Shown here piece by piece: positions 1 through 64,000 of a stretch of 64,000 nt of DNA; positions within the stretch are counted from its first letter, which is position 1; each line of letters starts with the position of its first letter. The DNA is from Bacteroidales bacterium (lineage in GTDB: Bacteria > Bacteroidota > Bacteroidia > Bacteroidales > VadinHA17). The stretch lies in NCBI GenBank assembly GCA_003141895.1, contig PLNT01000023.1, positions 1 to 64,000 of the forward strand. Reading direction: 5' to 3'. Both the position numbers and the translations under genes were made by a program. A model generated the notes under the pieces. That model did no database searches and was not told the DNA's origin. It worked only from the letters and a program-made list of their open reading frames with translations.

Positions 1-7
1 GACGGCT

Positions 8-47
8 ATGCCCTTTAGGGGGAGTGCCCGAAGGGCGAGGGGGTCAA
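8..47. repeat. Family A palindromic repeat, single arm
   Basis: C/G-rich unit just past the yidD stop codon. It contains a CCCTTTAGGGGG hairpin, then GCCC-gaa-GGGC, then a GAGGGGGT end. It is the right-hand arm type of the paired repeat seen eight more times in the window; a left arm, if present, would lie outside the window. Its place at a gene's 3' end fits a terminator-like role, which is inference. Confidence 0.7.
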
Positions 48-59
48 GGTTTGAGAGGC

Positions 60-368
60 TTATCTCTTTAACCGGTTTCCTTTTTCGTACTTCCTGAATA
101 ACCCTGATATTGGCCTGTATCTCCTGAATCTGAATAGGGGTACCGGGTCATAACCATGAGTCCCTCCGGGTCTGCACCTTAATATTCGCCCGGTACCAAG
201 TACCAGACCGGTGAACGGCCCATGAATTTTAAGAGCATCCAGCATGAATTGTGAACAGGAAGGGATATGACGACATGATGGTCGCAATAAAGGTGAAATT
301 GAATACCTGTAAAATAATACAGGCAAAGAAAGTAAGAAAGATAATATAGTCTTGATTCCCTTAATCAT
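60..368 (-). CDS. yidD: Membrane protein insertion efficiency factor YidD
   Basis: Small membrane-associated protein of about 102 residues in the YidD (DUF37) family, which assists YidC-dependent insertion of inner-membrane proteins. Visible marks are an N-terminal hydrophobic stretch (IKGIKTILSFLLSLPVLFYR), the core SISPLLRPSCRHIPSCSQF with paired Cys, and the C-terminal CRPGGTHGYDPVP signature. The reading frame opens with TTG at 371, but the ATG at 368 is the better start. A TATCTTTG box lies immediately upstream (373-380), so the message is probably almost leaderless. In many Bacteroidota yidD sits between rnpA and an S41 protease; here those two genes are adjacent at 26.5-28.7 kb and yidD is isolated. 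Confidence 0.93.
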   Translation of the reverse strand: MIKGIKTILSFLLSLPVLFYRYSISPLLRPSCRHIPSCSQFMLDALKIHGPFTGLVLGTGRILRCRPGGTHGYDPVPLFRFRRYRPISGLFRKYEKGNRLKR

Positions 369-372
369 CAAA

Positions 373-380
373 CAAAGATA
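373..380 (-). promoter_or_regulatory. TAnnTTTG -7 box for yidD
   Basis: On the minus strand this reads TATCTTTG, a perfect match to the Bacteroidota primary sigma -7 element. Only four bases separate it from the yidD ATG, so transcription should begin at or next to the start codon. Confidence 0.6.
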
Positions 381-416
381 ATAAGAAGGCGGACTAAATC
401 TGTATGCGTATCAGAG

Positions 417-444
417 GTAGAGACGTTGCATGCAACGTCCCTAC
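417..444. repeat. Family B palindrome, 28 bp
   Basis: Near-perfect palindrome with outer arms GTAGAGACG / CGTCCCTAC and centre TTGCATGCAA. It shares its outer arms with five other copies in the window while the centre differs. It lies in the divergent gap between yidD and the zinc peptidase gene. The rest of this gap (372-626) is AT-rich and shows nothing else clear apart from the ribosome binding site at 610-615. Confidence 0.75.
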
Positions 445-626
445 AAAAATAAATGCTTACAAAGAAATTCTCTTTTTCTCTCTTTCCATCCTCTTTGCGC
501 CTTTACGTGAAATAAATATCTTTAAGCCTTTATTTCTGTCAATTTGACCAGGGAATCTGCCAGAATTGAGTTTGGCAAAGGATTTGCTGCAATACTTAAA
601 CTTAAATTTAGGAGGAAAATGAAATT

Positions 627-1304
627 ATGAGTATCTGGATAATTTTTATAGGATTTATGATCCTTAGCTGGATTGTAAGCATGACATTAAAAGCAAAATT
701 CAGTAAATATTCAAAAGTATTACTTGATAATGGCATGTCAGGAAAGGATGTTGCGGAAAAAATGCTGCGCGACAATGGAATAACAGATGTAAGAATCGTA
801 AGTGTAGAGGGTCAGCTGACCGATCACTATAATCCTGCTGACAAGACAGTAAATCTCAGTCCCGATGTATATAGCGGTCGTAATATTTCAGCAGCAGCTG
901 TTGCTGCACATGAATGCGGGCATGCTGTTCAGCATGCAAAAGCTTATGCATGGCTAGGATTCAGATCGAAACTCGTTCCGGCTGTCAGCTTTAGTTCGAA
1001 ATGGGTTCAGTGGATATTACTTGCAGGCATTCTTACAGTGAGGACTTTCCCGGCATTATTACTTGCCGGGATTGTACTGTTTGCACTGACAACTATCTTC
1101 AGCTTCATTACATTACCTGTTGAAATTGATGCAAGCCGGAGGGCTCTGGCCTGGATGTCAAATGCAGGTATAACATCATATCAGAATCATAATCTGGCAA
1201 AAGATGCTCTGAAGTGGGCTGCTTATACATATGTAATTGCTGCTTTAGGTTCCCTGGCCACTTTGTTATACTATATAATGATATTTACGGGGACGAGGAG
1301 GTGA
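627..1304 (+). CDS. YugP-like membrane zinc metallopeptidase
   Basis: Member of the Zn_peptidase_2 (YugP, DUF2268-unrelated) family of membrane metallopeptidases; the substrate is unknown. An N-terminal TM segment (about 3-22) is followed by a conserved cytosolic region, the HECGH zinc motif at residues 95-99, two central TM segments (about 122-162), a downstream Glu in LPVEIDASRRA (E166) that fits the third zinc ligand, and a C-terminal TM. The length of 225 residues is normal. An unusually good ribosome binding site (GGAGG, about 10 bases upstream) fixes the start. It is a single-gene unit ending in the family A repeat at 1302. Confidence 0.9.
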   Translation: MSIWIIFIGFMILSWIVSMTLKAKFSKYSKVLLDNGMSGKDVAEKMLRDNGITDVRIVSVEGQLTDHYNPADKTVNLSPDVYSGRNISAAAVAAHECGHAVQHAKAYAWLGFRSKLVPAVSFSSKWVQWILLAGILTVRTFPALLLAGIVLFALTTIFSFITLPVEIDASRRALAWMSNAGITSYQNHNLAKDALKWAAYTYVIAALGSLATLLYYIMIFTGTRR

Positions 1305-1433
1305 CCCCCTCGCCCTTGCTTCTTGGCCCCCCTGCCCCCCTAAAGGGGGGTTAATTCTCAGTCTTTACCAAGTTCATCAAGGACTCCGAATTAGTCCCCT
1401 TTTAGGGGGACAGCCGCGAAGCGGGAGGGGGCG
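1302..1433. repeat. Family A paired palindromic repeat
   Basis: Two C/G-rich arms in inverted orientation. The left arm at 1302-1350 includes CCCCCCTAAAGGGGGG; the right arm at 1393-1433 includes CCCCTTTTAGGGGG and CCGC-gaa-GCGG. Together they fill the gap between two convergent genes, so transcripts from either side would end in stable hairpins. Confidence 0.75.
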
Positions 1434-1471
1434 TTAATAGTGGTAAAGGCAAGGGGATAAGTACATAGGCT

Positions 1472-2209
1472 CTATCTCCCTTCCACCTCAAACCATTTTG
1501 TCCGCTTATGTATTGTCCTGATGATAAGCCATATCAGACCACCTGAGACAAACAAATAAATCCACATTTCTGTCATATAGATGCGCTCGGAAAGAAAATA
1601 GTTCCTGAAAAGATCTAGCACGGCGAAAATGACAAAAATATTTACAAAGCTGTTGTATTCTCTTTTAAGTACATTTTTAACAGAGAATGGAAGATTGGGT
1701 GATACGTATTTAAAAGAATATGGAATAATGGATTTTACGTTTTCTGACCATTTATCATAAATATCACCGAATTTTCTCCTGAGAAATTGCTCTTCTGCAA
1801 ACATAATGCGCTCATAATATAACCAGTATATGAGTATGAAAACTAAAGTGACCCCGAATGATCGAAGAAAAAGAACCGGCCCAAGCCACATAAAGAAATT
1901 TCCCAGATACAGAGGATGACGTATTATAGAATATATTCCTGTAACATTCAGTTTATCTGCTAGTTGTCCGTCAGTAGTATTTCTGCCTGACGTATTTTTT
2001 GGTGTGAAACCTACAGTTAATATTCTTATAATCTGACCAAAGAGGCTAACACCAAGAAAGATTAGTTCATCCCGCATGTCAAATAGTATTGCCTGCCTGT
2101 TGCCCAGATACATCATACCAATACCAGCTATGATTATGAACAATGGGAGCCAGCTTCTTCTTTTAAATAACCAGTTTCCGCTTTTTTCAAATTCGTGTAC
2201 CAGGGCCAT
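1472..2209 (-). CDS. Isoprenylcysteine methyltransferase-type membrane methyltransferase (possibly lipid A phosphate methyltransferase)
   Basis: Integral membrane protein of 245 residues. The central motif GIYSIIRHPLYLGNF (about 91-105) followed by E-E-Q-F-L-R-R-K-F-G-D-I-Y-D-K-W is the SAM-binding hallmark of the ICMT/PEMT superfamily. Hydrophobic segments occur near residues 20-40, 48-66, 103-130, 185-205 and 214-232. Bacterial relatives modify lipids or lipid A phosphates; the N-terminal FEKSGNWLFKRRSWLP resembles LmtA-type lipid A 1-phosphate methyltransferases, but I cannot separate that from other members by eye. The gene is single and convergent with the zinc peptidase. Confidence 0.75.
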   Translation of the reverse strand: MALVHEFEKSGNWLFKRRSWLPLFIIIAGIGMMYLGNRQAILFDMRDELIFLGVSLFGQIIRILTVGFTPKNTSGRNTTDGQLADKLNVTGIYSIIRHPLYLGNFFMWLGPVLFLRSFGVTLVFILIYWLYYERIMFAEEQFLRRKFGDIYDKWSENVKSIIPYSFKYVSPNLPFSVKNVLKREYNSFVNIFVIFAVLDLFRNYFLSERIYMTEMWIYLFVSGGLIWLIIRTIHKRTKWFEVEGR

Positions 2210-2311
2210 TTTTTGATTTTTAGTGATGGGTCAAAAGTATAAAAAATCCCGAAACAGATCGGATCTATTGAAATTTGAAGAATCCTGATGTCTTAATCTA
2301 GAAAGATTTTT

Positions 2312-2319
2312 TATCTTTA
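2312..2319 (+). promoter_or_regulatory. Weak -7-like box (TATCTTTA)
   Basis: Differs from TAnnTTTG only at the last base and lies 26 bases upstream of the GH16-like gene start. It is the best candidate in an otherwise AT-rich 136-bp gap. Confidence 0.35.
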
Positions 2320-2345
2320 TCAGTTGTACCTAAATCTTTTTTACA

Positions 2346-3959
2346 ATGGCAAGTCTCAAGCTTTTACTGGGAATGATCCCATCGACTTCTAAGATCGAGC
2401 AGACTGAAAATGCTTTGATTACTGAATTTGAGAAGCTTCACCTATTTTCTGAATCTGAAGTACTGGCTGATTACACCAAGCTAAACGGGCTTGTAAATTC
2501 CTCAGATTTTCTTCAGAAGTGTAAAGAAATCAAGGCCCTCCGGTATAAGGACTCCGAAGAATATTCAAAAGAGAAAGAGTTTCTTTCCCTCCAGAAAGCT
2601 AAAGATATTGTGCTCTATTTTAAGACACTCTCAGGAAATTCTCTGAAAAGATTCAACGAAATGGAAAGTTCAGATAAAATCAAAGAGTTTGAGGAACTTG
2701 AGAAGTTTATCGGATCTCCGGCATTCCTGGAAAAACAGAAAATGAGACCAATTACCTTTAAGGATACTGACGAATATCGTCAACTAAATGAGTTTAAATC
2801 TCTCAAATCCAACCCTGAAGTAAAATCTTATTTAAAATCAAAAAAGAAAGATGAGATTAAGAAATCCAAATCAATTTTAAGATTTGAAGAGCTTCAGTCA
2901 CTGGTAAACTCAGCTGAATTCCTTGCCAAAAAACGGATGAAGCCCATAACTTTCAAAGATTCCGAAGAATATAAAAAGCTTCTTGAATACAAAAGATTGA
3001 AGGGAACACTGGAAATAAAAGAATTCTACCGCTTTAAAAATTCCAAAGAATATGCAAACTATCTCAGTACCTATGGATCTGCTCGGATTAAAAGGTATGA
3101 AGAACTCAAAGAATATATTGCCACACCAGAATTTAAGCAAAGAAAAGAATATCTCCTCGACAAGAAAAAGTTCGAAAAAAGCGAGTTGTATAAGGACTCA
3201 CAGGAATACATAAAGCTTAAGAAAAGTCCAGACATTATCTGGTATTTTAAAGTTAAAGACTCTGATAAATTCAATATTCTCAAAAGTCGTGAGCTTACAT
3301 TCTTCGATGAATTTGAAGGAGACAAGCTTGATACAAAAAAATGGTTGACAAATTACTACTGGGGTGAGAAATTATTGAAAGACAGGTATACTGTTGAATC
3401 AGATCTGCAGGCATATACTGAAAAAGATAATTTTGAAGTACGCAACAGCGTTCTGAAAATAAATACAAAACCCCAAAAAGTCTCCGGGAAAGTCTGGTCC
3501 GCATTAAATGGCTTTACGAAAAAGGATTTTGATTACACATCAGGTCTTATCAATACCGGAACCAGTTTCAGACAGAAGTATGGGATCTTCCGTGCAAAAA
3601 TAAAGCTGGGAAACGCCGATACAAGAAACGCATTCTGGATGTTAGCCGATAAGATTACACCGCATCTCGATATTTGCCGTACCTCCGGAGGTAAAGTATG
3701 GTTTGACTATTTCTCTTCCAAAGGGAATATCACAAAAACTTCGCTTGGATCTAAATATTCAAATGACTACTTTATCTATACCCTGGAGTGGACATCCGAT
3801 AAACTTATCTGGAAAATTAACAATACAGAAATTTATACCCAAACTTCAGATGTTCCACAGGAACCGATGTATGTACTTCTTGCTGGCGGACTAAATAAAC
3901 CGATCAGCGGATCAACATCAATGGAAATAGATTGGGTCAGGGTTTATAAAACCAAGTAA
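2346..3959 (+). CDS. Cytosolic four-repeat protein with a catalytically degenerate GH16-like domain
   Basis: A protein of 537 residues without a signal peptide. Residues about 28-318 hold four imperfect charged, helical repeats of about 70-75 residues. Their consensus is roughly FEEL-x3-V-x-S-x-EFL, then FKDSEEY-x-KL-x-EYK-x-LK, then a YFK/K-rich end. Residues about 316-537 form a concanavalin-like GH16 domain (LTFFDEFEGDKLDTKKW at the start, MEIDWVRVYK at the end). At the active-site strand, where GH16 enzymes have E-x-D-x-x-E, this protein reads HLDICR (440-445): the Asp is kept but both catalytic Glu are lost. It probably binds something rather than hydrolysing glucans. The function is unknown, and the repeats do not match a family I can name. 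Confidence 0.75.
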   Translation: MASLKLLLGMIPSTSKIEQTENALITEFEKLHLFSESEVLADYTKLNGLVNSSDFLQKCKEIKALRYKDSEEYSKEKEFLSLQKAKDIVLYFKTLSGNSLKRFNEMESSDKIKEFEELEKFIGSPAFLEKQKMRPITFKDTDEYRQLNEFKSLKSNPEVKSYLKSKKKDEIKKSKSILRFEELQSLVNSAEFLAKKRMKPITFKDSEEYKKLLEYKRLKGTLEIKEFYRFKNSKEYANYLSTYGSARIKRYEELKEYIATPEFKQRKEYLLDKKKFEKSELYKDSQEYIKLKKSPDIIWYFKVKDSDKFNILKSRELTFFDEFEGDKLDTKKWLTNYYWGEKLLKDRYTVESDLQAYTEKDNFEVRNSVLKINTKPQKVSGKVWSALNGFTKKDFDYTSGLINTGTSFRQKYGIFRAKIKLGNADTRNAFWMLADKITPHLDICRTSGGKVWFDYFSSKGNITKTSLGSKYSNDYFIYTLEWTSDKLIWKINNTEIYTQTSDVPQEPMYVLLAGGLNKPISGSTSMEIDWVRVYKTK

Positions 3960-3989
3960 AACATAACCAGCAAATCTATCTGATTAATT

Positions 3990-4018
3990 GTAGAGACGCC
4001 CAAATTGGACGTCTCTAC
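3990..4018. repeat. Family B palindrome
   Basis: A 29-bp near-palindrome with ends GTAGAGACG / CGTCTCTAC and centre CCCAAATTGG. It lies 30 bases past the stop codon of the GH16-like gene. There is one unpaired position (GGAC against GCCC). Confidence 0.75.
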
Positions 4019-4065
4019 GTATCTTTAGGACTCCCAAAATTCTGATTTTGTTTAACAGCTGTTAC

Positions 4066-4093
4066 AGACGCCTGATTTGGGCGTCTTTTATTT
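4066..4093 (+). terminator. Hairpin followed by T-rich tract
   Basis: Arms AGACGCC (4066-4072) and GGCGTCT (4080-4086) enclose TGATTTG and are followed by TTTATTTT. The shape is that of an intrinsic terminator for the GH16-like gene. The stem shares sequence with family B, so it may be a truncated copy put to this use. Confidence 0.55.
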
Positions 4094-4103
4094 TGTCAGG
4101 GAT

Positions 4104-4130
4104 TGTAACTTTTTATAATTTAAATCCGTC
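4104..4130 (+). promoter_or_regulatory. ECF-type promoter (TGTAAC - 17 bp - CGTC)
   Basis: The -35 element TGTAAC is at 4104-4109 and the -10 element CGTC at 4127-4130, separated by 17 bp. The AAC / CGTC pair is the usual ECF sigma promoter pattern. The start codon of the ECF sigma gene is 21 bases downstream, so this is the expected autoregulated promoter. I noticed no second copy with this spacing in the window. Confidence 0.6.
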
Positions 4131-4150
4131 TTAGGAACGTAATTCTTGTT

Positions 4151-4636
4151 ATGACAGTAAAGGAATATAACAAATCTGTGGAAGACTTTGCAGATTCAGT
4201 GTACCGGTTCATCCTGGGAAACCTTAAGGATGAGGAGAGGGCAAGCGATATAGTGCAGGATAGTTTTGAAAGGCTCTGGAGAAATGTTGCAGAAATTGAA
4301 TTTGTTGTTGTTAAATCATGGTTGTTCTCGACTTCCTATCATATCATGATTGATATTCTCAGGAAAGAGAAAAGAATGACGAAACTTGAACTTTGTCATG
4401 AAAAAGAATTGATTCATGAATTCCATTATTCCGATCTTGATGAAATTCTCCACAAGGCATTGGATAATCTGCCGGAACAGCAAAGAACCTTGGTCCTGCT
4501 CAGGGATTATGAAGGTTATAGCTATAAAGAGATAGGTGAAATTACAGGGTTGAGTGAAAGCCAGGTAAAAATAAATATATACAGAGGACGAGTCTCTTTA
4601 AAAAATTACATAGGAAAGATCGAAACAGTATTATAA
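4151..4636 (+). CDS. ECF-type RNA polymerase sigma-70 factor
   Basis: 161 residues with the two-domain ECF layout. Region 2 (about 10-80) contains DIVQDSFERLWRN and the promoter-melting stretch KSWLFSTSYHIMIDILRKEKR. Region 4 (about 98-155) contains LPEQQRTLVLLRDYEGYSYKEIGEITGLSESQVKINIYRGR, cut here into its helix-turn-helix parts. There is no region 1.1 or 3. The stop codon TAA overlaps the ATG of the next gene by one base, which implies coupled synthesis with its membrane partner. It is likely released by an envelope signal and reads its own promoter at 4104. The target genes beyond this operon are unknown. Confidence 0.93.
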   Translation: MTVKEYNKSVEDFADSVYRFILGNLKDEERASDIVQDSFERLWRNVAEIEFVVVKSWLFSTSYHIMIDILRKEKRMTKLELCHEKELIHEFHYSDLDEILHKALDNLPEQQRTLVLLRDYEGYSYKEIGEITGLSESQVKINIYRGRVSLKNYIGKIETVL

Positions 4637-5739
4637 TGATGCAGATAAACAGGTCAAATTACGAAATATGGTTTATCGATTGGCTCGATGGGAATCTGAA
4701 TGATATTCAGGTTGAAAAACTTATGCAATTTCTTAAAGAGAACCCTGACCTAAAAGAAGAATTCAACGAAACAGGCACAATAAAACTTAACCCTTCGGAG
4801 AAATCATTCCCCCATAAAAATCATCTGAAGAAATCAACTGCAAATATTACAGAATCGCAGTTTGAATACCTCTGCGTAGCATACACGGAAAATGATCTTT
4901 CAGCAGAACAATGTTCAGAACTGAAGGAAATAGTTGATCATGATCCGGGAAAACGTAAAATATTTGATTTATTCAGGAAAACGAAACTTTCTCCGCCAGA
5001 GGTTTTATATAAAGGTAAAAAAATACTAATAAAAAGGACCATTGGTCAGAATGTCATAAGGCTTGCAATAGTCGGATTATCTGCAGTTGCAATTACTGTT
5101 TTTAGCATCATTGCCTTTAATACAAAAAGCAATATTCTTTCTGACAAATCTGAAAAAACTGCTCAGAATATACAGTCTTCCGTAGGGAACGGTCGCGACC
5201 GTTCTCTACAATTGGATTACAGCTCAAATGGCTCCAAAAAAATAATATCTGACGCAGGTAGACGTATTGCATTAAATCGTTTTCCACAACCTGCTAAAAT
5301 GACCAATCCTGCAGTAAAAAACCTTCCTCCACAGCAAGACTCTTTGCCCACGCTTCCTGTCAGACCTTCTATTATCATTGAAAAAGTAATTTTTTCATCG
5401 GATATAATTCTGGAAGGCAGAGAAATCTCCCGAACCATTGTTGCCTTGAATCCTAATATCGTAATTCCTTCAGATTATGATAACGGTCAATCCAGATTCA
5501 GCAAGTTCATTTCAAAAGCTTTCCGGGAAAAACTGTTAAAAGAAAAAACACCAAAAGACAGCCCTCTTAAGGCTTACGAGGTTGCCAAAGCAGGTATTAC
5601 CGGACTTAATATGCTCCTTGGCTGGGAAATGGCTCTTGATGAAAGAAAAGATGAAAATGGTAAACTAAAATCGGTCTATTTCAGTTCAAAGATCCTGAAA
5701 TTTAATGCGCCGGTGAAAAAAGGTGAACCAGTTAAGTAA
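4636..5739 (+). CDS. Putative membrane-anchored anti-sigma factor
   Basis: 367 residues. The N-terminal NYEIWFIDWLDGNLND...VEKLMQFLKENPDLKEEF (from residue 8) resembles the cytosolic sigma-binding segments of Bacteroidota anti-sigma proteins, and a second similar segment follows at about 76-110. One TM helix lies at about 140-161, and the remaining 200 residues should be periplasmic. The conserved C-terminal part (about 245-367) is of unknown fold. Codons for residues 183-192 are a family B palindrome that keeps the frame (VGNGRDRSLQ), placed in the low-complexity linker just after the TM. The assignment rests on gene order and topology, not on a named domain. Confidence 0.7.
   Translation: MMQINRSNYEIWFIDWLDGNLNDIQVEKLMQFLKENPDLKEEFNETGTIKLNPSEKSFPHKNHLKKSTANITESQFEYLCVAYTENDLSAEQCSELKEIVDHDPGKRKIFDLFRKTKLSPPEVLYKGKKILIKRTIGQNVIRLAIVGLSAVAITVFSIIAFNTKSNILSDKSEKTAQNIQSSVGNGRDRSLQLDYSSNGSKKIISDAGRRIALNRFPQPAKMTNPAVKNLPPQQDSLPTLPVRPSIIIEKVIFSSDIILEGREISRTIVALNPNIVIPSDYDNGQSRFSKFISKAFREKLLKEKTPKDSPLKAYEVAKAGITGLNMLLGWEMALDERKDENGKLKSVYFSSKILKFNAPVKKGEPVK
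5182..5209. repeat. Family B palindrome inside a coding sequence
   Basis: A 28-bp palindrome with arms GTAGGGAACGGTCG / CGACCGTTCTCTAC, in frame within the putative anti-sigma gene (residues 183-192). It is nearly identical to the copy at 45225, which is intergenic. This suggests the family can insert without destroying a frame. Confidence 0.75.
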
Positions 5740-5795
5740 CTTTTCAGATGTCTTCTCCGTCCTACCAAAAACAAAGAACAACTATTAAATTTACT

Positions 5796-6731
5796 ATGAT
5801 GAAAAAGATTGGAACTATAATCGTGCTTATTGCAATAATTATGATTGGATACTGTCAGGGGATATCAGCTGATACTCAAACCACCGAAAGCCAGGGAACT
5901 AAGGTTAACAAAGACGAATCAACTAAAGTAGAAATTGGCAATGACCTGGTGAGTGTAGAGAAAAATGATTCTGTATCTGACATTAAGGTTGGAAACAATG
6001 AATTAAGTGTCCTTGAATCTTTGGAAGGCCACAAATATCGCTTCAAAAAACATTCAGATGATGATGAGAACCCGGATTACAGATATTTTGATAGCAGAAG
6101 AAACAGATTCAGAGGACATTGGGCAGGAATTGAGTTAGGATTAAACAATTATGTAACGTCTGACAGAAGTATGGTCTTACCCGATGATATTGATTACATG
6201 ACACTCCATTCGGGCAAGTCAACCAATTTCAATATCAATTTCACGCAATTAAGTCTTGGAATTACCCGTCATATTGGCTTCGTTACCGGGCTGGGCCTCA
6301 ATTGGAACAATTATAGGTTTGACGGCAATAACAATATTATAAAGGGCGCCAATGGTGTCATTGAAGAACTGGATCCAGGTACTAATCTTAAAAAATCAAA
6401 ACTCGCAACCCTCTTTATGACATTTCCATTTATGCTTGAGATGCAATTACACATCAATCACAATAATCTCAGCCTGGCCGCAGGACCGATTGGTGCAATA
6501 AAACTGTCATCTCATACAAAAATGGTACTTGAAGACGGAGATAAAATCAAATCCAACGGCGACTTCAGTTTAAACATGCTTCGTTACGGTTTTACAGGAC
6601 GTGTTGGCTATGGAAATTTTCAACTTTATGGAACGTATTATAAGACCCCTCTTTTCGCTACTGGAAAAGGCCCGGGCGGTGTTAATCTTTATCCTTTTGA
6701 AATAGGAATAGCACTTACTTTTAATGATTAA
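5796..6731 (+). CDS. Outer membrane beta-barrel-like protein
   Basis: About 311 residues from the ATG at 5796 (another ATG follows at 5799). The frame is open from 5748, but the N-terminal signal peptide MKKIGTIIVLIAIIMIGYCQG begins only here, so the shorter start is preferred. After an acidic, polar linker (about 25-95) come alternating short amphipathic strands (HWAGIELGLNNYV, FTQLSLGITRHIGFVTGLGLNW, MLRYGFTGRVGYGNFQLYGTYY) ending in FEIGIALTFND. These are typical of small Bacteroidota beta-barrels (PorT/OmpW-like class). It is third in the sigma/anti-sigma operon and is probably the envelope component or a target of that system. Confidence 0.7.
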   Translation: MMKKIGTIIVLIAIIMIGYCQGISADTQTTESQGTKVNKDESTKVEIGNDLVSVEKNDSVSDIKVGNNELSVLESLEGHKYRFKKHSDDDENPDYRYFDSRRNRFRGHWAGIELGLNNYVTSDRSMVLPDDIDYMTLHSGKSTNFNINFTQLSLGITRHIGFVTGLGLNWNNYRFDGNNNIIKGANGVIEELDPGTNLKKSKLATLFMTFPFMLEMQLHINHNNLSLAAGPIGAIKLSSHTKMVLEDGDKIKSNGDFSLNMLRYGFTGRVGYGNFQLYGTYYKTPLFATGKGPGGVNLYPFEIGIALTFND

Positions 6732-6761
6732 TTTATTTTTCATTCCTGTCAATTTTTTGAT

Positions 6762-6793
6762 GTAGTTGAGACGCCAAAATCGGGCGTCTCTAG
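6762..6793. repeat. Family B palindrome, degenerate
   Basis: Arms GAGACGCC (6768-6775) and GGCGTCTC (6783-6790) within a GTAG...CTAG frame. It lies between the beta-barrel gene and the promoter of the AsmA-like gene. Without a T-tract it is not a clear terminator. Confidence 0.65.
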
Positions 6794-6832
6794 CCTTCTG
6801 AAATAAAAGAACCATTTTTAATCCAAATGAGT

Positions 6833-6840
6833 TAACTTTG
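6833..6840 (+). promoter_or_regulatory. TAnnTTTG -7 box for the AsmA-like gene
   Basis: TAACTTTG matches the -7 consensus exactly. The predicted transcript start is near 6846 and the leader about 30 bases. Confidence 0.55.
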
Positions 6841-6878
6841 CTCACGGGTGATTCGCGGATGGAATTTCTTTTATTTCA

Positions 6879-9476
6879 ATGAAACTATTTCTGAAAATAG
6901 CGAAACTGTTAGCAATACTGATTCTGACAGTCTCCATAATACTCATTTCAGCCTCATTTCTTCTTGGAGATAAGGTTGGATTTATAATTCTAAAATCCAT
7001 CAATAAGAATCTTTCAACAAAGCTTGACGTAGGTTCTTATAAATTGTCATTCCTGAAAAAATTTCCTAAGGCGTCTCTGGAATTAAAGAATGTTCTTGTT
7101 CATTCTTCTCCTGATTTTAATTCTTCCTCATTCGGTGGAATAAATACCGACACTCTCCTATCCGCCCGTTTCGTATCCCTGGAGTTCAAACTTACAGATA
7201 TTCTGAAGGGTAACTATACAATTGAAAGTATCAGTGCAAAAACAGGTAAGGCGAATTTTTTTACTGATACAACAGGTCATATTAATTACAATATATCCTT
7301 TAAAAATTCCAGTTCAGGGAATGAAGTAACTGTGATTGATCTTGAAAAAATCAGCATTACAGATATAAACGCTTATTATAATAATCTTGGAGCTCATCTG
7401 GTAATAGCCGGACCAATAAAAACAGGAAAACTTAAAAGCAGAATATCTGGTGACGTTATCGATTTTACAGCAGATACAGAAATAAAGATTAATCGTTTTG
7501 ATCTTTACAATTTCAAACTTGGGAAGGCTATCCCTGCTAAGCTTGCCATAACCCTTCAAAGCACCAAAAATGGAATCACCTTCAAAAAAGGAGTTATGCG
7601 TATTGATAATTACGACATAGGTCTGGAAGGCACAGTACTATCAGGAAATATGCTTGATCTTTCTCTTTCAGGACATAATCTGGATATTGCCAGGATACGT
7701 AATTACCTGCCTGAAAAGTTTCTCAGATTAATTATTGATTATAATCTTTCAGGATCAGTTAACGCAAACAGTAAAATTAAAGGGGAATTAAGCCATAGAA
7801 TGAATCCTAATGTTGAGATAAACTGGACGCTCAAAAATGGACGCATAGCTTACAGAAAATCAAATCTTGCTTTTAAGGATATTTCTTTCTCCGGTCATCT
7901 TTCAAATGGCTCCGGAAATCAGTTTGCGACGAGTTCTGTTTCAATAAAAGATTTCAAATCAAAACTTGGATCTTCTGAATATACAGGATCGGCAAATTTG
8001 AAGAATTTTGACAAAGCTGTTCTCGATCTGGACCTTAAAGGAAGAGTATTTCCAAAGGAATTGAAAGAATTCTTTAATCTTCAGAACCTTTCAGCAGCAG
8101 AAGGATCAGTGGACATGGAGCTGAAAATTAACAATGGAAAATGGTCTGATAGAATTTTCTCACTTGATGGGATTATTGATCTTAAACCTGAAGGTAATCT
8201 GACATTCAATTCATTGACAATAGGATTTCAGAATGATAAAATCCTGTTCAGTAATGTAAATGGTAAACTGGTAATTCTAAATTCTATCAGGGCTGAACAT
8301 TTTCAATTTAAATACAAAGGGCAGAATTTTAATACTACCGGGGAATTCAGTAATCTTCCTGAATGGCTTCTGGGCAGAAAAGTAATCATGACGGCGAAAG
8401 CGAAGGTTTCATGTGATAAACTAATGCCTGAGGTATTCTTTTCGACCACTAATCTGTCAAAAAAGAAACTTCCCGGGAAGAAAGCTATATCTCTGCCGGA
8501 CGACATGAAATTTGATATAACCTTCAGATTAGACAGTATAACCTACAAAATATTTTCAGCCTCTGAAGTTGAAGGAAATTTGATATATGAACCAAAATAT
8601 CTGACTTTTAAATCTTTAAATATGAAATCATTAGATGGAATTATCTCCGGTAATGGTTTTATTGTTCAGAACAGAGATCGCGGATTAATAACGAAAGGAA
8701 ATTTTATTGTTAAAAATATTGATGTAAATAAAGCATTCACTACATTCCATAATTTCGGTCAGAATTTTCTGAAAGCTGAGAATATCAAAGGTTCTCTGTC
8801 AGGTTCTTTGGCATTATTATTCCCTGTTGATTCCCTCCTGAATTTTCATATTAAAACACTGACTGCTGATGGTAAATACCTGCTTGTAAATGGGGCTTTG
8901 ATCAATTTTGATCCTGTAAAACAACTGTCTTCATTCATTGAACTATCGGAACTGAAAAATATTACTTTCGAGGAATTGCAGAATGACTTTTCCATAAGGA
9001 ATAACCTGCTGTATATCCCTCAGATGGAAGTGAAATCATCGGCTGCTGACCTGAGTGTAAACGGGAAACACAGCTTTGACAATGATTATGAATATCATGT
9101 TAAAATATTATTGTCTGAAATATTGTCAAGAAAAAGAATAAAAAACAGAGGAAACGTATCTGAGTTCGGTGTAGTGGAAGATGATGGTCTTGGCCGCACA
9201 TCTCTTTTGTTAAAAATTGTGGGCAAAGGAGAAGAAGCAAAAGTCGGGTATGACGTGAAAGCAGCAAGAACTGTTGTAAAGGATAATTTTAAAAAGGATA
9301 AGCAATCAATTAAAACAATATTGAATGAGGAATACGGTTGGTATAAGAAAGATTCCACCCTTAAACCTAAGCCGGAAGAGAAGAAACCACGATTCAAGAT
9401 CAAATGGGATGATGGAGATTCAGAAAAAGCTGCACCGGAAGTACCAGCTGGCAAAAGTTTGCCTAAAAAGAAATGA
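6879..9476 (+). CDS. AsmA family protein
   Basis: 865 residues. An N-terminal signal-anchor (about 8-30) is followed by the AsmA N-terminal pattern LGDKVGFIILKSINKNLSTKLDVGSYKLSFLKKFPKASLELKNV. The long rest is beta-strand-rich and repetitive, as in the AsmA/TamB/Mdm31 lipid-transfer class that bridges inner and outer membranes. The C-terminus is highly charged (KPKPEEKKPRFKIKWDD...PKKK). Members are linked to outer-membrane lipid homeostasis; a specific substrate cannot be named. It is a single gene with its own promoter, next to an envelope-stress type sigma operon. Confidence 0.85.
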   Translation: MKLFLKIAKLLAILILTVSIILISASFLLGDKVGFIILKSINKNLSTKLDVGSYKLSFLKKFPKASLELKNVLVHSSPDFNSSSFGGINTDTLLSARFVSLEFKLTDILKGNYTIESISAKTGKANFFTDTTGHINYNISFKNSSSGNEVTVIDLEKISITDINAYYNNLGAHLVIAGPIKTGKLKSRISGDVIDFTADTEIKINRFDLYNFKLGKAIPAKLAITLQSTKNGITFKKGVMRIDNYDIGLEGTVLSGNMLDLSLSGHNLDIARIRNYLPEKFLRLIIDYNLSGSVNANSKIKGELSHRMNPNVEINWTLKNGRIAYRKSNLAFKDISFSGHLSNGSGNQFATSSVSIKDFKSKLGSSEYTGSANLKNFDKAVLDLDLKGRVFPKELKEFFNLQNLSAAEGSVDMELKINNGKWSDRIFSLDGIIDLKPEGNLTFNSLTIGFQNDKILFSNVNGKLVILNSIRAEHFQFKYKGQNFNTTGEFSNLPEWLLGRKVIMTAKAKVSCDKLMPEVFFSTTNLSKKKLPGKKAISLPDDMKFDITFRLDSITYKIFSASEVEGNLIYEPKYLTFKSLNMKSLDGIISGNGFIVQNRDRGLITKGNFIVKNIDVNKAFTTFHNFGQNFLKAENIKGSLSGSLALLFPVDSLLNFHIKTLTADGKYLLVNGALINFDPVKQLSSFIELSELKNITFEELQNDFSIRNNLLYIPQMEVKSSAADLSVNGKHSFDNDYEYHVKILLSEILSRKRIKNRGNVSEFGVVEDDGLGRTSLLLKIVGKGEEAKVGYDVKAARTVVKDNFKKDKQSIKTILNEEYGWYKKDSTLKPKPEEKKPRFKIKWDDGDSEKAAPEVPAGKSLPKKK

Positions 9477-9565
9477 TAAATAGTTTTTAAAGCATAATAA
9501 AAAGTTTGGCGTAATCTAAAACCCATTATCATATTTAGTCACAAGGATCTTGCCTGTTTTTATAA

Positions 9566-9573
9566 TAACTTTG
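9566..9573 (+). promoter_or_regulatory. TAnnTTTG -7 box for the histidine kinase gene
   Basis: TAACTTTG ends four bases before a GTG start codon, so transcription probably begins at that codon (leaderless mRNA). Confidence 0.5.
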
Positions 9574-9577
9574 GAAA

Positions 9578-10717
9578 GTGAATATTTTTCGATATAAAAC
9601 ATTTGGAAAGTCTTTTTTACTTCTGTTTGCCGTGGTTGTCGGCATTGGATCACTCATTTATACGGAAATACTTGTTTCGAAGCTGAAAGCAGAAGAAAGA
9701 AAAAATGTTCAGTTATGGGCCGAAGCTATAAGACTGATATCTGTTTCTGACTCAACTCAGAATGTTGATTTCCCTTACTCTATAATTGCTAACAATAATA
9801 CGGTTCCTGTTATTTTAACTGATGAAGCTGACAGTATCATTTCAACCAGAAATTTCGAATCGGAAACAAAAGATCTGAAGAAGATTCTGAGTGCAATGAA
9901 AGAAAAGAGCCAACCAATAATTATTAATCTCGAAAATGGTCATTATAATCTGATTTATTATAAAGATAGTATCATACTTACAATGCTGATTTTCTACCCG
10001 TATATACAGGTCGGTTTCATATTTTTGTTTATTCTGGTCTCATATCTGGCTTTCAGGTCATCGAAGAAGGCTCAGCAAAACCAGGTTTGGGTCGGGATGT
10101 CAAAAGAAACTGCTCACCAGCTTGGCACGCCAACCTCGTCGCTTGCCGGATGGATCGAGATTCTTCAGAATAATTATCCTGAAGTCTCAATAACTGCGGA
10201 GCTTTCGCGCGACGTAGAGAGGCTTGAAAAGGTGACTGAAAGATTTTCGCGTATCGGTTCCAAACCCTCCCTTACAAATGAAAATATTGTATCAATTATA
10301 TCCCGCTCCGTCGATTACCTCAAATCAAGAGCCTCATCGAAGGTCAGGTTTATCGACGAGTACACCGAAAAAAATGAAGTTATTGTCCCTGTAAACGCTG
10401 CACTCTTTGAATGGGTAATTGAAAACGTTTCAAAGAATGCCATTGATGCTATGGAAGGAAATGGTGAAATAACAATCAGGATCGCAGAAACAGACAGACA
10501 TGCTCTGATAGATATTTCTGATACAGGAAAAGGAATACCAAAATCAGTTATTAAGAAAATTTTCAACGCCGGCTTCACAACCAAACAAAGAGGATGGGGA
10601 TTGGGCCTCTCACTTGCAAAACGGATCATTGAAGATTACCATAACGGAAAGATCTTCGTCAGACATTCAGAAATAGGCAAGGGATCGACCATCAGAATCG
10701 TCATGAACAAAGGGTAA
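9578..10717 (+). CDS. Sensor histidine kinase
   Basis: 379 residues beginning with GTG. TM1 is at about 11-31, an extracytoplasmic sensor of about 100 residues follows, and TM2 is at about 133-157. The dimerisation motif is MSKETAHQLGTPTSSLAGW with phosphoacceptor H180. The HATPase domain has an N box (ENVSKNAIDAM), a G1 box (DTGKGI) and a G2 box (GWGLGLSLAKRII). All catalytic boxes are intact, unlike the hybrid kinase at 13.3 kb. No response regulator is adjacent, so the partner is unknown; the intact receiver of that hybrid protein is one candidate (inference). The start is chosen because the -7 box sits directly upstream and no ATG precedes TM1. Confidence 0.88.
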   Translation: MNIFRYKTFGKSFLLLFAVVVGIGSLIYTEILVSKLKAEERKNVQLWAEAIRLISVSDSTQNVDFPYSIIANNNTVPVILTDEADSIISTRNFESETKDLKKILSAMKEKSQPIIINLENGHYNLIYYKDSIILTMLIFYPYIQVGFIFLFILVSYLAFRSSKKAQQNQVWVGMSKETAHQLGTPTSSLAGWIEILQNNYPEVSITAELSRDVERLEKVTERFSRIGSKPSLTNENIVSIISRSVDYLKSRASSKVRFIDEYTEKNEVIVPVNAALFEWVIENVSKNAIDAMEGNGEITIRIAETDRHALIDISDTGKGIPKSVIKKIFNAGFTTKQRGWGLGLSLAKRIIEDYHNGKIFVRHSEIGKGSTIRIVMNKG

Positions 10718-10728
10718 ATTCTAATTAC

Positions 10729-10736
10729 TATCTTTG
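10729..10736 (+). promoter_or_regulatory. TAnnTTTG -7 box for the U32 gene
   Basis: TATCTTTG, a perfect match, seven bases before the ATG at 10744. The leader is predicted to be only a few bases or absent. Confidence 0.6.
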
Positions 10737-10743
10737 CATTCCA

Positions 10744-11985
10744 ATGAATAGAAATGAAATTGAAATAATGGCTCCGGCAGGATCCTACGAATCGCTAATG
10801 GCAGCAATTCAAGGAGGAGCTGATTCTGTTTATTTCGGTGTCGAACAGCTTAATATGAGGGCTGCTTCATCTAATAATTTTACTTTAGATGATCTTCGTA
10901 ATATTGTTTCAATCTGCAAAGAAAATAAGCTCAAAAGTTATTTAACAATAAATGTGGTTGTATATGACCATGAAATTGAGCAGATGCACCGGATAATTGA
11001 TGCAGCTGTAGTAAGTGGTATAACTGCCATTATAGCTTCTGATCTTTCGGTAATCAATTATGCATACTCTGCCGGGATTGAAGTTCATCTCTCGACTCAA
11101 TTGAATATCACCAATATTGAAGCCCTCAAATTTTATTCTCAGTGGGCCGATGTGGCAGTTCTGGCACGGGAACTGAACCTGGATCAGGTCGCCCATATCT
11201 ACAAAACGATTAGCAAACAGAATATCAGAGGTCCAAAAGGAGAACTTGTTAAAATTGAAATGTTTGCTCACGGAGCTTTATGCATGGCCATTTCAGGAAA
11301 ATGTTATCTCAGTTTGCATGAAAATAATAAGTCTGCAAACAGGGGAGAATGCTATCAGACCTGCCGTAAAGCTTACCTGGCTTCTAATTTGGAGACAGGA
11401 TACGAACTTGAGATCGATAGTAAATATATAATGTCTCCCAAAGACCTGTGCACAATTGGATTTCTTGATAAAATGCTTGCTTCAGGGGTGCGGGTTTTGA
11501 AAATTGAAGGCCGGGCCAGATCAGCTGAATATGTTAAGGAAGTTACTTCCTGCTATAGTGAAGCTGTTAGCTCAATAGAAAACGGAACTTTCAGCAGGGA
11601 TAAAACCGATGCCTGGAGAACAAGACTATCAACAGTCTTTAACAGAGGATTCTGGGATGGCTACTACCTGGGGCAGACCATGGGTGAGTGGAATGAAAAT
11701 TATGGTTCAAGTGCGACTAAACGAAAGGTTTATATCGGAAAAATTACAAATTATTTTACAAAACTAAATGTCGCCGAAATAAAGCTGGAGAACGGGGACC
11801 TTAACAAAGGAGATGCAATTCTGATTACAGGGCCTACAACAGGCGTTGTAGAATATATAGTAGATGAGATCCGTGTTGATCTGAAAACGTCTGAAAACGC
11901 TTTAAAAGGCGAATTGTGTTCAATTAAATCAGCCAACTACCTCCGAAGATCAGATAAGGTGTATAAATTGGTAGACTCTGAGTAA
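10744..11985 (+). CDS. U32 family protein (tRNA hydroxylation protein TrhP-like)
   Basis: 413 residues. It opens with the U32 signature EIMAPAGSYESLMAAIQGGADSVYFG. The second signature MFAHGALCMAISGKCYLS...NRGECYQTCRK supplies four Cys (C180, C187, C203, C207) that fit an iron-sulfur cluster. The C-terminal about 85 residues form the beta-barrel extension of longer U32 proteins. E. coli TrhP (YegQ) uses this architecture to make 5-hydroxyuridine at tRNA position 34 from prephenate-derived substrate. The older name 'peptidase U32' is probably not its activity here. RlhA, the 23S rRNA hydroxylation paralogue, is the main alternative. Confidence 0.85.
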   Translation: MNRNEIEIMAPAGSYESLMAAIQGGADSVYFGVEQLNMRAASSNNFTLDDLRNIVSICKENKLKSYLTINVVVYDHEIEQMHRIIDAAVVSGITAIIASDLSVINYAYSAGIEVHLSTQLNITNIEALKFYSQWADVAVLARELNLDQVAHIYKTISKQNIRGPKGELVKIEMFAHGALCMAISGKCYLSLHENNKSANRGECYQTCRKAYLASNLETGYELEIDSKYIMSPKDLCTIGFLDKMLASGVRVLKIEGRARSAEYVKEVTSCYSEAVSSIENGTFSRDKTDAWRTRLSTVFNRGFWDGYYLGQTMGEWNENYGSSATKRKVYIGKITNYFTKLNVAEIKLENGDLNKGDAILITGPTTGVVEYIVDEIRVDLKTSENALKGELCSIKSANYLRRSDKVYKLVDSE

Positions 11986-12046
11986 TATCTCAATTCCGCG
12001 TAACGGCCTTGGAGCTTTTTAACCTCAAAGCACACTATGCATATGA

Positions 12047-12156
12047 CACCCCCTGCCGCTGTGCGGCTGTCCCCCTAAAGGGCGACTAATACTATAATAT
12101 GTATGAGACTTTTTTAAGTCACCGGATTTACCTCCCTTTAGGGGGGCAGGGGGGCC
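12047..12156. repeat. Family A paired palindromic repeat
   Basis: The left arm at 12047-12086 contains GCCGC-tgt-GCGGC (12055-12067) and CCCCCTAAAGGGCG. The right arm at 12132-12156 contains CTCCCTTTAGGGGGG. It fills the gap between the convergent U32 and mnmH genes. Confidence 0.75.
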
Positions 12157-12161
12157 AATAT

Positions 12162-13196
12162 CTACCATATTATTTTTCTGGATGCCTCCAATACTTTAGC
12201 TGCATTCGATTCAATATCATCTGTATCGGTATTTACATAGATTATGTTTTTACTGTCTTTTTTCTTTAATCCAAACAAATAAGCCTTGTCGTAATAGTAA
12301 AGAACAATTTCAATTGCTTTAGCAAAATCACCCCTCTCAATTGCAAGGATAGCATCCTTTGTTTTATCACCTCCAAGCCGCTTATTTATCTTTGAAACTG
12401 ATTCTTTAAGAGCTTCCCTGGGATAAGAAGAATATTCTTCCAAAAGACGCGGAAGTCTCATTTTCAAATCCATAACCAGGATAATAAGCGGTGTTCCCTG
12501 CATATTCTGATAAAAAGAATCAGGCATGAATACCGATCCGATATTCCTGCTTTCATCTTCCACCCATAAAGGAAGATCGCTGCTTAATTTAACAAATTCA
12601 TTATAAAGCGAATTAGAGAATTGTTCCGTTGTAGGCTGAAGCAGTTGTCCGAGTGATCCGAATGCAGAACCTTTGTGGTTCGCAAGCTGCTCAAGATCAA
12701 GAACCTGTTGACCTGAAGATCTAAGTGTTCTGAGAATGTGGGTTTTACTGCTTCCTGTCATACCCCCGAGAATAATCATTTTTCTTTTCTCCGACAGAAT
12801 TTCAGTAACATAACGGCGATAAGACTTATATCCGCCTTCAAGTACGCCAACCTCCAGATCGCCAAGAGAAAACAACCAGGCCATTGCTTCTGACCTCATT
12901 CCACCACGCCAGCAGTGAACCAGGAGTTTTCCATAGTCAGCACTTTTAAGGCCTTGTTCCAGTTTGTTCATAAGGGCCGGGCCACTATGTTTTAGCCCCT
13001 CAATTATTGCCGGCAAACGTCCCTCTTTTTTATATTTTATTCCAACTGCTTCTCTTTCTTTATCGTCAAAAAGAGGAATGTTTATTGCCCCCGGGATATG
13101 GCCGAATATAAATTCAGATGGAGATCTTACATCTGCTATAGGGATACTTTCAGATAGTTGTAGAAATAGTTCTATATTAATCTTTTGAACAGGCAT
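12162..13196 (-). CDS. mnmH: tRNA 2-selenouridine synthase MnmH
   Basis: 344 residues. The N-terminal rhodanese domain (about 8-128) has the catalytic Cys in HCWRGGMRS (C95). The C-terminal P-loop domain starts with GGMTGSSKT (144-152) and continues with the EDESRNIG motif. MnmH converts 2-thiouridine at the tRNA wobble position to 2-selenouridine through a geranylated intermediate. MnmG, which modifies C5 of the same base, is encoded at 52.5 kb. No selenophosphate synthetase gene is in the window, so selenation as opposed to geranylation cannot be judged. The gene is convergent with the U32 gene across a family A repeat. Confidence 0.93.
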   Translation of the reverse strand: MPVQKINIELFLQLSESIPIADVRSPSEFIFGHIPGAINIPLFDDKEREAVGIKYKKEGRLPAIIEGLKHSGPALMNKLEQGLKSADYGKLLVHCWRGGMRSEAMAWLFSLGDLEVGVLEGGYKSYRRYVTEILSEKRKMIILGGMTGSSKTHILRTLRSSGQQVLDLEQLANHKGSAFGSLGQLLQPTTEQFSNSLYNEFVKLSSDLPLWVEDESRNIGSVFMPDSFYQNMQGTPLIILVMDLKMRLPRLLEEYSSYPREALKESVSKINKRLGGDKTKDAILAIERGDFAKAIEIVLYYYDKAYLFGLKKKDSKNIIYVNTDTDDIESNAAKVLEASRKIIW

Positions 13197-13304
13197 GGTT
13201 GAAATCAGGAATGTTTGAAGTTTTTACTTTGTGACCCTTTATGATTCCTTCGTGCTCCTTTGCGTGTACATACAAAGTTTCACGAAGGATTTGATATTCG
13301 AAAT

Positions 13305-16118
13305 TTATTTTTTGAAATACCTGGCGAAAAGTCTCTTAAGTTCGTCAATTCTGACAGGTTTGGAGATAAAGTCTTTAATTCCTGAAATTTCTGCTTTCCT
13401 TCTTGTCTCAGGCAAATTATCAGCGGTGAAGGCAACAATTATAACCGATTTATCAAATCTTACAATCCTTTGTGCGGATTCGAAACCATCCATCTCAGGC
13501 ATTACAAGATCCATGAAAATGAGGTCAAATTTCTTATTCTTCGCAAGGAGGTAGCCCGCATACCCGTCATCAGCAATCTCATAGCTGTATCCGAGGCTCC
13601 TGAGCAAAGTTCCGATTACATTTTGATTCATTTTATTATCCTCGATAATCAATATGCTGATATCAGTCCTCACATTTCCTATTTCAACTGAAGAAGCTAT
13701 ATGGTCAAAGTAAGGGAAGCTATTTTTTATTGTACTCACCAGCTCGCTGATATCAAAAGGTTTTATAAGATAATGATCAATTCCGAGTGTTATGCAGCTC
13801 AGATAATTCCCTTTTTTGTCATTTGAGCTTATCATAATCATGATGAAATTAACCGAAAGATTGTTATCCCAGATTGCCCTGGCAGCTTCGAATCCGTTAA
13901 ATTCTTCATCATCGAACAGAATCACAAGATTATATTTTTCTTCCGTAAAGTTCACGTTAGCCCTTATCTGATTGACTGTCGAGTGCTGAAAGGTCGTGAT
14001 TGTAATAGCTAAACCAAGCCTGTGTAACGCACCTAAGATCTCCTCATCACGGTTTTGATTCCCCGTTATCACAAGGGTTCTGATTTTGTCAAAAGTTGTT
14101 ATCTTCTCAAAAGAAAGTTCCTTTATCTGACGGACATTCGAATAGGTTCGTATCGTAAATGTTACTTTAGTACCCTGGTCGCCTGAGATCCCAGATGGAC
14201 TTACTGCAGACAGAGTTCCGCCCATCATCTCTATTAATTGTTTCGCCAGAATGGTGCCAAATACTGAATCGTCATTGGATTTTACTTTCTGAGACTCAAT
14301 ATTTACAAAATCTCCAAAGATCTTTTTCAGATTCGCCTCATTAAAATTTTTACCTGAATCAAGAATTTCAAATCCAAGGGTGACTATTCCATCTTTGATG
14401 TCCTTAAGAAAGCACTTTAGACGTACTTCACCTATTTCAGTATTCTTTACAGAATGGTTTATCAGATTTGTAAGAACTTGTCTCAGTCTGAATGGATCAC
14501 CAATTATACTTTCAGGTATTTTCTCATCGACAGTGTAATTCAACAGCAGATCATTTGAAGAAATATTTGTCCTGGCAAGATCCGTACAATAGGTTATTTC
14601 CTCCCGTAAATCAAAAGGAATTTCATCAAGGATCATTTTACCTGATTCAATCCTTGAAAAATCGAGAATGTCATTAATAATACTCAGAAGCACTTCAGTT
14701 GACCGTTGTAGTAGTCCAACAATTTCTTTTACTTCTGTTGTCAGGTGATATTTCTTAAGAACATCTGTCATTCCAATTATGCCGTTTAATGGTGTTCTTA
14801 TCTCATAACTCATTCTTGCAAGGAACTCCGACTTTGCTTTATTGGCTTTAGCTTCCTGTTTCCTGGCAGATTCCAGCATTGTAACATCGATGAGTATTTC
14901 CATAGTAGCTTCCTCGCCGAGAAACATAATGGGTATGCTGTTTCTGTATAGAATGATCTCCCCGAATTCCTTTCCCAGAATTACAAACTGATCGGGGTTG
15001 AAAGATCCACCTAGATTTTTAGAATAATAATCATTTTCACCGGATAAGTTTGATTCGGGAAATATCTTCCCTTTCATTTCATTTTCGCTTGAAAAGGAAT
15101 ACTGATCTGCAGCGACTTTATTTGCTTTAAGTATTTCTCTCTTTTTATTATGAACTATTACTCCAACAGGCATTTCCTCAATCAATTTGAACAGCATCTT
15201 TTCGGAAGCTCTCAGTCCCTCCATTTCAGTATTTCGTGATTTAAGGTAATGCCAGAAAATTGATATTATTGCCTGGATGAGGAGTAATGTAATAAATACT
15301 ATTAAGAGAGAATTCCAGATTAGAAACTTCTGAATAAAGGTTGTAGGAGCTGAAAAAACAAGTCCTAACTCCCTCTGAAGAAGCCGGGTTGAATAAAAAG
15401 AAGAAATAATTTCTACTTTCTTTTTATTAATTGTTGCTTTATGAATAATATTTGCAACTGATCCTCCGGCAACACTCCTTGTGATTTTATCAAGTTGAGA
15501 ATATTCAACTTTGTTCGGATTATTCTGGTAAACGATTTCTCCGGAATCGCTTATAACCCATTGCCACTGATAATCCCTGAGATTAAACTCTGAAAAAATC
15601 GTTTTGAAATACTTCTTGTAGTCCAGAGAAACCACTATATTGCCGATAGTTTCATTATTTTTTAGAACCGGTAAGTAATAGTTGTACCGCAGGTTTTCAA
15701 AAACAAGTTTTTCCATAAAATAAATCTTTGACTGGGCGTGAAGAACAAACGGTTGTTCAAGCCATTCGTCATTTTCTTTTTTTAGGGTGAATTCATTTCT
15801 GCTATTGTCATAATATTTTATACCGGTTACGATATCATTATATTTGGAAAAGAATAGTTTCATTCTTTCCTTTACCATGGCCTGACTTTGAGGATTTGTA
15901 AAAAACTGACTGAGGTCCTCATTATATCCTATCTTATTCAAATCGCTTGAAAACCTGCCATCGGTACTATCGACAGCAAACCCTATTGTCTGTACCTGAC
16001 GGTCAAGTAACTTGACAACATAATTTATCTGCTTGTTATACAGATTTTTATAATAAACGTAATTAGCCAGCAGAATTAGCAGGAATGCTGAATAAACTAT
16101 AATAAGGATCCTTCTCAT
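13305..16118 (-). CDS. Hybrid sensor kinase-like protein lacking the phosphoacceptor His
   Basis: 937 residues. TM1 is at about 4-23, then an extracytoplasmic Cache-like sensor (about 30-262), TM2 at about 268-292, a PAS-like domain (about 308-415), HisKA, HATPase, and two receiver domains (about 680-800 and 820-937). The HisKA motif reads MSYEIRTPLNG: Tyr438 (TAT) replaces the phosphorylated His (CAT). The ATP-binding boxes are also eroded: DSGKNF stands where DTGIGI is usual, and there is no GLGL glycine run. The first receiver lacks a normal DxxMPxMDG segment (FDDEEFNGFE). The second is canonical (IEDN, D870 in MDLVMPEMDG, K in SKPV). It probably works as a signalling scaffold or a phosphate acceptor from another kinase, not as a self-kinase. 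Confidence 0.85.
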   Translation of the reverse strand: MRRILIIVYSAFLLILLANYVYYKNLYNKQINYVVKLLDRQVQTIGFAVDSTDGRFSSDLNKIGYNEDLSQFFTNPQSQAMVKERMKLFFSKYNDIVTGIKYYDNSRNEFTLKKENDEWLEQPFVLHAQSKIYFMEKLVFENLRYNYYLPVLKNNETIGNIVVSLDYKKYFKTIFSEFNLRDYQWQWVISDSGEIVYQNNPNKVEYSQLDKITRSVAGGSVANIIHKATINKKKVEIISSFYSTRLLQRELGLVFSAPTTFIQKFLIWNSLLIVFITLLLIQAIISIFWHYLKSRNTEMEGLRASEKMLFKLIEEMPVGVIVHNKKREILKANKVAADQYSFSSENEMKGKIFPESNLSGENDYYSKNLGGSFNPDQFVILGKEFGEIILYRNSIPIMFLGEEATMEILIDVTMLESARKQEAKANKAKSEFLARMSYEIRTPLNGIIGMTDVLKKYHLTTEVKEIVGLLQRSTEVLLSIINDILDFSRIESGKMILDEIPFDLREEITYCTDLARTNISSNDLLLNYTVDEKIPESIIGDPFRLRQVLTNLINHSVKNTEIGEVRLKCFLKDIKDGIVTLGFEILDSGKNFNEANLKKIFGDFVNIESQKVKSNDDSVFGTILAKQLIEMMGGTLSAVSPSGISGDQGTKVTFTIRTYSNVRQIKELSFEKITTFDKIRTLVITGNQNRDEEILGALHRLGLAITITTFQHSTVNQIRANVNFTEEKYNLVILFDDEEFNGFEAARAIWDNNLSVNFIMIMISSNDKKGNYLSCITLGIDHYLIKPFDISELVSTIKNSFPYFDHIASSVEIGNVRTDISILIIEDNKMNQNVIGTLLRSLGYSYEIADDGYAGYLLAKNKKFDLIFMDLVMPEMDGFESAQRIVRFDKSVIIVAFTADNLPETRRKAEISGIKDFISKPVRIDELKRLFARYFKK

Positions 16119-16173
16119 CTGAACAAATTGTTTATCTCCTATAAAGATAATTTATTAATGGAATAATTTTGTT

Positions 16174-17100
16174 TCATCTGTATTTCCCATCATCTCCTTC
16201 CATAATATTGAGATAACTCTTATACCTGAGATAAGCTATTTCCCCACTCTCAACGGCTTTTCTTACAGCACATCCTGGTTCATCCAAATGAAGACAATTA
16301 TTAAACCGGCAGTTTTTTGATACCCGAAATATCTCTCTGAAAAAATGGTAAATTTCATTCTTTCCCATATCGACGACACCAAAACCTCTTATCCCCGGGG
16401 TATCTATCACAAAGGCGTCAAATGGCATAAGATGCATTTCAGGAAATGTTGTGATATGTTTTCCCTGCTTGTGATAACCGGATATTTCAGCAGTTTTAAG
16501 CCGGAGCAAAGGATTAAAAGCATTCAGAAGAGTTGTTTTTCCTACACCGGAATTACCCGAAATCAGGCTTGTTTTTCCTCTCATTGCATTTTTTACTATA
16601 TCCAGATTTGTCTGTTCTTTCAGAGAGAGCCTGAAACACTCATAACCTATTTTACTATACATTGATTCAAGATATTCCAGCTTTGCTGATTCATCTTCAC
16701 CATAGAGGTCAGTTTTATTAATAATCAATTTAGCCGGAACTCTGTATGCCTCAGCGCTGATGAGAAATCTGTCAATAAATTCAACAGGCGTTTCGGGAAG
16801 AATTATGGTAATCATAAGAAAGACCTGGTCAATATTTGCTGCCAGAATCTGTGAGTGTCTGGAAAGATTCGAAGATTTTCTTAATATATAATTCCTGCGG
16901 TCCAGTACTTCTGTTATAATGCCCGAATTAGTATTCGAATCGATTTCAAACAGAATATTATCCCCCACTGCGATAGGATTAGTTGTCCGGAATTCCTTTA
17001 TCCTTAGTTTCCCCTTAATGGAACATACAATTGTTTTCCTGTCCCCATAAAGAACCCGGTAACGGCTGCCGGTTGATTTTAAGACGACTCCTTTTTCCAA
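16174..17100 (-). CDS. rsgA: Ribosome small subunit-dependent GTPase A (RsgA)
   Basis: 308 residues of a circularly permuted GTPase that helps mature the 30S subunit. An N-terminal OB fold (about 1-75) is followed by G4 (NKTD, 128-131), G1 (GNSGVGKT, 182-189), G3 (DTPG, 233-236) and the C-terminal zinc finger C264/C269/H271/C277. The start is TTG: no ATG lies in frame upstream, and the reading EKGVVLKSTGSRY matches the usual RsgA N-terminus (KKGxVxKSTGSxY). A 93-bp gap with a family B palindrome separates it from pfkA, which is read in the same direction upstream. Confidence 0.94.
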   Translation of the reverse strand: MEKGVVLKSTGSRYRVLYGDRKTIVCSIKGKLRIKEFRTTNPIAVGDNILFEIDSNTNSGIITEVLDRRNYILRKSSNLSRHSQILAANIDQVFLMITIILPETPVEFIDRFLISAEAYRVPAKLIINKTDLYGEDESAKLEYLESMYSKIGYECFRLSLKEQTNLDIVKNAMRGKTSLISGNSGVGKTTLLNAFNPLLRLKTAEISGYHKQGKHITTFPEMHLMPFDAFVIDTPGIRGFGVVDMGKNEIYHFFREIFRVSKNCRFNNCLHLDEPGCAVRKAVESGEIAYLRYKSYLNIMEGDDGKYR

Positions 17101-17142
17101 TAGAGAATGATTTGGTGCAAAAATAAGAATTTAATTAAACAA

Positions 17143-17171
17143 GTAGAGACGCCCAAATTGGGCGTCTCTAC
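17143..17171. repeat. Family B palindrome, perfect
   Basis: A 29-bp perfect inverted repeat. The arms begin GTAGAGACGCCCAA and mirror around a single central base. It lies between pfkA and rsgA, 22 bases past the pfkA stop codon. It could act as a processing or attenuation hairpin between two co-directional genes. Confidence 0.8.
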
Positions 17172-17193
17172 ATTATCAGATTATTTTTTTCTA

Positions 17194-18423
17194 CTAATTA
17201 TCTGAAGCCATTAACAGGAAGGGTTTCATCTCAAAACTATGATAGTATGGTCTTAACCTTTCAGTATTATAATCTGAAAGTCGCACAATTTTTTTAGATG
17301 AAGTAACCACATCAATAGGCAGATTATCGTATCTTCCATTCTTCAGTACCACAATCCTTCCGTGTACTCCTTTAAGAACAAGGTCAAGGGCAAGATTCCC
17401 ATATGCCATCGGGACAATAGAATCCAGCGCATCGGGATCTCCTCCGCGAACCATATAACCAAGTTTCTGGTAAATTACATTGATTGTTTTCCCATGATTA
17501 TATTTTGGTGAAAGTTCTTTTAATCTTGCTGAGACCATATCTCCTATCCCTCCCAGCTTTGCATGACCATAAGCATCTTTCTCACCATCGGAAAAAATCA
17601 TCTGGCCTCCTTTGAACATTGCTCCTTCTGATATCAGAACTACAGAATATTTACTTGGATTATGATTTCTGTCTTCTACCAGAAGTTTTGTAAGCTGATC
17701 GATGTCAAACTCATATTCAGGTATTACACATCTGTTAGCAGCACCCGCAAGAGTAGGCAGCATTGCTGTAAACCCGGCATATCGTCCGAATACTTCAAGA
17801 ACCAGAAGCCTTTCGTGCGATCCGGCAGATGTTCTGAGACTGTTTGTCATTTGAATGGTTCGCGAAATGCACGTGCTGAAACCAATGCAATAGTCGGTTC
17901 CGGGAACATCATTGTCCATAGTTTTTGGAATAGCTACTACATTTACCCCCTTTTTATAAAGATGAACACCATAACTCAGAGTATCATCACCGCCTATTGG
18001 AATGAGAAAGTCCACACCAAGCCATTCAAGATTCTTAATAATTTCAGGCGTAATATCATTATATTCAGCATTATATGTACTTTGAAGATGTTCAGGTACA
18101 CTTGCCTTTGACATATGGCTGGGCCTTGTCCTGGATGTATGCAAAAAGGTCCCCCCCGTTCGTCCTGCCTTATTAACTATATCATCGGTCAGAACCTGGA
18201 AATTATTACTGTTATCTGCTTTGTGATCTCTGATCAGTTCTGAGATTCCTGCCCATCCCCTTCTGAGTCCAATTACTTTGTATCCTTCGCGGTTTGCACG
18301 GATTGTAACGGCACGGATGGCCGGGTTTAATCCGGGGACATCGCCCCCGCCTGTAAGAATAGCAATAATACCTTTTGTTGATTTCTGAGTTGCCATGGTC
18401 TTTTGCTTTTTATTTGATTCCAT
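17194..18423 (-). CDS. pfkA: 6-phosphofructokinase, PPi-type active-site signature
   Basis: 409 residues of the PfkA superfamily, phosphorylating fructose 6-phosphate in glycolysis. The phosphate-donor loop GGGDVPGLNPAIRA is at 25-38. The donor-selectivity residues read GGDDT (144-148) and PKTMDND (166-172). Asp after GGD together with Lys in PKT is the combination found in pyrophosphate-dependent PFKs; ATP enzymes of the E. coli type have GGDGS and PGTIDND. Pyrophosphate use is therefore inferred, and automatic annotation would call this an ATP enzyme. A second PFK with a different signature is at 46.6 kb. ATG 18423 is used; a later ATG (18396) is possible. Confidence 0.88.
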   Translation of the reverse strand: MESNKKQKTMATQKSTKGIIAILTGGGDVPGLNPAIRAVTIRANREGYKVIGLRRGWAGISELIRDHKADNSNNFQVLTDDIVNKAGRTGGTFLHTSRTRPSHMSKASVPEHLQSTYNAEYNDITPEIIKNLEWLGVDFLIPIGGDDTLSYGVHLYKKGVNVVAIPKTMDNDVPGTDYCIGFSTCISRTIQMTNSLRTSAGSHERLLVLEVFGRYAGFTAMLPTLAGAANRCVIPEYEFDIDQLTKLLVEDRNHNPSKYSVVLISEGAMFKGGQMIFSDGEKDAYGHAKLGGIGDMVSARLKELSPKYNHGKTINVIYQKLGYMVRGGDPDALDSIVPMAYGNLALDLVLKGVHGRIVVLKNGRYDNLPIDVVTSSKKIVRLSDYNTERLRPYYHSFEMKPFLLMASDN

Positions 18424-18484
18424 TATTGGTAATTTTGAGACCTCTAAAGTAAAACTTTTTAATATTATTCCAAAAACTGTTGTT

Positions 18485-19435
18485 ATGCCGCAAAATCCAA
18501 CCGGTTCAAATTCAGAAAATAAGTTGTCCGTTTTGATAACCGGCGGAAGCGGACTGATCGGAAGGTATCTGACCTCTGCACTTCTTGATTCGGGTCATAA
18601 AGTATCACATCTCTCAAGGAGTTCTGCCAATCTGGGCCTTGTAAGAGTATTCAAATGGATTCCTGGCAAAGGATTCATTGACCCTGAAGCTCTTAACGGA
18701 ATTGATTACATTGTTCACCTCGCCGGTGCAAATATTGGCGAAAAAAGATGGAATGAAAAGAGAAAAACTGAAATCATCGAAAGCCGCGTGAATTCTGCAA
18801 AATTCCTTCACAAAGTTATTTCCGGAAGAGGAATCAGGTTAAAGGCATTCATTTCAGCCTCTGCCACAGGATTTTATGGAACATCTTCTTCCATGAAAAT
18901 TTTTACTGAAACTGATCCTCCCGGAAATGATTATCTCGCAAATGTTTGTCAGCAATGGGAAGAAGCATCGGATCTTTTTAATAATTCAGGGATCCGGACA
19001 GTAAAAATCAGGACAGCTGTTGTGCTTGAAAAGAGCGACAACGCACTTTCAAAATTAATGAAACCTGCAAAATATGGATTTCTTTTTCAAACCGGGGACG
19101 GGCTTCAGTATATGCCATGGATTCATATTAAAGATCTATGTAATATTTACCTTAAAGCAATTATAGAATCTGATATGTCGGGGTCTTATAATGCAACAGC
19201 TCCACAATCAGTTACGCATGCTGAATTCATCAAAACCCTTGGAAGAGTTATGAAAAAACCAGTATTTCCGATCCATGTTCCGGGATTTGTTCTGAAAGCT
19301 TTACTGGGAGAAATGTCTGAAGTGGTGTTAAAGGGAAACCCGGTATCTTCTGAAAAAATAATGAATGCCGGATACCAGTTTTTTTATAGCAACCTCGAAG
19401 CGGCTTTGAGTAATATAATCAACAACCCGGATTGA
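18485..19435 (+). CDS. TIGR01777 family NAD(P)-dependent epimerase-like protein
   Basis: 316 residues of the extended SDR family (SDR39U1/YfcH type). The nucleotide-binding motif GGSGLIGRYLTSALL is near the N-terminus. LAGANIGEKRW, a SASATGFYG active-site segment and LPWxHIKDL-like MPWIHIKDL follow, and the C-terminal DUF1731 region (VPGFVLKALLGEMSEVVLKGNPVSSEK) completes it. The frame is open from 18395, but that start would overlap the pfkA start, and the SDR fold begins at the ATG used here. The catalysed reaction is unknown for this family. It is convergent with the Crp/Fnr gene with one base between the stop codons. Confidence 0.9.
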   Translation: MPQNPTGSNSENKLSVLITGGSGLIGRYLTSALLDSGHKVSHLSRSSANLGLVRVFKWIPGKGFIDPEALNGIDYIVHLAGANIGEKRWNEKRKTEIIESRVNSAKFLHKVISGRGIRLKAFISASATGFYGTSSSMKIFTETDPPGNDYLANVCQQWEEASDLFNNSGIRTVKIRTAVVLEKSDNALSKLMKPAKYGFLFQTGDGLQYMPWIHIKDLCNIYLKAIIESDMSGSYNATAPQSVTHAEFIKTLGRVMKKPVFPIHVPGFVLKALLGEMSEVVLKGNPVSSEKIMNAGYQFFYSNLEAALSNIINNPD

Positions 19436-19436
19436 T

Positions 19437-20132
19437 TTATCCGTGTTTTGATATTATTTCAAGTTTCTCTTTATCAACAACTTCTATAGTTTTACCGGAA
19501 ATTCTGATAATTCCTTCTTTTTTGAAGTCTGATAAGGTTCTGATTACATTTGCAGTACTCATTCCGATGTAATCCGCTATTTCCTTTCGGGAAACAGGCA
19601 TCTCAAAGATCTGAGATCTGTAAATGTCATGTGCGAAATAAAGAAGAACAAAAGCAACTCTTCCAACAAGGTTTTTTTGTCTTATATCGAGCGTTTGAGC
19701 AATAATCTTATCATTTATCCTCGAGATTTTTGTAAGAAGGCCCATTGCAAATCCTCCGTTTTTCAGGAAAAGTGCCTTAATAAAGTCAAGTTTCACCATA
19801 CATACAACTGAATCCTCAAGTGCAGAAACGGAATACTGATAACGATCTTCCGAGAAGATACTCATATTACTCACAAATTCAAATGGTCGTGTGATTGCAA
19901 TTACCTGTTCGTCTCCTGATGGAGTTCTTCTATATAATTTGACAAGGCCGCTTTTGAGATACTTAAAATTGCTGATTTTTTCTCCCTGGTGATTTATAAC
20001 TTCCCCCTTTCGAAAAAACTGCTCCTCCTTATGATCGCAAAGTTCCTCTACAGCAGGATCATTCAGGTAAGAAAATACTACATCCCGAAAATCACAATTC
20101 GCGCATGAGCAAGGTTTTTTCTTTTCGTTCAT
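19437..20132 (-). CDS. Crp/Fnr family transcriptional regulator
   Basis: 231 residues. A cyclic-nucleotide-binding-like beta-roll (about 35-150) is followed by a winged helix whose recognition part is VSRKEIADYIGMSTANVIRTLSDFKKEGII. The N-terminus carries clustered Cys (C8, C10, C13) and a fourth at C32. FNR proteins bind an oxygen-sensitive 4Fe-4S cluster through a similar arrangement, so a redox sensor is possible; the spacing is not the classical one. Bacteroidota members often respond to nitrosative or oxygen stress. A -7 box at 20149-20156 gives a short leader. Confidence 0.87.
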   Translation of the reverse strand: MNEKKKPCSCANCDFRDVVFSYLNDPAVEELCDHKEEQFFRKGEVINHQGEKISNFKYLKSGLVKLYRRTPSGDEQVIAITRPFEFVSNMSIFSEDRYQYSVSALEDSVVCMVKLDFIKALFLKNGGFAMGLLTKISRINDKIIAQTLDIRQKNLVGRVAFVLLYFAHDIYRSQIFEMPVSRKEIADYIGMSTANVIRTLSDFKKEGIIRISGKTIEVVDKEKLEIISKHG

Positions 20133-20148
20133 CCTTTTTGGCTTTTCA

Positions 20149-20156
20149 CAAAATTA
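20149..20156 (-). promoter_or_regulatory. TAnnTTTG -7 box for the Crp/Fnr gene
   Basis: The minus strand reads TAATTTTG, an exact consensus match 16 bases before the ATG. Confidence 0.5.
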
Positions 20157-20251
20157 CCATTTTCCCAATAAAATTATCTTATCAATTTGTTTTATTGCCA
20201 TCTTTGGCCCTAATTTGAATCAGCCAAATTATTAATTCTTTCGCCTTAAAA

Positions 20252-21037
20252 ATGATCTATAAAACTGATTATCACATGCATTCAAACTTCAGTGATGGAA
20301 GATCCGCCCCTGAAGAATATATTTCTCCGGCACTGATTGCAGGTTTAAATGAAATTGGCTTTTCAGAACACCTTAACTTGTTTAAGGATCCTCAGGACGG
20401 GAATTTGGACCCAGTAAACATTTCCCAATATATAAATCACATCGAGGCACTCCGTGAAAAAATTAAGAATATTAAGATAAAGATTGGTCTTGAGGTTGAT
20501 TATTTTGCAGGGAAAGAGGAAGCGACAAGGGCTTTCCTTCAACCGCTTCCATTGGATTACGTAATAGGTTCTGTTCATTACCTTGGGGAGAAAACCGTGG
20601 ATTTAGGTCCTGAATTCTATGAAGGGAAAAGCATAGACAGGCTTTTTGAGGCTTATTTTGATTCTGTTATAAAAGCTGTAGGATCAGGATTGTTTGACAT
20701 TATAGGTCATTGCGATCTAATAAGAATATATGGTTATAAACCGGCCTCTGATATGGGACCTCATTACAGGAAGCTGGCCAAAGCCATGAAGCATAATAAT
20801 GTTGCATTTGAGGTCAATACTAATGGCAGAAACAGGCCACTTGCAGATTTCTATCCCGACCGCCGGTTCCTTTATATTTTCAGGGAAGAAAATGTACCCG
20901 TATGCGTAAATTCAGATGCACATATGCCATCAAGAGTAGCTCAGTACTTTGATGAAGCGTATGAACTTCTAAGATATATTGGTTTCACAGAAATGGCAGT
21001 CTTTAATAAGAGAGTTAGAACGATGGTGCCATTTTGA
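20252..21037 (+). CDS. PHP-domain histidinol-phosphatase family protein
   Basis: 261 residues. The PHP metal site is visible as DYHMHSNFSDGR at the N-terminus, GFSEHLN, a later Glu in GLEVDYF, VIGSVHYL, GHCDLIR and VNSDAHMP, which together give the His/Asp ligands of the HisK/HisJ phosphoesterase class. In the histidine pathway such enzymes hydrolyse L-histidinol phosphate. No other his gene is nearby, so the substrate is inferred from family membership only. The gene stands alone between a divergent Crp/Fnr gene and the convergent mntP. Confidence 0.85.
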   Translation: MIYKTDYHMHSNFSDGRSAPEEYISPALIAGLNEIGFSEHLNLFKDPQDGNLDPVNISQYINHIEALREKIKNIKIKIGLEVDYFAGKEEATRAFLQPLPLDYVIGSVHYLGEKTVDLGPEFYEGKSIDRLFEAYFDSVIKAVGSGLFDIIGHCDLIRIYGYKPASDMGPHYRKLAKAMKHNNVAFEVNTNGRNRPLADFYPDRRFLYIFREENVPVCVNSDAHMPSRVAQYFDEAYELLRYIGFTEMAVFNKRVRTMVPF

Positions 21038-21067
21038 CCCCTTTTGTTCTGACTTAATAAATGAAAT

Positions 21068-21631
21068 TTACGAAGCCAGCATATGCTCAACGAATATCTT
21101 TAATCCAATTGCTATTAAAAGGAGACCTCCGATAATTTCAACTTTATTTCCGAGCCTTTTCCCTGCGGATTTCCCGATTCTTATCGCAGCCATCGAAGCG
21201 AGGAATGTTACAGCACTTATGACGATGCCTGCATCCCAGATTTTTACATCAAGCAGAGCAAAACTGATTCCCACCGCAAAGGCATCAATACTTGTTCCAA
21301 GGGCAATTGTCAGAAGCACAAGTGTACTGCTGAAGTCTTTAGTTTCCTCATACTTGCTCTTCTTTAAACCTTCAATTATCATTTTAACTCCCAGAAATGA
21401 AAGCAACCCTAAAGCAATCCAGTGATCTACTGCTTTAAGAGCGTCGGAAATTATTGAACCCAGATAGTAACCGGCTATTGTAAGCCCTCCCTGAAATACC
21501 GCAAGGACTAGTGCAATCCATGATGCCTGCCTGAAGAGAATACCATTACGGATGACGCCATATGATACTGAGACTGCGAATGTATCGAAGGACAAGCTGA
21601 GTGCTATGATCAGAATTGTAATATAATCCAT
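21068..21631 (-). CDS. mntP: Manganese efflux pump MntP
   Basis: 187-residue inner-membrane protein of the MntP (YebN, DUF204) family that exports Mn(II). Six hydrophobic helices are visible, and the duplicated acidic motifs LSFDTFAVSVSYG (N-terminal half) and GTSIDAFAVGISFAL (C-terminal half) are the hallmark. The frame is open to a TTG at 21652, but that codon lies within the promoter -7 box (21650-21657), so the ATG at 21631 is the start. I see no yybP-ykoY-like manganese riboswitch in the short leader. Confidence 0.93.
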   Translation of the reverse strand: MDYITILIIALSLSFDTFAVSVSYGVIRNGILFRQASWIALVLAVFQGGLTIAGYYLGSIISDALKAVDHWIALGLLSFLGVKMIIEGLKKSKYEETKDFSSTLVLLTIALGTSIDAFAVGISFALLDVKIWDAGIVISAVTFLASMAAIRIGKSAGKRLGNKVEIIGGLLLIAIGLKIFVEHMLAS

Positions 21632-21649
21632 ACTGCAGACGTAAGTTGG

Positions 21650-21657
21650 CAAAGATA
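21650..21657 (-). promoter_or_regulatory. TAnnTTTG -7 box for mntP
   Basis: TATCTTTG on the minus strand, 18 bases upstream of the mntP ATG. It is arranged back to back with the dtd promoter. Confidence 0.6.
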
Positions 21658-21695
21658 ATATAAATCATCACTCAAAGATTTTGAAATTGATTGTA

Positions 21696-21703
21696 TATAT
21701 TTG
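21696..21703 (+). promoter_or_regulatory. TAnnTTTG -7 box for dtd
   Basis: TATATTTG, an exact match 23 bases upstream of the dtd ATG. Confidence 0.5.
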
Positions 21704-21726
21704 ATCGATATAATAATAACTAAGCT

Positions 21727-22179
21727 ATGAGAGCTGTAATTCAACGGGTAACAAGGGCATCAGTATCAATCAATAAGGAGGTCCGTTCTGAAATCGGAAC
21801 CGGGTTACTTGTTCTGGCAGGATTTGAAGAAGCAGATAACGAAACTGACATTGACTGGTTGTGCGGCAAGATAGTGAACCTCAGAATATTTGATGACATC
21901 AACAATGTTATGAATAAATCAATTCTCGATACCACAGGAGATATTCTGGCAATCAGCCAGTTTACACTTCATGCAAAAACAAAAAAGGGAAACAGGCCTT
22001 CTTACATTAAGGCGGCCCGTCCGGAAATTGCAAGACCTTTGTATAACAGTTTTGTTAACAGACTTACGGATCTTATTGGGAAAAAAGTTGGTACCGGGGA
22101 ATTCGGTGCTATGATGCAGGTTGAATTGGTTAACGATGGGCCTGTTACTATAATTATAGACACTAAAGATAAGGAGTGA
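21727..22179 (+). CDS. dtd: D-aminoacyl-tRNA deacylase
   Basis: 150 residues, full length. It removes D-amino acids (notably D-Tyr) and glycine mischarged on tRNA. Visible motifs are MRAVIQRVTRASVSI at the start, SQFTLHAKTKKGNRPSY in the centre (the family's SQFTL element), and the cross-subunit cis-peptide motif as NDGPVTIIID at the end. The start codon follows a clear -7 box. A 62-bp gap with a small GTGTGAG tandem leads to an MFS gene that may be co-transcribed. Confidence 0.95.
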   Translation: MRAVIQRVTRASVSINKEVRSEIGTGLLVLAGFEEADNETDIDWLCGKIVNLRIFDDINNVMNKSILDTTGDILAISQFTLHAKTKKGNRPSYIKAARPEIARPLYNSFVNRLTDLIGKKVGTGEFGAMMQVELVNDGPVTIIIDTKDKE

Positions 22180-22241
22180 GGTGTGAGGTGTGAGTCATCG
22201 CAGTGTTACTATATGGTTAAAATAATAATAATAAACCTTTT

Positions 22242-23660
22242 ATGAATTCCAATCTGCCAGTTGAGGTACCTTTTAAAAAATCTATACTTCTTGTTACGTC
22301 ATTTGCAGCTTTTCTTGCTCCATTTCTGGGTTCAGCTGTGAATCTTGCTTTACCTGCAATAGGGAAAGATCTGCACTCAAATGCAATTAGTCTGGGGTGG
22401 GTTGTAAGCAGTTATATATTATCCACAGCTATTTTTCTCATGCCTTTTGGAAGACTCGGAGATATTGTCGGCAGAAAGAAGGTTTTTTTTCTTGGAATAT
22501 TGTTATTTACGATTTCAACATTTCTTATAATATTTTCTCACAGCATTCTTTCTCTTATCATTTTAAGAATATTCCAGGGGTTATCGAGTGCAATGATCTT
22601 TGGTACCAGCCTCGCAATTATCACATCAGTCTATCTGCCCGGGGAAAGAGGGAAAGCAATGGGAATCAATATTACCGCAACATACCTGGGTTTATCATGT
22701 GGTCCGGTCATTGGAGGTCTGCTTACACAATATCTGGGTTGGAGAAGTATCTTCGCATTTCTGGTTCCATTTGGTATTATTTCATTAATCCTTATTCAGC
22801 GTAAAATAAAAACTGAATGGGCTGAAGCTGTGGGTGAAAAGTTCGATTTACGCGGTTCTTTTATTTATGGAATTGCACTGGCGTCCTTCATGTATGGTTT
22901 TTCCAAGCTGCCTTCCTCATTAGGTTGGATCTGCATCCTGACAGGATCTCTGTTGGCGGTCATTTTCCTGATTGTTGAAAATAATATCAGCAATCCGGTA
23001 TTTGATATCCGGCTTATCCTGAAAAACAGAGTCTTCGCATTTTCAGGGATAGCAGCACTGATCAATTACTCTGCCACCAGTGCAATTGGGTTTTTTATAA
23101 GTCTGTATCTTCAATATCTAAAGGGGCTTGATGCAAGATCTGCCGGCTTAATAATGATCTCTCAGCCAATAGCAATGACACTCCTTTCTCCTCTTGCCGG
23201 GAAATTATCTGATAAAAGAAATCCTGGTGCTATTGCTTCATTCGGAATGGGGATTACAGCATCCGGTCTGATTTTGCTCTGCTTTATAACGCAATCAACT
23301 CCCGACTATGTCATAGTATTACTTTTATTGCTCCTTGGAACCGGATTTGGGATCTTCTCATCACCTAACTCAAACGCAATAATGAGTTCTGTTGAAAAAC
23401 GTCATCTGGGAATAGCTTCCGGGGTTGTTGGAACAATGAGAATGGTGGGTCAGATGATGAGCATGGGAATAGCAATGATGCTGATATCACTTTTTATCGG
23501 GAAACAGACGATAAACCCTGATACATACCCGGGACTGATCTCGGCAATGCGAACGGGTTTTATTATTTTTTCTGTTCTATCAATAATCGGTATTTTCGCT
23601 TCGCTTGCCCGACATAAGACCATGAAAAAGAACATAATATTCAAAGAAAAAGCATTTTGA
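22242..23660 (+). CDS. MFS transporter, DHA2 (EmrB/QacA) type, 14 TM
   Basis: 472 residues with about 14 hydrophobic helices. Motif A is seen as GRLGDIVGRKKVF after TM2, and motif C as GLSCGPVIGGLLTQYLGWRSIF (in two parts) in TM5, which mark drug:proton antiporters. A central pair of extra helices (about 207-245) distinguishes the 14-TM family. The likely role is efflux of toxic organic compounds. The substrate cannot be predicted, and no adjacent regulator or membrane-fusion partner is present. Confidence 0.88.
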   Translation: MNSNLPVEVPFKKSILLVTSFAAFLAPFLGSAVNLALPAIGKDLHSNAISLGWVVSSYILSTAIFLMPFGRLGDIVGRKKVFFLGILLFTISTFLIIFSHSILSLIILRIFQGLSSAMIFGTSLAIITSVYLPGERGKAMGINITATYLGLSCGPVIGGLLTQYLGWRSIFAFLVPFGIISLILIQRKIKTEWAEAVGEKFDLRGSFIYGIALASFMYGFSKLPSSLGWICILTGSLLAVIFLIVENNISNPVFDIRLILKNRVFAFSGIAALINYSATSAIGFFISLYLQYLKGLDARSAGLIMISQPIAMTLLSPLAGKLSDKRNPGAIASFGMGITASGLILLCFITQSTPDYVIVLLLLLLGTGFGIFSSPNSNAIMSSVEKRHLGIASGVVGTMRMVGQMMSMGIAMMLISLFIGKQTINPDTYPGLISAMRTGFIIFSVLSIIGIFASLARHKTMKKNIIFKEKAF

Positions 23661-23733
23661 AAACAAAAAGCATTATATTAACCCCGTTCTTTATTAAGAG
23701 AAGTGTGATTTAATTATAATAACAACAGATTAC

Positions 23734-24612
23734 ATGACAAAACTTTACCAGAAATTAATAAAATCAATCCCTTCTGAAACCGAGATCAGGAAAGGACTTA
23801 AAAAGGTATCAACTTCTTCGGCTTCATCAGATGTGCCCCACAAGCATCTCATGATGAGTCTTTTAAATATGATTGATTTGACAAGCCTGAATACCATCGA
23901 TAATCGTGGTCATATTATCCGCTTCACAGGAAAGGTAAATAGTTTTTCCGGCAGGTTTTCTAATATCCCCAATGTCGCAGCTATTTGTGTATTTCCAAAT
24001 TTTGTTGCGGTAGTGAAAGAGAAACTTACTGCACGGAATGTTAAGATTGTTGCTGTTGCTGGCGCCTTTCCTACCTCACAAACCTTCAGAAGTGTGAAAG
24101 TAACCGAATGCAAAATGGCTGTTGAAGCAGGAGCTGACGAAATAGATATAGTAATTCCTGTCGGTACATTTCTCGGTAATGATTTTGAATCGGTTATTGA
24201 AGAAATCAGAGAAATGAAAGGTGCAATCGGGAATAAACAGCTTAAAGTTATTATAGAATCAGGTCTTTTAGGTGATTCTGAACTTATTTTCAGAGCATCT
24301 ATGATTGCAATGGATGCCGGAGCTGATTTTATAAAAACTTCAACAGGAAAAACTGACGTCTCTGCTACACCGGAAGCTGCATTTATAATGTGCCGTGCAA
24401 TTTCAGATTTTTATTCAGAAACAGGAATAAAAGTAGGATTCAAAGCAGCAGGAGGAATTTCCACTCCGGCAGACGCAATTCTTTACTATCAGATTGTTAA
24501 ATACTGCCTTGGCGAAGAATGGCTGAATAATTCATTGTTCAGAATTGGCGCAAGCAAACTGGCAAACAACATACTTTCAGAAATATCAGGCTGTCCAAGC
24601 GTTCATTTTTGA
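23734..24612 (+). CDS. deoC: Deoxyribose-phosphate aldolase
   Basis: 292 residues of a class I aldolase that splits 2-deoxyribose 5-phosphate into acetaldehyde and glyceraldehyde 3-phosphate. The Schiff-base lysine is K201 in DFIKTSTGK. The proton-relay residues are seen in DEIDIVIP and GFKAAGGIS. It is about 40 residues longer at the N-terminus than the E. coli enzyme. The stop codon overlaps the TTG of the next gene by four bases, which suggests coupling with the DUF4271-hemD group. Confidence 0.94.
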   Translation: MTKLYQKLIKSIPSETEIRKGLKKVSTSSASSDVPHKHLMMSLLNMIDLTSLNTIDNRGHIIRFTGKVNSFSGRFSNIPNVAAICVFPNFVAVVKEKLTARNVKIVAVAGAFPTSQTFRSVKVTECKMAVEAGADEIDIVIPVGTFLGNDFESVIEEIREMKGAIGNKQLKVIIESGLLGDSELIFRASMIAMDAGADFIKTSTGKTDVSATPEAAFIMCRAISDFYSETGIKVGFKAAGGISTPADAILYYQIVKYCLGEEWLNNSLFRIGASKLANNILSEISGCPSVHF

Positions 24613-25688
24613 TCAGCCAACTTCTGATTTTTAATTCATCTCTTGTTTTTATCATTACTTTTGTGTTTTTGAATGCAAAAATGATGATATCCTATTCATA
24701 TCTTCAACAAGATACCGGTTCACATAAATCAATTAAACCGGTTTTTAGTGGTGATTCACTCATTGTTAAGAATGTAAAGGCTAAAGATTCTGTTAAACAC
24801 AAGTCAATAATACATCCGAACCTTCCAATAATTGACAATAGTGATACCTCTTCAATTTGCATCAGAAACAGTGTCTCCGATGTTACATTCTACGATCGTG
24901 ACAATTTTGTTTTTGAAATCGGGAAAAGACCATATAAGCAGTTCCCGTTTATCTTTACCGAAAAAGTCAGAGAAAAGGAAGCACACGAAAGAATACTGCT
25001 GATAAAACATCTGAAGAACGGGACAGATCTTCCTCCCACACCGCTTCATACCGATTGGATGATAGTGATACTGCTTACAGCTGCCTTTTTGTTTTCTCTG
25101 GTTAAAAGAACATCAGGTAATCTGTCATCCGGATTTACAAAGTTTTTTACTTTCCGGGGTGTAACTGAAACAGTTTCACGTGATATCGGAGGATTATTTC
25201 ACTGGCAGTCTACAATAATGAATCTTGTTTCTTTTCTCATTATAGGACTTTTTTGTTATTCTGGAGCCGAATATTATAACTTAATTCCTACCGGGTTCAA
25301 TGGGATAATCATCTGGCTGATTGCAGTAGGAATAATCAGTCTGGCTGTGACCCTGAGACATATGGCATGTATTATAACCGGTGCCATAAGCGGAGAGCAG
25401 GAAGTTTTCAGGGAATACCTGCTTAGTATTTACCAGTCGTACCGCTTCGGCGCAATCTTTCTATCCGCAATTATTATTCTCATAACATATACCGGAATTT
25501 TACCAGTCAACGATTTAATCATATCAGGAATTGTCGTATTAGGTATTATGTATCTTATCAGGGTAATCAGGCTTTTGATAATTTTTCTAAACAGGAATAT
25601 TTCAATATTCTATTTGATTTTATACCTTTGTGCGCTGGAAATTCTGCCTGTTTTAATAATTGCTAAGTATTTTACAGGTCCTGTTTAG
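24609..25688 (+). CDS. DUF4271 domain-containing membrane protein
   Basis: 359 residues. An N-terminal hydrophobic stretch and a polar region (about 35-145) precede the membrane domain with about seven helices (DWMIVILLTAAFLFSLV onward). The KFFTFRG and FHWQSTIMN segments are typical of DUF4271. The domain is confined to Bacteroidota and is usually found, as here, directly before hemD; its function is unknown. The start is uncertain: TTG at 24609 overlaps deoC by four bases, and the first ATG is at 24681. The longer version supplies an extra hydrophobic N-terminus. Confidence 0.82.
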   Translation: MISQLLIFNSSLVFIITFVFLNAKMMISYSYLQQDTGSHKSIKPVFSGDSLIVKNVKAKDSVKHKSIIHPNLPIIDNSDTSSICIRNSVSDVTFYDRDNFVFEIGKRPYKQFPFIFTEKVREKEAHERILLIKHLKNGTDLPPTPLHTDWMIVILLTAAFLFSLVKRTSGNLSSGFTKFFTFRGVTETVSRDIGGLFHWQSTIMNLVSFLIIGLFCYSGAEYYNLIPTGFNGIIIWLIAVGIISLAVTLRHMACIITGAISGEQEVFREYLLSIYQSYRFGAIFLSAIIILITYTGILPVNDLIISGIVVLGIMYLIRVIRLLIIFLNRNISIFYLILYLCALEILPVLIIAKYFTGPV

Positions 25689-25711
25689 CTTGGGTTGGGT
25701 TACTTTGGGAG

Positions 25712-26485
25712 TTGAACTTAAACTTTAAAGAGTTGAAAATAAAGAAGATTTTAGTGTCGCAGCCAGAACCCCTGAATCCGAAATCTCCATATTTCGAACT
25801 GGCAAGGAAATACAATCTGAAAGTTGATTTTAAGCCATTTAATCAGGTTGAGGGTATCTCTTCAAAAGATTTTCGTCAGCAAAAAATTAATATCCTCGAT
25901 TTCACGGCTGTCATCTTTACAAGCAAAACCGGAATTGATCATTTTTTCAGGATTTGCACTGAACTGCGTACTGTTGTGCCCGATACCATGAAATATTTCT
26001 GCATAACGGAGAACGTTGCATTCTATCTCCAGAAATACATTGTTTACAGAAAGCGTAAAATATTTCATGGGAAAGCCAAATTTCAGGATCTAATTGATAT
26101 TATTATCAAGCATAGGGAAGACAATTTTTTTGTTCCTCTTTCTGAACCCCATAATGCAGAAATTCCGGAATCACTCGACAAACATGATATAAAATATTCG
26201 ATAGGAACACTTTATAAAACTATCAGTACCGATTTCTCTAACCTGAAAGAGTTCGATTATGATATCCTTGTATTTTACAGCCCTTCGGGTATAAAATCTT
26301 TGAAGGAAAACTTTCCTGAATTTATACAGGGGGATATAAAAATTGCTGCTTTCGGGCCAACGACAGCGTGTGCTGTCGAAAGTGAAGGGCTGCGACTTGA
26401 TATTAATGCTCCCAATCCCAAAGCTCCGTCCATGACAATGGCTCTTGACGATTATCTCAAAGAATACAATAAAAATTTAAGATAG
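25712..26485 (+). CDS. hemD: Uroporphyrinogen-III synthase
   Basis: About 250 residues of the poorly conserved HemD family, which cyclises hydroxymethylbilane in tetrapyrrole synthesis. Visible landmarks are KILVSQPEP at the start, the bilobed Rossmann-like pattern (TAVIFTSKTGIDHFF in the first lobe, DILVFYSPSGIKSL and IAAFGPTTACAVESEGL in the second) and SMTMALDDYL at the end. Both candidate starts are TTG (25712 and 25733). The second gives LKIKKILVSQP, closest to the usual MKIKKxLxSQP, and has AAAGAG upstream. The order DUF4271-hemD-rnpA supports the call. Confidence 0.87.
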   Translation: MNLNFKELKIKKILVSQPEPLNPKSPYFELARKYNLKVDFKPFNQVEGISSKDFRQQKINILDFTAVIFTSKTGIDHFFRICTELRTVVPDTMKYFCITENVAFYLQKYIVYRKRKIFHGKAKFQDLIDIIIKHREDNFFVPLSEPHNAEIPESLDKHDIKYSIGTLYKTISTDFSNLKEFDYDILVFYSPSGIKSLKENFPEFIQGDIKIAAFGPTTACAVESEGLRLDINAPNPKAPSMTMALDDYLKEYNKNLR

Positions 26486-26552
26486 TTTCATCATAATGCG
26501 TGAAGGCTCTTCAAAAGTCGTTAAATAAGACTTTAAGGATAAGTAGTTTTTT

Positions 26553-26951
26553 ATGAACATCATAAAGGAGACGTTTGATAAGTCTGAAAGGCTTTGCAGC
26601 AGGAAAACACTGGGCATGCTGTTCGAAACCGGTAACATTTTTCATAATTCACTTTTCAAAGTCGTCTGGGATAAAGTTCAGAATCCAATTCAAGGTCCTG
26701 CACAGGTTGCCTTCAGCGTTTCAAAAAGAGGTTTCCGCCTGGCAGTCACAAGGAACCTGGTCAAAAGAAGGATGCGAGAGGCTTACCGAAGAAATAAATC
26801 GACACTCTATAGCCATCTTTTATCACAAAACATTCAGATTGTTTTTATTGTTATCATTAAAGGAAATTCAGTCCCTGATTATTTAACTATTGAAAAATCT
26901 GTCAGAGACCTGATAAATAAGCTCATTGTTCTCACTACTGGGATAGAATAA
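26553..26951 (+). CDS. rnpA: Ribonuclease P protein component
   Basis: 132 residues of a basic protein that binds RNase P RNA and helps mature tRNA 5' ends. FSVSKRGFRLAVTRNLVKRRMREAYR contains the RNR motif (RNLVKRRMRE) in the family's left-handed crossover. The start codon has no strong ribosome binding site, which is normal for this genome. The S41 protease follows after 89 bp with no yidD between, unlike the common Bacteroidota arrangement. Confidence 0.93.
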   Translation: MNIIKETFDKSERLCSRKTLGMLFETGNIFHNSLFKVVWDKVQNPIQGPAQVAFSVSKRGFRLAVTRNLVKRRMREAYRRNKSTLYSHLLSQNIQIVFIVIIKGNSVPDYLTIEKSVRDLINKLIVLTTGIE

Positions 26952-27040
26952 GTGTTAAAGTTATTTTAATTGTTTATTTAACAAAATGCATCCCGATTTT
27001 TCTTCTTAATTTCGCCGTTCTAAAATTAGATATATTGAAT

Positions 27041-28720
27041 ATGAAAAAGATACGCTCCGGAAGGATAATAATTGTGTTTTCGCTTTTGCTGATCGTAGGA
27101 GTGAGTACAGGATTCCTGGCTAATCAGGAAACCAGGGACTTCAGAATTGCAAAAAACCTTGATATATTCTTTTCTCTTTTCAGGGAATTAAACACCTTCT
27201 ATGTAGACGAGATTGATCCTGACAAATTGATAAAAGCAGGAATAGATAATATGCTCAAAACCCTTGATCCTTATACTGTATATTTCCCTGAATCAGAGGC
27301 CGATGAATTTGCGATAATGACTACAGGAAAATATGGCGGGATAGGATCGCTGGTAAGAGGCACCGGTGATTATGTTGTTATAAGTGAAGTGTATAAGGGA
27401 TTTCCGGCCGATAAAGCAGGAATTAAACCCGGCGATATATTAAAAAAGGTAGACGGAGCATCTCTAAAGGGATTTCCAACTGATAAGGTCAGTGAAAAAC
27501 TTAAAGGCAACCCTGGGACTGAGATCAATGTGACAATTGAAAGGAACGGGAAAGACACCGATTACAACCTGAAACGGGAGAAGATAGTCATGCCTCCTGT
27601 TCCATTTTACGGTATGATCGATTCAAAAACCGGTTATATCCGTTTCACAAATTTCACCCAGAATTGTGTTGACGATGTGAAAACCGCCCTTAATGAATTA
27701 AAAAACAGCAACGCACAACAGATCATCCTTGATCTTCGGGGTAATCCCGGCGGTTTGCTCATTGAAGCAGTCGCGATTGTTAACCTTTTTGTTTCAGAAG
27801 GAAATGAGGTTGTATCGACAAAAGGAAAAGTTAAGCAATTTGATGAAGACTTTAAAACAACAAAACAGCCTGTCGATGATAAAATACCGCTGGCAGTAAT
27901 AATCAACAGGAGCTCAGCTTCAGCCTCAGAAATTGTTGCTGGAGCATTACAGGATCTTGACAGGGGAATTATTGTCGGACAGAGATCTTACGGAAAGGGG
28001 CTGGTTCAAATCACTCGTCAATTAAGCTATAACACGCAACTAAAGGTTACTACTGCCAAATACTATATTCCAAGCGGAAGATGCATACAGGCCCGTGACT
28101 TTTCGCATCCCAATGAAGATGGCAGCGTTGGTTTTATTCCCGATTCTCTGATATCTGAATTTAAAACAAAAAACGGCAGAATTGTTAAAGATGGCGGGGG
28201 TATCACCCCTGATATAGAGATATTACCGGAACCATTGAGTCAGATATCCTCAGAACTCTTTCTGAGAAATTTTATTTTTGATTATGCGACTGCTTATTTC
28301 TGGTCGCATCCTAACATTAGTTCGACAGACCAGTTCACATTTACCGATCAGGATTATTCCGATTTTAAAACATTTCTTATAAGCCGGAAATTCAATTACA
28401 AAACAAGTACTGAGGAGTCACTCAATGAGTTAATCACAAACGCAAAAAAAGAAAAATACTACGATATTCATAAGGACCTTTTTAATGATCTTCAGAAGGA
28501 CATAGCGCATAATCTTGATCAGGATCTTACAATGTTCAGAAGCGAAATCACCGATCTTCTTGAAGATGAAATTATAAGCCGCTATTTCTACGAACCCGGA
28601 GCTATAGCATGGACAATCAAAAAAGATGAACAGGTATTGAAAGCCCGCGATTTGCTAAATGACAGAGGAGAATATGATGCAATACTTAAGGGTACAGCCG
28701 GAGCTATTGTTGTAAAATAA
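27041..28720 (+). CDS. S41 family C-terminal processing peptidase
   Basis: 559 residues from the ATG at 27041 (a TTG two codons earlier is less likely). A signal anchor IIIVFSLLLIVGVSTGFL comes first, then a helical cap, a PDZ domain (about 85-170, with GIGSLVRG and KPGDILKKVDG), and the tail-specific protease core. The nucleophilic Ser is in RSSASASEIVAGALQD and the general-base Lys in RSYGKGLVQ. It cleaves unfolded or C-terminally tagged proteins in the periplasm. The C-terminal about 150 residues are an extra helical domain seen in Bacteroidota homologues. It is convergent with moaE, 13 bases apart. Confidence 0.93.
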   Translation: MKKIRSGRIIIVFSLLLIVGVSTGFLANQETRDFRIAKNLDIFFSLFRELNTFYVDEIDPDKLIKAGIDNMLKTLDPYTVYFPESEADEFAIMTTGKYGGIGSLVRGTGDYVVISEVYKGFPADKAGIKPGDILKKVDGASLKGFPTDKVSEKLKGNPGTEINVTIERNGKDTDYNLKREKIVMPPVPFYGMIDSKTGYIRFTNFTQNCVDDVKTALNELKNSNAQQIILDLRGNPGGLLIEAVAIVNLFVSEGNEVVSTKGKVKQFDEDFKTTKQPVDDKIPLAVIINRSSASASEIVAGALQDLDRGIIVGQRSYGKGLVQITRQLSYNTQLKVTTAKYYIPSGRCIQARDFSHPNEDGSVGFIPDSLISEFKTKNGRIVKDGGGITPDIEILPEPLSQISSELFLRNFIFDYATAYFWSHPNISSTDQFTFTDQDYSDFKTFLISRKFNYKTSTEESLNELITNAKKEKYYDIHKDLFNDLQKDIAHNLDQDLTMFRSEITDLLEDEIISRYFYEPGAIAWTIKKDEQVLKARDLLNDRGEYDAILKGTAGAIVVK

Positions 28721-28733
28721 AAAGGGATGCAGG

Positions 28734-29159
28734 CTATTTCCAGGTGTGGGATTCGTCTTCGTAGATCTCTTTCTTCCATACCGGCAAATTCTGTTTTATC
28801 AGTTCAACGGTCTTACTGCAAGCCTGAAATGCGTCCTGCCGGTGACCTGCCGATACCAGTACCAAAAGAGAAATCTGACCGGCAGCGACTATTCCAGTTG
28901 AATGAATAATATCAACACTTTTTACATCGTTAAATTCAGCGAAAACCGACTTCTTTATTTTTTCTGCCTCTGCCCCGACAAGTTCAATATATGCAGAATA
29001 CTCTATCGCTTTAACCTTTTTCCCATTTATTTTATCAGCCCTTACCTGTCCAAGGAAAATCATATTCCCCCCGGAATCAGTCCTGCTGTGCATCTTTTCA
29101 ATTAACTGAGATATTGTTTCCTGTGAAACCGGTCCGTCAGTTAAATAATTTACTTCCAT
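28734..29159 (-). CDS. moaE: Molybdopterin synthase catalytic subunit MoaE
   Basis: 141 residues. MoaE transfers sulfur from the MoaD thiocarboxylate to precursor Z in molybdenum cofactor synthesis. Motifs visible are GGNMIFLGQVR, LLVLVSAGHRQDAFQAC (GHRxxAF) and PVWKKE, which carries the active-site lysines. The frame opens at a TTG overlapping the moaD stop codon, but the ATG at 29159 has AGGA at suitable spacing and gives the normal N-terminus, so it is used. It is the last gene of queD-polA-moaD-moaE. No other moa or moe gene is in the window. Confidence 0.93.
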   Translation of the reverse strand: MEVNYLTDGPVSQETISQLIEKMHSRTDSGGNMIFLGQVRADKINGKKVKAIEYSAYIELVGAEAEKIKKSVFAEFNDVKSVDIIHSTGIVAAGQISLLVLVSAGHRQDAFQACSKTVELIKQNLPVWKKEIYEDESHTWK

Positions 29160-29179
29160 AGTTGTCCTGTAATTTAGTC

Positions 29180-29413
29180 TCAACCTCCTGCAAAGGGAGG
29201 CATTAAAGCCACTTCATCTCCCGATTTCAGCAACCTGTCATCATCTGTTATTTCGCTGTTGACTGAAACACGGAAATTGTAATGCACTATTTCCGGAAAA
29301 TCATCATGTATTCTGTGCATAAGATCCCCTATTGATTTCGCGTCATAATAGTGCTTAAATCCGGTACCGGAAATCTCTGCTAAAACACCAAAGAATAATA
29401 CTTTTACTTCCAT
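29180..29413 (-). CDS. moaD: Molybdopterin synthase sulfur carrier subunit MoaD
   Basis: 77 residues with a ubiquitin-like fold, ending in the essential Gly-Gly (MPPFAGG) that is thiocarboxylated by the MoeB/MoaD pathway. GVLAEISG and DEVALMPPFAGG are the family landmarks. An in-frame TTG at 29440 would overlap the polA end and add residues foreign to the family, so the ATG at 29413 is used. The gap to polA is 13 bases. Confidence 0.93.
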   Translation of the reverse strand: MEVKVLFFGVLAEISGTGFKHYYDAKSIGDLMHRIHDDFPEIVHYNFRVSVNSEITDDDRLLKSGDEVALMPPFAGG

Positions 29414-29426
29414 AAATTTAAGGAGG

Positions 29427-32228
29427 TTAATGCGCTTCAAACCAGCTATTTCCTATACCCCAATCAACCTTTAACGGGATATCGAGTTTTACTGCATTTG
29501 ACATTTCAAACAAAACCATCTCTTTCAACTTTTCAAGTTCATCATTTATAACTTCAAAAATAAGTTCGTCATGTACCTGCAGGATCATTTTTGACTTATA
29601 ATTTTCAATCTTCATTCTCTCATAGATCTTCACCATGGCAATCTTAATAATATCTGCTGCACTTCCCTGTATCGGAGCATTTATGGCGTTCCTTTCTGCA
29701 TTACCCCTGACAACCTGATTTCGTGAATGAATATCGGCCAGGTATCGTTTGCGACCGAACATTGTTGTAACATATCCCACTTCTCTTGCTTTATTAATGC
29801 TCTCATCCATGTATTTTTTAACTCCGGGATAAGAATTGAAATACCCATCAATGAGATCTTTTGCTTCCTTTCTGCCAATTGTCAGCCGTTCTGAAAGACC
29901 GAATGAAGAAATTCCGTAGATGATCCCAAAATTCGCGGTTTTTGCCCTGCTTCTCATCTCCCTGGTTACATCGGCGATATCAACACCGAATATCTTGGAT
30001 GCAGTGGCCGCATGAATGTCATTGCCTGAAAGAAAATCAGTGATCATGTTGGTATCCTTGCTGAGATGAGCCATCAGTCTGAGTTCAATTTGTGAGTAGT
30101 CAGCTGATAGGAAAATATGCCCATCCTCGGGTACAAAAGCTTTTCTGATTTCCCTTCCCCTTGCATCCCTTACCGGGATATTCTGGAGGTTGGGATTATT
30201 TGAACTTAATCTGCCGGTAGCAGCAACTGCCTGATTGTAACAGGTATGTATCCTGCCTGTTTTTTTGTTTACAAGAAGCGGCAGCGCCTCAACGTAAGTC
30301 GACAATAGTTTTTTCAGCCCTCTGTATTCAAGCACTTTTTCTACAATAGGATGTTTATGGGTCAGCCTTTGCAATATCTCCTCACTGGTAATAAACTGTT
30401 TGGTTTTGGTAAATCTGGCATTCTCATCCAGTTTCAGCCTGATAAATAAAATATCACCAAGCTGTTTCGGTGAGGAAATATTGAATTCAGTGCCAGCCAG
30501 TGTATATATTTCTTTTTCAAGGGAAATAATATCTCCGCGGAGATTTATGGTTATGGCTTTGAGATCTTCGAGATTCAGTTTCACGCCGTTGCGTTCCATT
30601 GTCGCCAGCACACTGATCAAGGGCATCTCAATATTGCGTGAAAGATCATATAATCCCTCGGATTTAATCCTTGGTTCAAAAATATTCTTTAACTGATATG
30701 TAATGTCTGCATCTTCAACCGAATACTCTATTAGCTTATCAACAGGCACATCCCTCATGGTTTTCTGGTTAATGCCTTTTTCACCGATTAGCGACTCAAT
30801 ATGCAATGGGCTGTAACCAAGAAACGTTTCGGACAACAGGTTCATATTATGCCGCATATCTGGCTCCAGCAGATAATGGGCAATCATTGTGTCAAACAAA
30901 GGTCCCTGCACTTCAATGTCATATCCGGCCAGCACCTGCATATCATATTTTATGTTTTGCCCTATCTTAAGGGTAAGTGGATTTTCAAACACAGGTCTGA
31001 CGAGCGCCAGGATATCTCTTGTCTCTTTTTGAGATTCAGGGAACCGGATTAAATAGCCTGTTCCTTTTTCCCATGAAAAAGTAAGAGCGACAAGTTCAGC
31101 ATCTATCGGATTTATACTGGTGGTCTCGCTGTCAAAACAAAACTCTTTTAGCGTGTTGATCTTTTTAACCAGCTCTTTTATTTCAGGAATAGTATCAACT
31201 CTGATATAATTATGATCAGTATTCTCTATCGAGGCTTTTTCTCTAACCGGAGCTATTTCTTCATTACCAAAAAGAGAACCCTGGGCATCTGTCGGGGGCG
31301 CAAATAACTGCTGTTGTTCCCTTGGTTTTTCCGATTTGTTGATATCTGAAAAAATTTTCGCGGCAATAGTTTTAAATTCCAGTTCGTCAAATAATACTTT
31401 TAGTTTAACAGGATCGGGAACTTCCAGTTCAAGCGCAGTCTCGTTCAGTTCAACGGGAACATTCTGTTCAATTGTTGCCAGTTTCTTCGATAATTCAATC
31501 TGTTCCCTGTTCGTTTCAATAATCTCTTTTAATTTCCCTTTAAGTTTATCGGTATTTCTGAAGAGCTCTTCAATGCTTCCGTATTCCGAAACCAGTTTCT
31601 TTGCTGTTTTTGGCCCGACACCGGGTGCTCCGGGAATATTATCAGCAGTATCGCCCATCAGGGCAAGAACGTCAATTACCTGTTCAGGTCGCTGAACAGA
31701 GAATTCCTTTTGTATATCTTCAATTCCCCATAAAATTGATTCATTACCGCTTCTCGATGGTTTTAACATAAAAACATTGTCGGAGACCAATTGAGCAAAA
31801 TCTTTATCCGGTGTCATCATGTAAGTTGTAAAACCCCTTTCAGAAGCTTTCCTGGCCAACGTGCCGATAACGTCATCAGCTTCAAATCCCGGGTAATCAA
31901 TAACCGGTATTTTGTACGCATCAAGAAGCCTTTTAATGTATGGAACTGCATTTCTAATATCTTCGGGTGTCTCATCGCGATTGGCTTTGTAATCGGCAAA
32001 CATTTCATGACGAAAGGTTAGTGTCGGATGATCAAACACTACAGCAATATGGGTTGGTTTTCGTTTCTGGAGGACCTCTTCAAGAGCCAGCAAAAATCCG
32101 AAAATAGCGGAGGTGTTTAATCCTTTGGATGTTATCCTCGGATTTTTAATAAATGCATAATATGCACGGAAGATTAGTGCATAAGCATCAAGAAGGAAGA
32201 GTTTTTTAGGATTATTTTCGTTCATCAT
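29427..32228 (-). CDS. polA: DNA polymerase I
   Basis: About 933 residues with three domains. The 5'-nuclease (about 1-290) has KKLFLLDAYALIFRAYYAF and GMDDD-type ADDVIGTLA. The 3'-5' exonuclease (about 335-520) has FDSETTSIN with the catalytic Asp and Glu kept, so proofreading is likely active. The polymerase has SADYSQIELRLMAHLS, RRSKxxNFGIIYG-like RSRAKTANFGIIYG and QVHDELIFEV. It fills Okazaki and repair gaps. The frame runs 72 codons further upstream through queD, but that stretch is queD antiframe noise; the tandem ATGs at 32228/32225 start the normal MNENNPKKLFLLD. Four bases separate it from queD. Confidence 0.96.
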   Translation of the reverse strand: MMNENNPKKLFLLDAYALIFRAYYAFIKNPRITSKGLNTSAIFGFLLALEEVLQKRKPTHIAVVFDHPTLTFRHEMFADYKANRDETPEDIRNAVPYIKRLLDAYKIPVIDYPGFEADDVIGTLARKASERGFTTYMMTPDKDFAQLVSDNVFMLKPSRSGNESILWGIEDIQKEFSVQRPEQVIDVLALMGDTADNIPGAPGVGPKTAKKLVSEYGSIEELFRNTDKLKGKLKEIIETNREQIELSKKLATIEQNVPVELNETALELEVPDPVKLKVLFDELEFKTIAAKIFSDINKSEKPREQQQLFAPPTDAQGSLFGNEEIAPVREKASIENTDHNYIRVDTIPEIKELVKKINTLKEFCFDSETTSINPIDAELVALTFSWEKGTGYLIRFPESQKETRDILALVRPVFENPLTLKIGQNIKYDMQVLAGYDIEVQGPLFDTMIAHYLLEPDMRHNMNLLSETFLGYSPLHIESLIGEKGINQKTMRDVPVDKLIEYSVEDADITYQLKNIFEPRIKSEGLYDLSRNIEMPLISVLATMERNGVKLNLEDLKAITINLRGDIISLEKEIYTLAGTEFNISSPKQLGDILFIRLKLDENARFTKTKQFITSEEILQRLTHKHPIVEKVLEYRGLKKLLSTYVEALPLLVNKKTGRIHTCYNQAVAATGRLSSNNPNLQNIPVRDARGREIRKAFVPEDGHIFLSADYSQIELRLMAHLSKDTNMITDFLSGNDIHAATASKIFGVDIADVTREMRSRAKTANFGIIYGISSFGLSERLTIGRKEAKDLIDGYFNSYPGVKKYMDESINKAREVGYVTTMFGRKRYLADIHSRNQVVRGNAERNAINAPIQGSAADIIKIAMVKIYERMKIENYKSKMILQVHDELIFEVINDELEKLKEMVLFEMSNAVKLDIPLKVDWGIGNSWFEAH

Positions 32229-32232
32229 TTGA

Positions 32233-32685
32233 TTATTCATTATCACTTGCGTACCATTCAGCAAAAGATGTGGCTGTTTCATAAAGCTTAAGACTATGTA
32301 ATTTAACTCCTGCAGGGATGAAAGGAGTGATCCGGACTGCAAAATCTGCGACAAGATTTTCGCATGTCGGCTGATAATTAACAAGAACAGTATTTCCAAA
32401 CATCTCTTTAAACATTTCTGCCTTCTCCTTATTAATCTTATCACTTAAAACAACCGAATGATCAAAAAGGCTGATTATCTGACTTCTGATTATATTTTTC
32501 AGATCTGAAAAGTCCATGACCATTCCATTTTTAGGATCATCGTTATTTCCCGAGGGGTTGCCTGACAATGTAACAAAAAGCCGGTATGAATGACCATGAA
32601 CATTTCTGCATGGGCCATCATAGTTCCAGAGAACATGTGCCATTTCAAACGGAAATTCTTTTGTAACTCGTATTGTAGGTCTCAT
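32233..32685 (-). CDS. queD: 6-carboxytetrahydropterin synthase QueD / 6-pyruvoyl-tetrahydropterin synthase family
   Basis: 150 residues. Zinc ligands are in the N-terminal H of FEMAHVLWNY and in VHGHSY (HGH). The catalytic Cys is in GPCRNVHGHSY, the substrate-binding Glu in PTCENL and LYETATSFAEW. QueD makes the first committed intermediate of queuosine from dihydroneopterin triphosphate. Other family members make biopterin, but CRN-VHGH is the QueD pattern. It is first in the queD-polA-moaDE operon. The 289-bp gap upstream (32686-32974) is AT-rich, and I see no preQ1-type riboswitch, clear promoter or repeat in it. Confidence 0.9.
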   Translation of the reverse strand: MRPTIRVTKEFPFEMAHVLWNYDGPCRNVHGHSYRLFVTLSGNPSGNNDDPKNGMVMDFSDLKNIIRSQIISLFDHSVVLSDKINKEKAEMFKEMFGNTVLVNYQPTCENLVADFAVRITPFIPAGVKLHSLKLYETATSFAEWYASDNE

Positions 32686-32974
32686 AACTTCTAAAATTAA
32701 ATTGAAAAAGAGTTTAATTCTTTTCTCTCAGGGTTTCATGAGTTTTAGTTCCTGATATCATACATCCTGCGAGAAAAAAGGATCAAAGAATCATTCAGCC
32801 AATTCAGGACAGGAGCAGATTAAAAAAACCAGATAACAAAATTAATCTTTCTGCCCGATATTGGTTTAAAGGATTTAATGGATTTGAGTTGTTGAAGTAA
32901 AATATGTCAATTCAATATTACCGGAAGCTTAATTTGCGTAACTTGCGCCACAATATGCTTAAGAATAGGGGATA

Positions 32975-34624
32975 ATGAATACAACCGATAAAATCAATCT
33001 GACTTTCCCGGGTTTGTTTAACGAAACACTCAGAAAATTTGGAAAGCGTAATGCATATGCATTTGTAGGAGAAGAGCCAAAGACTTACGAATCAGCCAAC
33101 AGGGAGATAAGAGCTTTAATTGCATTCCTGGAAGAAAATGGTATTCGTCCCGGAGATAGAGTAGCAATTCTCAGCTTAAACATGCCAAACTGGGGCATTG
33201 CTTTTTTCTCAATTACTTTTATAGGTGCGGTGGTTGTACCTATACTGCCTGATTTTTCCCCTGTTGAAATTGCAAATATCCTTGAACACTCCGGAACAAA
33301 AGCAATGTTTATTTCAAATTCTCTGTTATCACGCGTAGAGGATTTTAAATCGGATGTTCTGACTTTATCGATATTGATGGAAGATTTTTCTATTTTACCT
33401 CCTGGAAAAGATAGGCCCAAATATGATCCTTCCGTGCTTTCAACAAAAAATTATGTCGTAAACGAGGATGATCTTGCTTCAATAATCTACACATCAGGGA
33501 CGACCGGCCGGTCAAAAGGGGTAATGCTTACCCATAAAAATATTTCTTATAATGCTTTAAAAGGAAGAGTCATTCAATATATTGATGAAAATGACCGTTT
33601 TTTGTCAGTTCTTCCATTATCGCATACATATGAAAATACCCTTGGTTTAATTTTACCAATGCTGTGTGGATCGTGTGTGTATTATCTCAAAAAACCGCCT
33701 ACTCCATCGGTCCTGTTACCTGCATTGGCTGAGATAAGACCGACAATGATGCTGACAGTTCCGCTTATAATTGAAAAAATATATTTTAATAAAATAGTGC
33801 CTACATTCAGAGATAATCTGATTCTAAAGTTTCTGTATAAAATTTCTTTTTTTAGAAAAATACTGAATGAAGCAGCCGGCAAAAAACTCATGAAGACGTT
33901 CGGCGGGGAATTAAAATTTTATGGAATTGGCGGTGCCAAACTCAATAAAACGGTCGAGCGGTTTCTTCGTGAAGCAAAATTCCCTTACGCTGTCGGATAT
34001 GGACTCACCGAAACTGCACCATTGCTGGCAGGGGCAAATCCTCAACAATCTGTATTTGAATCAACAGGCCCTGCAATTGAAGGGATTGAACTGATAATCA
34101 ATAAACCTGACAAAAAAACAGGGGAGGGTGAGATATGGGCAAAAGGTCCGAATATTATGAAAGGATATTATAAAGAACCTGAGATGACCCAGGCGGTTCT
34201 TACTCAGGATGGCTGGTTTAAAACAGGAGATCTTGGTACATTGGATAAAAACAATAATCTTTATATAAAAGGAAGATTAAAAAATATGATCGTGGGTGCC
34301 AGCGGGGAAAACATATATCCTGAAGAGATTGAGTCAATAATTAATAACTTCAGGTTTGTTGTTGAATCACTTGTTGTTCAGCAGAAGGGTAAACTTGTAG
34401 CCCTGGTTCATATAAATATGGAAGAATTCGAAAAGAAATATCAGACTCTTAAGCAGGATATGACCAGGCAGCTGGAAGATAAAGTTGATGATGTGCTTAA
34501 TGAATTACAGGAGTATGTCAATTCACAAGTCAACAAGTTCAGCCAGATTCAAAAAGTTGTTCTGCACCCAGTTCCATTCCAGAAGACTGCAACAATGAAG
34601 ATCAAGAGGTTTCTGTATACATAA
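32975..34624 (+). CDS. AMP-dependent long-chain acyl-CoA synthetase-type ligase
   Basis: 549 residues of the adenylate-forming superfamily. The P-loop IIYTSGTTGRSKGVMLTHKN is followed by the adenylate-binding VGYGLTETAPL, DGWFKTGDLG and the hinge/lysine segment IKGRLKNMIVGASGENIYPEEIE. A near-C-terminal Lys in TATMKIKRFLY is the usual adenylation lysine. It activates fatty acids to acyl-CoA. The chain length of the substrate is not decidable, and a relation to the FadD/FAA class is likely. AGGGG six bases upstream acts as the ribosome binding site. It is convergent with the superoxide dismutase gene. Confidence 0.88.
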   Translation: MNTTDKINLTFPGLFNETLRKFGKRNAYAFVGEEPKTYESANREIRALIAFLEENGIRPGDRVAILSLNMPNWGIAFFSITFIGAVVVPILPDFSPVEIANILEHSGTKAMFISNSLLSRVEDFKSDVLTLSILMEDFSILPPGKDRPKYDPSVLSTKNYVVNEDDLASIIYTSGTTGRSKGVMLTHKNISYNALKGRVIQYIDENDRFLSVLPLSHTYENTLGLILPMLCGSCVYYLKKPPTPSVLLPALAEIRPTMMLTVPLIIEKIYFNKIVPTFRDNLILKFLYKISFFRKILNEAAGKKLMKTFGGELKFYGIGGAKLNKTVERFLREAKFPYAVGYGLTETAPLLAGANPQQSVFESTGPAIEGIELIINKPDKKTGEGEIWAKGPNIMKGYYKEPEMTQAVLTQDGWFKTGDLGTLDKNNNLYIKGRLKNMIVGASGENIYPEEIESIINNFRFVVESLVVQQKGKLVALVHINMEEFEKKYQTLKQDMTRQLEDKVDDVLNELQEYVNSQVNKFSQIQKVVLHPVPFQKTATMKIKRFLYT

Positions 34625-34775
34625 GAAACCCCTCTGCCGCTTCGCGGCATCTCCCCTAACGGGGCGAAAATACTCTTCTTTTTTATTGATATTATCTTCC
34701 GTCCTGGATTTTTTCCCCCCTTGGGGGGAAATTAAAAGGGGGTTCTTGAGAAGAGTGGAAATTAAAAGGGGGGTG
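34625..34775. repeat. Family A paired palindromic repeat with direct repeat
   Basis: The left arm contains TGCCGC-ttc-GCGGCA (34635-34649) and CCCCTAACGGGG. The right part has CCCCCCTTGGGGGG and two 16-bp direct copies of GGAAATTAAAAGGGGG (34727-34742 and 34757-34772). It lies between the convergent acyl-CoA ligase and superoxide dismutase genes. Confidence 0.75.
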
Positions 34776-34784
34776 TATAAACGG

Positions 34785-35513
34785 TCATCCCTTCAATGCC
34801 TGTGTATACCTTTTGTTTACTTCGTCCCAATTCACAACATTCCAGAAAGCCTCAATATAATCAGGCCTTTTATTCTGGTATTTAAGATAATATGCATGTT
34901 CCCAGACATCAAGTGCCAATAAAGGAGTTCCTTTAACCGGTGATAAATCCATGAGTGTATTATCCTGATTTGGTGAACTTGCTATCGCCAGATTCTTATC
35001 TGATCCCAGGTATAACCAGGCCCAACCGCTCCCAAACCTAGTTTTTGCTGCATTTGTGAAGGTTTCCTTGAATTTTTCATTTGATCCAAATGATTTTGTA
35101 ATTGCCTCCGATAATTCATTTGAAGGGCCGGAAGATCCTTTGCCCAGATTCTTCCAGAAGAATAAATGATTATAATAACCTCCGCCATTATTTCTAATAG
35201 CGTCAGTCTGCTTTGACATTGATTTAAATATTTCGCTCAGTGGTTTGCCTTCCAGTGGTGTGCCTTTTATTGCGGCCATGAAATTTGTATAATAAGCACG
35301 ATGGTGTTTATCATAATGAATCTCCATCGTTCTTGCATCAATATAAGGCTCCAGGGCATCATAAGCAAATGGAAGCGGAGGAAATTGCGATGGAAGAACA
35401 CCTTCAATATCAGAAGACTTCCGTTGCTCCTGAACATTACCTAATATTATTGGGCTTACATATGCAGCTGCTGTTATCAACCCAACTGCTTTAAAAAATT
35501 TTCTACGTTCCAT
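34785..35513 (-). CDS. Exported superoxide dismutase (Fe/Mn family, Mn-type signature)
   Basis: 242 residues. The N-terminal about 27 residues, with ERRKFFKAVGLITAAAYVSP, form a twin-arginine-like signal; the catalytic part starts at about residue 42. The metal ligands are H66, H116, D202 and H206 (DVWEHAYYLKY). Residue 183 in SPNQDNTLM is the second-sphere Gln found in Mn enzymes; Fe enzymes usually have Ala there and Gln elsewhere. The protein should destroy superoxide in the periplasm, with Mn or either metal. Cytosolic location is the family norm, so the signal is notable. The upstream gap (35514-35908) is very AT-rich. Confidence 0.9.
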   Translation of the reverse strand: MERRKFFKAVGLITAAAYVSPIILGNVQEQRKSSDIEGVLPSQFPPLPFAYDALEPYIDARTMEIHYDKHHRAYYTNFMAAIKGTPLEGKPLSEIFKSMSKQTDAIRNNGGGYYNHLFFWKNLGKGSSGPSNELSEAITKSFGSNEKFKETFTNAAKTRFGSGWAWLYLGSDKNLAIASSPNQDNTLMDLSPVKGTPLLALDVWEHAYYLKYQNKRPDYIEAFWNVVNWDEVNKRYTQALKG

Positions 35514-35820
35514 AGTTAAAGTTTTTTATTCTTTAACATTTCCCCTCTTCATTTGTTCATATTAAGTGATACAAAATAGAGCAACAATGCTCGATTATTA
35601 TCTTGGAGTATCCCGGCGTGAGAAAATTAAAAAGGAAGAAAACAGGTAAAATATATTTAAATTTATCAACGGGAGAATTTATTCGTATTCGAGTAAATTA
35701 TATAGTATTTAATACTAAATCGACAGAAATATGTCAACTCTCCCCTTCAAAAATCTACAAAATTCAAAAATATAAAATTGCTTTCTAAATATCTGAACCC
35801 CGCGACATTTTATTTTTAAC

Positions 35821-35885
35821 TACCTGATCATTAAACAAAATGTATCCTATATGTTAAAATTACCTGACAATAAACAACAAATATT
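35821..35885. repeat. Imperfect direct repeat upstream of the lipoprotein promoter
   Basis: Two similar 25-bp stretches start at 35821 and 35861, 40 bp apart: TACCTGATCATTAAACAAAA and TACCTGACAATAAACAACAA. They precede the -7 box at 35909. The spacing of about four helical turns would suit a regulator binding one DNA face. Otherwise the region 35514-35973 is AT-rich with no convincing gene. Confidence 0.45.
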
Positions 35886-35908
35886 TACGATATTAGATTC
35901 TCTCTTTA

Positions 35909-35916
35909 TATCTTTG
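35909..35916 (+). promoter_or_regulatory. TAnnTTTG -7 box for the lipoprotein gene
   Basis: TATCTTTG, an exact match. The predicted leader to the ATG at 35974 is about 50 bases. Confidence 0.55.
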
Positions 35917-35973
35917 TATAATTCACAATTTGTTTAGGTCGTTGTCAACTTGTTTTATAATAACAATCAAACT

Positions 35974-36786
35974 ATGAAAAAGATTTTATTCCCGGCACTA
36001 TTTTTCATTTTTTCATCGATTTTATTTACAAACTGCAAAAAAGATAAAGGCGATCCTCCTACGTTGCCACCGGCTGAGTCAATGACAATTGATTTCAGTA
36101 ACTTTTCATCTGCAGGGAAATCGCTTGAGCTATTGCCCGATCAGAAAGGTACATTAAGCAGTAACTGGGAATTTGCAGCTACAGTTGCCTTAATATGGAA
36201 AGGAATTATAACAACTAGACTGGCTTTGCCGATAACAGTTTTCAAGGTAGCTGTTGAACAGACTCCGGTATTTGTTTCAGGGAAAACCTGGCAATGGAGT
36301 TATAATGCCACATATCTGAACGTTACATATAAGGCAAAACTGACAGGTCTTATCGAAACAAATGATGTTCAGTGGAAAATGTATGTTTCACAGGATGGGA
36401 CGAACGGATTCACTGACTTCCTGTGGATCGAGGGAACATCCAAGATTGATGGAACTGGTGGACAATGGACTATTTACGAGAATCCTCAGTCAACAGTTGC
36501 ATTCCTGCAGATTGACTGGGCAAAAACAACTAATGTTGTTGGGAATATCAAATACACTTATTTAAAACCAGACTCATTTAAAGACAGTTATATACAGTAT
36601 GGCTTAACATCGAATGATCTTAATGCATTTTACACAATACATTACTATAACGGGACCAAATTTTCAGATGTTAATGTTGAATGGAATACCACCACAAAAA
36701 TTGGTCATGTGAAATCAGTTGATTACATGCCAGATGGTAATTGGTATTGCTGGGATTCAAATAAAGTTAATGTAGTTTGTCCATAG
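35974..36786 (+). CDS. Hypothetical lipoprotein
   Basis: 270 residues. The signal MKKILFPALFFIFSSILFTN ends at the lipobox Cys (C21), followed by KKDKGDPP, so the protein is probably attached to a membrane facing the periplasm or outside. The rest is rich in Trp, Tyr and Thr with alternating short strands, suggesting a beta-sandwich or lipocalin-like fold. I recognise no family. The frame opens eight codons earlier, but the lipoprotein signal fixes the start. It has its own promoter, an unusual direct repeat upstream and a strong terminator downstream, so it is an independent unit. Confidence 0.75.
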   Translation: MKKILFPALFFIFSSILFTNCKKDKGDPPTLPPAESMTIDFSNFSSAGKSLELLPDQKGTLSSNWEFAATVALIWKGIITTRLALPITVFKVAVEQTPVFVSGKTWQWSYNATYLNVTYKAKLTGLIETNDVQWKMYVSQDGTNGFTDFLWIEGTSKIDGTGGQWTIYENPQSTVAFLQIDWAKTTNVVGNIKYTYLKPDSFKDSYIQYGLTSNDLNAFYTIHYYNGTKFSDVNVEWNTTTKIGHVKSVDYMPDGNWYCWDSNKVNVVCP

Positions 36787-36810
36787 AGATAAATCAGAAC
36801 ATTTAAGAAA

Positions 36811-36840
36811 ATCCCGGAAAAATCCGGGATTTTTTGTTTT
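36811..36840 (+). terminator. Intrinsic terminator of the lipoprotein gene
   Basis: Perfect 8-bp stem ATCCCGGA / TCCGGGAT with an AAAA loop, followed by TTTTTGTTTT. It lies 24 bases past the stop codon. Confidence 0.85.
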
Positions 36841-36863
36841 AAAGGAAGTCCTCTCCCAATCTC

Positions 36864-36903
36864 GTCATGATTCCGGAGATCCTTCGCTATCGCTCAGGAT
36901 GAC
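36864..36903. repeat. Imperfect hairpin (GTCAT ... ATGAC)
   Basis: GTCAT at 36864 pairs with ATGAC ending at 36903, and ATCCT with AGGAT inside around TCGCTATCGCTC. It is the first of three consecutive hairpins in the gap 36841-37108. Confidence 0.5.
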
Positions 36904-36924
36904 AAGACATTTGCTGTAGTAAGA

Positions 36925-36974
36925 GAAGGGCAGAGTTGGCGAAATTGCTGAGCAAATCGCCAACTCTGCCCTTC
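36925..36974. repeat. Long palindrome, 18-bp perfect arms
   Basis: The arms GAAGGGCAGAGTTGGCGA and its exact complement flank a 14-base centre that contains the small palindrome TTGCT-g-AGCAA. A T-tract is absent, so it is not an ordinary terminator. Confidence 0.75.
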
Positions 36975-36996
36975 CATTATCCTGATTATAACTGTC

Positions 36997-37036
36997 ATTA
37001 CTCATGTATCCGCCTTTCGGCGGATACATGAGTAAT
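36997..37036. repeat. Long palindrome, 18-bp perfect arms
   Basis: The arms ATTACTCATGTATCCGCC and the exact complement enclose a TTTC loop. It lies about 70 bp upstream of the creD-operon operator and is different in sequence from the preceding hairpin. Confidence 0.8.
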
Positions 37037-37108
37037 CTCCACGAGTTAAAGCGATTTGTTTAAGAAAAAGTGAATAAATAATATTTTATTATCTGGAAAA
37101 TTATGTTT

Positions 37109-37127
37109 TACTTTGTATTTCAAAGTA
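37109..37127. promoter_or_regulatory. Operator-like palindrome O1 (TACTTTGTATTTCAAAGTA)
   Basis: Perfect 7-bp arms TACTTTG / CAAAGTA around TATTT, followed by CTTTTAA. The same element with one changed spacer base lies upstream of creD. TACTTTG is close to a -7 box, so a bound repressor would cover the promoter. The likely binder is the winged-helix protein encoded at 37735. Confidence 0.65.
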
Positions 37128-37144
37128 CTTTTAAGTTAGCCGAA

Positions 37145-37738
37145 ATGGAAACAAGAACAGATTATTCTGAGGATATAAAAACGATCAAAAGAATTATGGA
37201 GGAATCTTCCAGATTTCTGTCGTTGAGTGGATTATCAGGGATCTTTGCAGGTATTCTCGCATTTACAGGAGGATTTGCCGCCCATTTTCTGATCCTACAG
37301 AACCAGGATGTCTCCGTCCTGAAATACGAAGTAGTGTCGGATGCCCTGATCGTGCTTGTACTCGCTCTTGCCGGCTCATTTTATTTTTCGATCAGAAAAG
37401 CAAGAAGAAAAGAACAGAAGGTATGGACACCTGTATCGCGCAGGCTGCTCCTGAATCTGTTTATTCCTCTCATTTCAGGAGGGTTTTTTATTCTCATCCT
37501 TTATATTGAAAACCAATGGCAGCTTATTGTCCCGGCTATGTTGATTTTTTACGGACTCTCTCTTGTGAGTGCCGGGAAGTTTACATATAGCGAGATCTTT
37601 TATCTTGGTCTGGCAGAGTTGATAACAGGATTTCTGGCAGCTATTTTTCAGGAATCATATATTCTATTCTGGGTTCTTGGCTTTGGTTTTCTTCATATCG
37701 TTTACGGTCTTATAATGTACAGAAAATATCAAGGATGA
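37145..37738 (+). CDS. Hypothetical five- to six-helix membrane protein of the creD operon
   Basis: 197 residues starting METRTDYSEDIKTIKRIMEESSRFLSLSGLSG. A soluble helical N-terminus (about 1-28) precedes paired hydrophobic segments near 30-55, 62-82, 105-125, 130-148 and 155-190. The frame opens at an ATG at 37103, but that codon precedes the operator/promoter palindrome and cannot be transcribed from it, so the ATG at 37145 is the start. It overlaps the regulator gene by four bases (ATGA). I recognise no named domain. Its position suggests a role with the regulator in CreD control. Confidence 0.72.
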   Translation: METRTDYSEDIKTIKRIMEESSRFLSLSGLSGIFAGILAFTGGFAAHFLILQNQDVSVLKYEVVSDALIVLVLALAGSFYFSIRKARRKEQKVWTPVSRRLLLNLFIPLISGGFFILILYIENQWQLIVPAMLIFYGLSLVSAGKFTYSEIFYLGLAELITGFLAAIFQESYILFWVLGFGFLHIVYGLIMYRKYQG

Positions 37739-38028
37739 AAACCGATATATCAGGCTTAAATAAATTGTTTGAGAACAGAGTGAGACTGGGAGTTATGTCT
37801 ATTCTGATAGTAAATAATTCATGTGATTTCAACGACCTGAAGGAATCTCTGGGTGTTACCGACGGTAATCTGGCAAGTCATCTGAAAGCCCTTGAAGAAA
37901 ATAATGTGATAATGGTTAATAAACAGTTTATCGGAAGAAAACCAAATACCAGTTATTCAATTACCGAAAGCGGATCTCTTCTATTCCGTAGTCATATTAA
38001 TGCTCTCGAAAATCTTATTAATTCATGA
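37735..38028 (+). CDS. Winged-helix transcriptional regulator
   Basis: 97 residues of the small MarR/ArsR-like winged-helix type (HTH_27). The recognition region is DFNDLKESLGVTDGNLASHLKALEENNVI, and the wing is KQFIGRKPNTSYSITESG. It has no sensor domain, so activity may be governed by the co-translated membrane protein upstream. The 19-bp palindromes at 37109 and 38046, on either side of this gene, are the natural candidate operators, giving autorepression and control of creD. Confidence 0.88.
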   Translation: MKTDISGLNKLFENRVRLGVMSILIVNNSCDFNDLKESLGVTDGNLASHLKALEENNVIMVNKQFIGRKPNTSYSITESGSLLFRSHINALENLINS

Positions 38029-38045
38029 TAATTTTTTTACTCATC

Positions 38046-38064
38046 TACTTTGCATTTCAAAGTA
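38046..38064. promoter_or_regulatory. Operator-like palindrome O2 (TACTTTGCATTTCAAAGTA)
   Basis: Identical to O1 except for one spacer base, including the following CTTTTAA. It lies 22 bases before the creD ATG. Confidence 0.65.
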
Positions 38065-38086
38065 CTTTTAACTAATATTTATTGCT

Positions 38087-39409
38087 ATGAAAATTGAAAT
38101 TGATGAAAACAAAAAATGGCAACATTCTTTAACAATAAAGATGGTGCTGCTTGCATTCTTTGGGCTATTCTTGTTAATCCCGCTTGAGATGATCAAACTA
38201 ATTATTAAGGAAAGACAAAAAACATCCGAAGATGTCAAAAAGGAAATTGCATTTCAATGGGCTGGTCAGCAAAGTATTACCGGACCAGTACTGAATATTC
38301 CTGTTCGAATGTTTCCATCTAAAAAAGATGCTGAGCCTTACATTTCAGTTTTTCATATTATGCCCGAAACGCTTAAAGTCAGAGGAGAAATACAAACTGA
38401 AAAAAGGCACAGGAGTATCTATCAGGCTGTTGTGTATACCGCTGATATTAATATTTCAGGGAATTTTGTCATTCCGGAACTAAATAAAGATGAAAAAAGC
38501 GAAATACTCTGGAAAGATGCCTATTATACTGCCGGAATAAGTGATAACCGGGGATTAAAAGGAAAGATTTGGCTAAAAACGGATTCAGAAAATCTGGAGG
38601 CTATTCCGGGATTGAAAGATCCCGATCTTTTCCGCTCAGGTATTAGTTTTCCAGCTAACCTTTCAGCAAAACGGGATAGTATTTCCTTTTCTATGCATTT
38701 CAATGTATCAGGATCGGAAGGCCTGAGTTTTACGCCTATTGGAAAATCCACCGAGATAAATCTACTTTCCAAATGGAATTCACCAGGTTTCACAGGGAAT
38801 TTCCTGCCCTTGGAAAGAAAGGTAAATGAATCCGGTTTCGAAGCAAAATGGCTAATAACCAATCTCAACCGGAACTTCCCTCAGGTATGGGCTGGCAGTG
38901 CATTTAATCCGGCCAACGATTCATTTGGTGTAGACTTTATTCTCCCGGTTGATCACTATCAGAAATCGTTAAGAAGTGCAAAATATGGTATTTTGTTTAT
39001 TGCCCTGACTTTTCTTGCACTGATCTTTGCGGAAATGGCCGCAAAAGAAAGAATCCATGTTTTCCAATGTCTTCTTGTGTCCCTTGGCCTCGTTTTGTTC
39101 TTTTCTCTACTTAATGCTTTGAGTGAATATACCGGTTTTAATCTGGCATATCTGATTTCTGCCTCTGCAACAATTATTCTGATTTCCTACTTCCTCCGTA
39201 ATATCTTTAAAAAGGGTCTTACAGTTCTTTTAATTTCAGGGTTGCTTGTTTTTCTTTACTCATTTATATTTATATTATTGACACTCAATGATTACGCTTA
39301 CCTTGCCGGTAATATAGGCTTATTTGTATTACTTGCTGTAACTATGAAAATGTCAGTCAGGCTCGAGCTCTTTAAAAGCCAGAAAGAGATTGAGAATACA
39401 GTCCATTAG
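38087..39409 (+). CDS. creD: Cell envelope integrity protein CreD
   Basis: 440-residue inner-membrane protein. One N-terminal helix (about 17-40) comes first, followed by a large periplasmic domain (about 45-300) that opens with the typical QQSITGPVLNIPV. A C-terminal cluster of about five helices follows from about 303, with MAAKERIHVFQCLLVSLGLVLFFSLL and NIGLFVLLAVTMKMSVR as family landmarks. In Enterobacteria creD belongs to the CreBC regulon and affects envelope stability and beta-lactam or colicin tolerance; here control seems to be by a local winged-helix protein instead. Confidence 0.92.
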   Translation: MKIEIDENKKWQHSLTIKMVLLAFFGLFLLIPLEMIKLIIKERQKTSEDVKKEIAFQWAGQQSITGPVLNIPVRMFPSKKDAEPYISVFHIMPETLKVRGEIQTEKRHRSIYQAVVYTADINISGNFVIPELNKDEKSEILWKDAYYTAGISDNRGLKGKIWLKTDSENLEAIPGLKDPDLFRSGISFPANLSAKRDSISFSMHFNVSGSEGLSFTPIGKSTEINLLSKWNSPGFTGNFLPLERKVNESGFEAKWLITNLNRNFPQVWAGSAFNPANDSFGVDFILPVDHYQKSLRSAKYGILFIALTFLALIFAEMAAKERIHVFQCLLVSLGLVLFFSLLNALSEYTGFNLAYLISASATIILISYFLRNIFKKGLTVLLISGLLVFLYSFIFILLTLNDYAYLAGNIGLFVLLAVTMKMSVRLELFKSQKEIENTVH

Positions 39410-39442
39410 TTATTTATCCCCTATTTCATTAAAATCTCTCCC

Positions 39443-39480
39443 GCGCAGCATCAACTCAAGTTTTTGCTGCGCTTCTTTTA
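39443..39480 (+). terminator. Putative intrinsic terminator after creD
   Basis: Stem GCGCAGCA (39443-39450) with TGCTGCGC (39465-39472), inner ACT/AGT pairing, then TTCTTTTA. It lies 33 bases past the creD stop codon. Confidence 0.65.
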
Positions 39481-39545
39481 TCCCATGAAATTGTTGTCTT
39501 CTTTTTTTTTACTATTTTGCGCTCCTTAATTTTAAAAACCCAGGA

Positions 39546-40154
39546 ATGTCATCAGGGAAAAAAGCTGTTTTACTTATTATTTTGATCCTTATTATTGATC
39601 AATTTCTCAAAATATGGGTTAAAACTCACATGGCGTTAGGACAAGAAATTCAACTATTTGGAAATTGGGGGATACTTCATTTTATCGAGAATAACGGAAT
39701 GGCATTCGGTATGGAAATGGGTGGAAAACCAGGAAAGCTTATCCTGAGCGTCTTCAGGGTTGTCGCAATTTTCGGAATAGGCTGGTTCCTCGCCTCCCTT
39801 ATAAAAAGAAAGGCAAATATGGGGTTAATTCTTGCAGTCAGTGCGATAATGGCAGGTGCTATAGGGAATATTATTGATAGTGCTTTTTACGGGATGATCT
39901 TCAGTGAAAGTTACAACCAGCATGCAATCCTTTTTCCTCCCGGCGGAGGTTATTCATCTTTCCTTCATGGCAGAGTAGTCGACATGTTCTATTTCCCGAT
40001 AATTAACACTCACTGGCCGCAATGGTCACCATTCCGGCCAGGCGAATCACTCGTATTTTTCAGACCTGTTTTTAATATTGCCGACTCTTCGATAACCTGT
40101 GGAGTAATCTCAATTGTTTTATTTCAGAAGAGGATGTTCAGAAACCTCACCTAG
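39546..40154 (+). CDS. lspA: Lipoprotein signal peptidase
   Basis: 202 residues, an integral membrane aspartyl protease that cleaves diacylated prolipoproteins before the lipobox Cys. Four helices are visible. The catalytic Asp pair lies in AIGNIIDSAFYG and VFNIADSSI, and the conserved NNGMAFGM (usually NxGAAFS) is near residue 55. A roughly 30-residue insertion between the Asp motifs (SESYNQHAILFPPGGGYSSFLHGRVVDMFYFP region) is common in Bacteroidota enzymes. It serves the several lipoproteins predicted in this window. It stands alone. Confidence 0.93.
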   Translation: MSSGKKAVLLIILILIIDQFLKIWVKTHMALGQEIQLFGNWGILHFIENNGMAFGMEMGGKPGKLILSVFRVVAIFGIGWFLASLIKRKANMGLILAVSAIMAGAIGNIIDSAFYGMIFSESYNQHAILFPPGGGYSSFLHGRVVDMFYFPIINTHWPQWSPFRPGESLVFFRPVFNIADSSITCGVISIVLFQKRMFRNLT

Positions 40155-40250
40155 AAGCACAGGGCACAGAGTTCAGGGTAAGTAATGACTTTTATCTGCG
40201 TAAATCAGAGAACTTTTCTGCTGAAATAATTAGGAAAATCTTGACTATTT

Positions 40251-40325
40251 ACCCCCTTTCATTTACCCCCAGGGGGGAAAGGTTTTGATTCTCCTTCCCC
40301 CGTGGGGGAAGGTTGGGAAGGGGGT
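40251..40325. repeat. Family A palindromic repeat
   Basis: Three C/G blocks: CCCCCTTTC, then CCCCCAGGGGGG, then the perfect palindrome CCTTCCCCCGTGGGGGAAGG (40293-40312), then GGGAAGGGGGT. It lies between the convergent lspA and ArsR genes. The other part of this gap (40155-40250) has no recognisable element. Confidence 0.7.
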
Positions 40326-40367
40326 GAATTGCTTATAGAAAGCAAAATTGTTTAACTCATTTACTAA

Positions 40368-40664
40368 TTACTGACAGCAACTACTGACACAATTCAAAAT
40401 TGTTTTCAGGTTTTCATGCTTCAGGTAATACCACGTGTTTTTCCCTTCCCTTTTTGAAGCCAGAACTCCTTTGTCCTTTAGAATGCCAAGATGATGAGAA
40501 GCAGTTGATTGCTCTATCCCCAGTTGCCGGTGTATTTCAGTGACTGTTCTTTTTTTCCCATCTTCAAGACATCCTACAATTGTTATTCTTACAGGATGAG
40601 CAATAGCTTTTAGCATTCCTGCTGCTTTTTCAAGACTTTCCGGATTTAGATCTTTAAATTCCAT
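40368..40664 (-). CDS. ArsR family winged-helix regulator
   Basis: 98 residues. The winged helix carries LKAIAHPVRITIVGCLEDG and the recognition helix in IHRQLGIEQSTASHHLGILKDKGVL. There is no ELCVCD metal box in the recognition helix. The C-terminus ends CVSSCCQ, a Cys cluster that could bind thiophilic metal or sense redox state, but this is inference. No transporter or reductase gene is adjacent, so its regulon is unknown. A -7 box on the minus strand (40685-40692) provides a leader of about 15 bases. Confidence 0.9.
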   Translation of the reverse strand: MEFKDLNPESLEKAAGMLKAIAHPVRITIVGCLEDGKKRTVTEIHRQLGIEQSTASHHLGILKDKGVLASKREGKNTWYYLKHENLKTILNCVSSCCQ

Positions 40665-40684
40665 CCTTAAATTTTTTCTTTTCG

Positions 40685-40692
40685 CAAATATA
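40685..40692 (-). promoter_or_regulatory. TAnnTTTG -7 box for the ArsR gene
   Basis: The minus strand reads TATATTTG. It is embedded in an AT-rich stretch (ATATATAAATATGTTGATAT) typical of ArsR operators, so autorepression is possible. Confidence 0.45.
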
Positions 40693-40793
40693 TATAAATA
40701 TGTTGATATGATGAAAATCGCTCATAGTCAGGATAAAGTTTCATTCGGTAAAAGAACTGCGTTTAAAAAATGATCTGGAGTTGCTGATTTTAT

Positions 40794-40801
40794 TATATTT
40801 G
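40794..40801 (+). promoter_or_regulatory. TAnnTTTG -7 box for the polyprenyl synthase gene
   Basis: TATATTTG, 16 bases before the ATG at 40818. Confidence 0.45.
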
Positions 40802-40817
40802 ACTGAAATAAAATTTT

Positions 40818-41792
40818 ATGTCTGCTCTTACCGGAATAAAGAGACCTGTTGAGATTGAAATGGCTGAGTTTGAAAAATACTTTAGCCGTACTATGCATAG
40901 CGATATTCCTTTACTGAATATCATTCTGAATTATATTCTCCGGCGCAAGGGCAAGCAGATGAGGCCGCTGCTCGTTTTCCTTACTGCCCGTCTCAATGGC
41001 GAAATTGCCGAATCGACTTATATCGCTGCAACCTGTATCGAGCTTCTTCATACAGCCTCACTTGTTCATGACGATGTGGTCGATGATGCGCATGAAAGAC
41101 GCGGCTCTCTTTCGATTAATGCACTATGGAATTCTAAAATTGCTGTCCTGCTTGGCGATTACCTTCTTTCATCCGGAATGCATATCTGTGTTGAAAAATC
41201 ACGCTATGACATGCTCGAGATTATTTCGGAAGCAGTTAAATCGATGTCAGAGGGAGAATTGCTGCAACTACAGAAGGCCAGAAAATTAAACATAAAGGAA
41301 GAAGATTATTACAAGATCATAATAAGCAAGACAGCAGCCTTACTATCGGCGTGTACTGCCTGCGGAGCAAGATCGGTCACTGACGATGCAGAAACAATTC
41401 AGGTCATGAAAGACTTTGGGGAAAATATCGGTATTGCTTTTCAGATAAGGGATGATATACTTGATTATGAAGGAACAGGATTGACCGGGAAGGCAGTCGG
41501 GAATGATATTAAAGAAAAAAAGATTACTCTTCCCCTGATACACGCCCTTGAACAGTCTGAGAACTCAAAACGAAGACATATTCTCAACATTGTTAAAAGT
41601 AAGAAGAAGAGCCGGTCTGAAATAAATGAAGTGATAAGTTTTGTGACAGACTACGGTGGTCTGGATTATTCTGAGCTGAAAATGAATCAATACAGGGATA
41701 AAGCTCTCGCAATACTCGATTCCTACGGCGAATCCGAAGTAAAAGAATCACTCAAGGAATTTGTTCATTACACAACTTCAAGAAAGAAATAA
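40818..41792 (+). CDS. Polyprenyl diphosphate synthase family protein
   Basis: 324 residues of a trans-prenyltransferase. The first aspartate-rich motif is in HDDVVDDAHERRG, the second in QIRDDILDYEG, and the GKQMRPLLVFL and LLSACTACGA segments fit the family. Product length is set by residues before the first motif (TCIELLHTASLVHDDVVDD). Ala and Ser there favour a long product such as the menaquinone side chain (octaprenyl or similar), which is an inference. It is convergent with the MFS carrier gene with two bases between stops. Confidence 0.9.
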   Translation: MSALTGIKRPVEIEMAEFEKYFSRTMHSDIPLLNIILNYILRRKGKQMRPLLVFLTARLNGEIAESTYIAATCIELLHTASLVHDDVVDDAHERRGSLSINALWNSKIAVLLGDYLLSSGMHICVEKSRYDMLEIISEAVKSMSEGELLQLQKARKLNIKEEDYYKIIISKTAALLSACTACGARSVTDDAETIQVMKDFGENIGIAFQIRDDILDYEGTGLTGKAVGNDIKEKKITLPLIHALEQSENSKRRHILNIVKSKKKSRSEINEVISFVTDYGGLDYSELKMNQYRDKALAILDSYGESEVKESLKEFVHYTTSRKK

Positions 41793-41794
41793 AG

Positions 41795-43078
41795 CTATTC
41801 CGGCTCAAGCCTGATAGTAGCCACCTTTTCAAGATCTTTAACGTAATATCGCGACCCCATCCAGAATAGGAAAGCACCCAACAAAAGAACAAACGGAAGC
41901 ACCGACAACGCAGTTTGGATGTTTGTTAGGTCATAAATTTTACCCATTACAATAGGAGCAGTTGATGCTCCCAGCAGGTTTTGAACTACCACGGCAATTG
42001 CATAGGAAGTTGCTCTAAGACCTGGATGAATTACATCCTGTGTTACTGATGCAGCACCTGAAATGAAGGCAAGTACAAGCACTCCGAAAATCAGAAAAAA
42101 AACATACTGTATAGTCCCTTTAAAAAAGACGAGTGCAAGAAACAATACCACTGCTGATAATAATGAAGAGGTAGCCGGAAACAGAAGTCTGGCATTGTCT
42201 TTTGATTTTCTCCAGAGATCAGTCAAAAAGCCTCCAAGCGGAGCACCTATGAGAGCAAGCACCATCACGGAGCTCGCCATTTTCCCGGCAGTTTCCTGCG
42301 GTACATTTCTCATCTTTTCAAAATATGTCGGCAACCAGGTAAGCATTGAAGTAGTAACAAATACTACAGCTGCCATGCCAAGATAAGTAAGGAGGACAGA
42401 GGGTTTTGTAAGAAACTCCTTTACCATGTCTTTCCTTTCCATTTTTATCCTATTGCTGTTTTTATCATAAAATGAAAGATCAACTGTTTTATAATCCTTT
42501 ACAAAAAGAAAAAGAATGGCTACTATCATTCCGGGAACTGCAACAATACCGAATGCATGCTTCCATCCAAGCTTTGCTGCAATCACTCCTCCCAGAAGTA
42601 CACCTATTGCCGAGCCAAGAGGTATTGAAGCATTCCATAATCCCATCATTCTGGCTCTCCGGTCAACCGGATATAACCCGGATATCATTGCACTCCCTCC
42701 CGGGGCATAACCTGCCTCTCCGACACCTATAAGCATCCGGGCCATGAAAAGCTGAACAAAATTGCCGGTTAAGGCACATAATGCTGTGGCCAGACTCCAC
42801 AATATTGCCATTACTCCTATTGTTTTGGTCCTGCTCCACCGGTCGACCAGTATCGAAATTGGAAAAGTAAGAATCACTATTGCCCAGTATACCGCTGATA
42901 CCAGCAAACCGCTCTGGGTATGTGATATTCCCCAGTCTCGTTCAATTGAGGTAAACATCGATGTCACCACCATTCTGTCGATATAGTCAAACATATATAA
43001 CAGGAACAGCAACATAAAAACATAATTGGAATACCTGAGGGAAAAGAGGTACCCTGTACGGTCCACTTTATTTTTCAT
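41795..43078 (-). CDS. MFS transporter (organic anion / spinster-like)
   Basis: 427 residues with 12 hydrophobic helices. Motif A appears as ILVDRWSRTKTIG after TM2, with FDYIDRMVVT in TM1. RMLIGVGEAGYAPGGSAMISGLYPVDRRARMMGLWN is typical of the spinster/ACS branch, which carries organic anions or sugar acids. The substrate is unknown. It does not share an operon with any catabolic gene. The gap upstream (43079-43382) holds a family A repeat and nothing else clear. Confidence 0.85.
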   Translation of the reverse strand: MKNKVDRTGYLFSLRYSNYVFMLLFLLYMFDYIDRMVVTSMFTSIERDWGISHTQSGLLVSAVYWAIVILTFPISILVDRWSRTKTIGVMAILWSLATALCALTGNFVQLFMARMLIGVGEAGYAPGGSAMISGLYPVDRRARMMGLWNASIPLGSAIGVLLGGVIAAKLGWKHAFGIVAVPGMIVAILFLFVKDYKTVDLSFYDKNSNRIKMERKDMVKEFLTKPSVLLTYLGMAAVVFVTTSMLTWLPTYFEKMRNVPQETAGKMASSVMVLALIGAPLGGFLTDLWRKSKDNARLLFPATSSLLSAVVLFLALVFFKGTIQYVFFLIFGVLVLAFISGAASVTQDVIHPGLRATSYAIAVVVQNLLGASTAPIVMGKIYDLTNIQTALSVLPFVLLLGAFLFWMGSRYYVKDLEKVATIRLEPE

Positions 43079-43169
43079 TCGATTTGAATTTTGTTCAACG
43101 TCAATACCAAGTAAGGAAAAATAAGTGTGAGTAAAAATATTATATGCATTTTTTAAGTCTTTATACTTA

Positions 43170-43290
43170 CACCCCCTCCCGCTTCACGGGGTTCCCCTAA
43201 AGGGGGACAAATTCACGGACTTTAATAGAACTATCTCAAATACGGGGTTTTACTTCCCCATTGGGTAGTACCCGAAGGGCGAGGGGGTTT
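43170..43290. repeat. Family A paired palindromic repeat
   Basis: The left arm holds CCCGcttcaCGGG and CCCCTAAAGGGGG; the right arm holds CCCATTGGG and CCC-gaa-GGG with a GAGGGGGT end. This is the only copy between divergent genes (MFS carrier and CoA-binding protein). Confidence 0.75.
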
Positions 43291-43382
43291 GACAGAATAA
43301 AGCAGGATAAGGCCCAATCATTTAGGCACTTTCAATTATTATTACTATTTTTCATTGTTTAATTTTAAAACTTCCTAAAGCT

Positions 43383-43832
43383 ATGACAACTTTAAGACAA
43401 ATTAATGAATTTCTTGATTCGCAGCCCATTGCCCTGGTGGGGGCATCACGTAATCCTAAAAAATTTGGTTACTCCGTGCTAAAAGAGCTTAAAGAAAAAG
43501 GAATGAAAATTATCCCTGTCAATCCTCAGGCTGATGAAATAATGGGAGAAAAATCTTATCCAAATGTAAAAATGCTCCCTTCTGAAGTGAAGAGCATTAT
43601 TGTAGTAACAAAGAAAGATCAGACAGCTTCAGTTATAAGGGATGCAAAAGAAAAGGGAATAAAAAATATCTGGATTCAGCAGATGGCAGATAGCAAGGAA
43701 GCTCTTGATGAACTTAAAGACTCCGGAATAAATCTTATTAAAGGTGAATGTATACTAATGCATTACAAACCTCACAGTATACATAAATTCCATGGCAGTC
43801 TTAAGAAACTTTTCGGTAGTTTTCCAAAATAA
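43383..43832 (+). CDS. CoA-binding protein (YccU-like)
   Basis: 149 residues of the CoA_binding_2 family with a single Rossmann domain: IALVGASRNPKKFGYSVLKEL (nucleotide loop), MKIIPVNPQADEIMGEKSYPNV, and IWIQQMA...LIKGECILMHY near the end. Members bind CoA but their role is not established. The stop codon overlaps the start of the thioesterase gene by one base, supporting a shared acyl-CoA related role. Confidence 0.9.
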   Translation: MTTLRQINEFLDSQPIALVGASRNPKKFGYSVLKELKEKGMKIIPVNPQADEIMGEKSYPNVKMLPSEVKSIIVVTKKDQTASVIRDAKEKGIKNIWIQQMADSKEALDELKDSGINLIKGECILMHYKPHSIHKFHGSLKKLFGSFPK

Positions 43833-44245
43833 TGGAAGAATCCACTGTCACTTACAATATCAAATTCATTGTCCGCGATTACGAATGTGATCTGCAGGGC
43901 GTGGTCAATAATGCCAATTACCAACATTATCTTGAGCATGCAAGACATGAATTTCTTATCTCTCGCGGAGTTGGATTTGTTCAGCTTCACAATGAAGGTA
44001 TAGATCTGATCGTTACAAAAGTAGAAATCGAATATAAATTCCCTCTCAGAAGCCGTGATGAGTTCATGGTAACTGTCAAGATTCAGAAAGAAGGAAATGC
44101 CAGAATTCTTTTTATTCAGGATATTTTCAGATTACCTGATTTAAAATTAGTTGTCAGGGCCAGAGTGACAGGTATAGCTACGAAAAAAGGGAGACCCGTG
44201 CCTCCGCCAGGAGATCTGGTTCTTAAGCTTGGATTAGAATTCTAA
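43832..44245 (+). CDS. Acyl-CoA thioesterase, 4-hydroxybenzoyl-CoA thioesterase (YbgC-like) family
   Basis: 137 residues with a hotdog fold. The active-site loop DYECDLQGVVNNANYQHYLEHARHEFL carries the Asp-x-x-Gly-V-x-(N/Y)-x-x-Y-x pattern of 4HBT enzymes, with Asp at the N-terminal end of the long helix. It hydrolyses acyl-CoA thioesters; chain preference is unknown. It follows the CoA-binding gene with a one-base overlap. Confidence 0.9.
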   Translation: MEESTVTYNIKFIVRDYECDLQGVVNNANYQHYLEHARHEFLISRGVGFVQLHNEGIDLIVTKVEIEYKFPLRSRDEFMVTVKIQKEGNARILFIQDIFRLPDLKLVVRARVTGIATKKGRPVPPPGDLVLKLGLEF

Positions 44246-44297
44246 ATTTCAACCAGAACAGAATTGTTATGTCTTAATCAGATAAATTGATCCGCAT

Positions 44298-45218
44298 ATG
44301 ATAAAAAGAAAGCTTACACGCAGACAATTCCTTACTGCAACTGTTGCTATCGGAGCTGGTTCTGTTCTACTTGGTAAATCTGCCCTGAGATTCCCTTCTA
44401 AGTCTCCTTTTCTTTCGTCCGATCCGCTTCAGATTGTAACTCTCGGTAAATCGGGGATAAAAACTACGCTTCTGGGAATGGGAACAGGATATAGCGGATA
44501 TAACAGGTCGTCAAATATTACAAGGGAAGGTGTTGCAGAATCAATTATCCATCAGGCATACGAAAAAGGAATTCGTTTTTTCGATTGCGCCGATAGTTAC
44601 GGGACACATCCTTTCACGGCTGCCGCCCTAAAAGACTATCCAAGGGAATCATATACTCTGAGCTCAAAAATATGGGTTGGCCCCGGCGGTATTCCTGAAC
44701 CTGAACGGCCTGATGCTGATGTTGTAGTTGACCGGTTCCGTAAAGAACTCCAAACCGACTATCTTGATATGGTTCAGATACATTGTATGACTGATTCGAA
44801 GTGGACCGACAAACAGAAAAAACAGATGGATATCCTTGAAAATCTGAAAGTAAAGAAAATCATCGGAGCCCATGGAGTATCTGTCCATTCTCTTGAAGCG
44901 ATGGAAGCCGCAGTTGATAATCCATGGATTGATGTAATACATGTCAGAATTAATCCATATGGAGAAGTGATGGATAAAGGTGATGCGAATTCAGTAATTC
45001 CAGTGATCGAAAAACTTCATAAAGCGGGGAAGGGAGTTATCGGGATGAAGCTCATCGGTAACGGGAATTTCAGAGATGACTCTGAAAAAATAAATGCATC
45101 TCTCAAATATGTTCTGGGATTGGGTACTGTAGATATGATAATTGTCGGCTTCGAACGCCCGGAACAGATTGATAATTATCTCGGAAGGATGAAAAGGGCG
45201 CTTGCAGCATCAAAATAA
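44298..45218 (+). CDS. Exported aldo/keto reductase (twin-arginine signal)
   Basis: 306 residues. The N-terminus MIKRKLTRRQFLTATVAIGAGSVLL is a textbook twin-arginine signal (TRRQFL), so the enzyme should be folded in the cytosol and exported. The AKR barrel begins at about 45 (LQIVTLGKSGIKTTLLGMGTG). The catalytic tetrad is visible as Asp and Tyr in FFDCADSYG, Lys in SSKIW and His in MVQIHCMTDS. A family B palindrome lies just downstream. The substrate is unknown. Together with the SMP-30-like protein that follows, a periplasmic sugar or lactone redox step is possible. Confidence 0.87.
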   Translation: MIKRKLTRRQFLTATVAIGAGSVLLGKSALRFPSKSPFLSSDPLQIVTLGKSGIKTTLLGMGTGYSGYNRSSNITREGVAESIIHQAYEKGIRFFDCADSYGTHPFTAAALKDYPRESYTLSSKIWVGPGGIPEPERPDADVVVDRFRKELQTDYLDMVQIHCMTDSKWTDKQKKQMDILENLKVKKIIGAHGVSVHSLEAMEAAVDNPWIDVIHVRINPYGEVMDKGDANSVIPVIEKLHKAGKGVIGMKLIGNGNFRDDSEKINASLKYVLGLGTVDMIIVGFERPEQIDNYLGRMKRALAASK

Positions 45219-45224
45219 TTCCAT

Positions 45225-45252
45225 GTAGGGAACGATCGCGACCGTACCCTAC
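45225..45252. repeat. Family B palindrome
   Basis: GTAGGGAACGATCG / CGACCGTACCCTAC, 28 bp with two mismatches. It lies six bases past the aldo/keto reductase stop codon. It is the closest relative of the copy inside the anti-sigma gene. Confidence 0.75.
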
Positions 45253-45288
45253 AATAATCCCAATTATCTGTTATTAACCTTACCTTAT

Positions 45289-46188
45289 ATGAAACTGAAA
45301 AAATTACTGATTCTGATGCCCCTGTTGGGTATGACTTCAGCTTTTATTCCTAAAAAGGGTCTGGATGAAATAATTAAACCAGGTACCAAACTTGAAAAGC
45401 TGGCAGATGGATTTTCATTTACTGAAGGTCCGGCTTCAGATGCGATGGGGAATGTATATTTCACCGATCAGCCAAACGACAGAATCATGATGTGGAGTAC
45501 TTCAGAGAAACTTTCTACATTCATGCAGCCCTGTGGCCGTTCAAATGGTCTTTCCTTTGACAATAAAGGTAATCTTTGGGCATGTCCAGATCAGAAAAAT
45601 GAGTTATGGTGTATCTCTCCGGATAAAAAGGTTACTGTAATTCCATCAAAATACCAGGATAAACCGTTTGACGGTCCCAATGACCTCTGGAATACACCCG
45701 ATGGCGGCGTTTATTTCACCGATCCATTTTATAAAAGATCGTGGTGGGATCACAGTACTATGCCGCAGGCAATTCAGGCCGTATATTATCTTGCTCCCGA
45801 TCACAAAACAATTACCAGGGTAATAAATGATCTTGATCAGCCCAATGGAATAGTTGGAACTGCTGATGGTAAAACACTTTTTGTAGCTGATATCGCGGGC
45901 AATAAAACCTGGAAATATACTATAAACAAAGATGGTATACTGACCGATAAGAAATTGTTCTGTGAAATGGGATCAGACGGAATGACAATTGACACAATGG
46001 GTAATATTTATCTTACCGGCACCGGTGTACAGGTATTTGATAAAAACGGTCTTTTTTTAGGTAGCATTGCAGTTCCTGAAAACTGGACAGCAAATGTGTG
46101 TTTTGGTGGAAAAAGCATGAAAAGTCTCTTTATCACCGCAAGCAAAGGTTTTTACAGAATCCGGACATTGATAAAAGGGGTTTGTTGA
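45289..46188 (+). CDS. SMP-30/gluconolactonase/LRE family protein, secreted
   Basis: 299 residues. The signal peptide MKLKKLLILMPLLGMTSA is followed by a six-bladed beta-propeller: FSFTEGPASDAMGNVYFTDQ holds the metal-binding Glu, RSNGLSFDNKGNLWACP, FDGPNDLWNTPDGGVYFTDP holds the Asn/Asp ligands, and QPNGIVGTADGKTLFVAD follows. Members hydrolyse sugar lactones or other esters with a divalent metal. The precise substrate is unknown. It lies downstream of the exported aldo/keto reductase, possibly acting on its product. Confidence 0.87.
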   Translation: MKLKKLLILMPLLGMTSAFIPKKGLDEIIKPGTKLEKLADGFSFTEGPASDAMGNVYFTDQPNDRIMMWSTSEKLSTFMQPCGRSNGLSFDNKGNLWACPDQKNELWCISPDKKVTVIPSKYQDKPFDGPNDLWNTPDGGVYFTDPFYKRSWWDHSTMPQAIQAVYYLAPDHKTITRVINDLDQPNGIVGTADGKTLFVADIAGNKTWKYTINKDGILTDKKLFCEMGSDGMTIDTMGNIYLTGTGVQVFDKNGLFLGSIAVPENWTANVCFGGKSMKSLFITASKGFYRIRTLIKGVC

Positions 46189-46315
46189 TATCGTAATTTT
46201 TCGGTTAATAACATTTATCATTTTAACATTTTAGTGCATAAAATTATTCTATTATTGTAGTCTGTTTAGAACCTATACTGAACGTGATTTTATTCTAACA
46301 AAAAAATTGGAGTTT

Positions 46316-46507
46316 ATGGAAGGAACTCGCAGAGCCGATATTAAGCCTGGTATAGACGTTATGGTTGAACTGACTGAACACAAACGGACAGGCCGGCTCA
46401 CGGAAGGAAAAGTAAAAGAAGTTCTTACATCTTCACCGAATCATCCTCACGGTATTAAAGTTATGCTTGAGAATGGTCTTGTAGGCCGTATTAAACAGAT
46501 AATCTGA
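46316..46507 (+). CDS. ywbE: YwbE family protein
   Basis: 63 residues of the DUF2196/YwbE family, present in many Firmicutes and Bacteroidota with unknown function. The family pattern is complete: RADIKPGIDVMVELTEHKRTGRLTEGKVKEVLTSSPNHPHGIKV spans most of it (KTG-, SP-HPHGIKV- and VGR-elements). An in-frame TTG at 46307 is part of the GGAG ribosome binding site region, so the ATG at 46316 is used. Confidence 0.9.
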   Translation: MEGTRRADIKPGIDVMVELTEHKRTGRLTEGKVKEVLTSSPNHPHGIKVMLENGLVGRIKQII

Positions 46508-46550
46508 ATCTGCTTATTAATCGATCAATCAAAAAATTATATAAATTTGA

Positions 46551-46582
46551 CATCCTTGAAAACAATAAAGTTTTCAAGGATG
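46551..46582. repeat. Hairpin with 13-bp perfect arms
   Basis: CATCCTTGAAAAC and GTTTTCAAGGATG around AATAAA, between ywbE and the second phosphofructokinase gene, 31 bases before its ATG. There is no T-tract. It could be a leader structure of the pfk message or a processing site. Confidence 0.65.
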
Positions 46583-46613
46583 ACTTATTGTTAACCATAC
46601 TAATGATAATAAA

Positions 46614-47939
46614 ATGAAATACGAGGATTTTCTTGTAAGCACCCTTGGAAAAGGCAGTGTTATATCCCCACTCAGACATACTCATCGCGCTGAGAATCCT
46701 GTCTATAAATTTGTTGATGACAGTGAAAGGATCTTGTATGATGTTTCCCTCGAAAACTTCAAAAAATGTCATGAAACGGGAGAACTACCTGTCTCTTTCG
46801 AAAAAGCCGGCCCAAAAGAAAATATATATTTTGAACCGGCAAAGACTAAGGTTGCAATTGTCACGTGCGGGGGATTGTGCCCGGGAGTAAATAATGTTAT
46901 ACGTAGTCTTGTCAATGAACTGTATTACAGGTATGGAATAAGCAGGATACTTGGAATACAATATGGCTATGAAGGGTTAATTCCCTCATATAATCATCCT
47001 GCTATTGAACTGACTTCTACAATGGTCAACTATATTCATCTTACCGGCGGTACTTTCCTGGGATCTTCAAGAGGAGATCAGGATGTGGAGAAAATGGTAG
47101 ACACTCTTGAGATACTGAACATTAACATCCTTTTTTGTATTGGCGGAGACGGAACGCTTCGTGGAGCACATGCTATTCATAAAGAAATTGAAAAAAGAAA
47201 ACTTAAAATCTGTGTTGCCGGCATTCCCAAGACTATTGACAATGATCTCGATCTGATCCAGAAATCTTTTGGTTTTGAAACTGCATTTTCGATAGCTAAT
47301 GATGTCATCAGGAATGCCCATAATGAGGCTTCAGGGGCATTCAATGGAATTGCTCTGGTTAAACTGATGGGACGTGATTCAGGTTTTATTGCAGCAAGTG
47401 CGGCATTGGCAATCCAGGAAGTAAATTTTGTTCTGGTTCCGGAAATTACTTTTGATCTTTACGGTCCTAAAGGGTTTCTTAATGTACTTAAAAGTCGACT
47501 TGAAGACCGTCATCATGCTGTTATTGTGGTTGCTGAAGGAACAGGTCAGGAGTTTTTCGATTGTTCAGATAACAATAAAGATCTTTCGGGTAACGTAAAG
47601 TATAAAGACATAGGGGTTTACCTGAAAGATAAAATCTCAGAAGAGTTTAAAAATAATGAGTATCCATATTCTATAAAATATATTGATCCGAGTTATATAA
47701 TCAGAAGTGCTCCGGCAAATGCAAACGATAGCAAATTCTGCAATTTGCTCGCTCAGAATGCGGTTCATGCAGCCCTCTCTGGTAGAACTGACTTTGTAAC
47801 AGGATTCTGGAATAATCAGTTTACCATAATGCCAATTCAGATGGTTGTTGCTAAACGTAAAAAGATTGATGTTGAAGGCGAATTGTGGTGGAATGTCCTT
47901 GAGGCAACCGGTCAGCCAATAAGCATGAAAAACTCCTGA
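46614..47939 (+). CDS. 6-phosphofructokinase, ATP-type signature with Lys
   Basis: 441 residues of the long PFK group. An about 75-residue N-terminal extension precedes KVAIVTCGGLCPGVNNVIR. The donor-selectivity residues are GGDGT (177-181) and PKTIDND (205-211). Gly after GGD with Lys in PKT is the combination of the trypanosomatid-type ATP-dependent enzymes, in contrast to the GGDDT enzyme at 17.2 kb. ATP dependence is therefore inferred. The next gene, a HAD phosphatase, starts one base after its stop codon. Confidence 0.9.
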   Translation: MKYEDFLVSTLGKGSVISPLRHTHRAENPVYKFVDDSERILYDVSLENFKKCHETGELPVSFEKAGPKENIYFEPAKTKVAIVTCGGLCPGVNNVIRSLVNELYYRYGISRILGIQYGYEGLIPSYNHPAIELTSTMVNYIHLTGGTFLGSSRGDQDVEKMVDTLEILNINILFCIGGDGTLRGAHAIHKEIEKRKLKICVAGIPKTIDNDLDLIQKSFGFETAFSIANDVIRNAHNEASGAFNGIALVKLMGRDSGFIAASAALAIQEVNFVLVPEITFDLYGPKGFLNVLKSRLEDRHHAVIVVAEGTGQEFFDCSDNNKDLSGNVKYKDIGVYLKDKISEEFKNNEYPYSIKYIDPSYIIRSAPANANDSKFCNLLAQNAVHAALSGRTDFVTGFWNNQFTIMPIQMVVAKRKKIDVEGELWWNVLEATGQPISMKNS

Positions 47940-47940
47940 T

Positions 47941-48555
47941 ATGATTAAGAATATCGTTTTTGATCTTGGAAATGTCCTGCTAAGCTTCAAGCCTTCAGAA
48001 TATTTTGAAAAGCATAAATATCCTGCAACTATTAAAGCTACAATCCTTGCGGATATTTTCGGAAGTAAGGAATGGCTTATGCTTGATAATGGTGAAATCT
48101 CAACCCAGGAGGCTATAAATGCCATTTCAAAAAGATCTTCTCTTAAAAAGGAAGAAATCGACCATATTTTTAACTTACGTACTGATCTGTTGTTTCCCCT
48201 CGATTCAAACATCAAAGTGCTTCCCGGACTAAAAAAACGAGGTTTTAAGCTATACTATCTCTCAAACTTCCCCTTAGACATTTTTGATGAGGTCAGGTCG
48301 GGTTATTATTTTTTCAAGTATTTCGATGGCGGACTGATTTCAGCTGAAGCGAAAATTTCAAAACCCGATACAAGGATTTATGAAATCCTTTTGAAGAGGT
48401 ATTCACTTTTGCCAGGCGAATGTCTTTTCATAGACGACCTGGAAGCAAATGTGATTTCCGCCCGGACTTTTGGTATGACATGTCTTTTAACAAGAGGGTC
48501 ACTCGAAATTGCAAAAGAGGTTGAGAAGGCATTGAAGAATTCTGCAGGATTATAA
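47941..48555 (+). CDS. HAD family phosphatase (YihX-like)
   Basis: 204 residues of HAD subfamily IA. The nucleophile motif is VFDLGNVLL (Asp8, with Gly in place of the usual second Asp, as in the YihX group). The threonine/serine motif is YLSNF, the lysine is in KISKPDTRIY, and the acidic motif is LFIDDLEANV. YihX hydrolyses alpha-glucose 1-phosphate; a sugar phosphate substrate would suit the tight linkage to phosphofructokinase. A family A repeat follows. Confidence 0.88.
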   Translation: MIKNIVFDLGNVLLSFKPSEYFEKHKYPATIKATILADIFGSKEWLMLDNGEISTQEAINAISKRSSLKKEEIDHIFNLRTDLLFPLDSNIKVLPGLKKRGFKLYYLSNFPLDIFDEVRSGYYFFKYFDGGLISAEAKISKPDTRIYEILLKRYSLLPGECLFIDDLEANVISARTFGMTCLLTRGSLEIAKEVEKALKNSAGL

Positions 48556-48576
48556 ATTCACTCTAATTTTATAAAC

Positions 48577-48728
48577 ACCCCCTTCCCGCTAAAGTGGGAC
48601 TCCCCCTGAAGGGGGAGAAAATTTCTTATTTGATAATATTCTCTTTCTTCTTAATGAAGAGAAATTTTTATACCATTTCGATTTTTCTCCCCCAGTGGGG
48701 AGATGTCAGCGAAGCTGACAGAGGGGTC
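48577..48728. repeat. Family A paired palindromic repeat
   Basis: The left arm at 48577-48624 has CCCGCtaaaGTGGG and TCCCCCTGAAGGGGGA. The right arm at 48688-48728 has CCCCCAGTGGGG and TGTCAGC-gaa-GCTGACA (48704-48720), then AGAGGGGT. It lies between convergent HAD and uvrC genes. The remainder up to 48872 is AT-rich without features. Confidence 0.75.
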
Positions 48729-48872
48729 TACAAAATAGCTTATTATCCTTCAAATATTCCTGTCCTTCGGGCAAGCTCCCCAAAAATATTCAATTCTCGC
48801 TGACTTAAGAGATCAGATAAATTATCTTATTTATCACTATATGAGCGACTTAACATATATTAATTTCGAATA

Positions 48873-48888
48873 TGTTCCACGTGGAAAA
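48873..48888. other. parS-like chromosome partition site
   Basis: TGTTCCACGTGGAAAA differs at one position from the 16-bp palindrome TGTTCCACGTGGAACA, itself within the ParB-binding consensus TGTTNCACGTGNAACA. It lies five bases beyond the uvrC stop codon. Confidence 0.65.
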
Positions 48889-48893
48889 TATAG

Positions 48894-50687
48894 CTATTTT
48901 TTGAAATATCCTGTCAAAACAGCACTTTTTGCCGACCCGACAAGTTTTTGAAGTTCTTCGGGGGATGCGTCTTTTATTTTTTCAGCAGACTCGAAATACT
49001 TAAGAAGTATTTCTTTTGTCCGGGGTCCGATTCCTTTAATCTGATCAAGATCGGATTTTATCATATCTGATGAACGCTTGTCACGATGAAAATTTATTCC
49101 GAAACGGTGAGCTTCATTTCTCAGATGCTGGATTATTTTCAGACTAATTGAATTTTTATCAAGATAAATGGGAACGCTGTCTCCGGGAAAATAAATCTCT
49201 TCAAGTTTTTTTGCAATTCCGATTACTGTTACCTTTTCCCTTAAACCTAATTTATCAAGACTTTTCATGGCTGATGAGAGCTGTCCCTTCCCTCCGTCGA
49301 TAATAACAAGCTGGGGCAATTTTTGATTTTCCTCGATCATTCTCCGGTAACGCCTGTAGACAATTTCCTCCATAGAAGAAAAATCATCGGGACCAGTTAC
49401 TGTTTTTATATTAAAATGACGGTACTCATTCTTGCTGGGTCTGGCATTTCTGAACACAACACATGCAGCAACAGGATTTGATCCCATAATATTCGAATTG
49501 TCGAAACACTCTATATGATTTGGTAACTCTGGCATATGCAGATCGTTTTTCAGCTTTTCGAGGTTCTTGCCTGTTCGTACCTGTGGAGAATGTTCCATCC
49601 GGCTCTTCTTCTTTTCCAGTTTGTAATAAATAGCATTCCGTTCAGCCAGTTCAAGAAGTTTTTGTTTTTCACCAGCTTTTGGTACGGTGTAAATGACTTT
49701 GTCCAGAAGAAGATCAGGCTTAAAAGGGACAATTATTTCAGGCGAATCACTGGCAAGTCTTTGTCTGATTTCAGTTATTGCAAAACCCAGTATAGATTCT
49801 TTTTCTTCCTCGACCCGTGTCTTTAGTTCTACTGTAAGTGCCTGTATAATAGATCCTTGAACTACTTTAAGATAATTTACATAGGCATTATCCGACTCCT
49901 GAGTAAAGGCAAAAACATCCACATTCCTTATTGTATTGCTTACAACTGTTGACCGGCTTCTGAATTTTGAGAGGATATCGATCTTTTCCTTTACTGATTG
50001 TGCATCTTCAAACCGGAGATCTTCCGAGAATTTTTTCATGTCTCTTTTAAGATGATCGATTACGCCCGAGATATTACCTTTTAGTATATCTTTTATCTGA
50101 TTAATATTTTCGATATGTTCCTTTTCAGGCTGATTCCCAACGCAGGGTCCCTTACAGTTTCCTATATGATACTCCAGGCAGACTTTATACTTTCCGGCGT
50201 CAATATTTGCCTGGGAAAGGTTGAGTGAACATGTTCTTATTTTATACAATGGTCTGACAAAGCTAATCAGGGTCTTAACCATCAGAGCAGAGGTATAGGG
50301 GCCAAAATACAGTGAGCCGTCCCTGACCGGATTTCGTGTACTGAATACTCTGGGGAAGGGCTCATTTTTTATGCATATCCAGGGAAATGTTTTATCATCC
50401 TTGAGTAGGATATTATACCTGGGCTGATGTCTTTTAATAAGATTGTTCTCAAGTAAAAGAGCATCTGATTCATGATCGACCACGATATGGCGTATATCGA
50501 ATGTCTTTCTGAGAAGAGCTATAGTTTTTCCTGACTGATTTTTTGAAAAATATGAAGTGACTCTTTTCTTCAGGTTCTTGGCTTTTCCTATATATATCGT
50601 TTCCCCGGATATATCAATAAACTGGTAAATCCCCGGATTATCAGGAATGGAAGACAGTATTGCTTTAAATTTTTCGTCGACTGGCAT
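48894..50687 (-). CDS. uvrC: Excinuclease ABC subunit C
   Basis: 597 residues, normal length. UvrC makes both incisions around bulky lesions after UvrAB loading. The GIY-YIG nuclease (about 13-95) has NPGIYQFIDISGETIYIGKAKNLKKRV. A zinc-type Cys cluster CLEYHIGNCKGPC follows. The UVR domain (UvrB contact, about 200-240), the RNase H-like 5' nuclease (HIECFDNSNIMG, VIIDGGKGQLSSA) and the C-terminal HhH pair (DLDQIKGIGPRTKEILLKYF) complete it. It is the last gene of the minus-strand series and is separated from ade by a family A repeat. Confidence 0.96.
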   Translation of the reverse strand: MPVDEKFKAILSSIPDNPGIYQFIDISGETIYIGKAKNLKKRVTSYFSKNQSGKTIALLRKTFDIRHIVVDHESDALLLENNLIKRHQPRYNILLKDDKTFPWICIKNEPFPRVFSTRNPVRDGSLYFGPYTSALMVKTLISFVRPLYKIRTCSLNLSQANIDAGKYKVCLEYHIGNCKGPCVGNQPEKEHIENINQIKDILKGNISGVIDHLKRDMKKFSEDLRFEDAQSVKEKIDILSKFRSRSTVVSNTIRNVDVFAFTQESDNAYVNYLKVVQGSIIQALTVELKTRVEEEKESILGFAITEIRQRLASDSPEIIVPFKPDLLLDKVIYTVPKAGEKQKLLELAERNAIYYKLEKKKSRMEHSPQVRTGKNLEKLKNDLHMPELPNHIECFDNSNIMGSNPVAACVVFRNARPSKNEYRHFNIKTVTGPDDFSSMEEIVYRRYRRMIEENQKLPQLVIIDGGKGQLSSAMKSLDKLGLREKVTVIGIAKKLEEIYFPGDSVPIYLDKNSISLKIIQHLRNEAHRFGINFHRDKRSSDMIKSDLDQIKGIGPRTKEILLKYFESAEKIKDASPEELQKLVGSAKSAVLTGYFKK

Positions 50688-50734
50688 CTGAATTGAAGAA
50701 TTTGATACAAATATAGTGAATGCAGGGATTGATG

Positions 50735-50850
50735 AAACCCCCTTGCCCTTCGGGCACTCCCCCTGAGCGGCCTAACGGGGGGGGCAAAATCCTATTATAT
50801 CAGGGTCAACTCGCCCCTTTAAGGGAGATGTTGCGAAGACAAAGGGGTTT
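50735..50850. repeat. Family A paired palindromic repeat
   Basis: The left arm has GCCC-ttc-GGGC and CCCCCTGAGCGGCCTAACGGGGGG; the right arm has CCCCTTTAAGGG and a decayed TGTTGC-gaa-GACAA ending in AGGGGTTT. It lies between co-directional ade and uvrC, so it may separate the two in one message. Confidence 0.7.
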
Positions 50851-50852
50851 AA

Positions 50853-52469
50853 TTAAATAAAAAGTGAAACAGGCTGGAATTTCCTTACATCAAATAATCC
50901 TCTGTCCCCTATTTTCAGATCAGGTATAACAAGTAAAGCCATAAATGATAATGTCATAAAAGGTGCTTTCATTGAACTGCCAAGTGATTTTACAAGCCGA
51001 TTAAGATTATCATATTCTCCTGCAATTTCTTCACATGAACGAGTGGTCATTATACCTCCGATATTAAGCTGAATCGACCTTATCTCCTCTCCTGATGATA
51101 CTGCAAGACCACCCTTTAGTGTTACGATATGGTTAATAGCTTCAATGATACTATTATCATCAACACCTATGGCTATTATATTATGGCTATCGTGTGCAAT
51201 TGAACTTGCAAAAGCTCCCTTTTTTAAACCGAATCCCTTTATAAATCCAACCGATGGTGGTAAATCTTTATATCTGTCTTTAACGACTATTTTCAAAATA
51301 TCGTTCTTTATGTCAGGGTTCACGAATTCATTGTTGCCGGAATTAATATTAATCTCTCCTGTAAGCAGTTCACCTTCCACTGCAGTTATTATTCTGATTT
51401 CACCGTGATTATTCTTAACCCTTATATCAGATTCATGTATCTGGCGGCAATTGAAGTTATTTACTGAAGTATCGGGTTTATAATCGAATAGTACTTTCCC
51501 TTTGTCAAATACTTTGACGCCTTTGATCCAGGTCTCTTGTACATTCATTTTATCCAAACTATCAACAAGCACAAAATCGGCTTTATCTCCTGGCCTGAGC
51601 AATCCTGAATCAAGCTTATAATGTTCTACGGGGTTAACTGTAGCACTGCGGATCACATCAAAAACATTATAACCTTCTGAAATAAGCCTGGCGATCAATT
51701 TATTAATATGTCCTTCTCTCAGCATTTCAGGATGAAGATCGTCACTGCACAGCATTACCATATCAGGGTGTGTTCTGAATAACTCTTTCAATGCGTTAAG
51801 ATTCTTAGCAGCGCTGCCTTCTCTTATAAGAATTTTCATCCCAAGCGAGATTTTTTCTTCAGCTTCCTTCAGGTTGCTGCATTCATGATCTGTAGATATA
51901 CCTGCTGAAACATATTTTCTCAATGATTCTCCTGATAAACCCGGAGCATGACCATCGATCGGTTTACCAAGTTTCCTGGCGCACGCCAGCTTTTTCATTA
52001 CCTCATCATCATTGAAAATAACTCCCGGGAAATTCATCATCTCTGACAGATACCTGATTTCTTTCATCTCCAGAAGTTTCTCCACTTGCTTATGATTCAG
52101 AATTGCCCCGTTACTCTCAAAATTTGTTGCCGGAACACATGATGGTGCTCCGAAATAAAATTTAAGAGGCACCTTTTTTGCGTCTCTGATCATATATTCG
52201 ACACCATTTATACCAAGTACGTTTGCAATCTCATGAGGATCCGAAACTGTAGCGCATGTTCCATGTTTAACAGCCATAGAAGCAAAAGCTCCCGGAGTGA
52301 TCATTGAAGATTCTATATGAATGTGAGAATCTATCAATCCTGGTAATATAAAATTTTCAGATGCACTCACTGCTTTTTCAACGCTCATTATCCTTCCCTG
52401 CTTTATTTCTACAATTGCAGGGAATATTTTTTTTATATGAACATCGACCAGTTGCCCAAAAATTTTCAT
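50853..52469 (-). CDS. ade: Adenine deaminase
   Basis: 538 residues of the amidohydrolase-type adenine deaminase (AdeC/Ade2 class), converting adenine to hypoxanthine in purine salvage. The metal site is seen in LPGLIDSHIHIESSM, KHGTCATVSDPHEIANV, DGHAPGLSG and CSDDLHPEML. The C-terminal ADE_C domain contains GFGLKKGAFASSIAHDSHNIIAIG. The frame opens 18 codons earlier across the parS site (reading NVPRGT there), but the ATG at 52469 gives the normal start MKIFGQLVDVH, so the extension is rejected. Confidence 0.94.
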   Translation of the reverse strand: MKIFGQLVDVHIKKIFPAIVEIKQGRIMSVEKAVSASENFILPGLIDSHIHIESSMITPGAFASMAVKHGTCATVSDPHEIANVLGINGVEYMIRDAKKVPLKFYFGAPSCVPATNFESNGAILNHKQVEKLLEMKEIRYLSEMMNFPGVIFNDDEVMKKLACARKLGKPIDGHAPGLSGESLRKYVSAGISTDHECSNLKEAEEKISLGMKILIREGSAAKNLNALKELFRTHPDMVMLCSDDLHPEMLREGHINKLIARLISEGYNVFDVIRSATVNPVEHYKLDSGLLRPGDKADFVLVDSLDKMNVQETWIKGVKVFDKGKVLFDYKPDTSVNNFNCRQIHESDIRVKNNHGEIRIITAVEGELLTGEININSGNNEFVNPDIKNDILKIVVKDRYKDLPPSVGFIKGFGLKKGAFASSIAHDSHNIIAIGVDDNSIIEAINHIVTLKGGLAVSSGEEIRSIQLNIGGIMTTRSCEEIAGEYDNLNRLVKSLGSSMKAPFMTLSFMALLVIPDLKIGDRGLFDVRKFQPVSLFI

Positions 52470-52496
52470 ATATTTATTTTTGAAAATAAAAATAAT

Positions 52497-52512
52497 TGTT
52501 CCACGTGGAACA
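52497..52512. other. parS-like chromosome partition site (perfect palindrome)
   Basis: TGTTCCACGTGGAACA, a perfect 16-bp palindrome that fits TGTTNCACGTGNAACA. It directly abuts the mnmG stop codon and lies in the 43-bp gap before ade. The second site is 3.6 kb away. ParB spreading from parS marks the origin region in most bacteria. Confidence 0.85.
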
Positions 52513-54387
52513 TTATCTTCCAAGATACATTAGTAAGATATTGATGTCGGAAGGTGAGACCCCGCTAATTCTTCCTGCCTGGCCTATATTAACAGGTCTT
52601 ATTTTACTTAGCTTTTGTCTTGCTTCGGTTGATATAGAAATTAATTCATTAAAATTAACATCCTGAGGTATCTTCAAATTGTCTAATCTCTTTATCTTAT
52701 CCGCTATAGTTTTCTCTCTCACTATGTATCCTTCATATTTGATTTTAATTTCTGCCGACTCTGTTATTTCCCTGAACCGGGGTGACATGAACACCCTAAG
52801 TTCTTTTCCTTTCTTTATTTCCCTTAATAATTCTCCAATCTCAATCTGAGGACGAGCTGCCATATTAATTGCTTTAATCTTTTGAGTAATTTTATTTGTC
52901 CCGGCCTTTTCCAGGAATTCATTAATCTCTTCAGGCTTAACACTTGTTTTTGAAAGAAACTCTATAATTTCTTTACCCATCTCTTCCTTTTCCTCCAGGT
53001 GTTTTACTCTATCAATTTTAGCAGTACCAATTTCGAACGCTTTCCTTGTAAGTCTTTCATCAGCGTTATCCTGTCGTAAAAGTATTCTGTACTCAGCCCT
53101 CGAGGTAAACATTCTGTACGGTTCATCCACACCTTTTGTTACGAGATCATCTATGAGAACACCTATGTAGGATTCTTCTCTTCCCAGAATCAATGCTTCC
53201 TGGTCCCGCATTTTAAGTACTGAATTGATTCCAGCCATCAAGCCCTGAGCTGCTGCTTCCTCATATCCAGTAGTACCATTAATTTGTCCTGCAAAATATA
53301 GATTCTTTATAGCCTTTGTTTCGAGAGTATGCTTAAGCTGAGTGGGTTGAAAAAAATCATATTCTATTGCATAACCTGGTCTGAAAATCTCTACTTTCTC
53401 CAATCCTTTCACTTTTCTCAAAGCCTTCAATTGTACATCAAGCGGCAGACTGCTTGCAAAGCCATTGATATAATATTCTATCGTATCCTCTCCTTCAGGT
53501 TCGATAAATAACTGATGCGATGTTTTATCCTTAAAAGTTACAACCTTATCTTCTATGCTAGGGCAATATCTTGGACCACGTCCTTTTATCCTGCCAGTAA
53601 ACAGTGGACTATATTTAAGACCTTTTCTTATTTCCTCATGAACTTCTTCATTTGTATGAGTAATAAAGCAGTTCTTTTTTATAAGAGTATTTCGCTCTTC
53701 AATCAGGTATGAAAAAGTTTCATCTTCGTCATCTCCCGGTTGTTCGGTCATTGCATTGAAATCTATCGATCGTCCATCTACCCTGGCACTGGTTCCTGTT
53801 TTCATCCTTTGAACAGAAAATCCTAATTGTTCCAATTGTTCACTTAAACCTGTTGATGCCTGTTCTCCTGATCTACCTCCTTTAATATTATTAAACCCGA
53901 TATGCATTAAGCCATTTAAAAATGTCCCATTAGTCAGTATTACACCTTTTGAATAAAACCTTGTTCCGAAGGAAGTTTCCACTCCTATCACTTTCATGTC
54001 CTCAAGGAGTAGGGTTTTTGCCTGTTCCTGCCATATAAAAAGATTCTCGTTTCTCTCCAACACTTTTCTCCACTCAATAGTAAATCTCTGACGATCGCAT
54101 TGTGCTCTTGGACTCCACATTGCCGGACCTTTTGATTTATTCAGCATTCGGAATTGTATCATACTTCTGTCGGTAACTATTCCGCTCATACCTCCCATTG
54201 CATCAATTTCTCTAACTATTTGTCCTTTTGCTATGCCACCCATTGCAGGATTACATGACATCTGAGCAAGCTTTGTCATGTCCATTGTAATCAGCAAGGT
54301 TTTTGCTCCCATAGTTGCTGAAGCATGTGCTGCTTCGCAACCTGCATGACCTCCCCCAATCACAATTATATCATATTGAAAATCCAT
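52513..54387 (-). CDS. mnmG: tRNA uridine-5-carboxymethylaminomethyl(34) synthesis enzyme MnmG
   Basis: 624 residues. The N-terminal FAD-binding motif is IIVIGGGHAGCEAAHASATMG. SCNPAMGGIAKGQIVREIDAMGG, the NAD-linked insertion and FAGQINGTTGYEEAAAQGLMAG are classical, and the C-terminal GidA-associated helical domain ends with GRISGVSPSDINILLMYLG. With MnmE it installs the cmnm5 group at U34. It is often an origin-near gene (gidA), which agrees with the parS site at its 3' end. The start overlaps the ybeY end by 17 bases. Confidence 0.96.
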   Translation of the reverse strand: MDFQYDIIVIGGGHAGCEAAHASATMGAKTLLITMDMTKLAQMSCNPAMGGIAKGQIVREIDAMGGMSGIVTDRSMIQFRMLNKSKGPAMWSPRAQCDRQRFTIEWRKVLERNENLFIWQEQAKTLLLEDMKVIGVETSFGTRFYSKGVILTNGTFLNGLMHIGFNNIKGGRSGEQASTGLSEQLEQLGFSVQRMKTGTSARVDGRSIDFNAMTEQPGDDEDETFSYLIEERNTLIKKNCFITHTNEEVHEEIRKGLKYSPLFTGRIKGRGPRYCPSIEDKVVTFKDKTSHQLFIEPEGEDTIEYYINGFASSLPLDVQLKALRKVKGLEKVEIFRPGYAIEYDFFQPTQLKHTLETKAIKNLYFAGQINGTTGYEEAAAQGLMAGINSVLKMRDQEALILGREESYIGVLIDDLVTKGVDEPYRMFTSRAEYRILLRQDNADERLTRKAFEIGTAKIDRVKHLEEKEEMGKEIIEFLSKTSVKPEEINEFLEKAGTNKITQKIKAINMAARPQIEIGELLREIKKGKELRVFMSPRFREITESAEIKIKYEGYIVREKTIADKIKRLDNLKIPQDVNFNELISISTEARQKLSKIRPVNIGQAGRISGVSPSDINILLMYLGR

Positions 54388-54811
54388 AATTTTTCGACTT
54401 TAGTGAACCCAACCAATAATCTTCCATTTTCCTTATTTCACTTTTCTTTTCATCATTATTATCGTCGTATCCGACAAGATGCAATACACCATGAATTATA
54501 ACCCTCATTAACTCCTCTTCTAAACTAACATTATAGTTTATGGCATTCTCTTTTACTCTGTCCAGGCTAATGTAAATTTCACCGTTAATTACATCTTTCT
54601 CGTTATAATTAAATGTAATAACATCGGTATAATATTCATGTTTGAGAAACTCGATATTAATTTCCTTCAGCCGTTCGTCATTTGTTATAACAAAACTTAG
54701 CTCGCCTGATGTTTTCCTTTCTTTAGCGATTATCTCCCTGATTATCTCCTTGGCCTTTCCTGATCCTTTAAGCCTGAAGACTGTTTCATCATAGAATATT
54801 CTGATGCTCAA
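54371..54811 (-). CDS. ybeY: rRNA maturation RNase YbeY
   Basis: 146 residues, an endoribonuclease acting in 16S rRNA 3' maturation and ribosome quality control. The core is GELSFVITNDERLKEINIEFL, TDVITFNY and the metal motif IIHGVLHLVGYDDNN. The last residue of the usual H-x3-H-x5-H triad is Asp here (GYDD instead of GYDH). The rest is intact, so it may bind metal with two His and an Asp. It overlaps both neighbours (four bases with the RsbW-like gene, 17 with mnmG). Confidence 0.92.
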   Translation of the reverse strand: MSIRIFYDETVFRLKGSGKAKEIIREIIAKERKTSGELSFVITNDERLKEINIEFLKHEYYTDVITFNYNEKDVINGEIYISLDRVKENAINYNVSLEEELMRVIIHGVLHLVGYDDNNDEKKSEIRKMEDYWLGSLKSKNYGFSI

Positions 54812-55212
54812 GATAAAATATTCTTAAAGGTCATTGTTACAGAATTTCCCTTTTCACTATACTCAATTTTATCAGCAAGATGTGCCATAAGATAAACTCC
54901 TCTGCCGTTTAGGGCTTCAATATTCTCAGGAATTGTTGGGTCTGGTACTGTTTCGGGTCTGAAGCCCTGACCTTCATCTGTTACGGTGATATTGAGCTGA
55001 TCCGATTTATATGAAATTTCTATATCTACAATTTTTTCAGGGTTTAATTTGTTCCCATGCAATATTGCGTTATTAACCGCTTCCATTGCGGAAACAAGAA
55101 TCTTTCCATAATTATCTTGTGAAATACCCAAAACAATAGTCACTTCGTCAATTGCGTTTTCCACAACTCTTAAGTTCCCAACTAAAGACTCAATCCTGAT
55201 CTTTTTATACAT
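54808..55212 (-). CDS. RsbW-like ATP-binding anti-sigma regulatory factor
   Basis: 134 residues of the HATPase_c_2 class. The N box is SAMEAVNNAILHGN, the G1 box TVTDEGQGFRP and the lid/G2 box GRGVYLMAHLAD. Such proteins are serine kinases or anti-sigma factors of partner-switching systems; no antagonist (RsbV), phosphatase or sigma gene is in the window. A four-base overlap with ybeY shows tight coupling to ribosome maturation genes. The target is unknown. Confidence 0.87.
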   Translation of the reverse strand: MYKKIRIESLVGNLRVVENAIDEVTIVLGISQDNYGKILVSAMEAVNNAILHGNKLNPEKIVDIEISYKSDQLNITVTDEGQGFRPETVPDPTIPENIEALNGRGVYLMAHLADKIEYSEKGNSVTMTFKNILS

Positions 55213-55269
55213 AACTTGTTAACTGCCAACCATTATACTTAAATATTCAGAATTTGTTACACAAATCAA

Positions 55270-56448
55270 TCAGTTTTTTGAAATCCATGATTCAGGATCA
55301 AGTTTTTCCTTCTCTTCGAATATCATAAACTTCAAAATTGATTTATTTCCATTATCAGTTTCACAAAACACGTTTCCTAATTCCTGCTTCGTATTAACTT
55401 TATCTCCCGGTTTAACTTTTAAATCTACAATATTTTGATAAACTGAAAGATATTTACCATGCCTTACAATTACAGTCATGTTTGCTCCTTCTATAAAAAA
55501 CACCTTAGCTACCTCTCCTTTGAAAACACTTCTAACTGCTGTTTTACCAAGACTAGTAATCTCTATTCCAATATTATTTTCAGTAACATATTTCAATACC
55601 GGATGTTTTTGAATGCCAAACTGACTTGTAATAATGCCTTTTTCAACAGGCCATGGTAATCTTCCCTTGTTCTCTGCAAAGTTTTCTCCTATCAGTTTCT
55701 GTTCAGGTGTGTTGTCAGATTTTACAATCTTCTTTCTTTCCTCCTCTATTATTCGTGCAATTTCACTTTCAATTTTTTCAGCAATCTTCTTTTTTTCCTC
55801 AAGGTCCTTCTTCAACTGTTTTTCCTTCTTACTTAATGATTTAACCATTTGCTGTTTCCTCTCTTGCTCAGTTTGTAAAAGATACTTCTGTTGTTCTTCC
55901 CTTGATTTCAGGACAGATATCCTTTCTAAATCATTCTGCAACCGGTCCTTTGTAACCTGAATCTGCTCTTTCAGTTCCATTATTATCTCAGATTCCCTTC
56001 TTCTGAATTTGGTTACCTGCTGTAAATATTTCAAACGTTTATAACCCTGATTAAAATCTTTAGCAGATAAAATATATACTAGCTCAGGATTTTCTTTCAT
56101 CGACCTATATGAATTTACAACCGCCCGAGCGTAATCCTTTTTTAATTCAATAAGATCGTTCTCCATCATATTTATTGCAACTGTATTAAGATCAATCCGT
56201 TCAGTTACAAGGTTAATTTCATCGCGCATTCCTTTTATTACTGATTCCCGTAAATTTAATTTGTTTCCTATTATTTTTATTTCATTCATGCTTTCTTCCC
56301 TTTTCTTAGTAGTAGATTTCAGCATATTATCTACATAATTAATTTCATTCAGGGTTGAATTTCTTTTTTGTTCCAATTCAGCCTTTGTTTGTGCAGACAG
56401 GTTGCAAAAAATAATACTAAACAAGAAACCAGTCAAAAAGTATTTCAT
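55270..56448 (-). CDS. EnvC-like murein hydrolase activator with degenerate LytM domain
   Basis: 392 residues. The signal peptide MKYFLTGFLFSIIFCNLSAQ is followed by a long coiled coil (about 22-250, heptads rich in K/E/L) and a C-terminal LytM/M23-like domain (about 268-392: KGIITSQFGIQKHPVL, VIVRHGKYLSVYQNI, GNVFCETDNGNKSILKFMIFEE). Active M23 enzymes bind zinc through HxxxD and HxH. Here these positions read NIGIE and VYQN, so zinc binding is lost. EnvC of E. coli is likewise inactive and activates amidases at the division site; the same role is likely. It overlaps the DUF4292 gene by four bases. Confidence 0.88.
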   Translation of the reverse strand: MKYFLTGFLFSIIFCNLSAQTKAELEQKRNSTLNEINYVDNMLKSTTKKREESMNEIKIIGNKLNLRESVIKGMRDEINLVTERIDLNTVAINMMENDLIELKKDYARAVVNSYRSMKENPELVYILSAKDFNQGYKRLKYLQQVTKFRRRESEIIMELKEQIQVTKDRLQNDLERISVLKSREEQQKYLLQTEQERKQQMVKSLSKKEKQLKKDLEEKKKIAEKIESEIARIIEEERKKIVKSDNTPEQKLIGENFAENKGRLPWPVEKGIITSQFGIQKHPVLKYVTENNIGIEITSLGKTAVRSVFKGEVAKVFFIEGANMTVIVRHGKYLSVYQNIVDLKVKPGDKVNTKQELGNVFCETDNGNKSILKFMIFEEKEKLDPESWISKN

Positions 56449-57209
56449 AAAAGTTCAATTAATTCATAGCCTCTGCCGGGAATAAAATTTAAATTTCCGG
56501 TCCATGGTAACTGTACTTTCATAATTTTAATCCTTACACCAATGTTATATTGACTATCATTAAATTCAATTATTTTAGGTATTAATATACCAGACACATT
56601 AAAGAATTTTTTATACTTAATATTCATTCCTGGCTGATTGTAACTATTTACCTGATTAGCAGACATTACTTTTCCCCTTTTACAGTCAATCACGTAATTT
56701 AGTAAAACTCCTTTTAATTGACACCCGAAGATTAACTTATCCCCCATGCATCTCTCACCACCAGTTTCACAATTTTTATCCAAAATTAAATCGCCAAAAA
56801 TAATCGGTAAAAAACTCTGTGAAAATCCATATTTCTTTATAAGGTAACCTGAGGTCCCTAAGTACAATTTCTTATTAATCCGGTCATTCATTTGTATACT
56901 GTCACCCGAAATTAATATCCTGCCTCCTTCTATACCAGTTCTGCTTCTTAAACTTATCAGATATTTGTTAGGCTTCTCAAACTTTATATTTGCAGTAAAT
57001 TTATTGTTACCTTCTGAAGTTAAAACTTCAATTTCTGCTTTCTGAATAAAAAATCCACTATTTGTAATGTTTTGATTTTCTGTATCTCCTAAAACGTTTC
57101 CCTTAATAAAATTATTAGGATTATCACTCAAAGTTTTTCCGCTGCTTCTAACTACAGAACACCCTGTAACAACCAATCCTAAAAAAATTATGCCTGCTAT
57201 TTTCCGCAA
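56445..57209 (-). CDS. DUF4292 lipoprotein
   Basis: 254 residues. The lipoprotein signal MRKIAGIIFLGLVVTG is followed by C17. The mature part has a LolA/LolB-like pattern (KFTANIKFEKPNKYLISLRSRTGIEGGRILISGDSIQMNDR) typical of DUF4292, a Bacteroidota family. The start must be TTG: no ATG occurs before the lipobox, and the TTG at 57209 lies inside the end of the TPR gene (13-base overlap). With the TPR and EnvC-like neighbours it forms a conserved envelope triplet. The exact role is unknown. Confidence 0.88.
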   Translation of the reverse strand: MRKIAGIIFLGLVVTGCSVVRSSGKTLSDNPNNFIKGNVLGDTENQNITNSGFFIQKAEIEVLTSEGNNKFTANIKFEKPNKYLISLRSRTGIEGGRILISGDSIQMNDRINKKLYLGTSGYLIKKYGFSQSFLPIIFGDLILDKNCETGGERCMGDKLIFGCQLKGVLLNYVIDCKRGKVMSANQVNSYNQPGMNIKYKKFFNVSGILIPKIIEFNDSQYNIGVRIKIMKVQLPWTGNLNFIPGRGYELIELL

Positions 57210-58921
57210 TTTTCAATTTCTTTAATTAATTCAGTTTTAGTACTGTCGAGCTTTAAGGCTATATTCCAGTTAGTTACAGCATCTGCACATTTTCTTTCCC
57301 TCATCAGAATATATCCATAATGCTCATACCATACAGGATCAGGCTTTTCTCCGCTCTTTATTATTGATTCAAACACTCTCGCTGCCTCCTGAAGCTTTCC
57401 TCTTTTATATAGAACCCATCCATAGGTGTCGAGAAAAGTAGTATTACCCTTATCCTTTTCAATAGCCTTTTTCGCCATTTCTTCTGCCTCTTTCAGTTTT
57501 GTATTTTGCTGTGCAAGATAATAAGCATAGTTATTAATGACAGTAAGATCTTCGCTATTGTTTTTTAATGCTAATTCAAATGCTTCGAAAGATTTAGGAT
57601 AATCTTTCATTCTATAATAGACGTCTGCACGCATTGTCAGAACCTGAGTCAGAGAATCCTTATTGTTTCCTGCCAGTATCTCTGCTTTTTTTAATTCATC
57701 AATCGCGATTGAGTATTTCCCAGTTTCAACTGCCGCATTCGCATATAATAATTTTGCTGTAAATGAAATATTAAACCTGGTTGCACATTCTTCTCCCCTT
57801 GATAATAATTTATTATAATCTTTCATTTGAAGATAAACGAAAAGAAGTTTTTCCCATGCATAATAATTGTCAGGGTTTATCTTAATTAGTTCTTCTAGTC
57901 GCAGAACTGCATCATCCAGTTTATTTTGCTTAACCATTAATTCTGGCCGAAGTAAAGGGATAATATTATCCCCACTGTAATTTGCTTCGAATACCAATAA
58001 TGTAACAACAAGTTTGTCCTGCAAATCTTTTGTCAGATCTGGCAATTCTATTATACGTGCCATTAATGATATCTCGCTTTCGCGGTCAACTTTAATATTT
58101 AATATTGTTTTATTAAGAAGCAGAAATAATTCATTATAACTTTTTACTGATATCAAAAAGTCACACAGTGCTAACTGAACCTGTGGATTATCCGGATTCT
58201 CATCTAAAAGCTTATTAAATACATCGAGAGCTTTTTGATTATCATCTTTCCCCTTATATATATCGGCAAGAAGCCCCTTGAATAATATTTCATCAGGAAA
58301 TTCTTTCACCAGAGATAATGTTTTACCTAATGCGTCATCGTACTTTCCTTCTGCCATAAGGTTTTTTATCGAAGAAAGGGTCGATTTTTCGTTCACTCCG
58401 TACTTCTTATCAAATGCATCGAAAATCTCATCTGCCTTTTCATAATTTTTATCTTCAGAATAAAGGTTTCCGAGAGTTAACTGCAGATCTTCCTTTTCAG
58501 GAAATAGTTTTACAGCTCTTTCATAGTAGATTAAGGAACTGTCCAGATCTTTTTCCTGATAGTACAATCCTGCCAGCATAGTAAGATACCAGATGTTATC
58601 CGGATCAAAAGACAACGCTTTGCTGACATATTTTTTACCCGTTCTTATATCCCCATTTGCAATTACAATCTGAGCCATCTGATAATAAGCAGCATCGCTT
58701 CCAGGATTTAATTTCAGGCACTGCTCCAGAAATTTTAAGGCATCTCCCCCATTTCCCAATAATTTTTGCTTAAGTGCTTCAACGTAAATTTCGTTATATG
58801 CTGCTGAATCCAAATCTTTTGATTTATTCCTTGTTTCAGACGGAGCGATACTTTTCCCGCAAGAAAAAAAAATCAATATAAAGAGTGCTAAAAAAACAAA
58901 ATAATATCTATATAATTTCAT
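57197..58921 (-). CDS. Tetratricopeptide repeat lipoprotein
   Basis: 574 residues. The signal MKLYRYYFVFLALFILIFFS is followed by lipobox C21. About twelve TPR-type helical pairs fill the rest, clearest at 52-125 (GGDALKFLEQCLKLNPGSDAAYYQ, SKALSFDPDNIWYLTMLAGLYY) and 440-560. It probably acts as a protein-protein scaffold on a membrane surface. It is the first gene of the minus-strand series down to uvrC. The 258-bp divergent gap upstream (58922-59179) contains the cyclophilin promoter on the other strand; I could not find a clear TAnnTTTG box for this side. Confidence 0.88.
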   Translation of the reverse strand: MKLYRYYFVFLALFILIFFSCGKSIAPSETRNKSKDLDSAAYNEIYVEALKQKLLGNGGDALKFLEQCLKLNPGSDAAYYQMAQIVIANGDIRTGKKYVSKALSFDPDNIWYLTMLAGLYYQEKDLDSSLIYYERAVKLFPEKEDLQLTLGNLYSEDKNYEKADEIFDAFDKKYGVNEKSTLSSIKNLMAEGKYDDALGKTLSLVKEFPDEILFKGLLADIYKGKDDNQKALDVFNKLLDENPDNPQVQLALCDFLISVKSYNELFLLLNKTILNIKVDRESEISLMARIIELPDLTKDLQDKLVVTLLVFEANYSGDNIIPLLRPELMVKQNKLDDAVLRLEELIKINPDNYYAWEKLLFVYLQMKDYNKLLSRGEECATRFNISFTAKLLYANAAVETGKYSIAIDELKKAEILAGNNKDSLTQVLTMRADVYYRMKDYPKSFEAFELALKNNSEDLTVINNYAYYLAQQNTKLKEAEEMAKKAIEKDKGNTTFLDTYGWVLYKRGKLQEAARVFESIIKSGEKPDPVWYEHYGYILMRERKCADAVTNWNIALKLDSTKTELIKEIENCGK

Positions 58922-59127
58922 AATTACATTTTACCAGTATGTCCAAATCTTCAGACAATTGATGCTTAGACTTGTTTATTACTTTTACAATCATTTCAAT
59001 ATTCAAAACAAAATCAAAACTAATTGACAAATATACTGCTAAAGGCTTTAACAATACATTTCAACAATTGAATTGATCAAAATATTACAATTTGAAAATC
59101 AAATTTCCTGTAATGCTCAAAGTTAAA

Positions 59128-59135
59128 TATCTTTG
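59128..59135 (+). promoter_or_regulatory. TAnnTTTG -7 box for the cyclophilin-pheS operon
   Basis: TATCTTTG, exact match. The predicted start is near 59142 and the leader about 40 bases. Confidence 0.6.
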
Positions 59136-59179
59136 CAAACACATTTACAGAATTTTTCTTAACCAATTTTATACGATTC

Positions 59180-59995
59180 ATGAACTTTTACTTAAAAAAG
59201 TCAGTATTTCTTCTTTGTCTGCTTTCTCTTATTTCATGTAAGTCTCCATCAGGTAATGAAAATTCGATGGTTCTTGTCAAAACCTCTCTTGGCGACATGA
59301 AGATAAAGTTATATGACAGTACTCCAGTACATCGCGATAATTTCATTCATCTTGTAAATTCTCACTTTTATGATGGTATTTCATTTCATCGTATCATAAA
59401 GAATTTCATGATCCAGGCTGGCGATCCCGAAACTAAATCAGGCTCTTCAAAAAACCTGCCAGATTCTTTAAAAACATATACAATTCCGGCAGAATTCAAT
59501 AACCTCTATTTTCATAAGAAAGGAGCTTTGGCTGCAGCGCGCCAGGGCGATGATGTTAATCCTCATAAGAGATCTTCCGGAACCCAGTTTTACATTGTCC
59601 AGGGGGTAAAGCTTTCTGATGATGAATTAAATCAACTGGAGCAACGAATTAACAGTATTATGAAACAGGGTAAATTTAACACCTTTATAAAAGCTACAAC
59701 CGATAGTGTCCGAATGACTGGAAAAGAGGCTACTGACGCAGAAATCCAGCAGATAGCTTCAATTAAAATGTTTCAGTTTCTATCATCATATAAAGATTTC
59801 AGGTTATCTGAAGAGGAACGAAATATTTACAAAACATTGGGGGGCACTCCCCGTCTTGACGGTAGCTATACGGTGTTTGGTGAAGTAATTGAAGGTCTTG
59901 ATATTATTGATAAAATTGCGGAAGTGCCTACTGACACCAATGATAAACCTTTGAACGATATAAAAATTTTGAAAATAAAAATTGTAAAGAACTGA
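59180..59995 (+). CDS. Cyclophilin-type peptidyl-prolyl isomerase, lipoprotein
   Basis: 271 residues. The signal MNFYLKKSVFLLCLLSLIS is followed by lipobox C20. The cyclophilin core is split: the first half has FYDGISFHRIIKNFMIQAGDP and GALAAARQGDDVNPHKRSSGTQFYIV, then about 65 inserted helical residues (about 142-212), then GGTPRLDGSYTVFGEVIEGLDIID. The catalytic Arg is in SFHRIIKNF. It should act on proline bonds of exported proteins. The stop codon overlaps the pheS start by one base, an odd partner for an envelope foldase. Confidence 0.92.
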   Translation: MNFYLKKSVFLLCLLSLISCKSPSGNENSMVLVKTSLGDMKIKLYDSTPVHRDNFIHLVNSHFYDGISFHRIIKNFMIQAGDPETKSGSSKNLPDSLKTYTIPAEFNNLYFHKKGALAAARQGDDVNPHKRSSGTQFYIVQGVKLSDDELNQLEQRINSIMKQGKFNTFIKATTDSVRMTGKEATDAEIQQIASIKMFQFLSSYKDFRLSEEERNIYKTLGGTPRLDGSYTVFGEVIEGLDIIDKIAEVPTDTNDKPLNDIKILKIKIVKN

Positions 59996-61032
59996 TGCTT
60001 CAAAAAATTACTGATCTGTTACAGGAGGTATCCTCCATCTCGGTTAAAAACTCTGAAGAGCTCGAATTGTTCCGTTTAAAATATCTTAGTAAAAAAGGAC
60101 TGATTTCCGATCTGTTTGAAGATTTTAAAGATGTACCTGGTTCGCAGAAAAAGGAAATTGGTCAGAAGCTCAATTTATTGAAGCAGAGTGCTCTTAAGAA
60201 ATTTAATCTGCTCAAAACCGAACTTCAGAATCAGGATGAGAAAACAGATATCGATTTTTCCCGGCCGGCCTTTCCATATAATTTAGGATCACGTCATCCT
60301 ATATCCATAGTAAGAAATGAGCTTATAGATATATTCACCAGAATTGGTTTTACTGTATCAGAGGGACCTGAGATTGAAGATGATGATCACGTCTTCACAA
60401 AACTGAATTTTGCACCTGAGCATCCTGCGAGAGATATGCAGGATACCTTTTATATTTCTCGCTTATCACTTGAAGATTCTAATCCTGAGGATATACTTTT
60501 ACGAACCCACACTTCTTCTGTACAGGTGAGAGTTATGCAAAACCAAAAGCCCCCGATACGTACTATCTCCCCCGGACGAGTTTTCCGCAATGAAGCTATT
60601 TCTGCACGTGCTCATTGTATCTTTCATCAGATTGAGGGCTTATATATAGATGAGAACGTTTCTTATGCTGATTTGCGTCAAACCCTGCTGTTTTTTGCAA
60701 GGGAATTGTTTGGTAAGGAGACTAAAATCAGACTGCGTCCATCATATTTCCCGTTTACAGAACCTTCCGCTGAAATGGATGTTAGCTGCAAGATTTGCGG
60801 TGGAAAGGGTTGTAACGTATGCAAACATACAGGCTGGCTTGAAATCCTTGGATGCGGTATGGTACATCCAAATGTGCTTGAAGCCTGTAATATTGACAGC
60901 AAAAAATATACTGGTTTTGCATTCGGGATGGGCATTGAGCGTGCAGCTATGTTAAAATACGGAGTAAATGATCTGCGCTTATATTTTGAAAACGATCTGA
61001 GGTTTCTTGATCAGTTTAAAAGCGCGTTTTGA
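59995..61032 (+). CDS. pheS: Phenylalanine--tRNA ligase alpha subunit
   Basis: 345 residues. An N-terminal coiled coil (about 1-90) binds tRNA. The class II catalytic domain has the motif 2 region RTHTSSVQVRVM...RVFRNEAISARAHCIFHQIEG, a Cys-rich insertion (CKICGGKGCNVCKHTGW) and motif 3 GFAFGMGIERAAMLKYG. It joins phenylalanine to tRNA-Phe as part of an alpha2beta2 enzyme; pheT is not adjacent and must lie elsewhere. Translation is coupled to the cyclophilin gene upstream (TGATG). Confidence 0.96.
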   Translation: MLQKITDLLQEVSSISVKNSEELELFRLKYLSKKGLISDLFEDFKDVPGSQKKEIGQKLNLLKQSALKKFNLLKTELQNQDEKTDIDFSRPAFPYNLGSRHPISIVRNELIDIFTRIGFTVSEGPEIEDDDHVFTKLNFAPEHPARDMQDTFYISRLSLEDSNPEDILLRTHTSSVQVRVMQNQKPPIRTISPGRVFRNEAISARAHCIFHQIEGLYIDENVSYADLRQTLLFFARELFGKETKIRLRPSYFPFTEPSAEMDVSCKICGGKGCNVCKHTGWLEILGCGMVHPNVLEACNIDSKKYTGFAFGMGIERAAMLKYGVNDLRLYFENDLRFLDQFKSAF

Positions 61033-61076
61033 ATTGAATATTTGAAATAATAAATAAAATAAGCAGAGGAGACGAA

Positions 61077-61787
61077 ATGAAACAACAAGAAATTCAGACC
61101 CCGCTTTGTGACAGTTGCTCTCTCAAAACAGGGTCAATTTTCAAATACCTTACACCTGATGAAGCTGAGACTCTTAACTTTGCTAAAGATTTCCGTCAAT
61201 ATAAAAGGGGTGATATTCTTTATCAGGAAGGTAACCGGATAAGCGGATTTTTTTGTATTCATAGAGGGATAATAAAAGTATTTAAGACAGGCTTTGACGG
61301 TAAGGAACAAATAATAAGATTTGCGAAGGACGGTGATATTATTGCATACAGGAGCGTTCTCAGCAATGAGCTCGCATGTACTTCTGCAAAAGTTATTGAA
61401 GATTGCCAGGTATGTTTTATCCCTTCGGAAATCCTGGTTTCTTTCATTAAAACTAACCCTGCATATGCACTTGAGCTGCTTAAGCTTGCCTGTCATGAAC
61501 TGGGAGAAGCAAATTCCTTTATAACAGATATAGCACAGAAGACTGTAAGAGAACGGCTGGCAGAGGTTCTTCTTTTCCTGGTAAATGATTTTGGAATTGA
61601 CAATGATCAATTTCTCAATATCTCACTTACCCGGGAGGAACTGGCCAACATAGTCGGGACAGCAACGGAATCAGTTATCAGGTTATTATCAGAGTTTAAA
61701 TCAGATAAACTGGTGGAACTGAATGGCAGAAAAATCAGGATATTGAATAAAAAGGGCCTGGAGAAGATCAGTAATGTTTTTAATTGA
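61077..61787 (+). CDS. Crp/Fnr family transcriptional regulator
   Basis: 236 residues. The cNMP-like beta-roll (about 25-145) has FRQYKRGDILYQEGNRISGFFCIHRGIIKVF. The C-terminal HTH_Crp domain has SLTREELANIVGTATESVIRLLSEFKSDKLV. The N-terminal CDSC (C11, C14) could be part of a metal site, but only two Cys are clustered. A purine-rich ribosome binding site (AGAGGAGA) six bases upstream makes this one of the better initiation sites here. It is a different paralogue from the one at 19.4 kb. It ends at a family A repeat, convergent with ruvB. Confidence 0.88.
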   Translation: MKQQEIQTPLCDSCSLKTGSIFKYLTPDEAETLNFAKDFRQYKRGDILYQEGNRISGFFCIHRGIIKVFKTGFDGKEQIIRFAKDGDIIAYRSVLSNELACTSAKVIEDCQVCFIPSEILVSFIKTNPAYALELLKLACHELGEANSFITDIAQKTVRERLAEVLLFLVNDFGIDNDQFLNISLTREELANIVGTATESVIRLLSEFKSDKLVELNGRKIRILNKKGLEKISNVFN

Positions 61788-61916
61788 GGACCCCCTTGCC
61801 CTTCGGGCACTCCCCCCAAGGGGGGAGAAATAAATCCCTTAAATAGACGAGCCGCTCCCTACACTACCGGCAGGCATGCTTTAGGGGAGATGTCGCATAG
61901 CGACAGAGGGGTTTCT
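61788..61916. repeat. Family A paired palindromic repeat
   Basis: The left arm has GCCC-ttc-GGGC (61798-61808) and TCCCCCCAAGGGGGGA (61811-61826). The right arm has TTTAGGGGA, TGTCGC-ata-GCGACA (61891-61905) and AGAGGGG. It lies between convergent Crp/Fnr and ruvB genes and is the clearest example of the family. Confidence 0.8.
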
Positions 61917-61948
61917 CGATCGTAACGGAACATTATAAAGCTGAGAGT

Positions 61949-62974
61949 TTAAAACAGTCTTCCTGTTGCATCACCTCCGAACTGTTTTCCAAGGTGTTTA
62001 TATGCATGTTCAGTCGCTTCGCGGCCTCTTGGGGTTCTTTTCAGGTATCCTTCTTTGATAAGAAACGGTTCATAGACTTCTTCAATGGTTCCGCTTTCTT
62101 CACCAACTGCAGTTGAAATTGTATTTAATCCAACAGGTCCGCCGCTGAATTTATCAATTATTACTGAAAGAATCCTGTTGTCCATTTCATCGAGTCCATG
62201 CTGATCGATGTTGAGAGCTTTAAGACCATATTTTGTTATATCAAGATCGATTTCTCCTGAACCTTTCACCTGGGCAAAATCCCTCACTCGTCTTAACAAT
62301 GCATTGGCAATCCTCGGGGTTCCACGGCTTCGCCTGGCAATCTCAACAGCAGCAGTTTCTTCAATTTTTACGTTTAATATTCCTGCCGAGCGTTTTACAA
62401 TACCAGTAAGTATTTCGTGGTCATAATATTCAAGATGAAATTTAATTCCGAATCTTGCTCTTAAAGGACTTGTAAGAAGTCCGGAGCGGGTGGTTGCTCC
62501 AATCAGAGTGAAGTTATTAAGGGTCAGCTGAACACTACGGGCACTTGGTCCCTTATCTATCATTATATCAATCTGAAAATCTTCCATAGCAGAATAAAGA
62601 TATTCTTCAACGACCGGACTAAGCCTGTGAATCTCATCTATAAACAGAACATCACCTTCCTGAAGATTGGTCAATAATCCGGCCAGATCACCCGGTTTGT
62701 CAAGCACAGGACCTGAAGTAACGCGCAAATTAACCTGCAGTTCGTTGGCAATGATTGTGGCAAGGGTAGTTTTTCCAAGTCCGGGGGGGCCATGTAACAG
62801 AACATGATCAAGAGATTCGCCGCGCTGCTTAGCGGCAGTAACGAAAACTACCAGGTTATCAATAACTTGTTTCTGACCTTTGAAATCGCTGAAGCTTAAT
62901 GGTCTCAGCTGTTTTTCGAACTCTTTGTCGTTAGGTGTTATAATATCTTTTCTGATATTAATATTTTCTTCCAT
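61949..62974 (-). CDS. ruvB: Holliday junction branch migration helicase RuvB
   Basis: 341 residues. An AAA+ motor drives branch migration with RuvA. Motifs are [14 protein letters not shown] at the start, Walker [12 protein letters not shown], Walker [10 protein letters not shown], sensor 1 [22 protein letters not shown] (with Arg finger) and the C-terminal winged helix [22 protein letters not shown]. The length is normal. ruvA and ruvC are not adjacent. It lies 12 bases downstream of the YwqK-type gene and is probably co-transcribed with it. Confidence 0.96.
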
Positions 62975-62986
62975 AACGCAAAGTAA

Positions 62987-64000
62987 CTATTTAATCAGCT
63001 TAGTTTCGCTTACAGGAAGCTTAATTCTTACACCATTTATACTTACCTCAACATCATCTTTATATGAAATAACCAGATACTGAAATCCATCCTCATCGAA
63101 TTTTTTCCAGGTCTTTTGTCTGATGCCCATCTCATAATATTGCTCCTCTTTGGTTTTACCATTCTCATAATAAAAAATTTGAGAACCATCGGGATTTCCC
63201 TGAACAAAATTACCTTTGAATTTAAGTTTTTCGTTGCTATAATATGATTTCCAGATGCCATCTCTCAACCCTGTAATGTATTTCCCGGCTTCGGTCAATT
63301 CACCTGACTTATATTTCCAGTCACCGTTTTTTTCACCGTCGGAATATTGACCCTGAGCAATTACCTCACCTGTAACTGAGTATTCGGTTGATAATCCATC
63401 ACGCTGTCCCTGAAAATATTCTTCCTCTTTCAATAAGGTCCCGTCTTCGTAATACCAGTTCCATAGACCGTCGGGACGACCATTATTAAATGAACCTGTC
63501 TGTTCTACTTTTCCCGAAATGTTATAAAATTTCCATTGGCCTGATCGTCTGCTATCAGTATACTGACCCTCTGCCTGTACCTTTCCATCCGGATATAAAT
63601 CTTTCCATTTTCCATTATATTTTCCTGCTTCATCAACAATTCCTTCAGATAGAAGTAATCCGTTATCGTTATAAATATATGCATTTGTTACTTTGCCGTC
63701 GCTTCCGTAATCTCTGTGAACACCTACAGGAACTTTGTTACGATATGGTCCGCTGTATGTCAGTTTCCCATTCTGATCATGTCTGGCAACGATTTCAATA
63801 TCAGGCGCATCTTCAACATTTGACTTTACAATAGCTCCATTTTCATAAAGCATTGTAAGAACGAGTTTTCCCCTGCTGTCATACTCTTTATAATACCCAT
63901 GCATCAAACCATCTTTAAATGTTTTTTCGGATTTTATACTGCCATTCGGATAGAATTCTTTCGAGTCTCCCTGTTTCAGTCCATTCTTGTCTATTCTGTT
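62987..64000 (-). CDS. YwqK/MORN-type repeat protein, 5' end beyond the window
   Basis: At least 338 residues. The frame stays open to the last base of the window, so the start is missing. It consists of tandem repeats of about 22-24 residues with consensus G-x-Y-x-x-G-x-x-x-G-x-W-x-x-Y-(Y/F)-x-(D/N)-G-x-(L/V)-x-x-E; at least ten copies are visible (for example GKYNGKWKDLYPDGKVQAEG and DGLWNWYYEDGTLLKEE). This is the MORN-like repeat of the so-called YwqK antitoxin family, common as secreted or lipid-anchored proteins in Bacteroidota. No toxin partner is visible. A TTG at 63907 is only an internal codon, since repeat sequence continues upstream of it. Confidence 0.85.
   Translation of the reverse strand, partial: NRIDKNGLKQGDSKEFYPNGSIKSEKTFKDGLMHGYYKEYDSRGKLVLTMLYENGAIVKSNVEDAPDIEIVARHDQNGKLTYSGPYRNKVPVGVHRDYGSDGKVTNAYIYNDNGLLLSEGIVDEAGKYNGKWKDLYPDGKVQAEGQYTDSRRSGQWKFYNISGKVEQTGSFNNGRPDGLWNWYYEDGTLLKEEEYFQGQRDGLSTEYSVTGEVIAQGQYSDGEKNGDWKYKSGELTEAGKYITGLRDGIWKSYYSNEKLKFKGNFVQGNPDGSQIFYYENGKTKEEQYYEMGIRQKTWKKFDEDGFQYLVISYKDDVEVSINGVRIKLPVSETKLIK

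What the first reader, a model, noticed from the sequence alone, without database searches (positions are those of the whole stretch)
1302..61916. Family A: paired C-rich palindromes in every convergent gap over 100 bp, with compensating changes in the inner hairpin
Nine loci (8, 1302, 12047, 34625, 40251, 43170, 48577, 50735, 61788) share the layout aaaCCCCCT - small hairpin - CTCCCCC-taaa-GGGGGA, mostly as two copies in inverted orientation 50-110 bp apart. The small hairpin keeps a TTC or GAA (or similar) three-base loop, but its stem differs: GCCC/GGGC, GCCGC/GCGGC, TGTCAGC/GCTGACA, TGTCGC/GCGACA, CCGC/GCGG. Changes on one side are matched on the other, which points to selection for structure. 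Six of nine lie between convergent genes, and the convergent gaps without one are all 30 bp or shorter. This suggests a mobile or duplicating element used as a bidirectional terminator. I cannot name a described family.
Basis: partly seen in the sequence, partly recalled or inferred. Interest (0 to 1): 0.72.

Follow-up and report, generated by a model that had tools for sequence, protein, structure and literature searches.

The report
Mobile C-rich hairpin pairs between genes
The window's paired C-rich palindromes belong to a large family of tiny, apparently mobile hairpin elements scattered through this bacterium's genome, with a signature that also occurs in unrelated bacteria; no enzyme that moves them was found, and they do not look like ordinary transcription terminators.

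Summary
The palindromes are real and part of a large dispersed family. A covariance model from window arms gives 148 matches in the 4.0-Mb genome (150 of 998 candidates scored). A 1.26-Mb sample holds 81 loci in three main classes of about 76/91, 108 and 120 bp. Copies up to 97% identical sit in unrelated flanks. At the gap of element 61788, 27 of 27 examined congeners lack an intact copy. So they behave as mobile units, and insertion largely makes the long gaps. Convergent enrichment holds in the sample (1.8 per kb; tandem 0.5, divergent 0.3), but only 27 of 58 convergent gaps of 100 bp or more have one. No hairpin of 220 is followed by a U-tract, so standard intrinsic termination is unlikely. 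Inner-hairpin stems covary with almost no G-U, which fits upkeep at DNA level. PF01797 (RAYT-type transposase) has no match in the genome, and 21 same-genus loci with one carry other repeats. A degenerate 27-mer of one arm recurs in Clostridia, Rhizobiales and others, resembling rhizobial RIMEs (recalled). Closest kind: RIME/REPIN-like elements without a known transposase.

The parts
7..43 (-). single L-type arm (GCCC ttc GGGC inner hairpin) at the contig end; no partner in the contig
   Evidence: cmsearch 22.5 bits, E 0.0052; window starts at contig base 1
1325..1431 (.). M-class element (107 bp) in a convergent gap; a partial extra arm lies at 1305-1325
   Evidence: DNA fold z -4.2
12048..12155 (.). 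M-class element (108 bp) in a convergent gap
   Evidence: DNA fold z -4.9
34626..34744 (.). L-class element (119 bp) in the convergent gap between an AMP-binding enzyme gene and a Fe/Mn superoxide dismutase gene; a degenerate right-arm copy follows to about 34773
   Evidence: neighbours by Pfam; DNA fold z -3.1
40252..40324 (.). S-class element (73 bp), no inner hairpin, in a tandem gap
   Evidence: DNA fold z -2.3
43171..43288 (.). L-like element in a divergent gap; DNA fold not beyond chance
   Evidence: DNA fold z -1.1
48579..48726 (.). L-class element (148 bp) in a convergent gap beside uvrC
   Evidence: DNA fold z -5.6
50736..50850 (.). L-class element in a tandem gap, looks decayed; DNA fold not beyond chance
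   Evidence: DNA fold z -0.5
61790..61914 (.). L-class element (125 bp) in the convergent gap between a Crp-family gene and ruvB; contains what looks like a degenerate copy of the nested CCTGCC palindrome (my reading); no intact element at this site in 27 congeners
   Evidence: DNA fold z -2.9

Best explanation
Family A is a set of non-autonomous, mobile palindromic doublets of the RIME/REPIN type. Each unit is two C-rich arms in inverted orientation around a variable spacer; as a single strand it folds into an outer C/G clamp, one or two small side hairpins or bulges (the 'inner hairpin') and a central stem. The unit is copied as a whole into new intergenic places, most often 3' of genes, where insertion does least harm, and makes those gaps long. 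SHOWN: unit structure, copy number, unrelated flanks, sites without the element in congeners, no detectable target-site duplication, covariation, lack of U-tracts. INFERRED: movement by an enzyme acting in trans on the folded single strand. I guess a Y1/HUH-type nuclease, since such enzymes make no target duplication (recalled), but none was found: this genome has no PF01797 match, and the RAYT-type genes I looked at in congeners sit beside other repeats. Upkeep of the stems is most simply explained by constraint, or by template-switch repair, at the DNA level. Any effect on 3' ends or mRNA stability would be secondary.
For: 148 arm matches in G000 at E up to 1 (a lower bound). 81 loci in 1.258 Mb in three main classes, 74 of them at least 70 bp long. 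Of the 40 best same-class pairs printed (of 162), most are 90-97% identical over full length with flanks near background identity (mean 0.49, maximum 0.65 in 200 random pairs), e.g. C23:41178 and C23:70386; the two 99% pairs share flanks and are larger duplications, and two others have one flank slightly above the random maximum (0.72, 0.68). At 61788, 0 of 27 congeners have an intact element, 1 has what looks like a decayed arm. At the 34625 gap, 10 of 24 orthologous convergent gaps hold a C-rich palindrome, of differing kinds, which suggests repeated insertion (my reading). No excess of direct repeats of 4-9 bp at the ends. Closer to the upstream stop than to the next start in 26 of 32 tandem gaps. 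Helix 1 in the cross-phylum alignment: 127 both-side changes against 3 one-side. Degenerate search in which all combinations were allowed: inner pair A-T 69, G-C 13, G-T 1 of 83 (Fisher P about 3e-14).
Against: No mobilising enzyme found: PF01797 gives no match in G000 (96% complete, so a missed gene is possible); other transposase families were not surveyed except PF02371 (1 match). No movement was observed. Arm counts and PF01797 counts are at best weakly related in the genus (Spearman 0.24, P 0.25; without G000 0.38, P 0.07). No GTAG or CGTC tag at the rate expected of REPs. Six of 24 orthologous gaps at the 34625 site carry what looks like a canonical terminator instead (my reading), which leaves a terminator-substitute role possible there.
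Confidence: 0.7

Rival explanations
1. Bidirectional transcription terminators: the elements are kept because they end transcription of convergent genes.
For: Strong convergent enrichment: of gaps of 100 bp or more, 27 of 58 convergent hold an element, against 34 of 242 tandem and 10 of 127 divergent (P 3e-7 and 5e-9). Strong RNA folds (z -3.2 to -6.1 for the six elements given). At the 34625 gap congeners have a C-rich palindrome (10 of 24), what looks like a canonical terminator (6 of 24) or neither (8 of 24) (my reading).
Against: No U-tract after the hairpins (0 of 220). S-class outer ends are more A- than T-rich on both strands. L-class outer ends are somewhat T-rich (12 of 42 with 5 or more T in 8), the best case for termination. 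None of 27 congeners has an intact element at the 61788 site (gaps of 47 bp or less, not scanned for terminators). Predicted terminators are not clearly rarer in element gaps (convergent 6 of 27 against 18 of 56, tandem 2 of 34 against 31 of 292; in divergent gaps more common, 3 of 10 against 7 of 123, P 0.03). The same enrichment is expected if insertions near promoters are purged.
Confidence: 0.12
2. RAYT-mobilised REPIN population whose RAYT was lost from this genome or lies in the missing 4%.
For: Same organisation as REPINs (inverted REP doublets, compensatory changes common; PMC3116915, passages seen). PF01797 matches in 21 of 24 same-genus relatives. No target duplication.
Against: [quoted passage not shown] 21 same-genus loci (of 61 same-genus matches) and 5 of the same order have no family-A arm (best E 0.26); the same-genus ones carry other palindromic repeats (by eye). 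The genome with most arms has no PF01797 match.
Confidence: 0.3
3. The matching stem changes arise by template switching inside inverted repeats during replication, without selection for structure.
For: Almost no one-side (G-U) changes in helix 1; unrelated palindromes are swapped into the same position; the mechanism is described in PMC8794818 (abstract and opening paragraphs).
Against: A DNA-level or two-strand constraint also removes G-U, since G-U on one strand is A-C on the other; helix 2 does show U-G (44 cells); the mechanism alone does not explain dispersal.
Confidence: 0.35
4. MITE of a DDE transposase.
For: Short inverted termini, dispersed, no gene.
Against: No target-site duplication of 4-9 bp in 29 S, 22 M and 17 L elements; termini are themselves hairpins.
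Confidence: 0.08

Closest known systems
RIME (Rhizobium-specific intergenic mosaic elements, Osteras 1995)
   Same: Doublets fetched from Rhizobium have the same kind of arm as the L class: CCCCTCTG, small hairpin with TTC or similar loop, CATCTCCCC, loop, GGGGGAG. RIMEs are cited as repeats of intergenic regions in S. meliloti (PMC2245857, PMC2573895, passages).
   Different: The RIME paper is not held, so identity of these doublets with RIME is recalled, not tested. Classes S and M and the nested 18-bp palindrome were not seen in the rhizobial doublets that I read. RIME is named as specific to Rhizobium; here the arm is in a genome of another group and in Clostridia.
REPIN / BIME with RAYT (PMC3116915 passages; PMC2817692 abstract)
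   Same: Inverted REP doublets, variable spacer, hairpin-forming, intergenic, compensatory changes.
   Different: No PF01797 match in the genome; 21 same-genus loci with one carry other repeats; no GTAG tag.
CGTC-tagged REPs (PMC3733652, abstract and passages)
   Same: REP-like, mostly between convergent and unidirectional genes, no dedicated transposase known.
   Different: No CGTC tag: 12 of 81 loci contain CGTC/GACG, below the random rate of 23%.
BrickBuilt MITEs of Porphyromonas gingivalis (PMC5771137, passages)
   Same: Named intergenic mobile repeats.
   Different: Their sequence was not seen and not compared.

Membership tests
REPIN (RAYT-mobilised) | two REPs in inverted orientation forming one hairpin unit | tested here: met
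   68 of 80 S, M and L loci have a C-run at one end and a G-run at the other; folds (six of eight at z -2.3 or lower)
REPIN (RAYT-mobilised) | cognate RAYT gene in the genome | tested here: not met
   PF01797, 0 matches in G000; genome 96% complete
REPIN (RAYT-mobilised) | RAYT flanked by the same repeats | tested here: not met
   26 loci with PF01797 (21 same genus, of 61 same-genus matches), no arm better than E 0.26; other palindromic repeats present in the same-genus ones
GTAG or CGTC REP super-families | tetranucleotide tag at one end | tested here: not met
   anywhere in the locus plus 10 bp: GTAG/CTAC in 30 of 81 (37%, random 28%), CGTC/GACG in 12 of 81 (15%, random 23%)
RIME | arm sequence and doublet layout of rhizobial elements | tested here: inconclusive
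   same arm and doublet in Rhizobium loci; a Rhizobium doublet matches 57 plasmid records of rhizobia and kin, at most 54% of it covered in the 20 rows shown; RIME reference sequence not available to me
Intrinsic terminator | GC hairpin followed by U-tract | tested here: not met
   0 of 220 hairpins with 6 or more T in the next 10
DDE-type MITE | target-site duplication | tested here: not met
   no excess of direct repeats of 4-9 bp at offsets 0-7
Rfam family | match at gathering score | tested here: not met
   0 matches in the window

The most novel reading that the evidence does not exclude
One pan-bacterial family of miniature palindromic doublets (the L arm: CCCCTCTG, small covarying hairpin, CATCTCCCC) has moved between phyla and is multiplied by a still unknown trans-acting enzyme that is not a RAYT; within it even smaller, 18- to 20-bp palindromes move as units into fixed positions of the hairpins.
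Probability: 0.3. Interest if true: 0.8.

Novelty: new variant of a known kind. Interest (0 to 1): 0.5.

Why it matters
[quoted passage not shown] This genome gives a rich case: three classes, near-identical copies, congeners with and without elements at the same gap. The arm is shared with Rhizobium and Ruminococcus, among them genomes that are isolates by their titles. That makes the search for the mobilising enzyme, and the question whether such repeats cross phyla, directly testable.

Tried and rejected
RAYT link: PF01797 in G000 and relatives, arm search at 26 loci with a match, and tblastn of 12 RAYT-type fragments on 92 arm-bearing loci and on the own sample: negative. One of the 12 queries (L001) was translated in a wrong frame with stops and is void. 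A regex suggested that a RAYT in L006 had arms of the same plan; reading it showed a tandem array of another REP (AACCCCTCCGGGGTT), so I dropped it.

Autonomous parent: S arms more than 110 bp apart were listed within 4 kb; the pairs found were 180 and 181 bp apart and non-coding by eye. Inverted L arms 300-2600 bp apart in the 80 foreign loci were listed but the reading frames between them were not examined; an IS3-like frame beside an arm in L167 was noticed (recognised from memory) and not followed. IS110-type transposase: one match in G000, not followed up.

My first regex caller merged arms wrongly and was replaced by nhmmer. The terminator test was my own script, as the tool call was over its size limit. 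Literature: searches by exact sequence and by concept gave listings in which I saw no description of these sequences outside rhizobia; one search listed 20 of 54 papers, 15 of 2,297, 10 of 65 and 8 of 24. The library holds open-licence papers only. A paper on Porphyromonas gingivalis repeats was searched for passages; it names BrickBuilt MITEs, sequences not seen.
Full report
WHAT IS THERE. The window is the first 64 kb of a 99.7-kb contig of a 4.01-Mb, 46-contig genome. C-rich sequence is present at all nine stated loci. A covariance model from seven window arms gives 148 matches at E up to 1 in the genome, with 150 of 998 candidates scored, so the true number is probably higher. In 1.258 Mb of this genome (window plus 60 fetched stretches) nhmmer with nine seeds finds 81 loci: 29 S (about 76 bp, or 91 bp with a nested palindrome), 29 M (about 108 bp), 22 L (about 120 bp) and 1 T. 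Seven of them (4 L, 3 M) are shorter than 70 bp and so fragments or single arms. The common plan is C4-6, X, C4-5, loop, G4-5, spacer, then a mirror arm. X differs: a small hairpin with a 3-base loop, a plain stretch (TTCTTATTT, TTTTAATTT, TTCCCAACCTT) or an 18-bp perfect palindrome. The two arms of one element are usually of different kinds, and L elements combine with at least three kinds of right arm (my reading). As single strands most window elements fold into an outer clamp, side hairpin(s) and a central stem; two of eight (43171, 50736) do not fold better than shuffles as DNA.

MOBILE UNITS. Of 162 same-class pairs with identity of 0.82 or more, the 40 best were printed. Most are S pairs of 0.90-0.97, and one is the L pair C23:41178/C23:70386 (0.96), with flanks near background identity (mean 0.49, maximum 0.65 of 200 random pairs). 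Two 0.99 S pairs share flanks and are larger duplications; two pairs have one flank just above the random maximum (0.72, 0.68). At the gap of element 61788 (Crp-family gene and ruvB), 30 congeners were searched and 27 gave an ortholog with the two genes convergent; their gaps run from -52 to 47 bp and none holds an intact element; G005 keeps what looks like one decayed arm. At the gap of element 34625, 26 of 30 congeners gave an ortholog and 24 of these the gene pair: by my reading 10 hold a C-rich palindrome of various kinds, 6 what looks like a canonical terminator, 8 neither. No excess of direct repeats of 4-9 bp shows at the ends in any class (29 S, 22 M, 17 L tested).

PLACEMENT. With my own gene calls (codon-usage filter, not a published caller) 75 of 81 loci lie in gaps, 4 overlap a called gene and 2 lie at contig ends. 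Density per kb of element-free gap: convergent 1.78, tandem 0.48, divergent 0.26. Gaps of 100 bp or more with an element: 27 of 58 convergent, 34 of 242 tandem, 10 of 127 divergent. The median distance is 30 bp to a stop codon and 84 bp to a start codon. PMC3733652 (abstract and passages) reports a preference for convergent and unidirectional gaps for REPs in general.

NOT A STANDARD TERMINATOR. None of 220 C-loop-G hairpins, read on both strands, is followed by 6 or more T in 10 bases; the mean is 1.9 T and 4.2 A. S-class outer ends are more A- than T-rich (4.5 against 3.4 in 10); L-class ends are T-rich (4.3 against 2.8; 12 of 42 with 5 or more T in 8). Predicted U-tract terminators occur in 6 of 27 convergent element gaps and 18 of 56 without, in 2 of 34 and 31 of 292 tandem gaps, and in 3 of 10 and 7 of 123 divergent gaps (gaps of 60 bp or more). 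A role in 3'-end formation by other means remains possible.

COVARIATION. Own-genome arms (88 distinct): 97 cells changed on both sides against 29.7 in shuffles, though two coarser measures are reached by 25 and 17 of 500 shuffles. Cross-phylum arms (111 distinct): 190 against 45.1, with helix 1 paired in 98.4% of cells, 127 both-side and 3 one-side changes; helix 2 does show U-G pairs. These alignments were fitted to the structure. A check free of that uses the degenerate search pattern, in which all combinations were allowed: of 83 distinct matches the inner pair is A-T 69, G-C 13, G-T 1; the outer pair is T-A in all 83, so only the inner pair is informative. The scarcity of G-U in helix 1 suggests that DNA, or both strands, is the level of constraint, or that template switching repairs the arms (PMC8794818, abstract and opening paragraphs).

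TRANSPOSASE. G000 has no PF01797 match; 34 of 41 genomes in the relatives search, own included, do. Twenty-one same-genus and five same-order loci with a match carry no family-A arm; the same-genus ones carry other palindromic repeats, by eye. Arm matches occur in 19 of 41 genomes, all of the own genus (18 of 24 relatives plus G000), and in 0 of 16 genomes from other families of the order (stricter filters, at most 150 candidates scored per genome). So two RAYT defining features fail where tested.

ACROSS PHYLA. Of the 80 loci listed, by title, 44 are Bacillota (mostly Clostridia), 31 Rhizobiales, and 1 each Asticcacaulis, Bacteroidetes MAG, Dehalococcoidia MAG, Deinococcales MAG and unnamed; several records come from one organism. 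The single MAG hits may be contamination. Doublets are seen in Rhizobium, Asticcacaulis and Clostridia with unrelated spacers. Twelve viral contigs also hold the pattern, four with a second arm within about 130 bases. A Rhizobium doublet finds 57 plasmid records, all of rhizobia and their kin by name; the window arm alone finds none in plasmids or phages at the settings used. Arm identity in distant groups with absence from neighbouring families suggests horizontal spread, but this is inference. The window's own phylum is not named by any search; Bacteroidota is my guess.

VERDICT. An abundant, structurally kept, apparently mobile palindromic family of RIME/REPIN kind, with the RAYT link tested and not met. 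New variant of a known kind.

Noticed in passing
L098:13588-13605 (own genome C8:93588) and many elements, e.g. C26:11355: An 18-bp perfect palindrome TCCCGATAGCTATCGGGA occurs 67 times in the genome and in 24 of the 41 genomes searched (own included), in 4 genera; by my reading it replaces 3 bases (GTT in S arms and in a tRNA-Gly-like fragment beside an intact tRNA-Gly; GGC in M arms).
   Followed up: partly
C23:41214, C23:70476, C26:229241, C26:114751, C26:319686: A 20-bp near-perfect palindrome CCTGCCTGCCGGTAGGCAGG sits in the C-loop-G hairpin of three L and two M elements; a degenerate copy seems to lie in the window element 61790-61914.
   Followed up: partly
L007-L026: RAYT-type genes of congeners carry their own palindromic repeats (CCGTCGGCTGAAGCCGACGG, AACCGCGGAGCGGTTTCAT, GGTGCAGAGCACC and others).
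   Followed up: no
C23:141071, C26:226896, C13:172021: Longer S derivatives (150-181 bp) share a second interior, seen in part as GAAGGCGCCAGACTGCCGCGTTAGCCACC.
   Followed up: no
contig ends C32:7, C26:70, C26:393713, C7:76: Several contigs end in or near these elements, so assembly seems to break at them.
   Followed up: no
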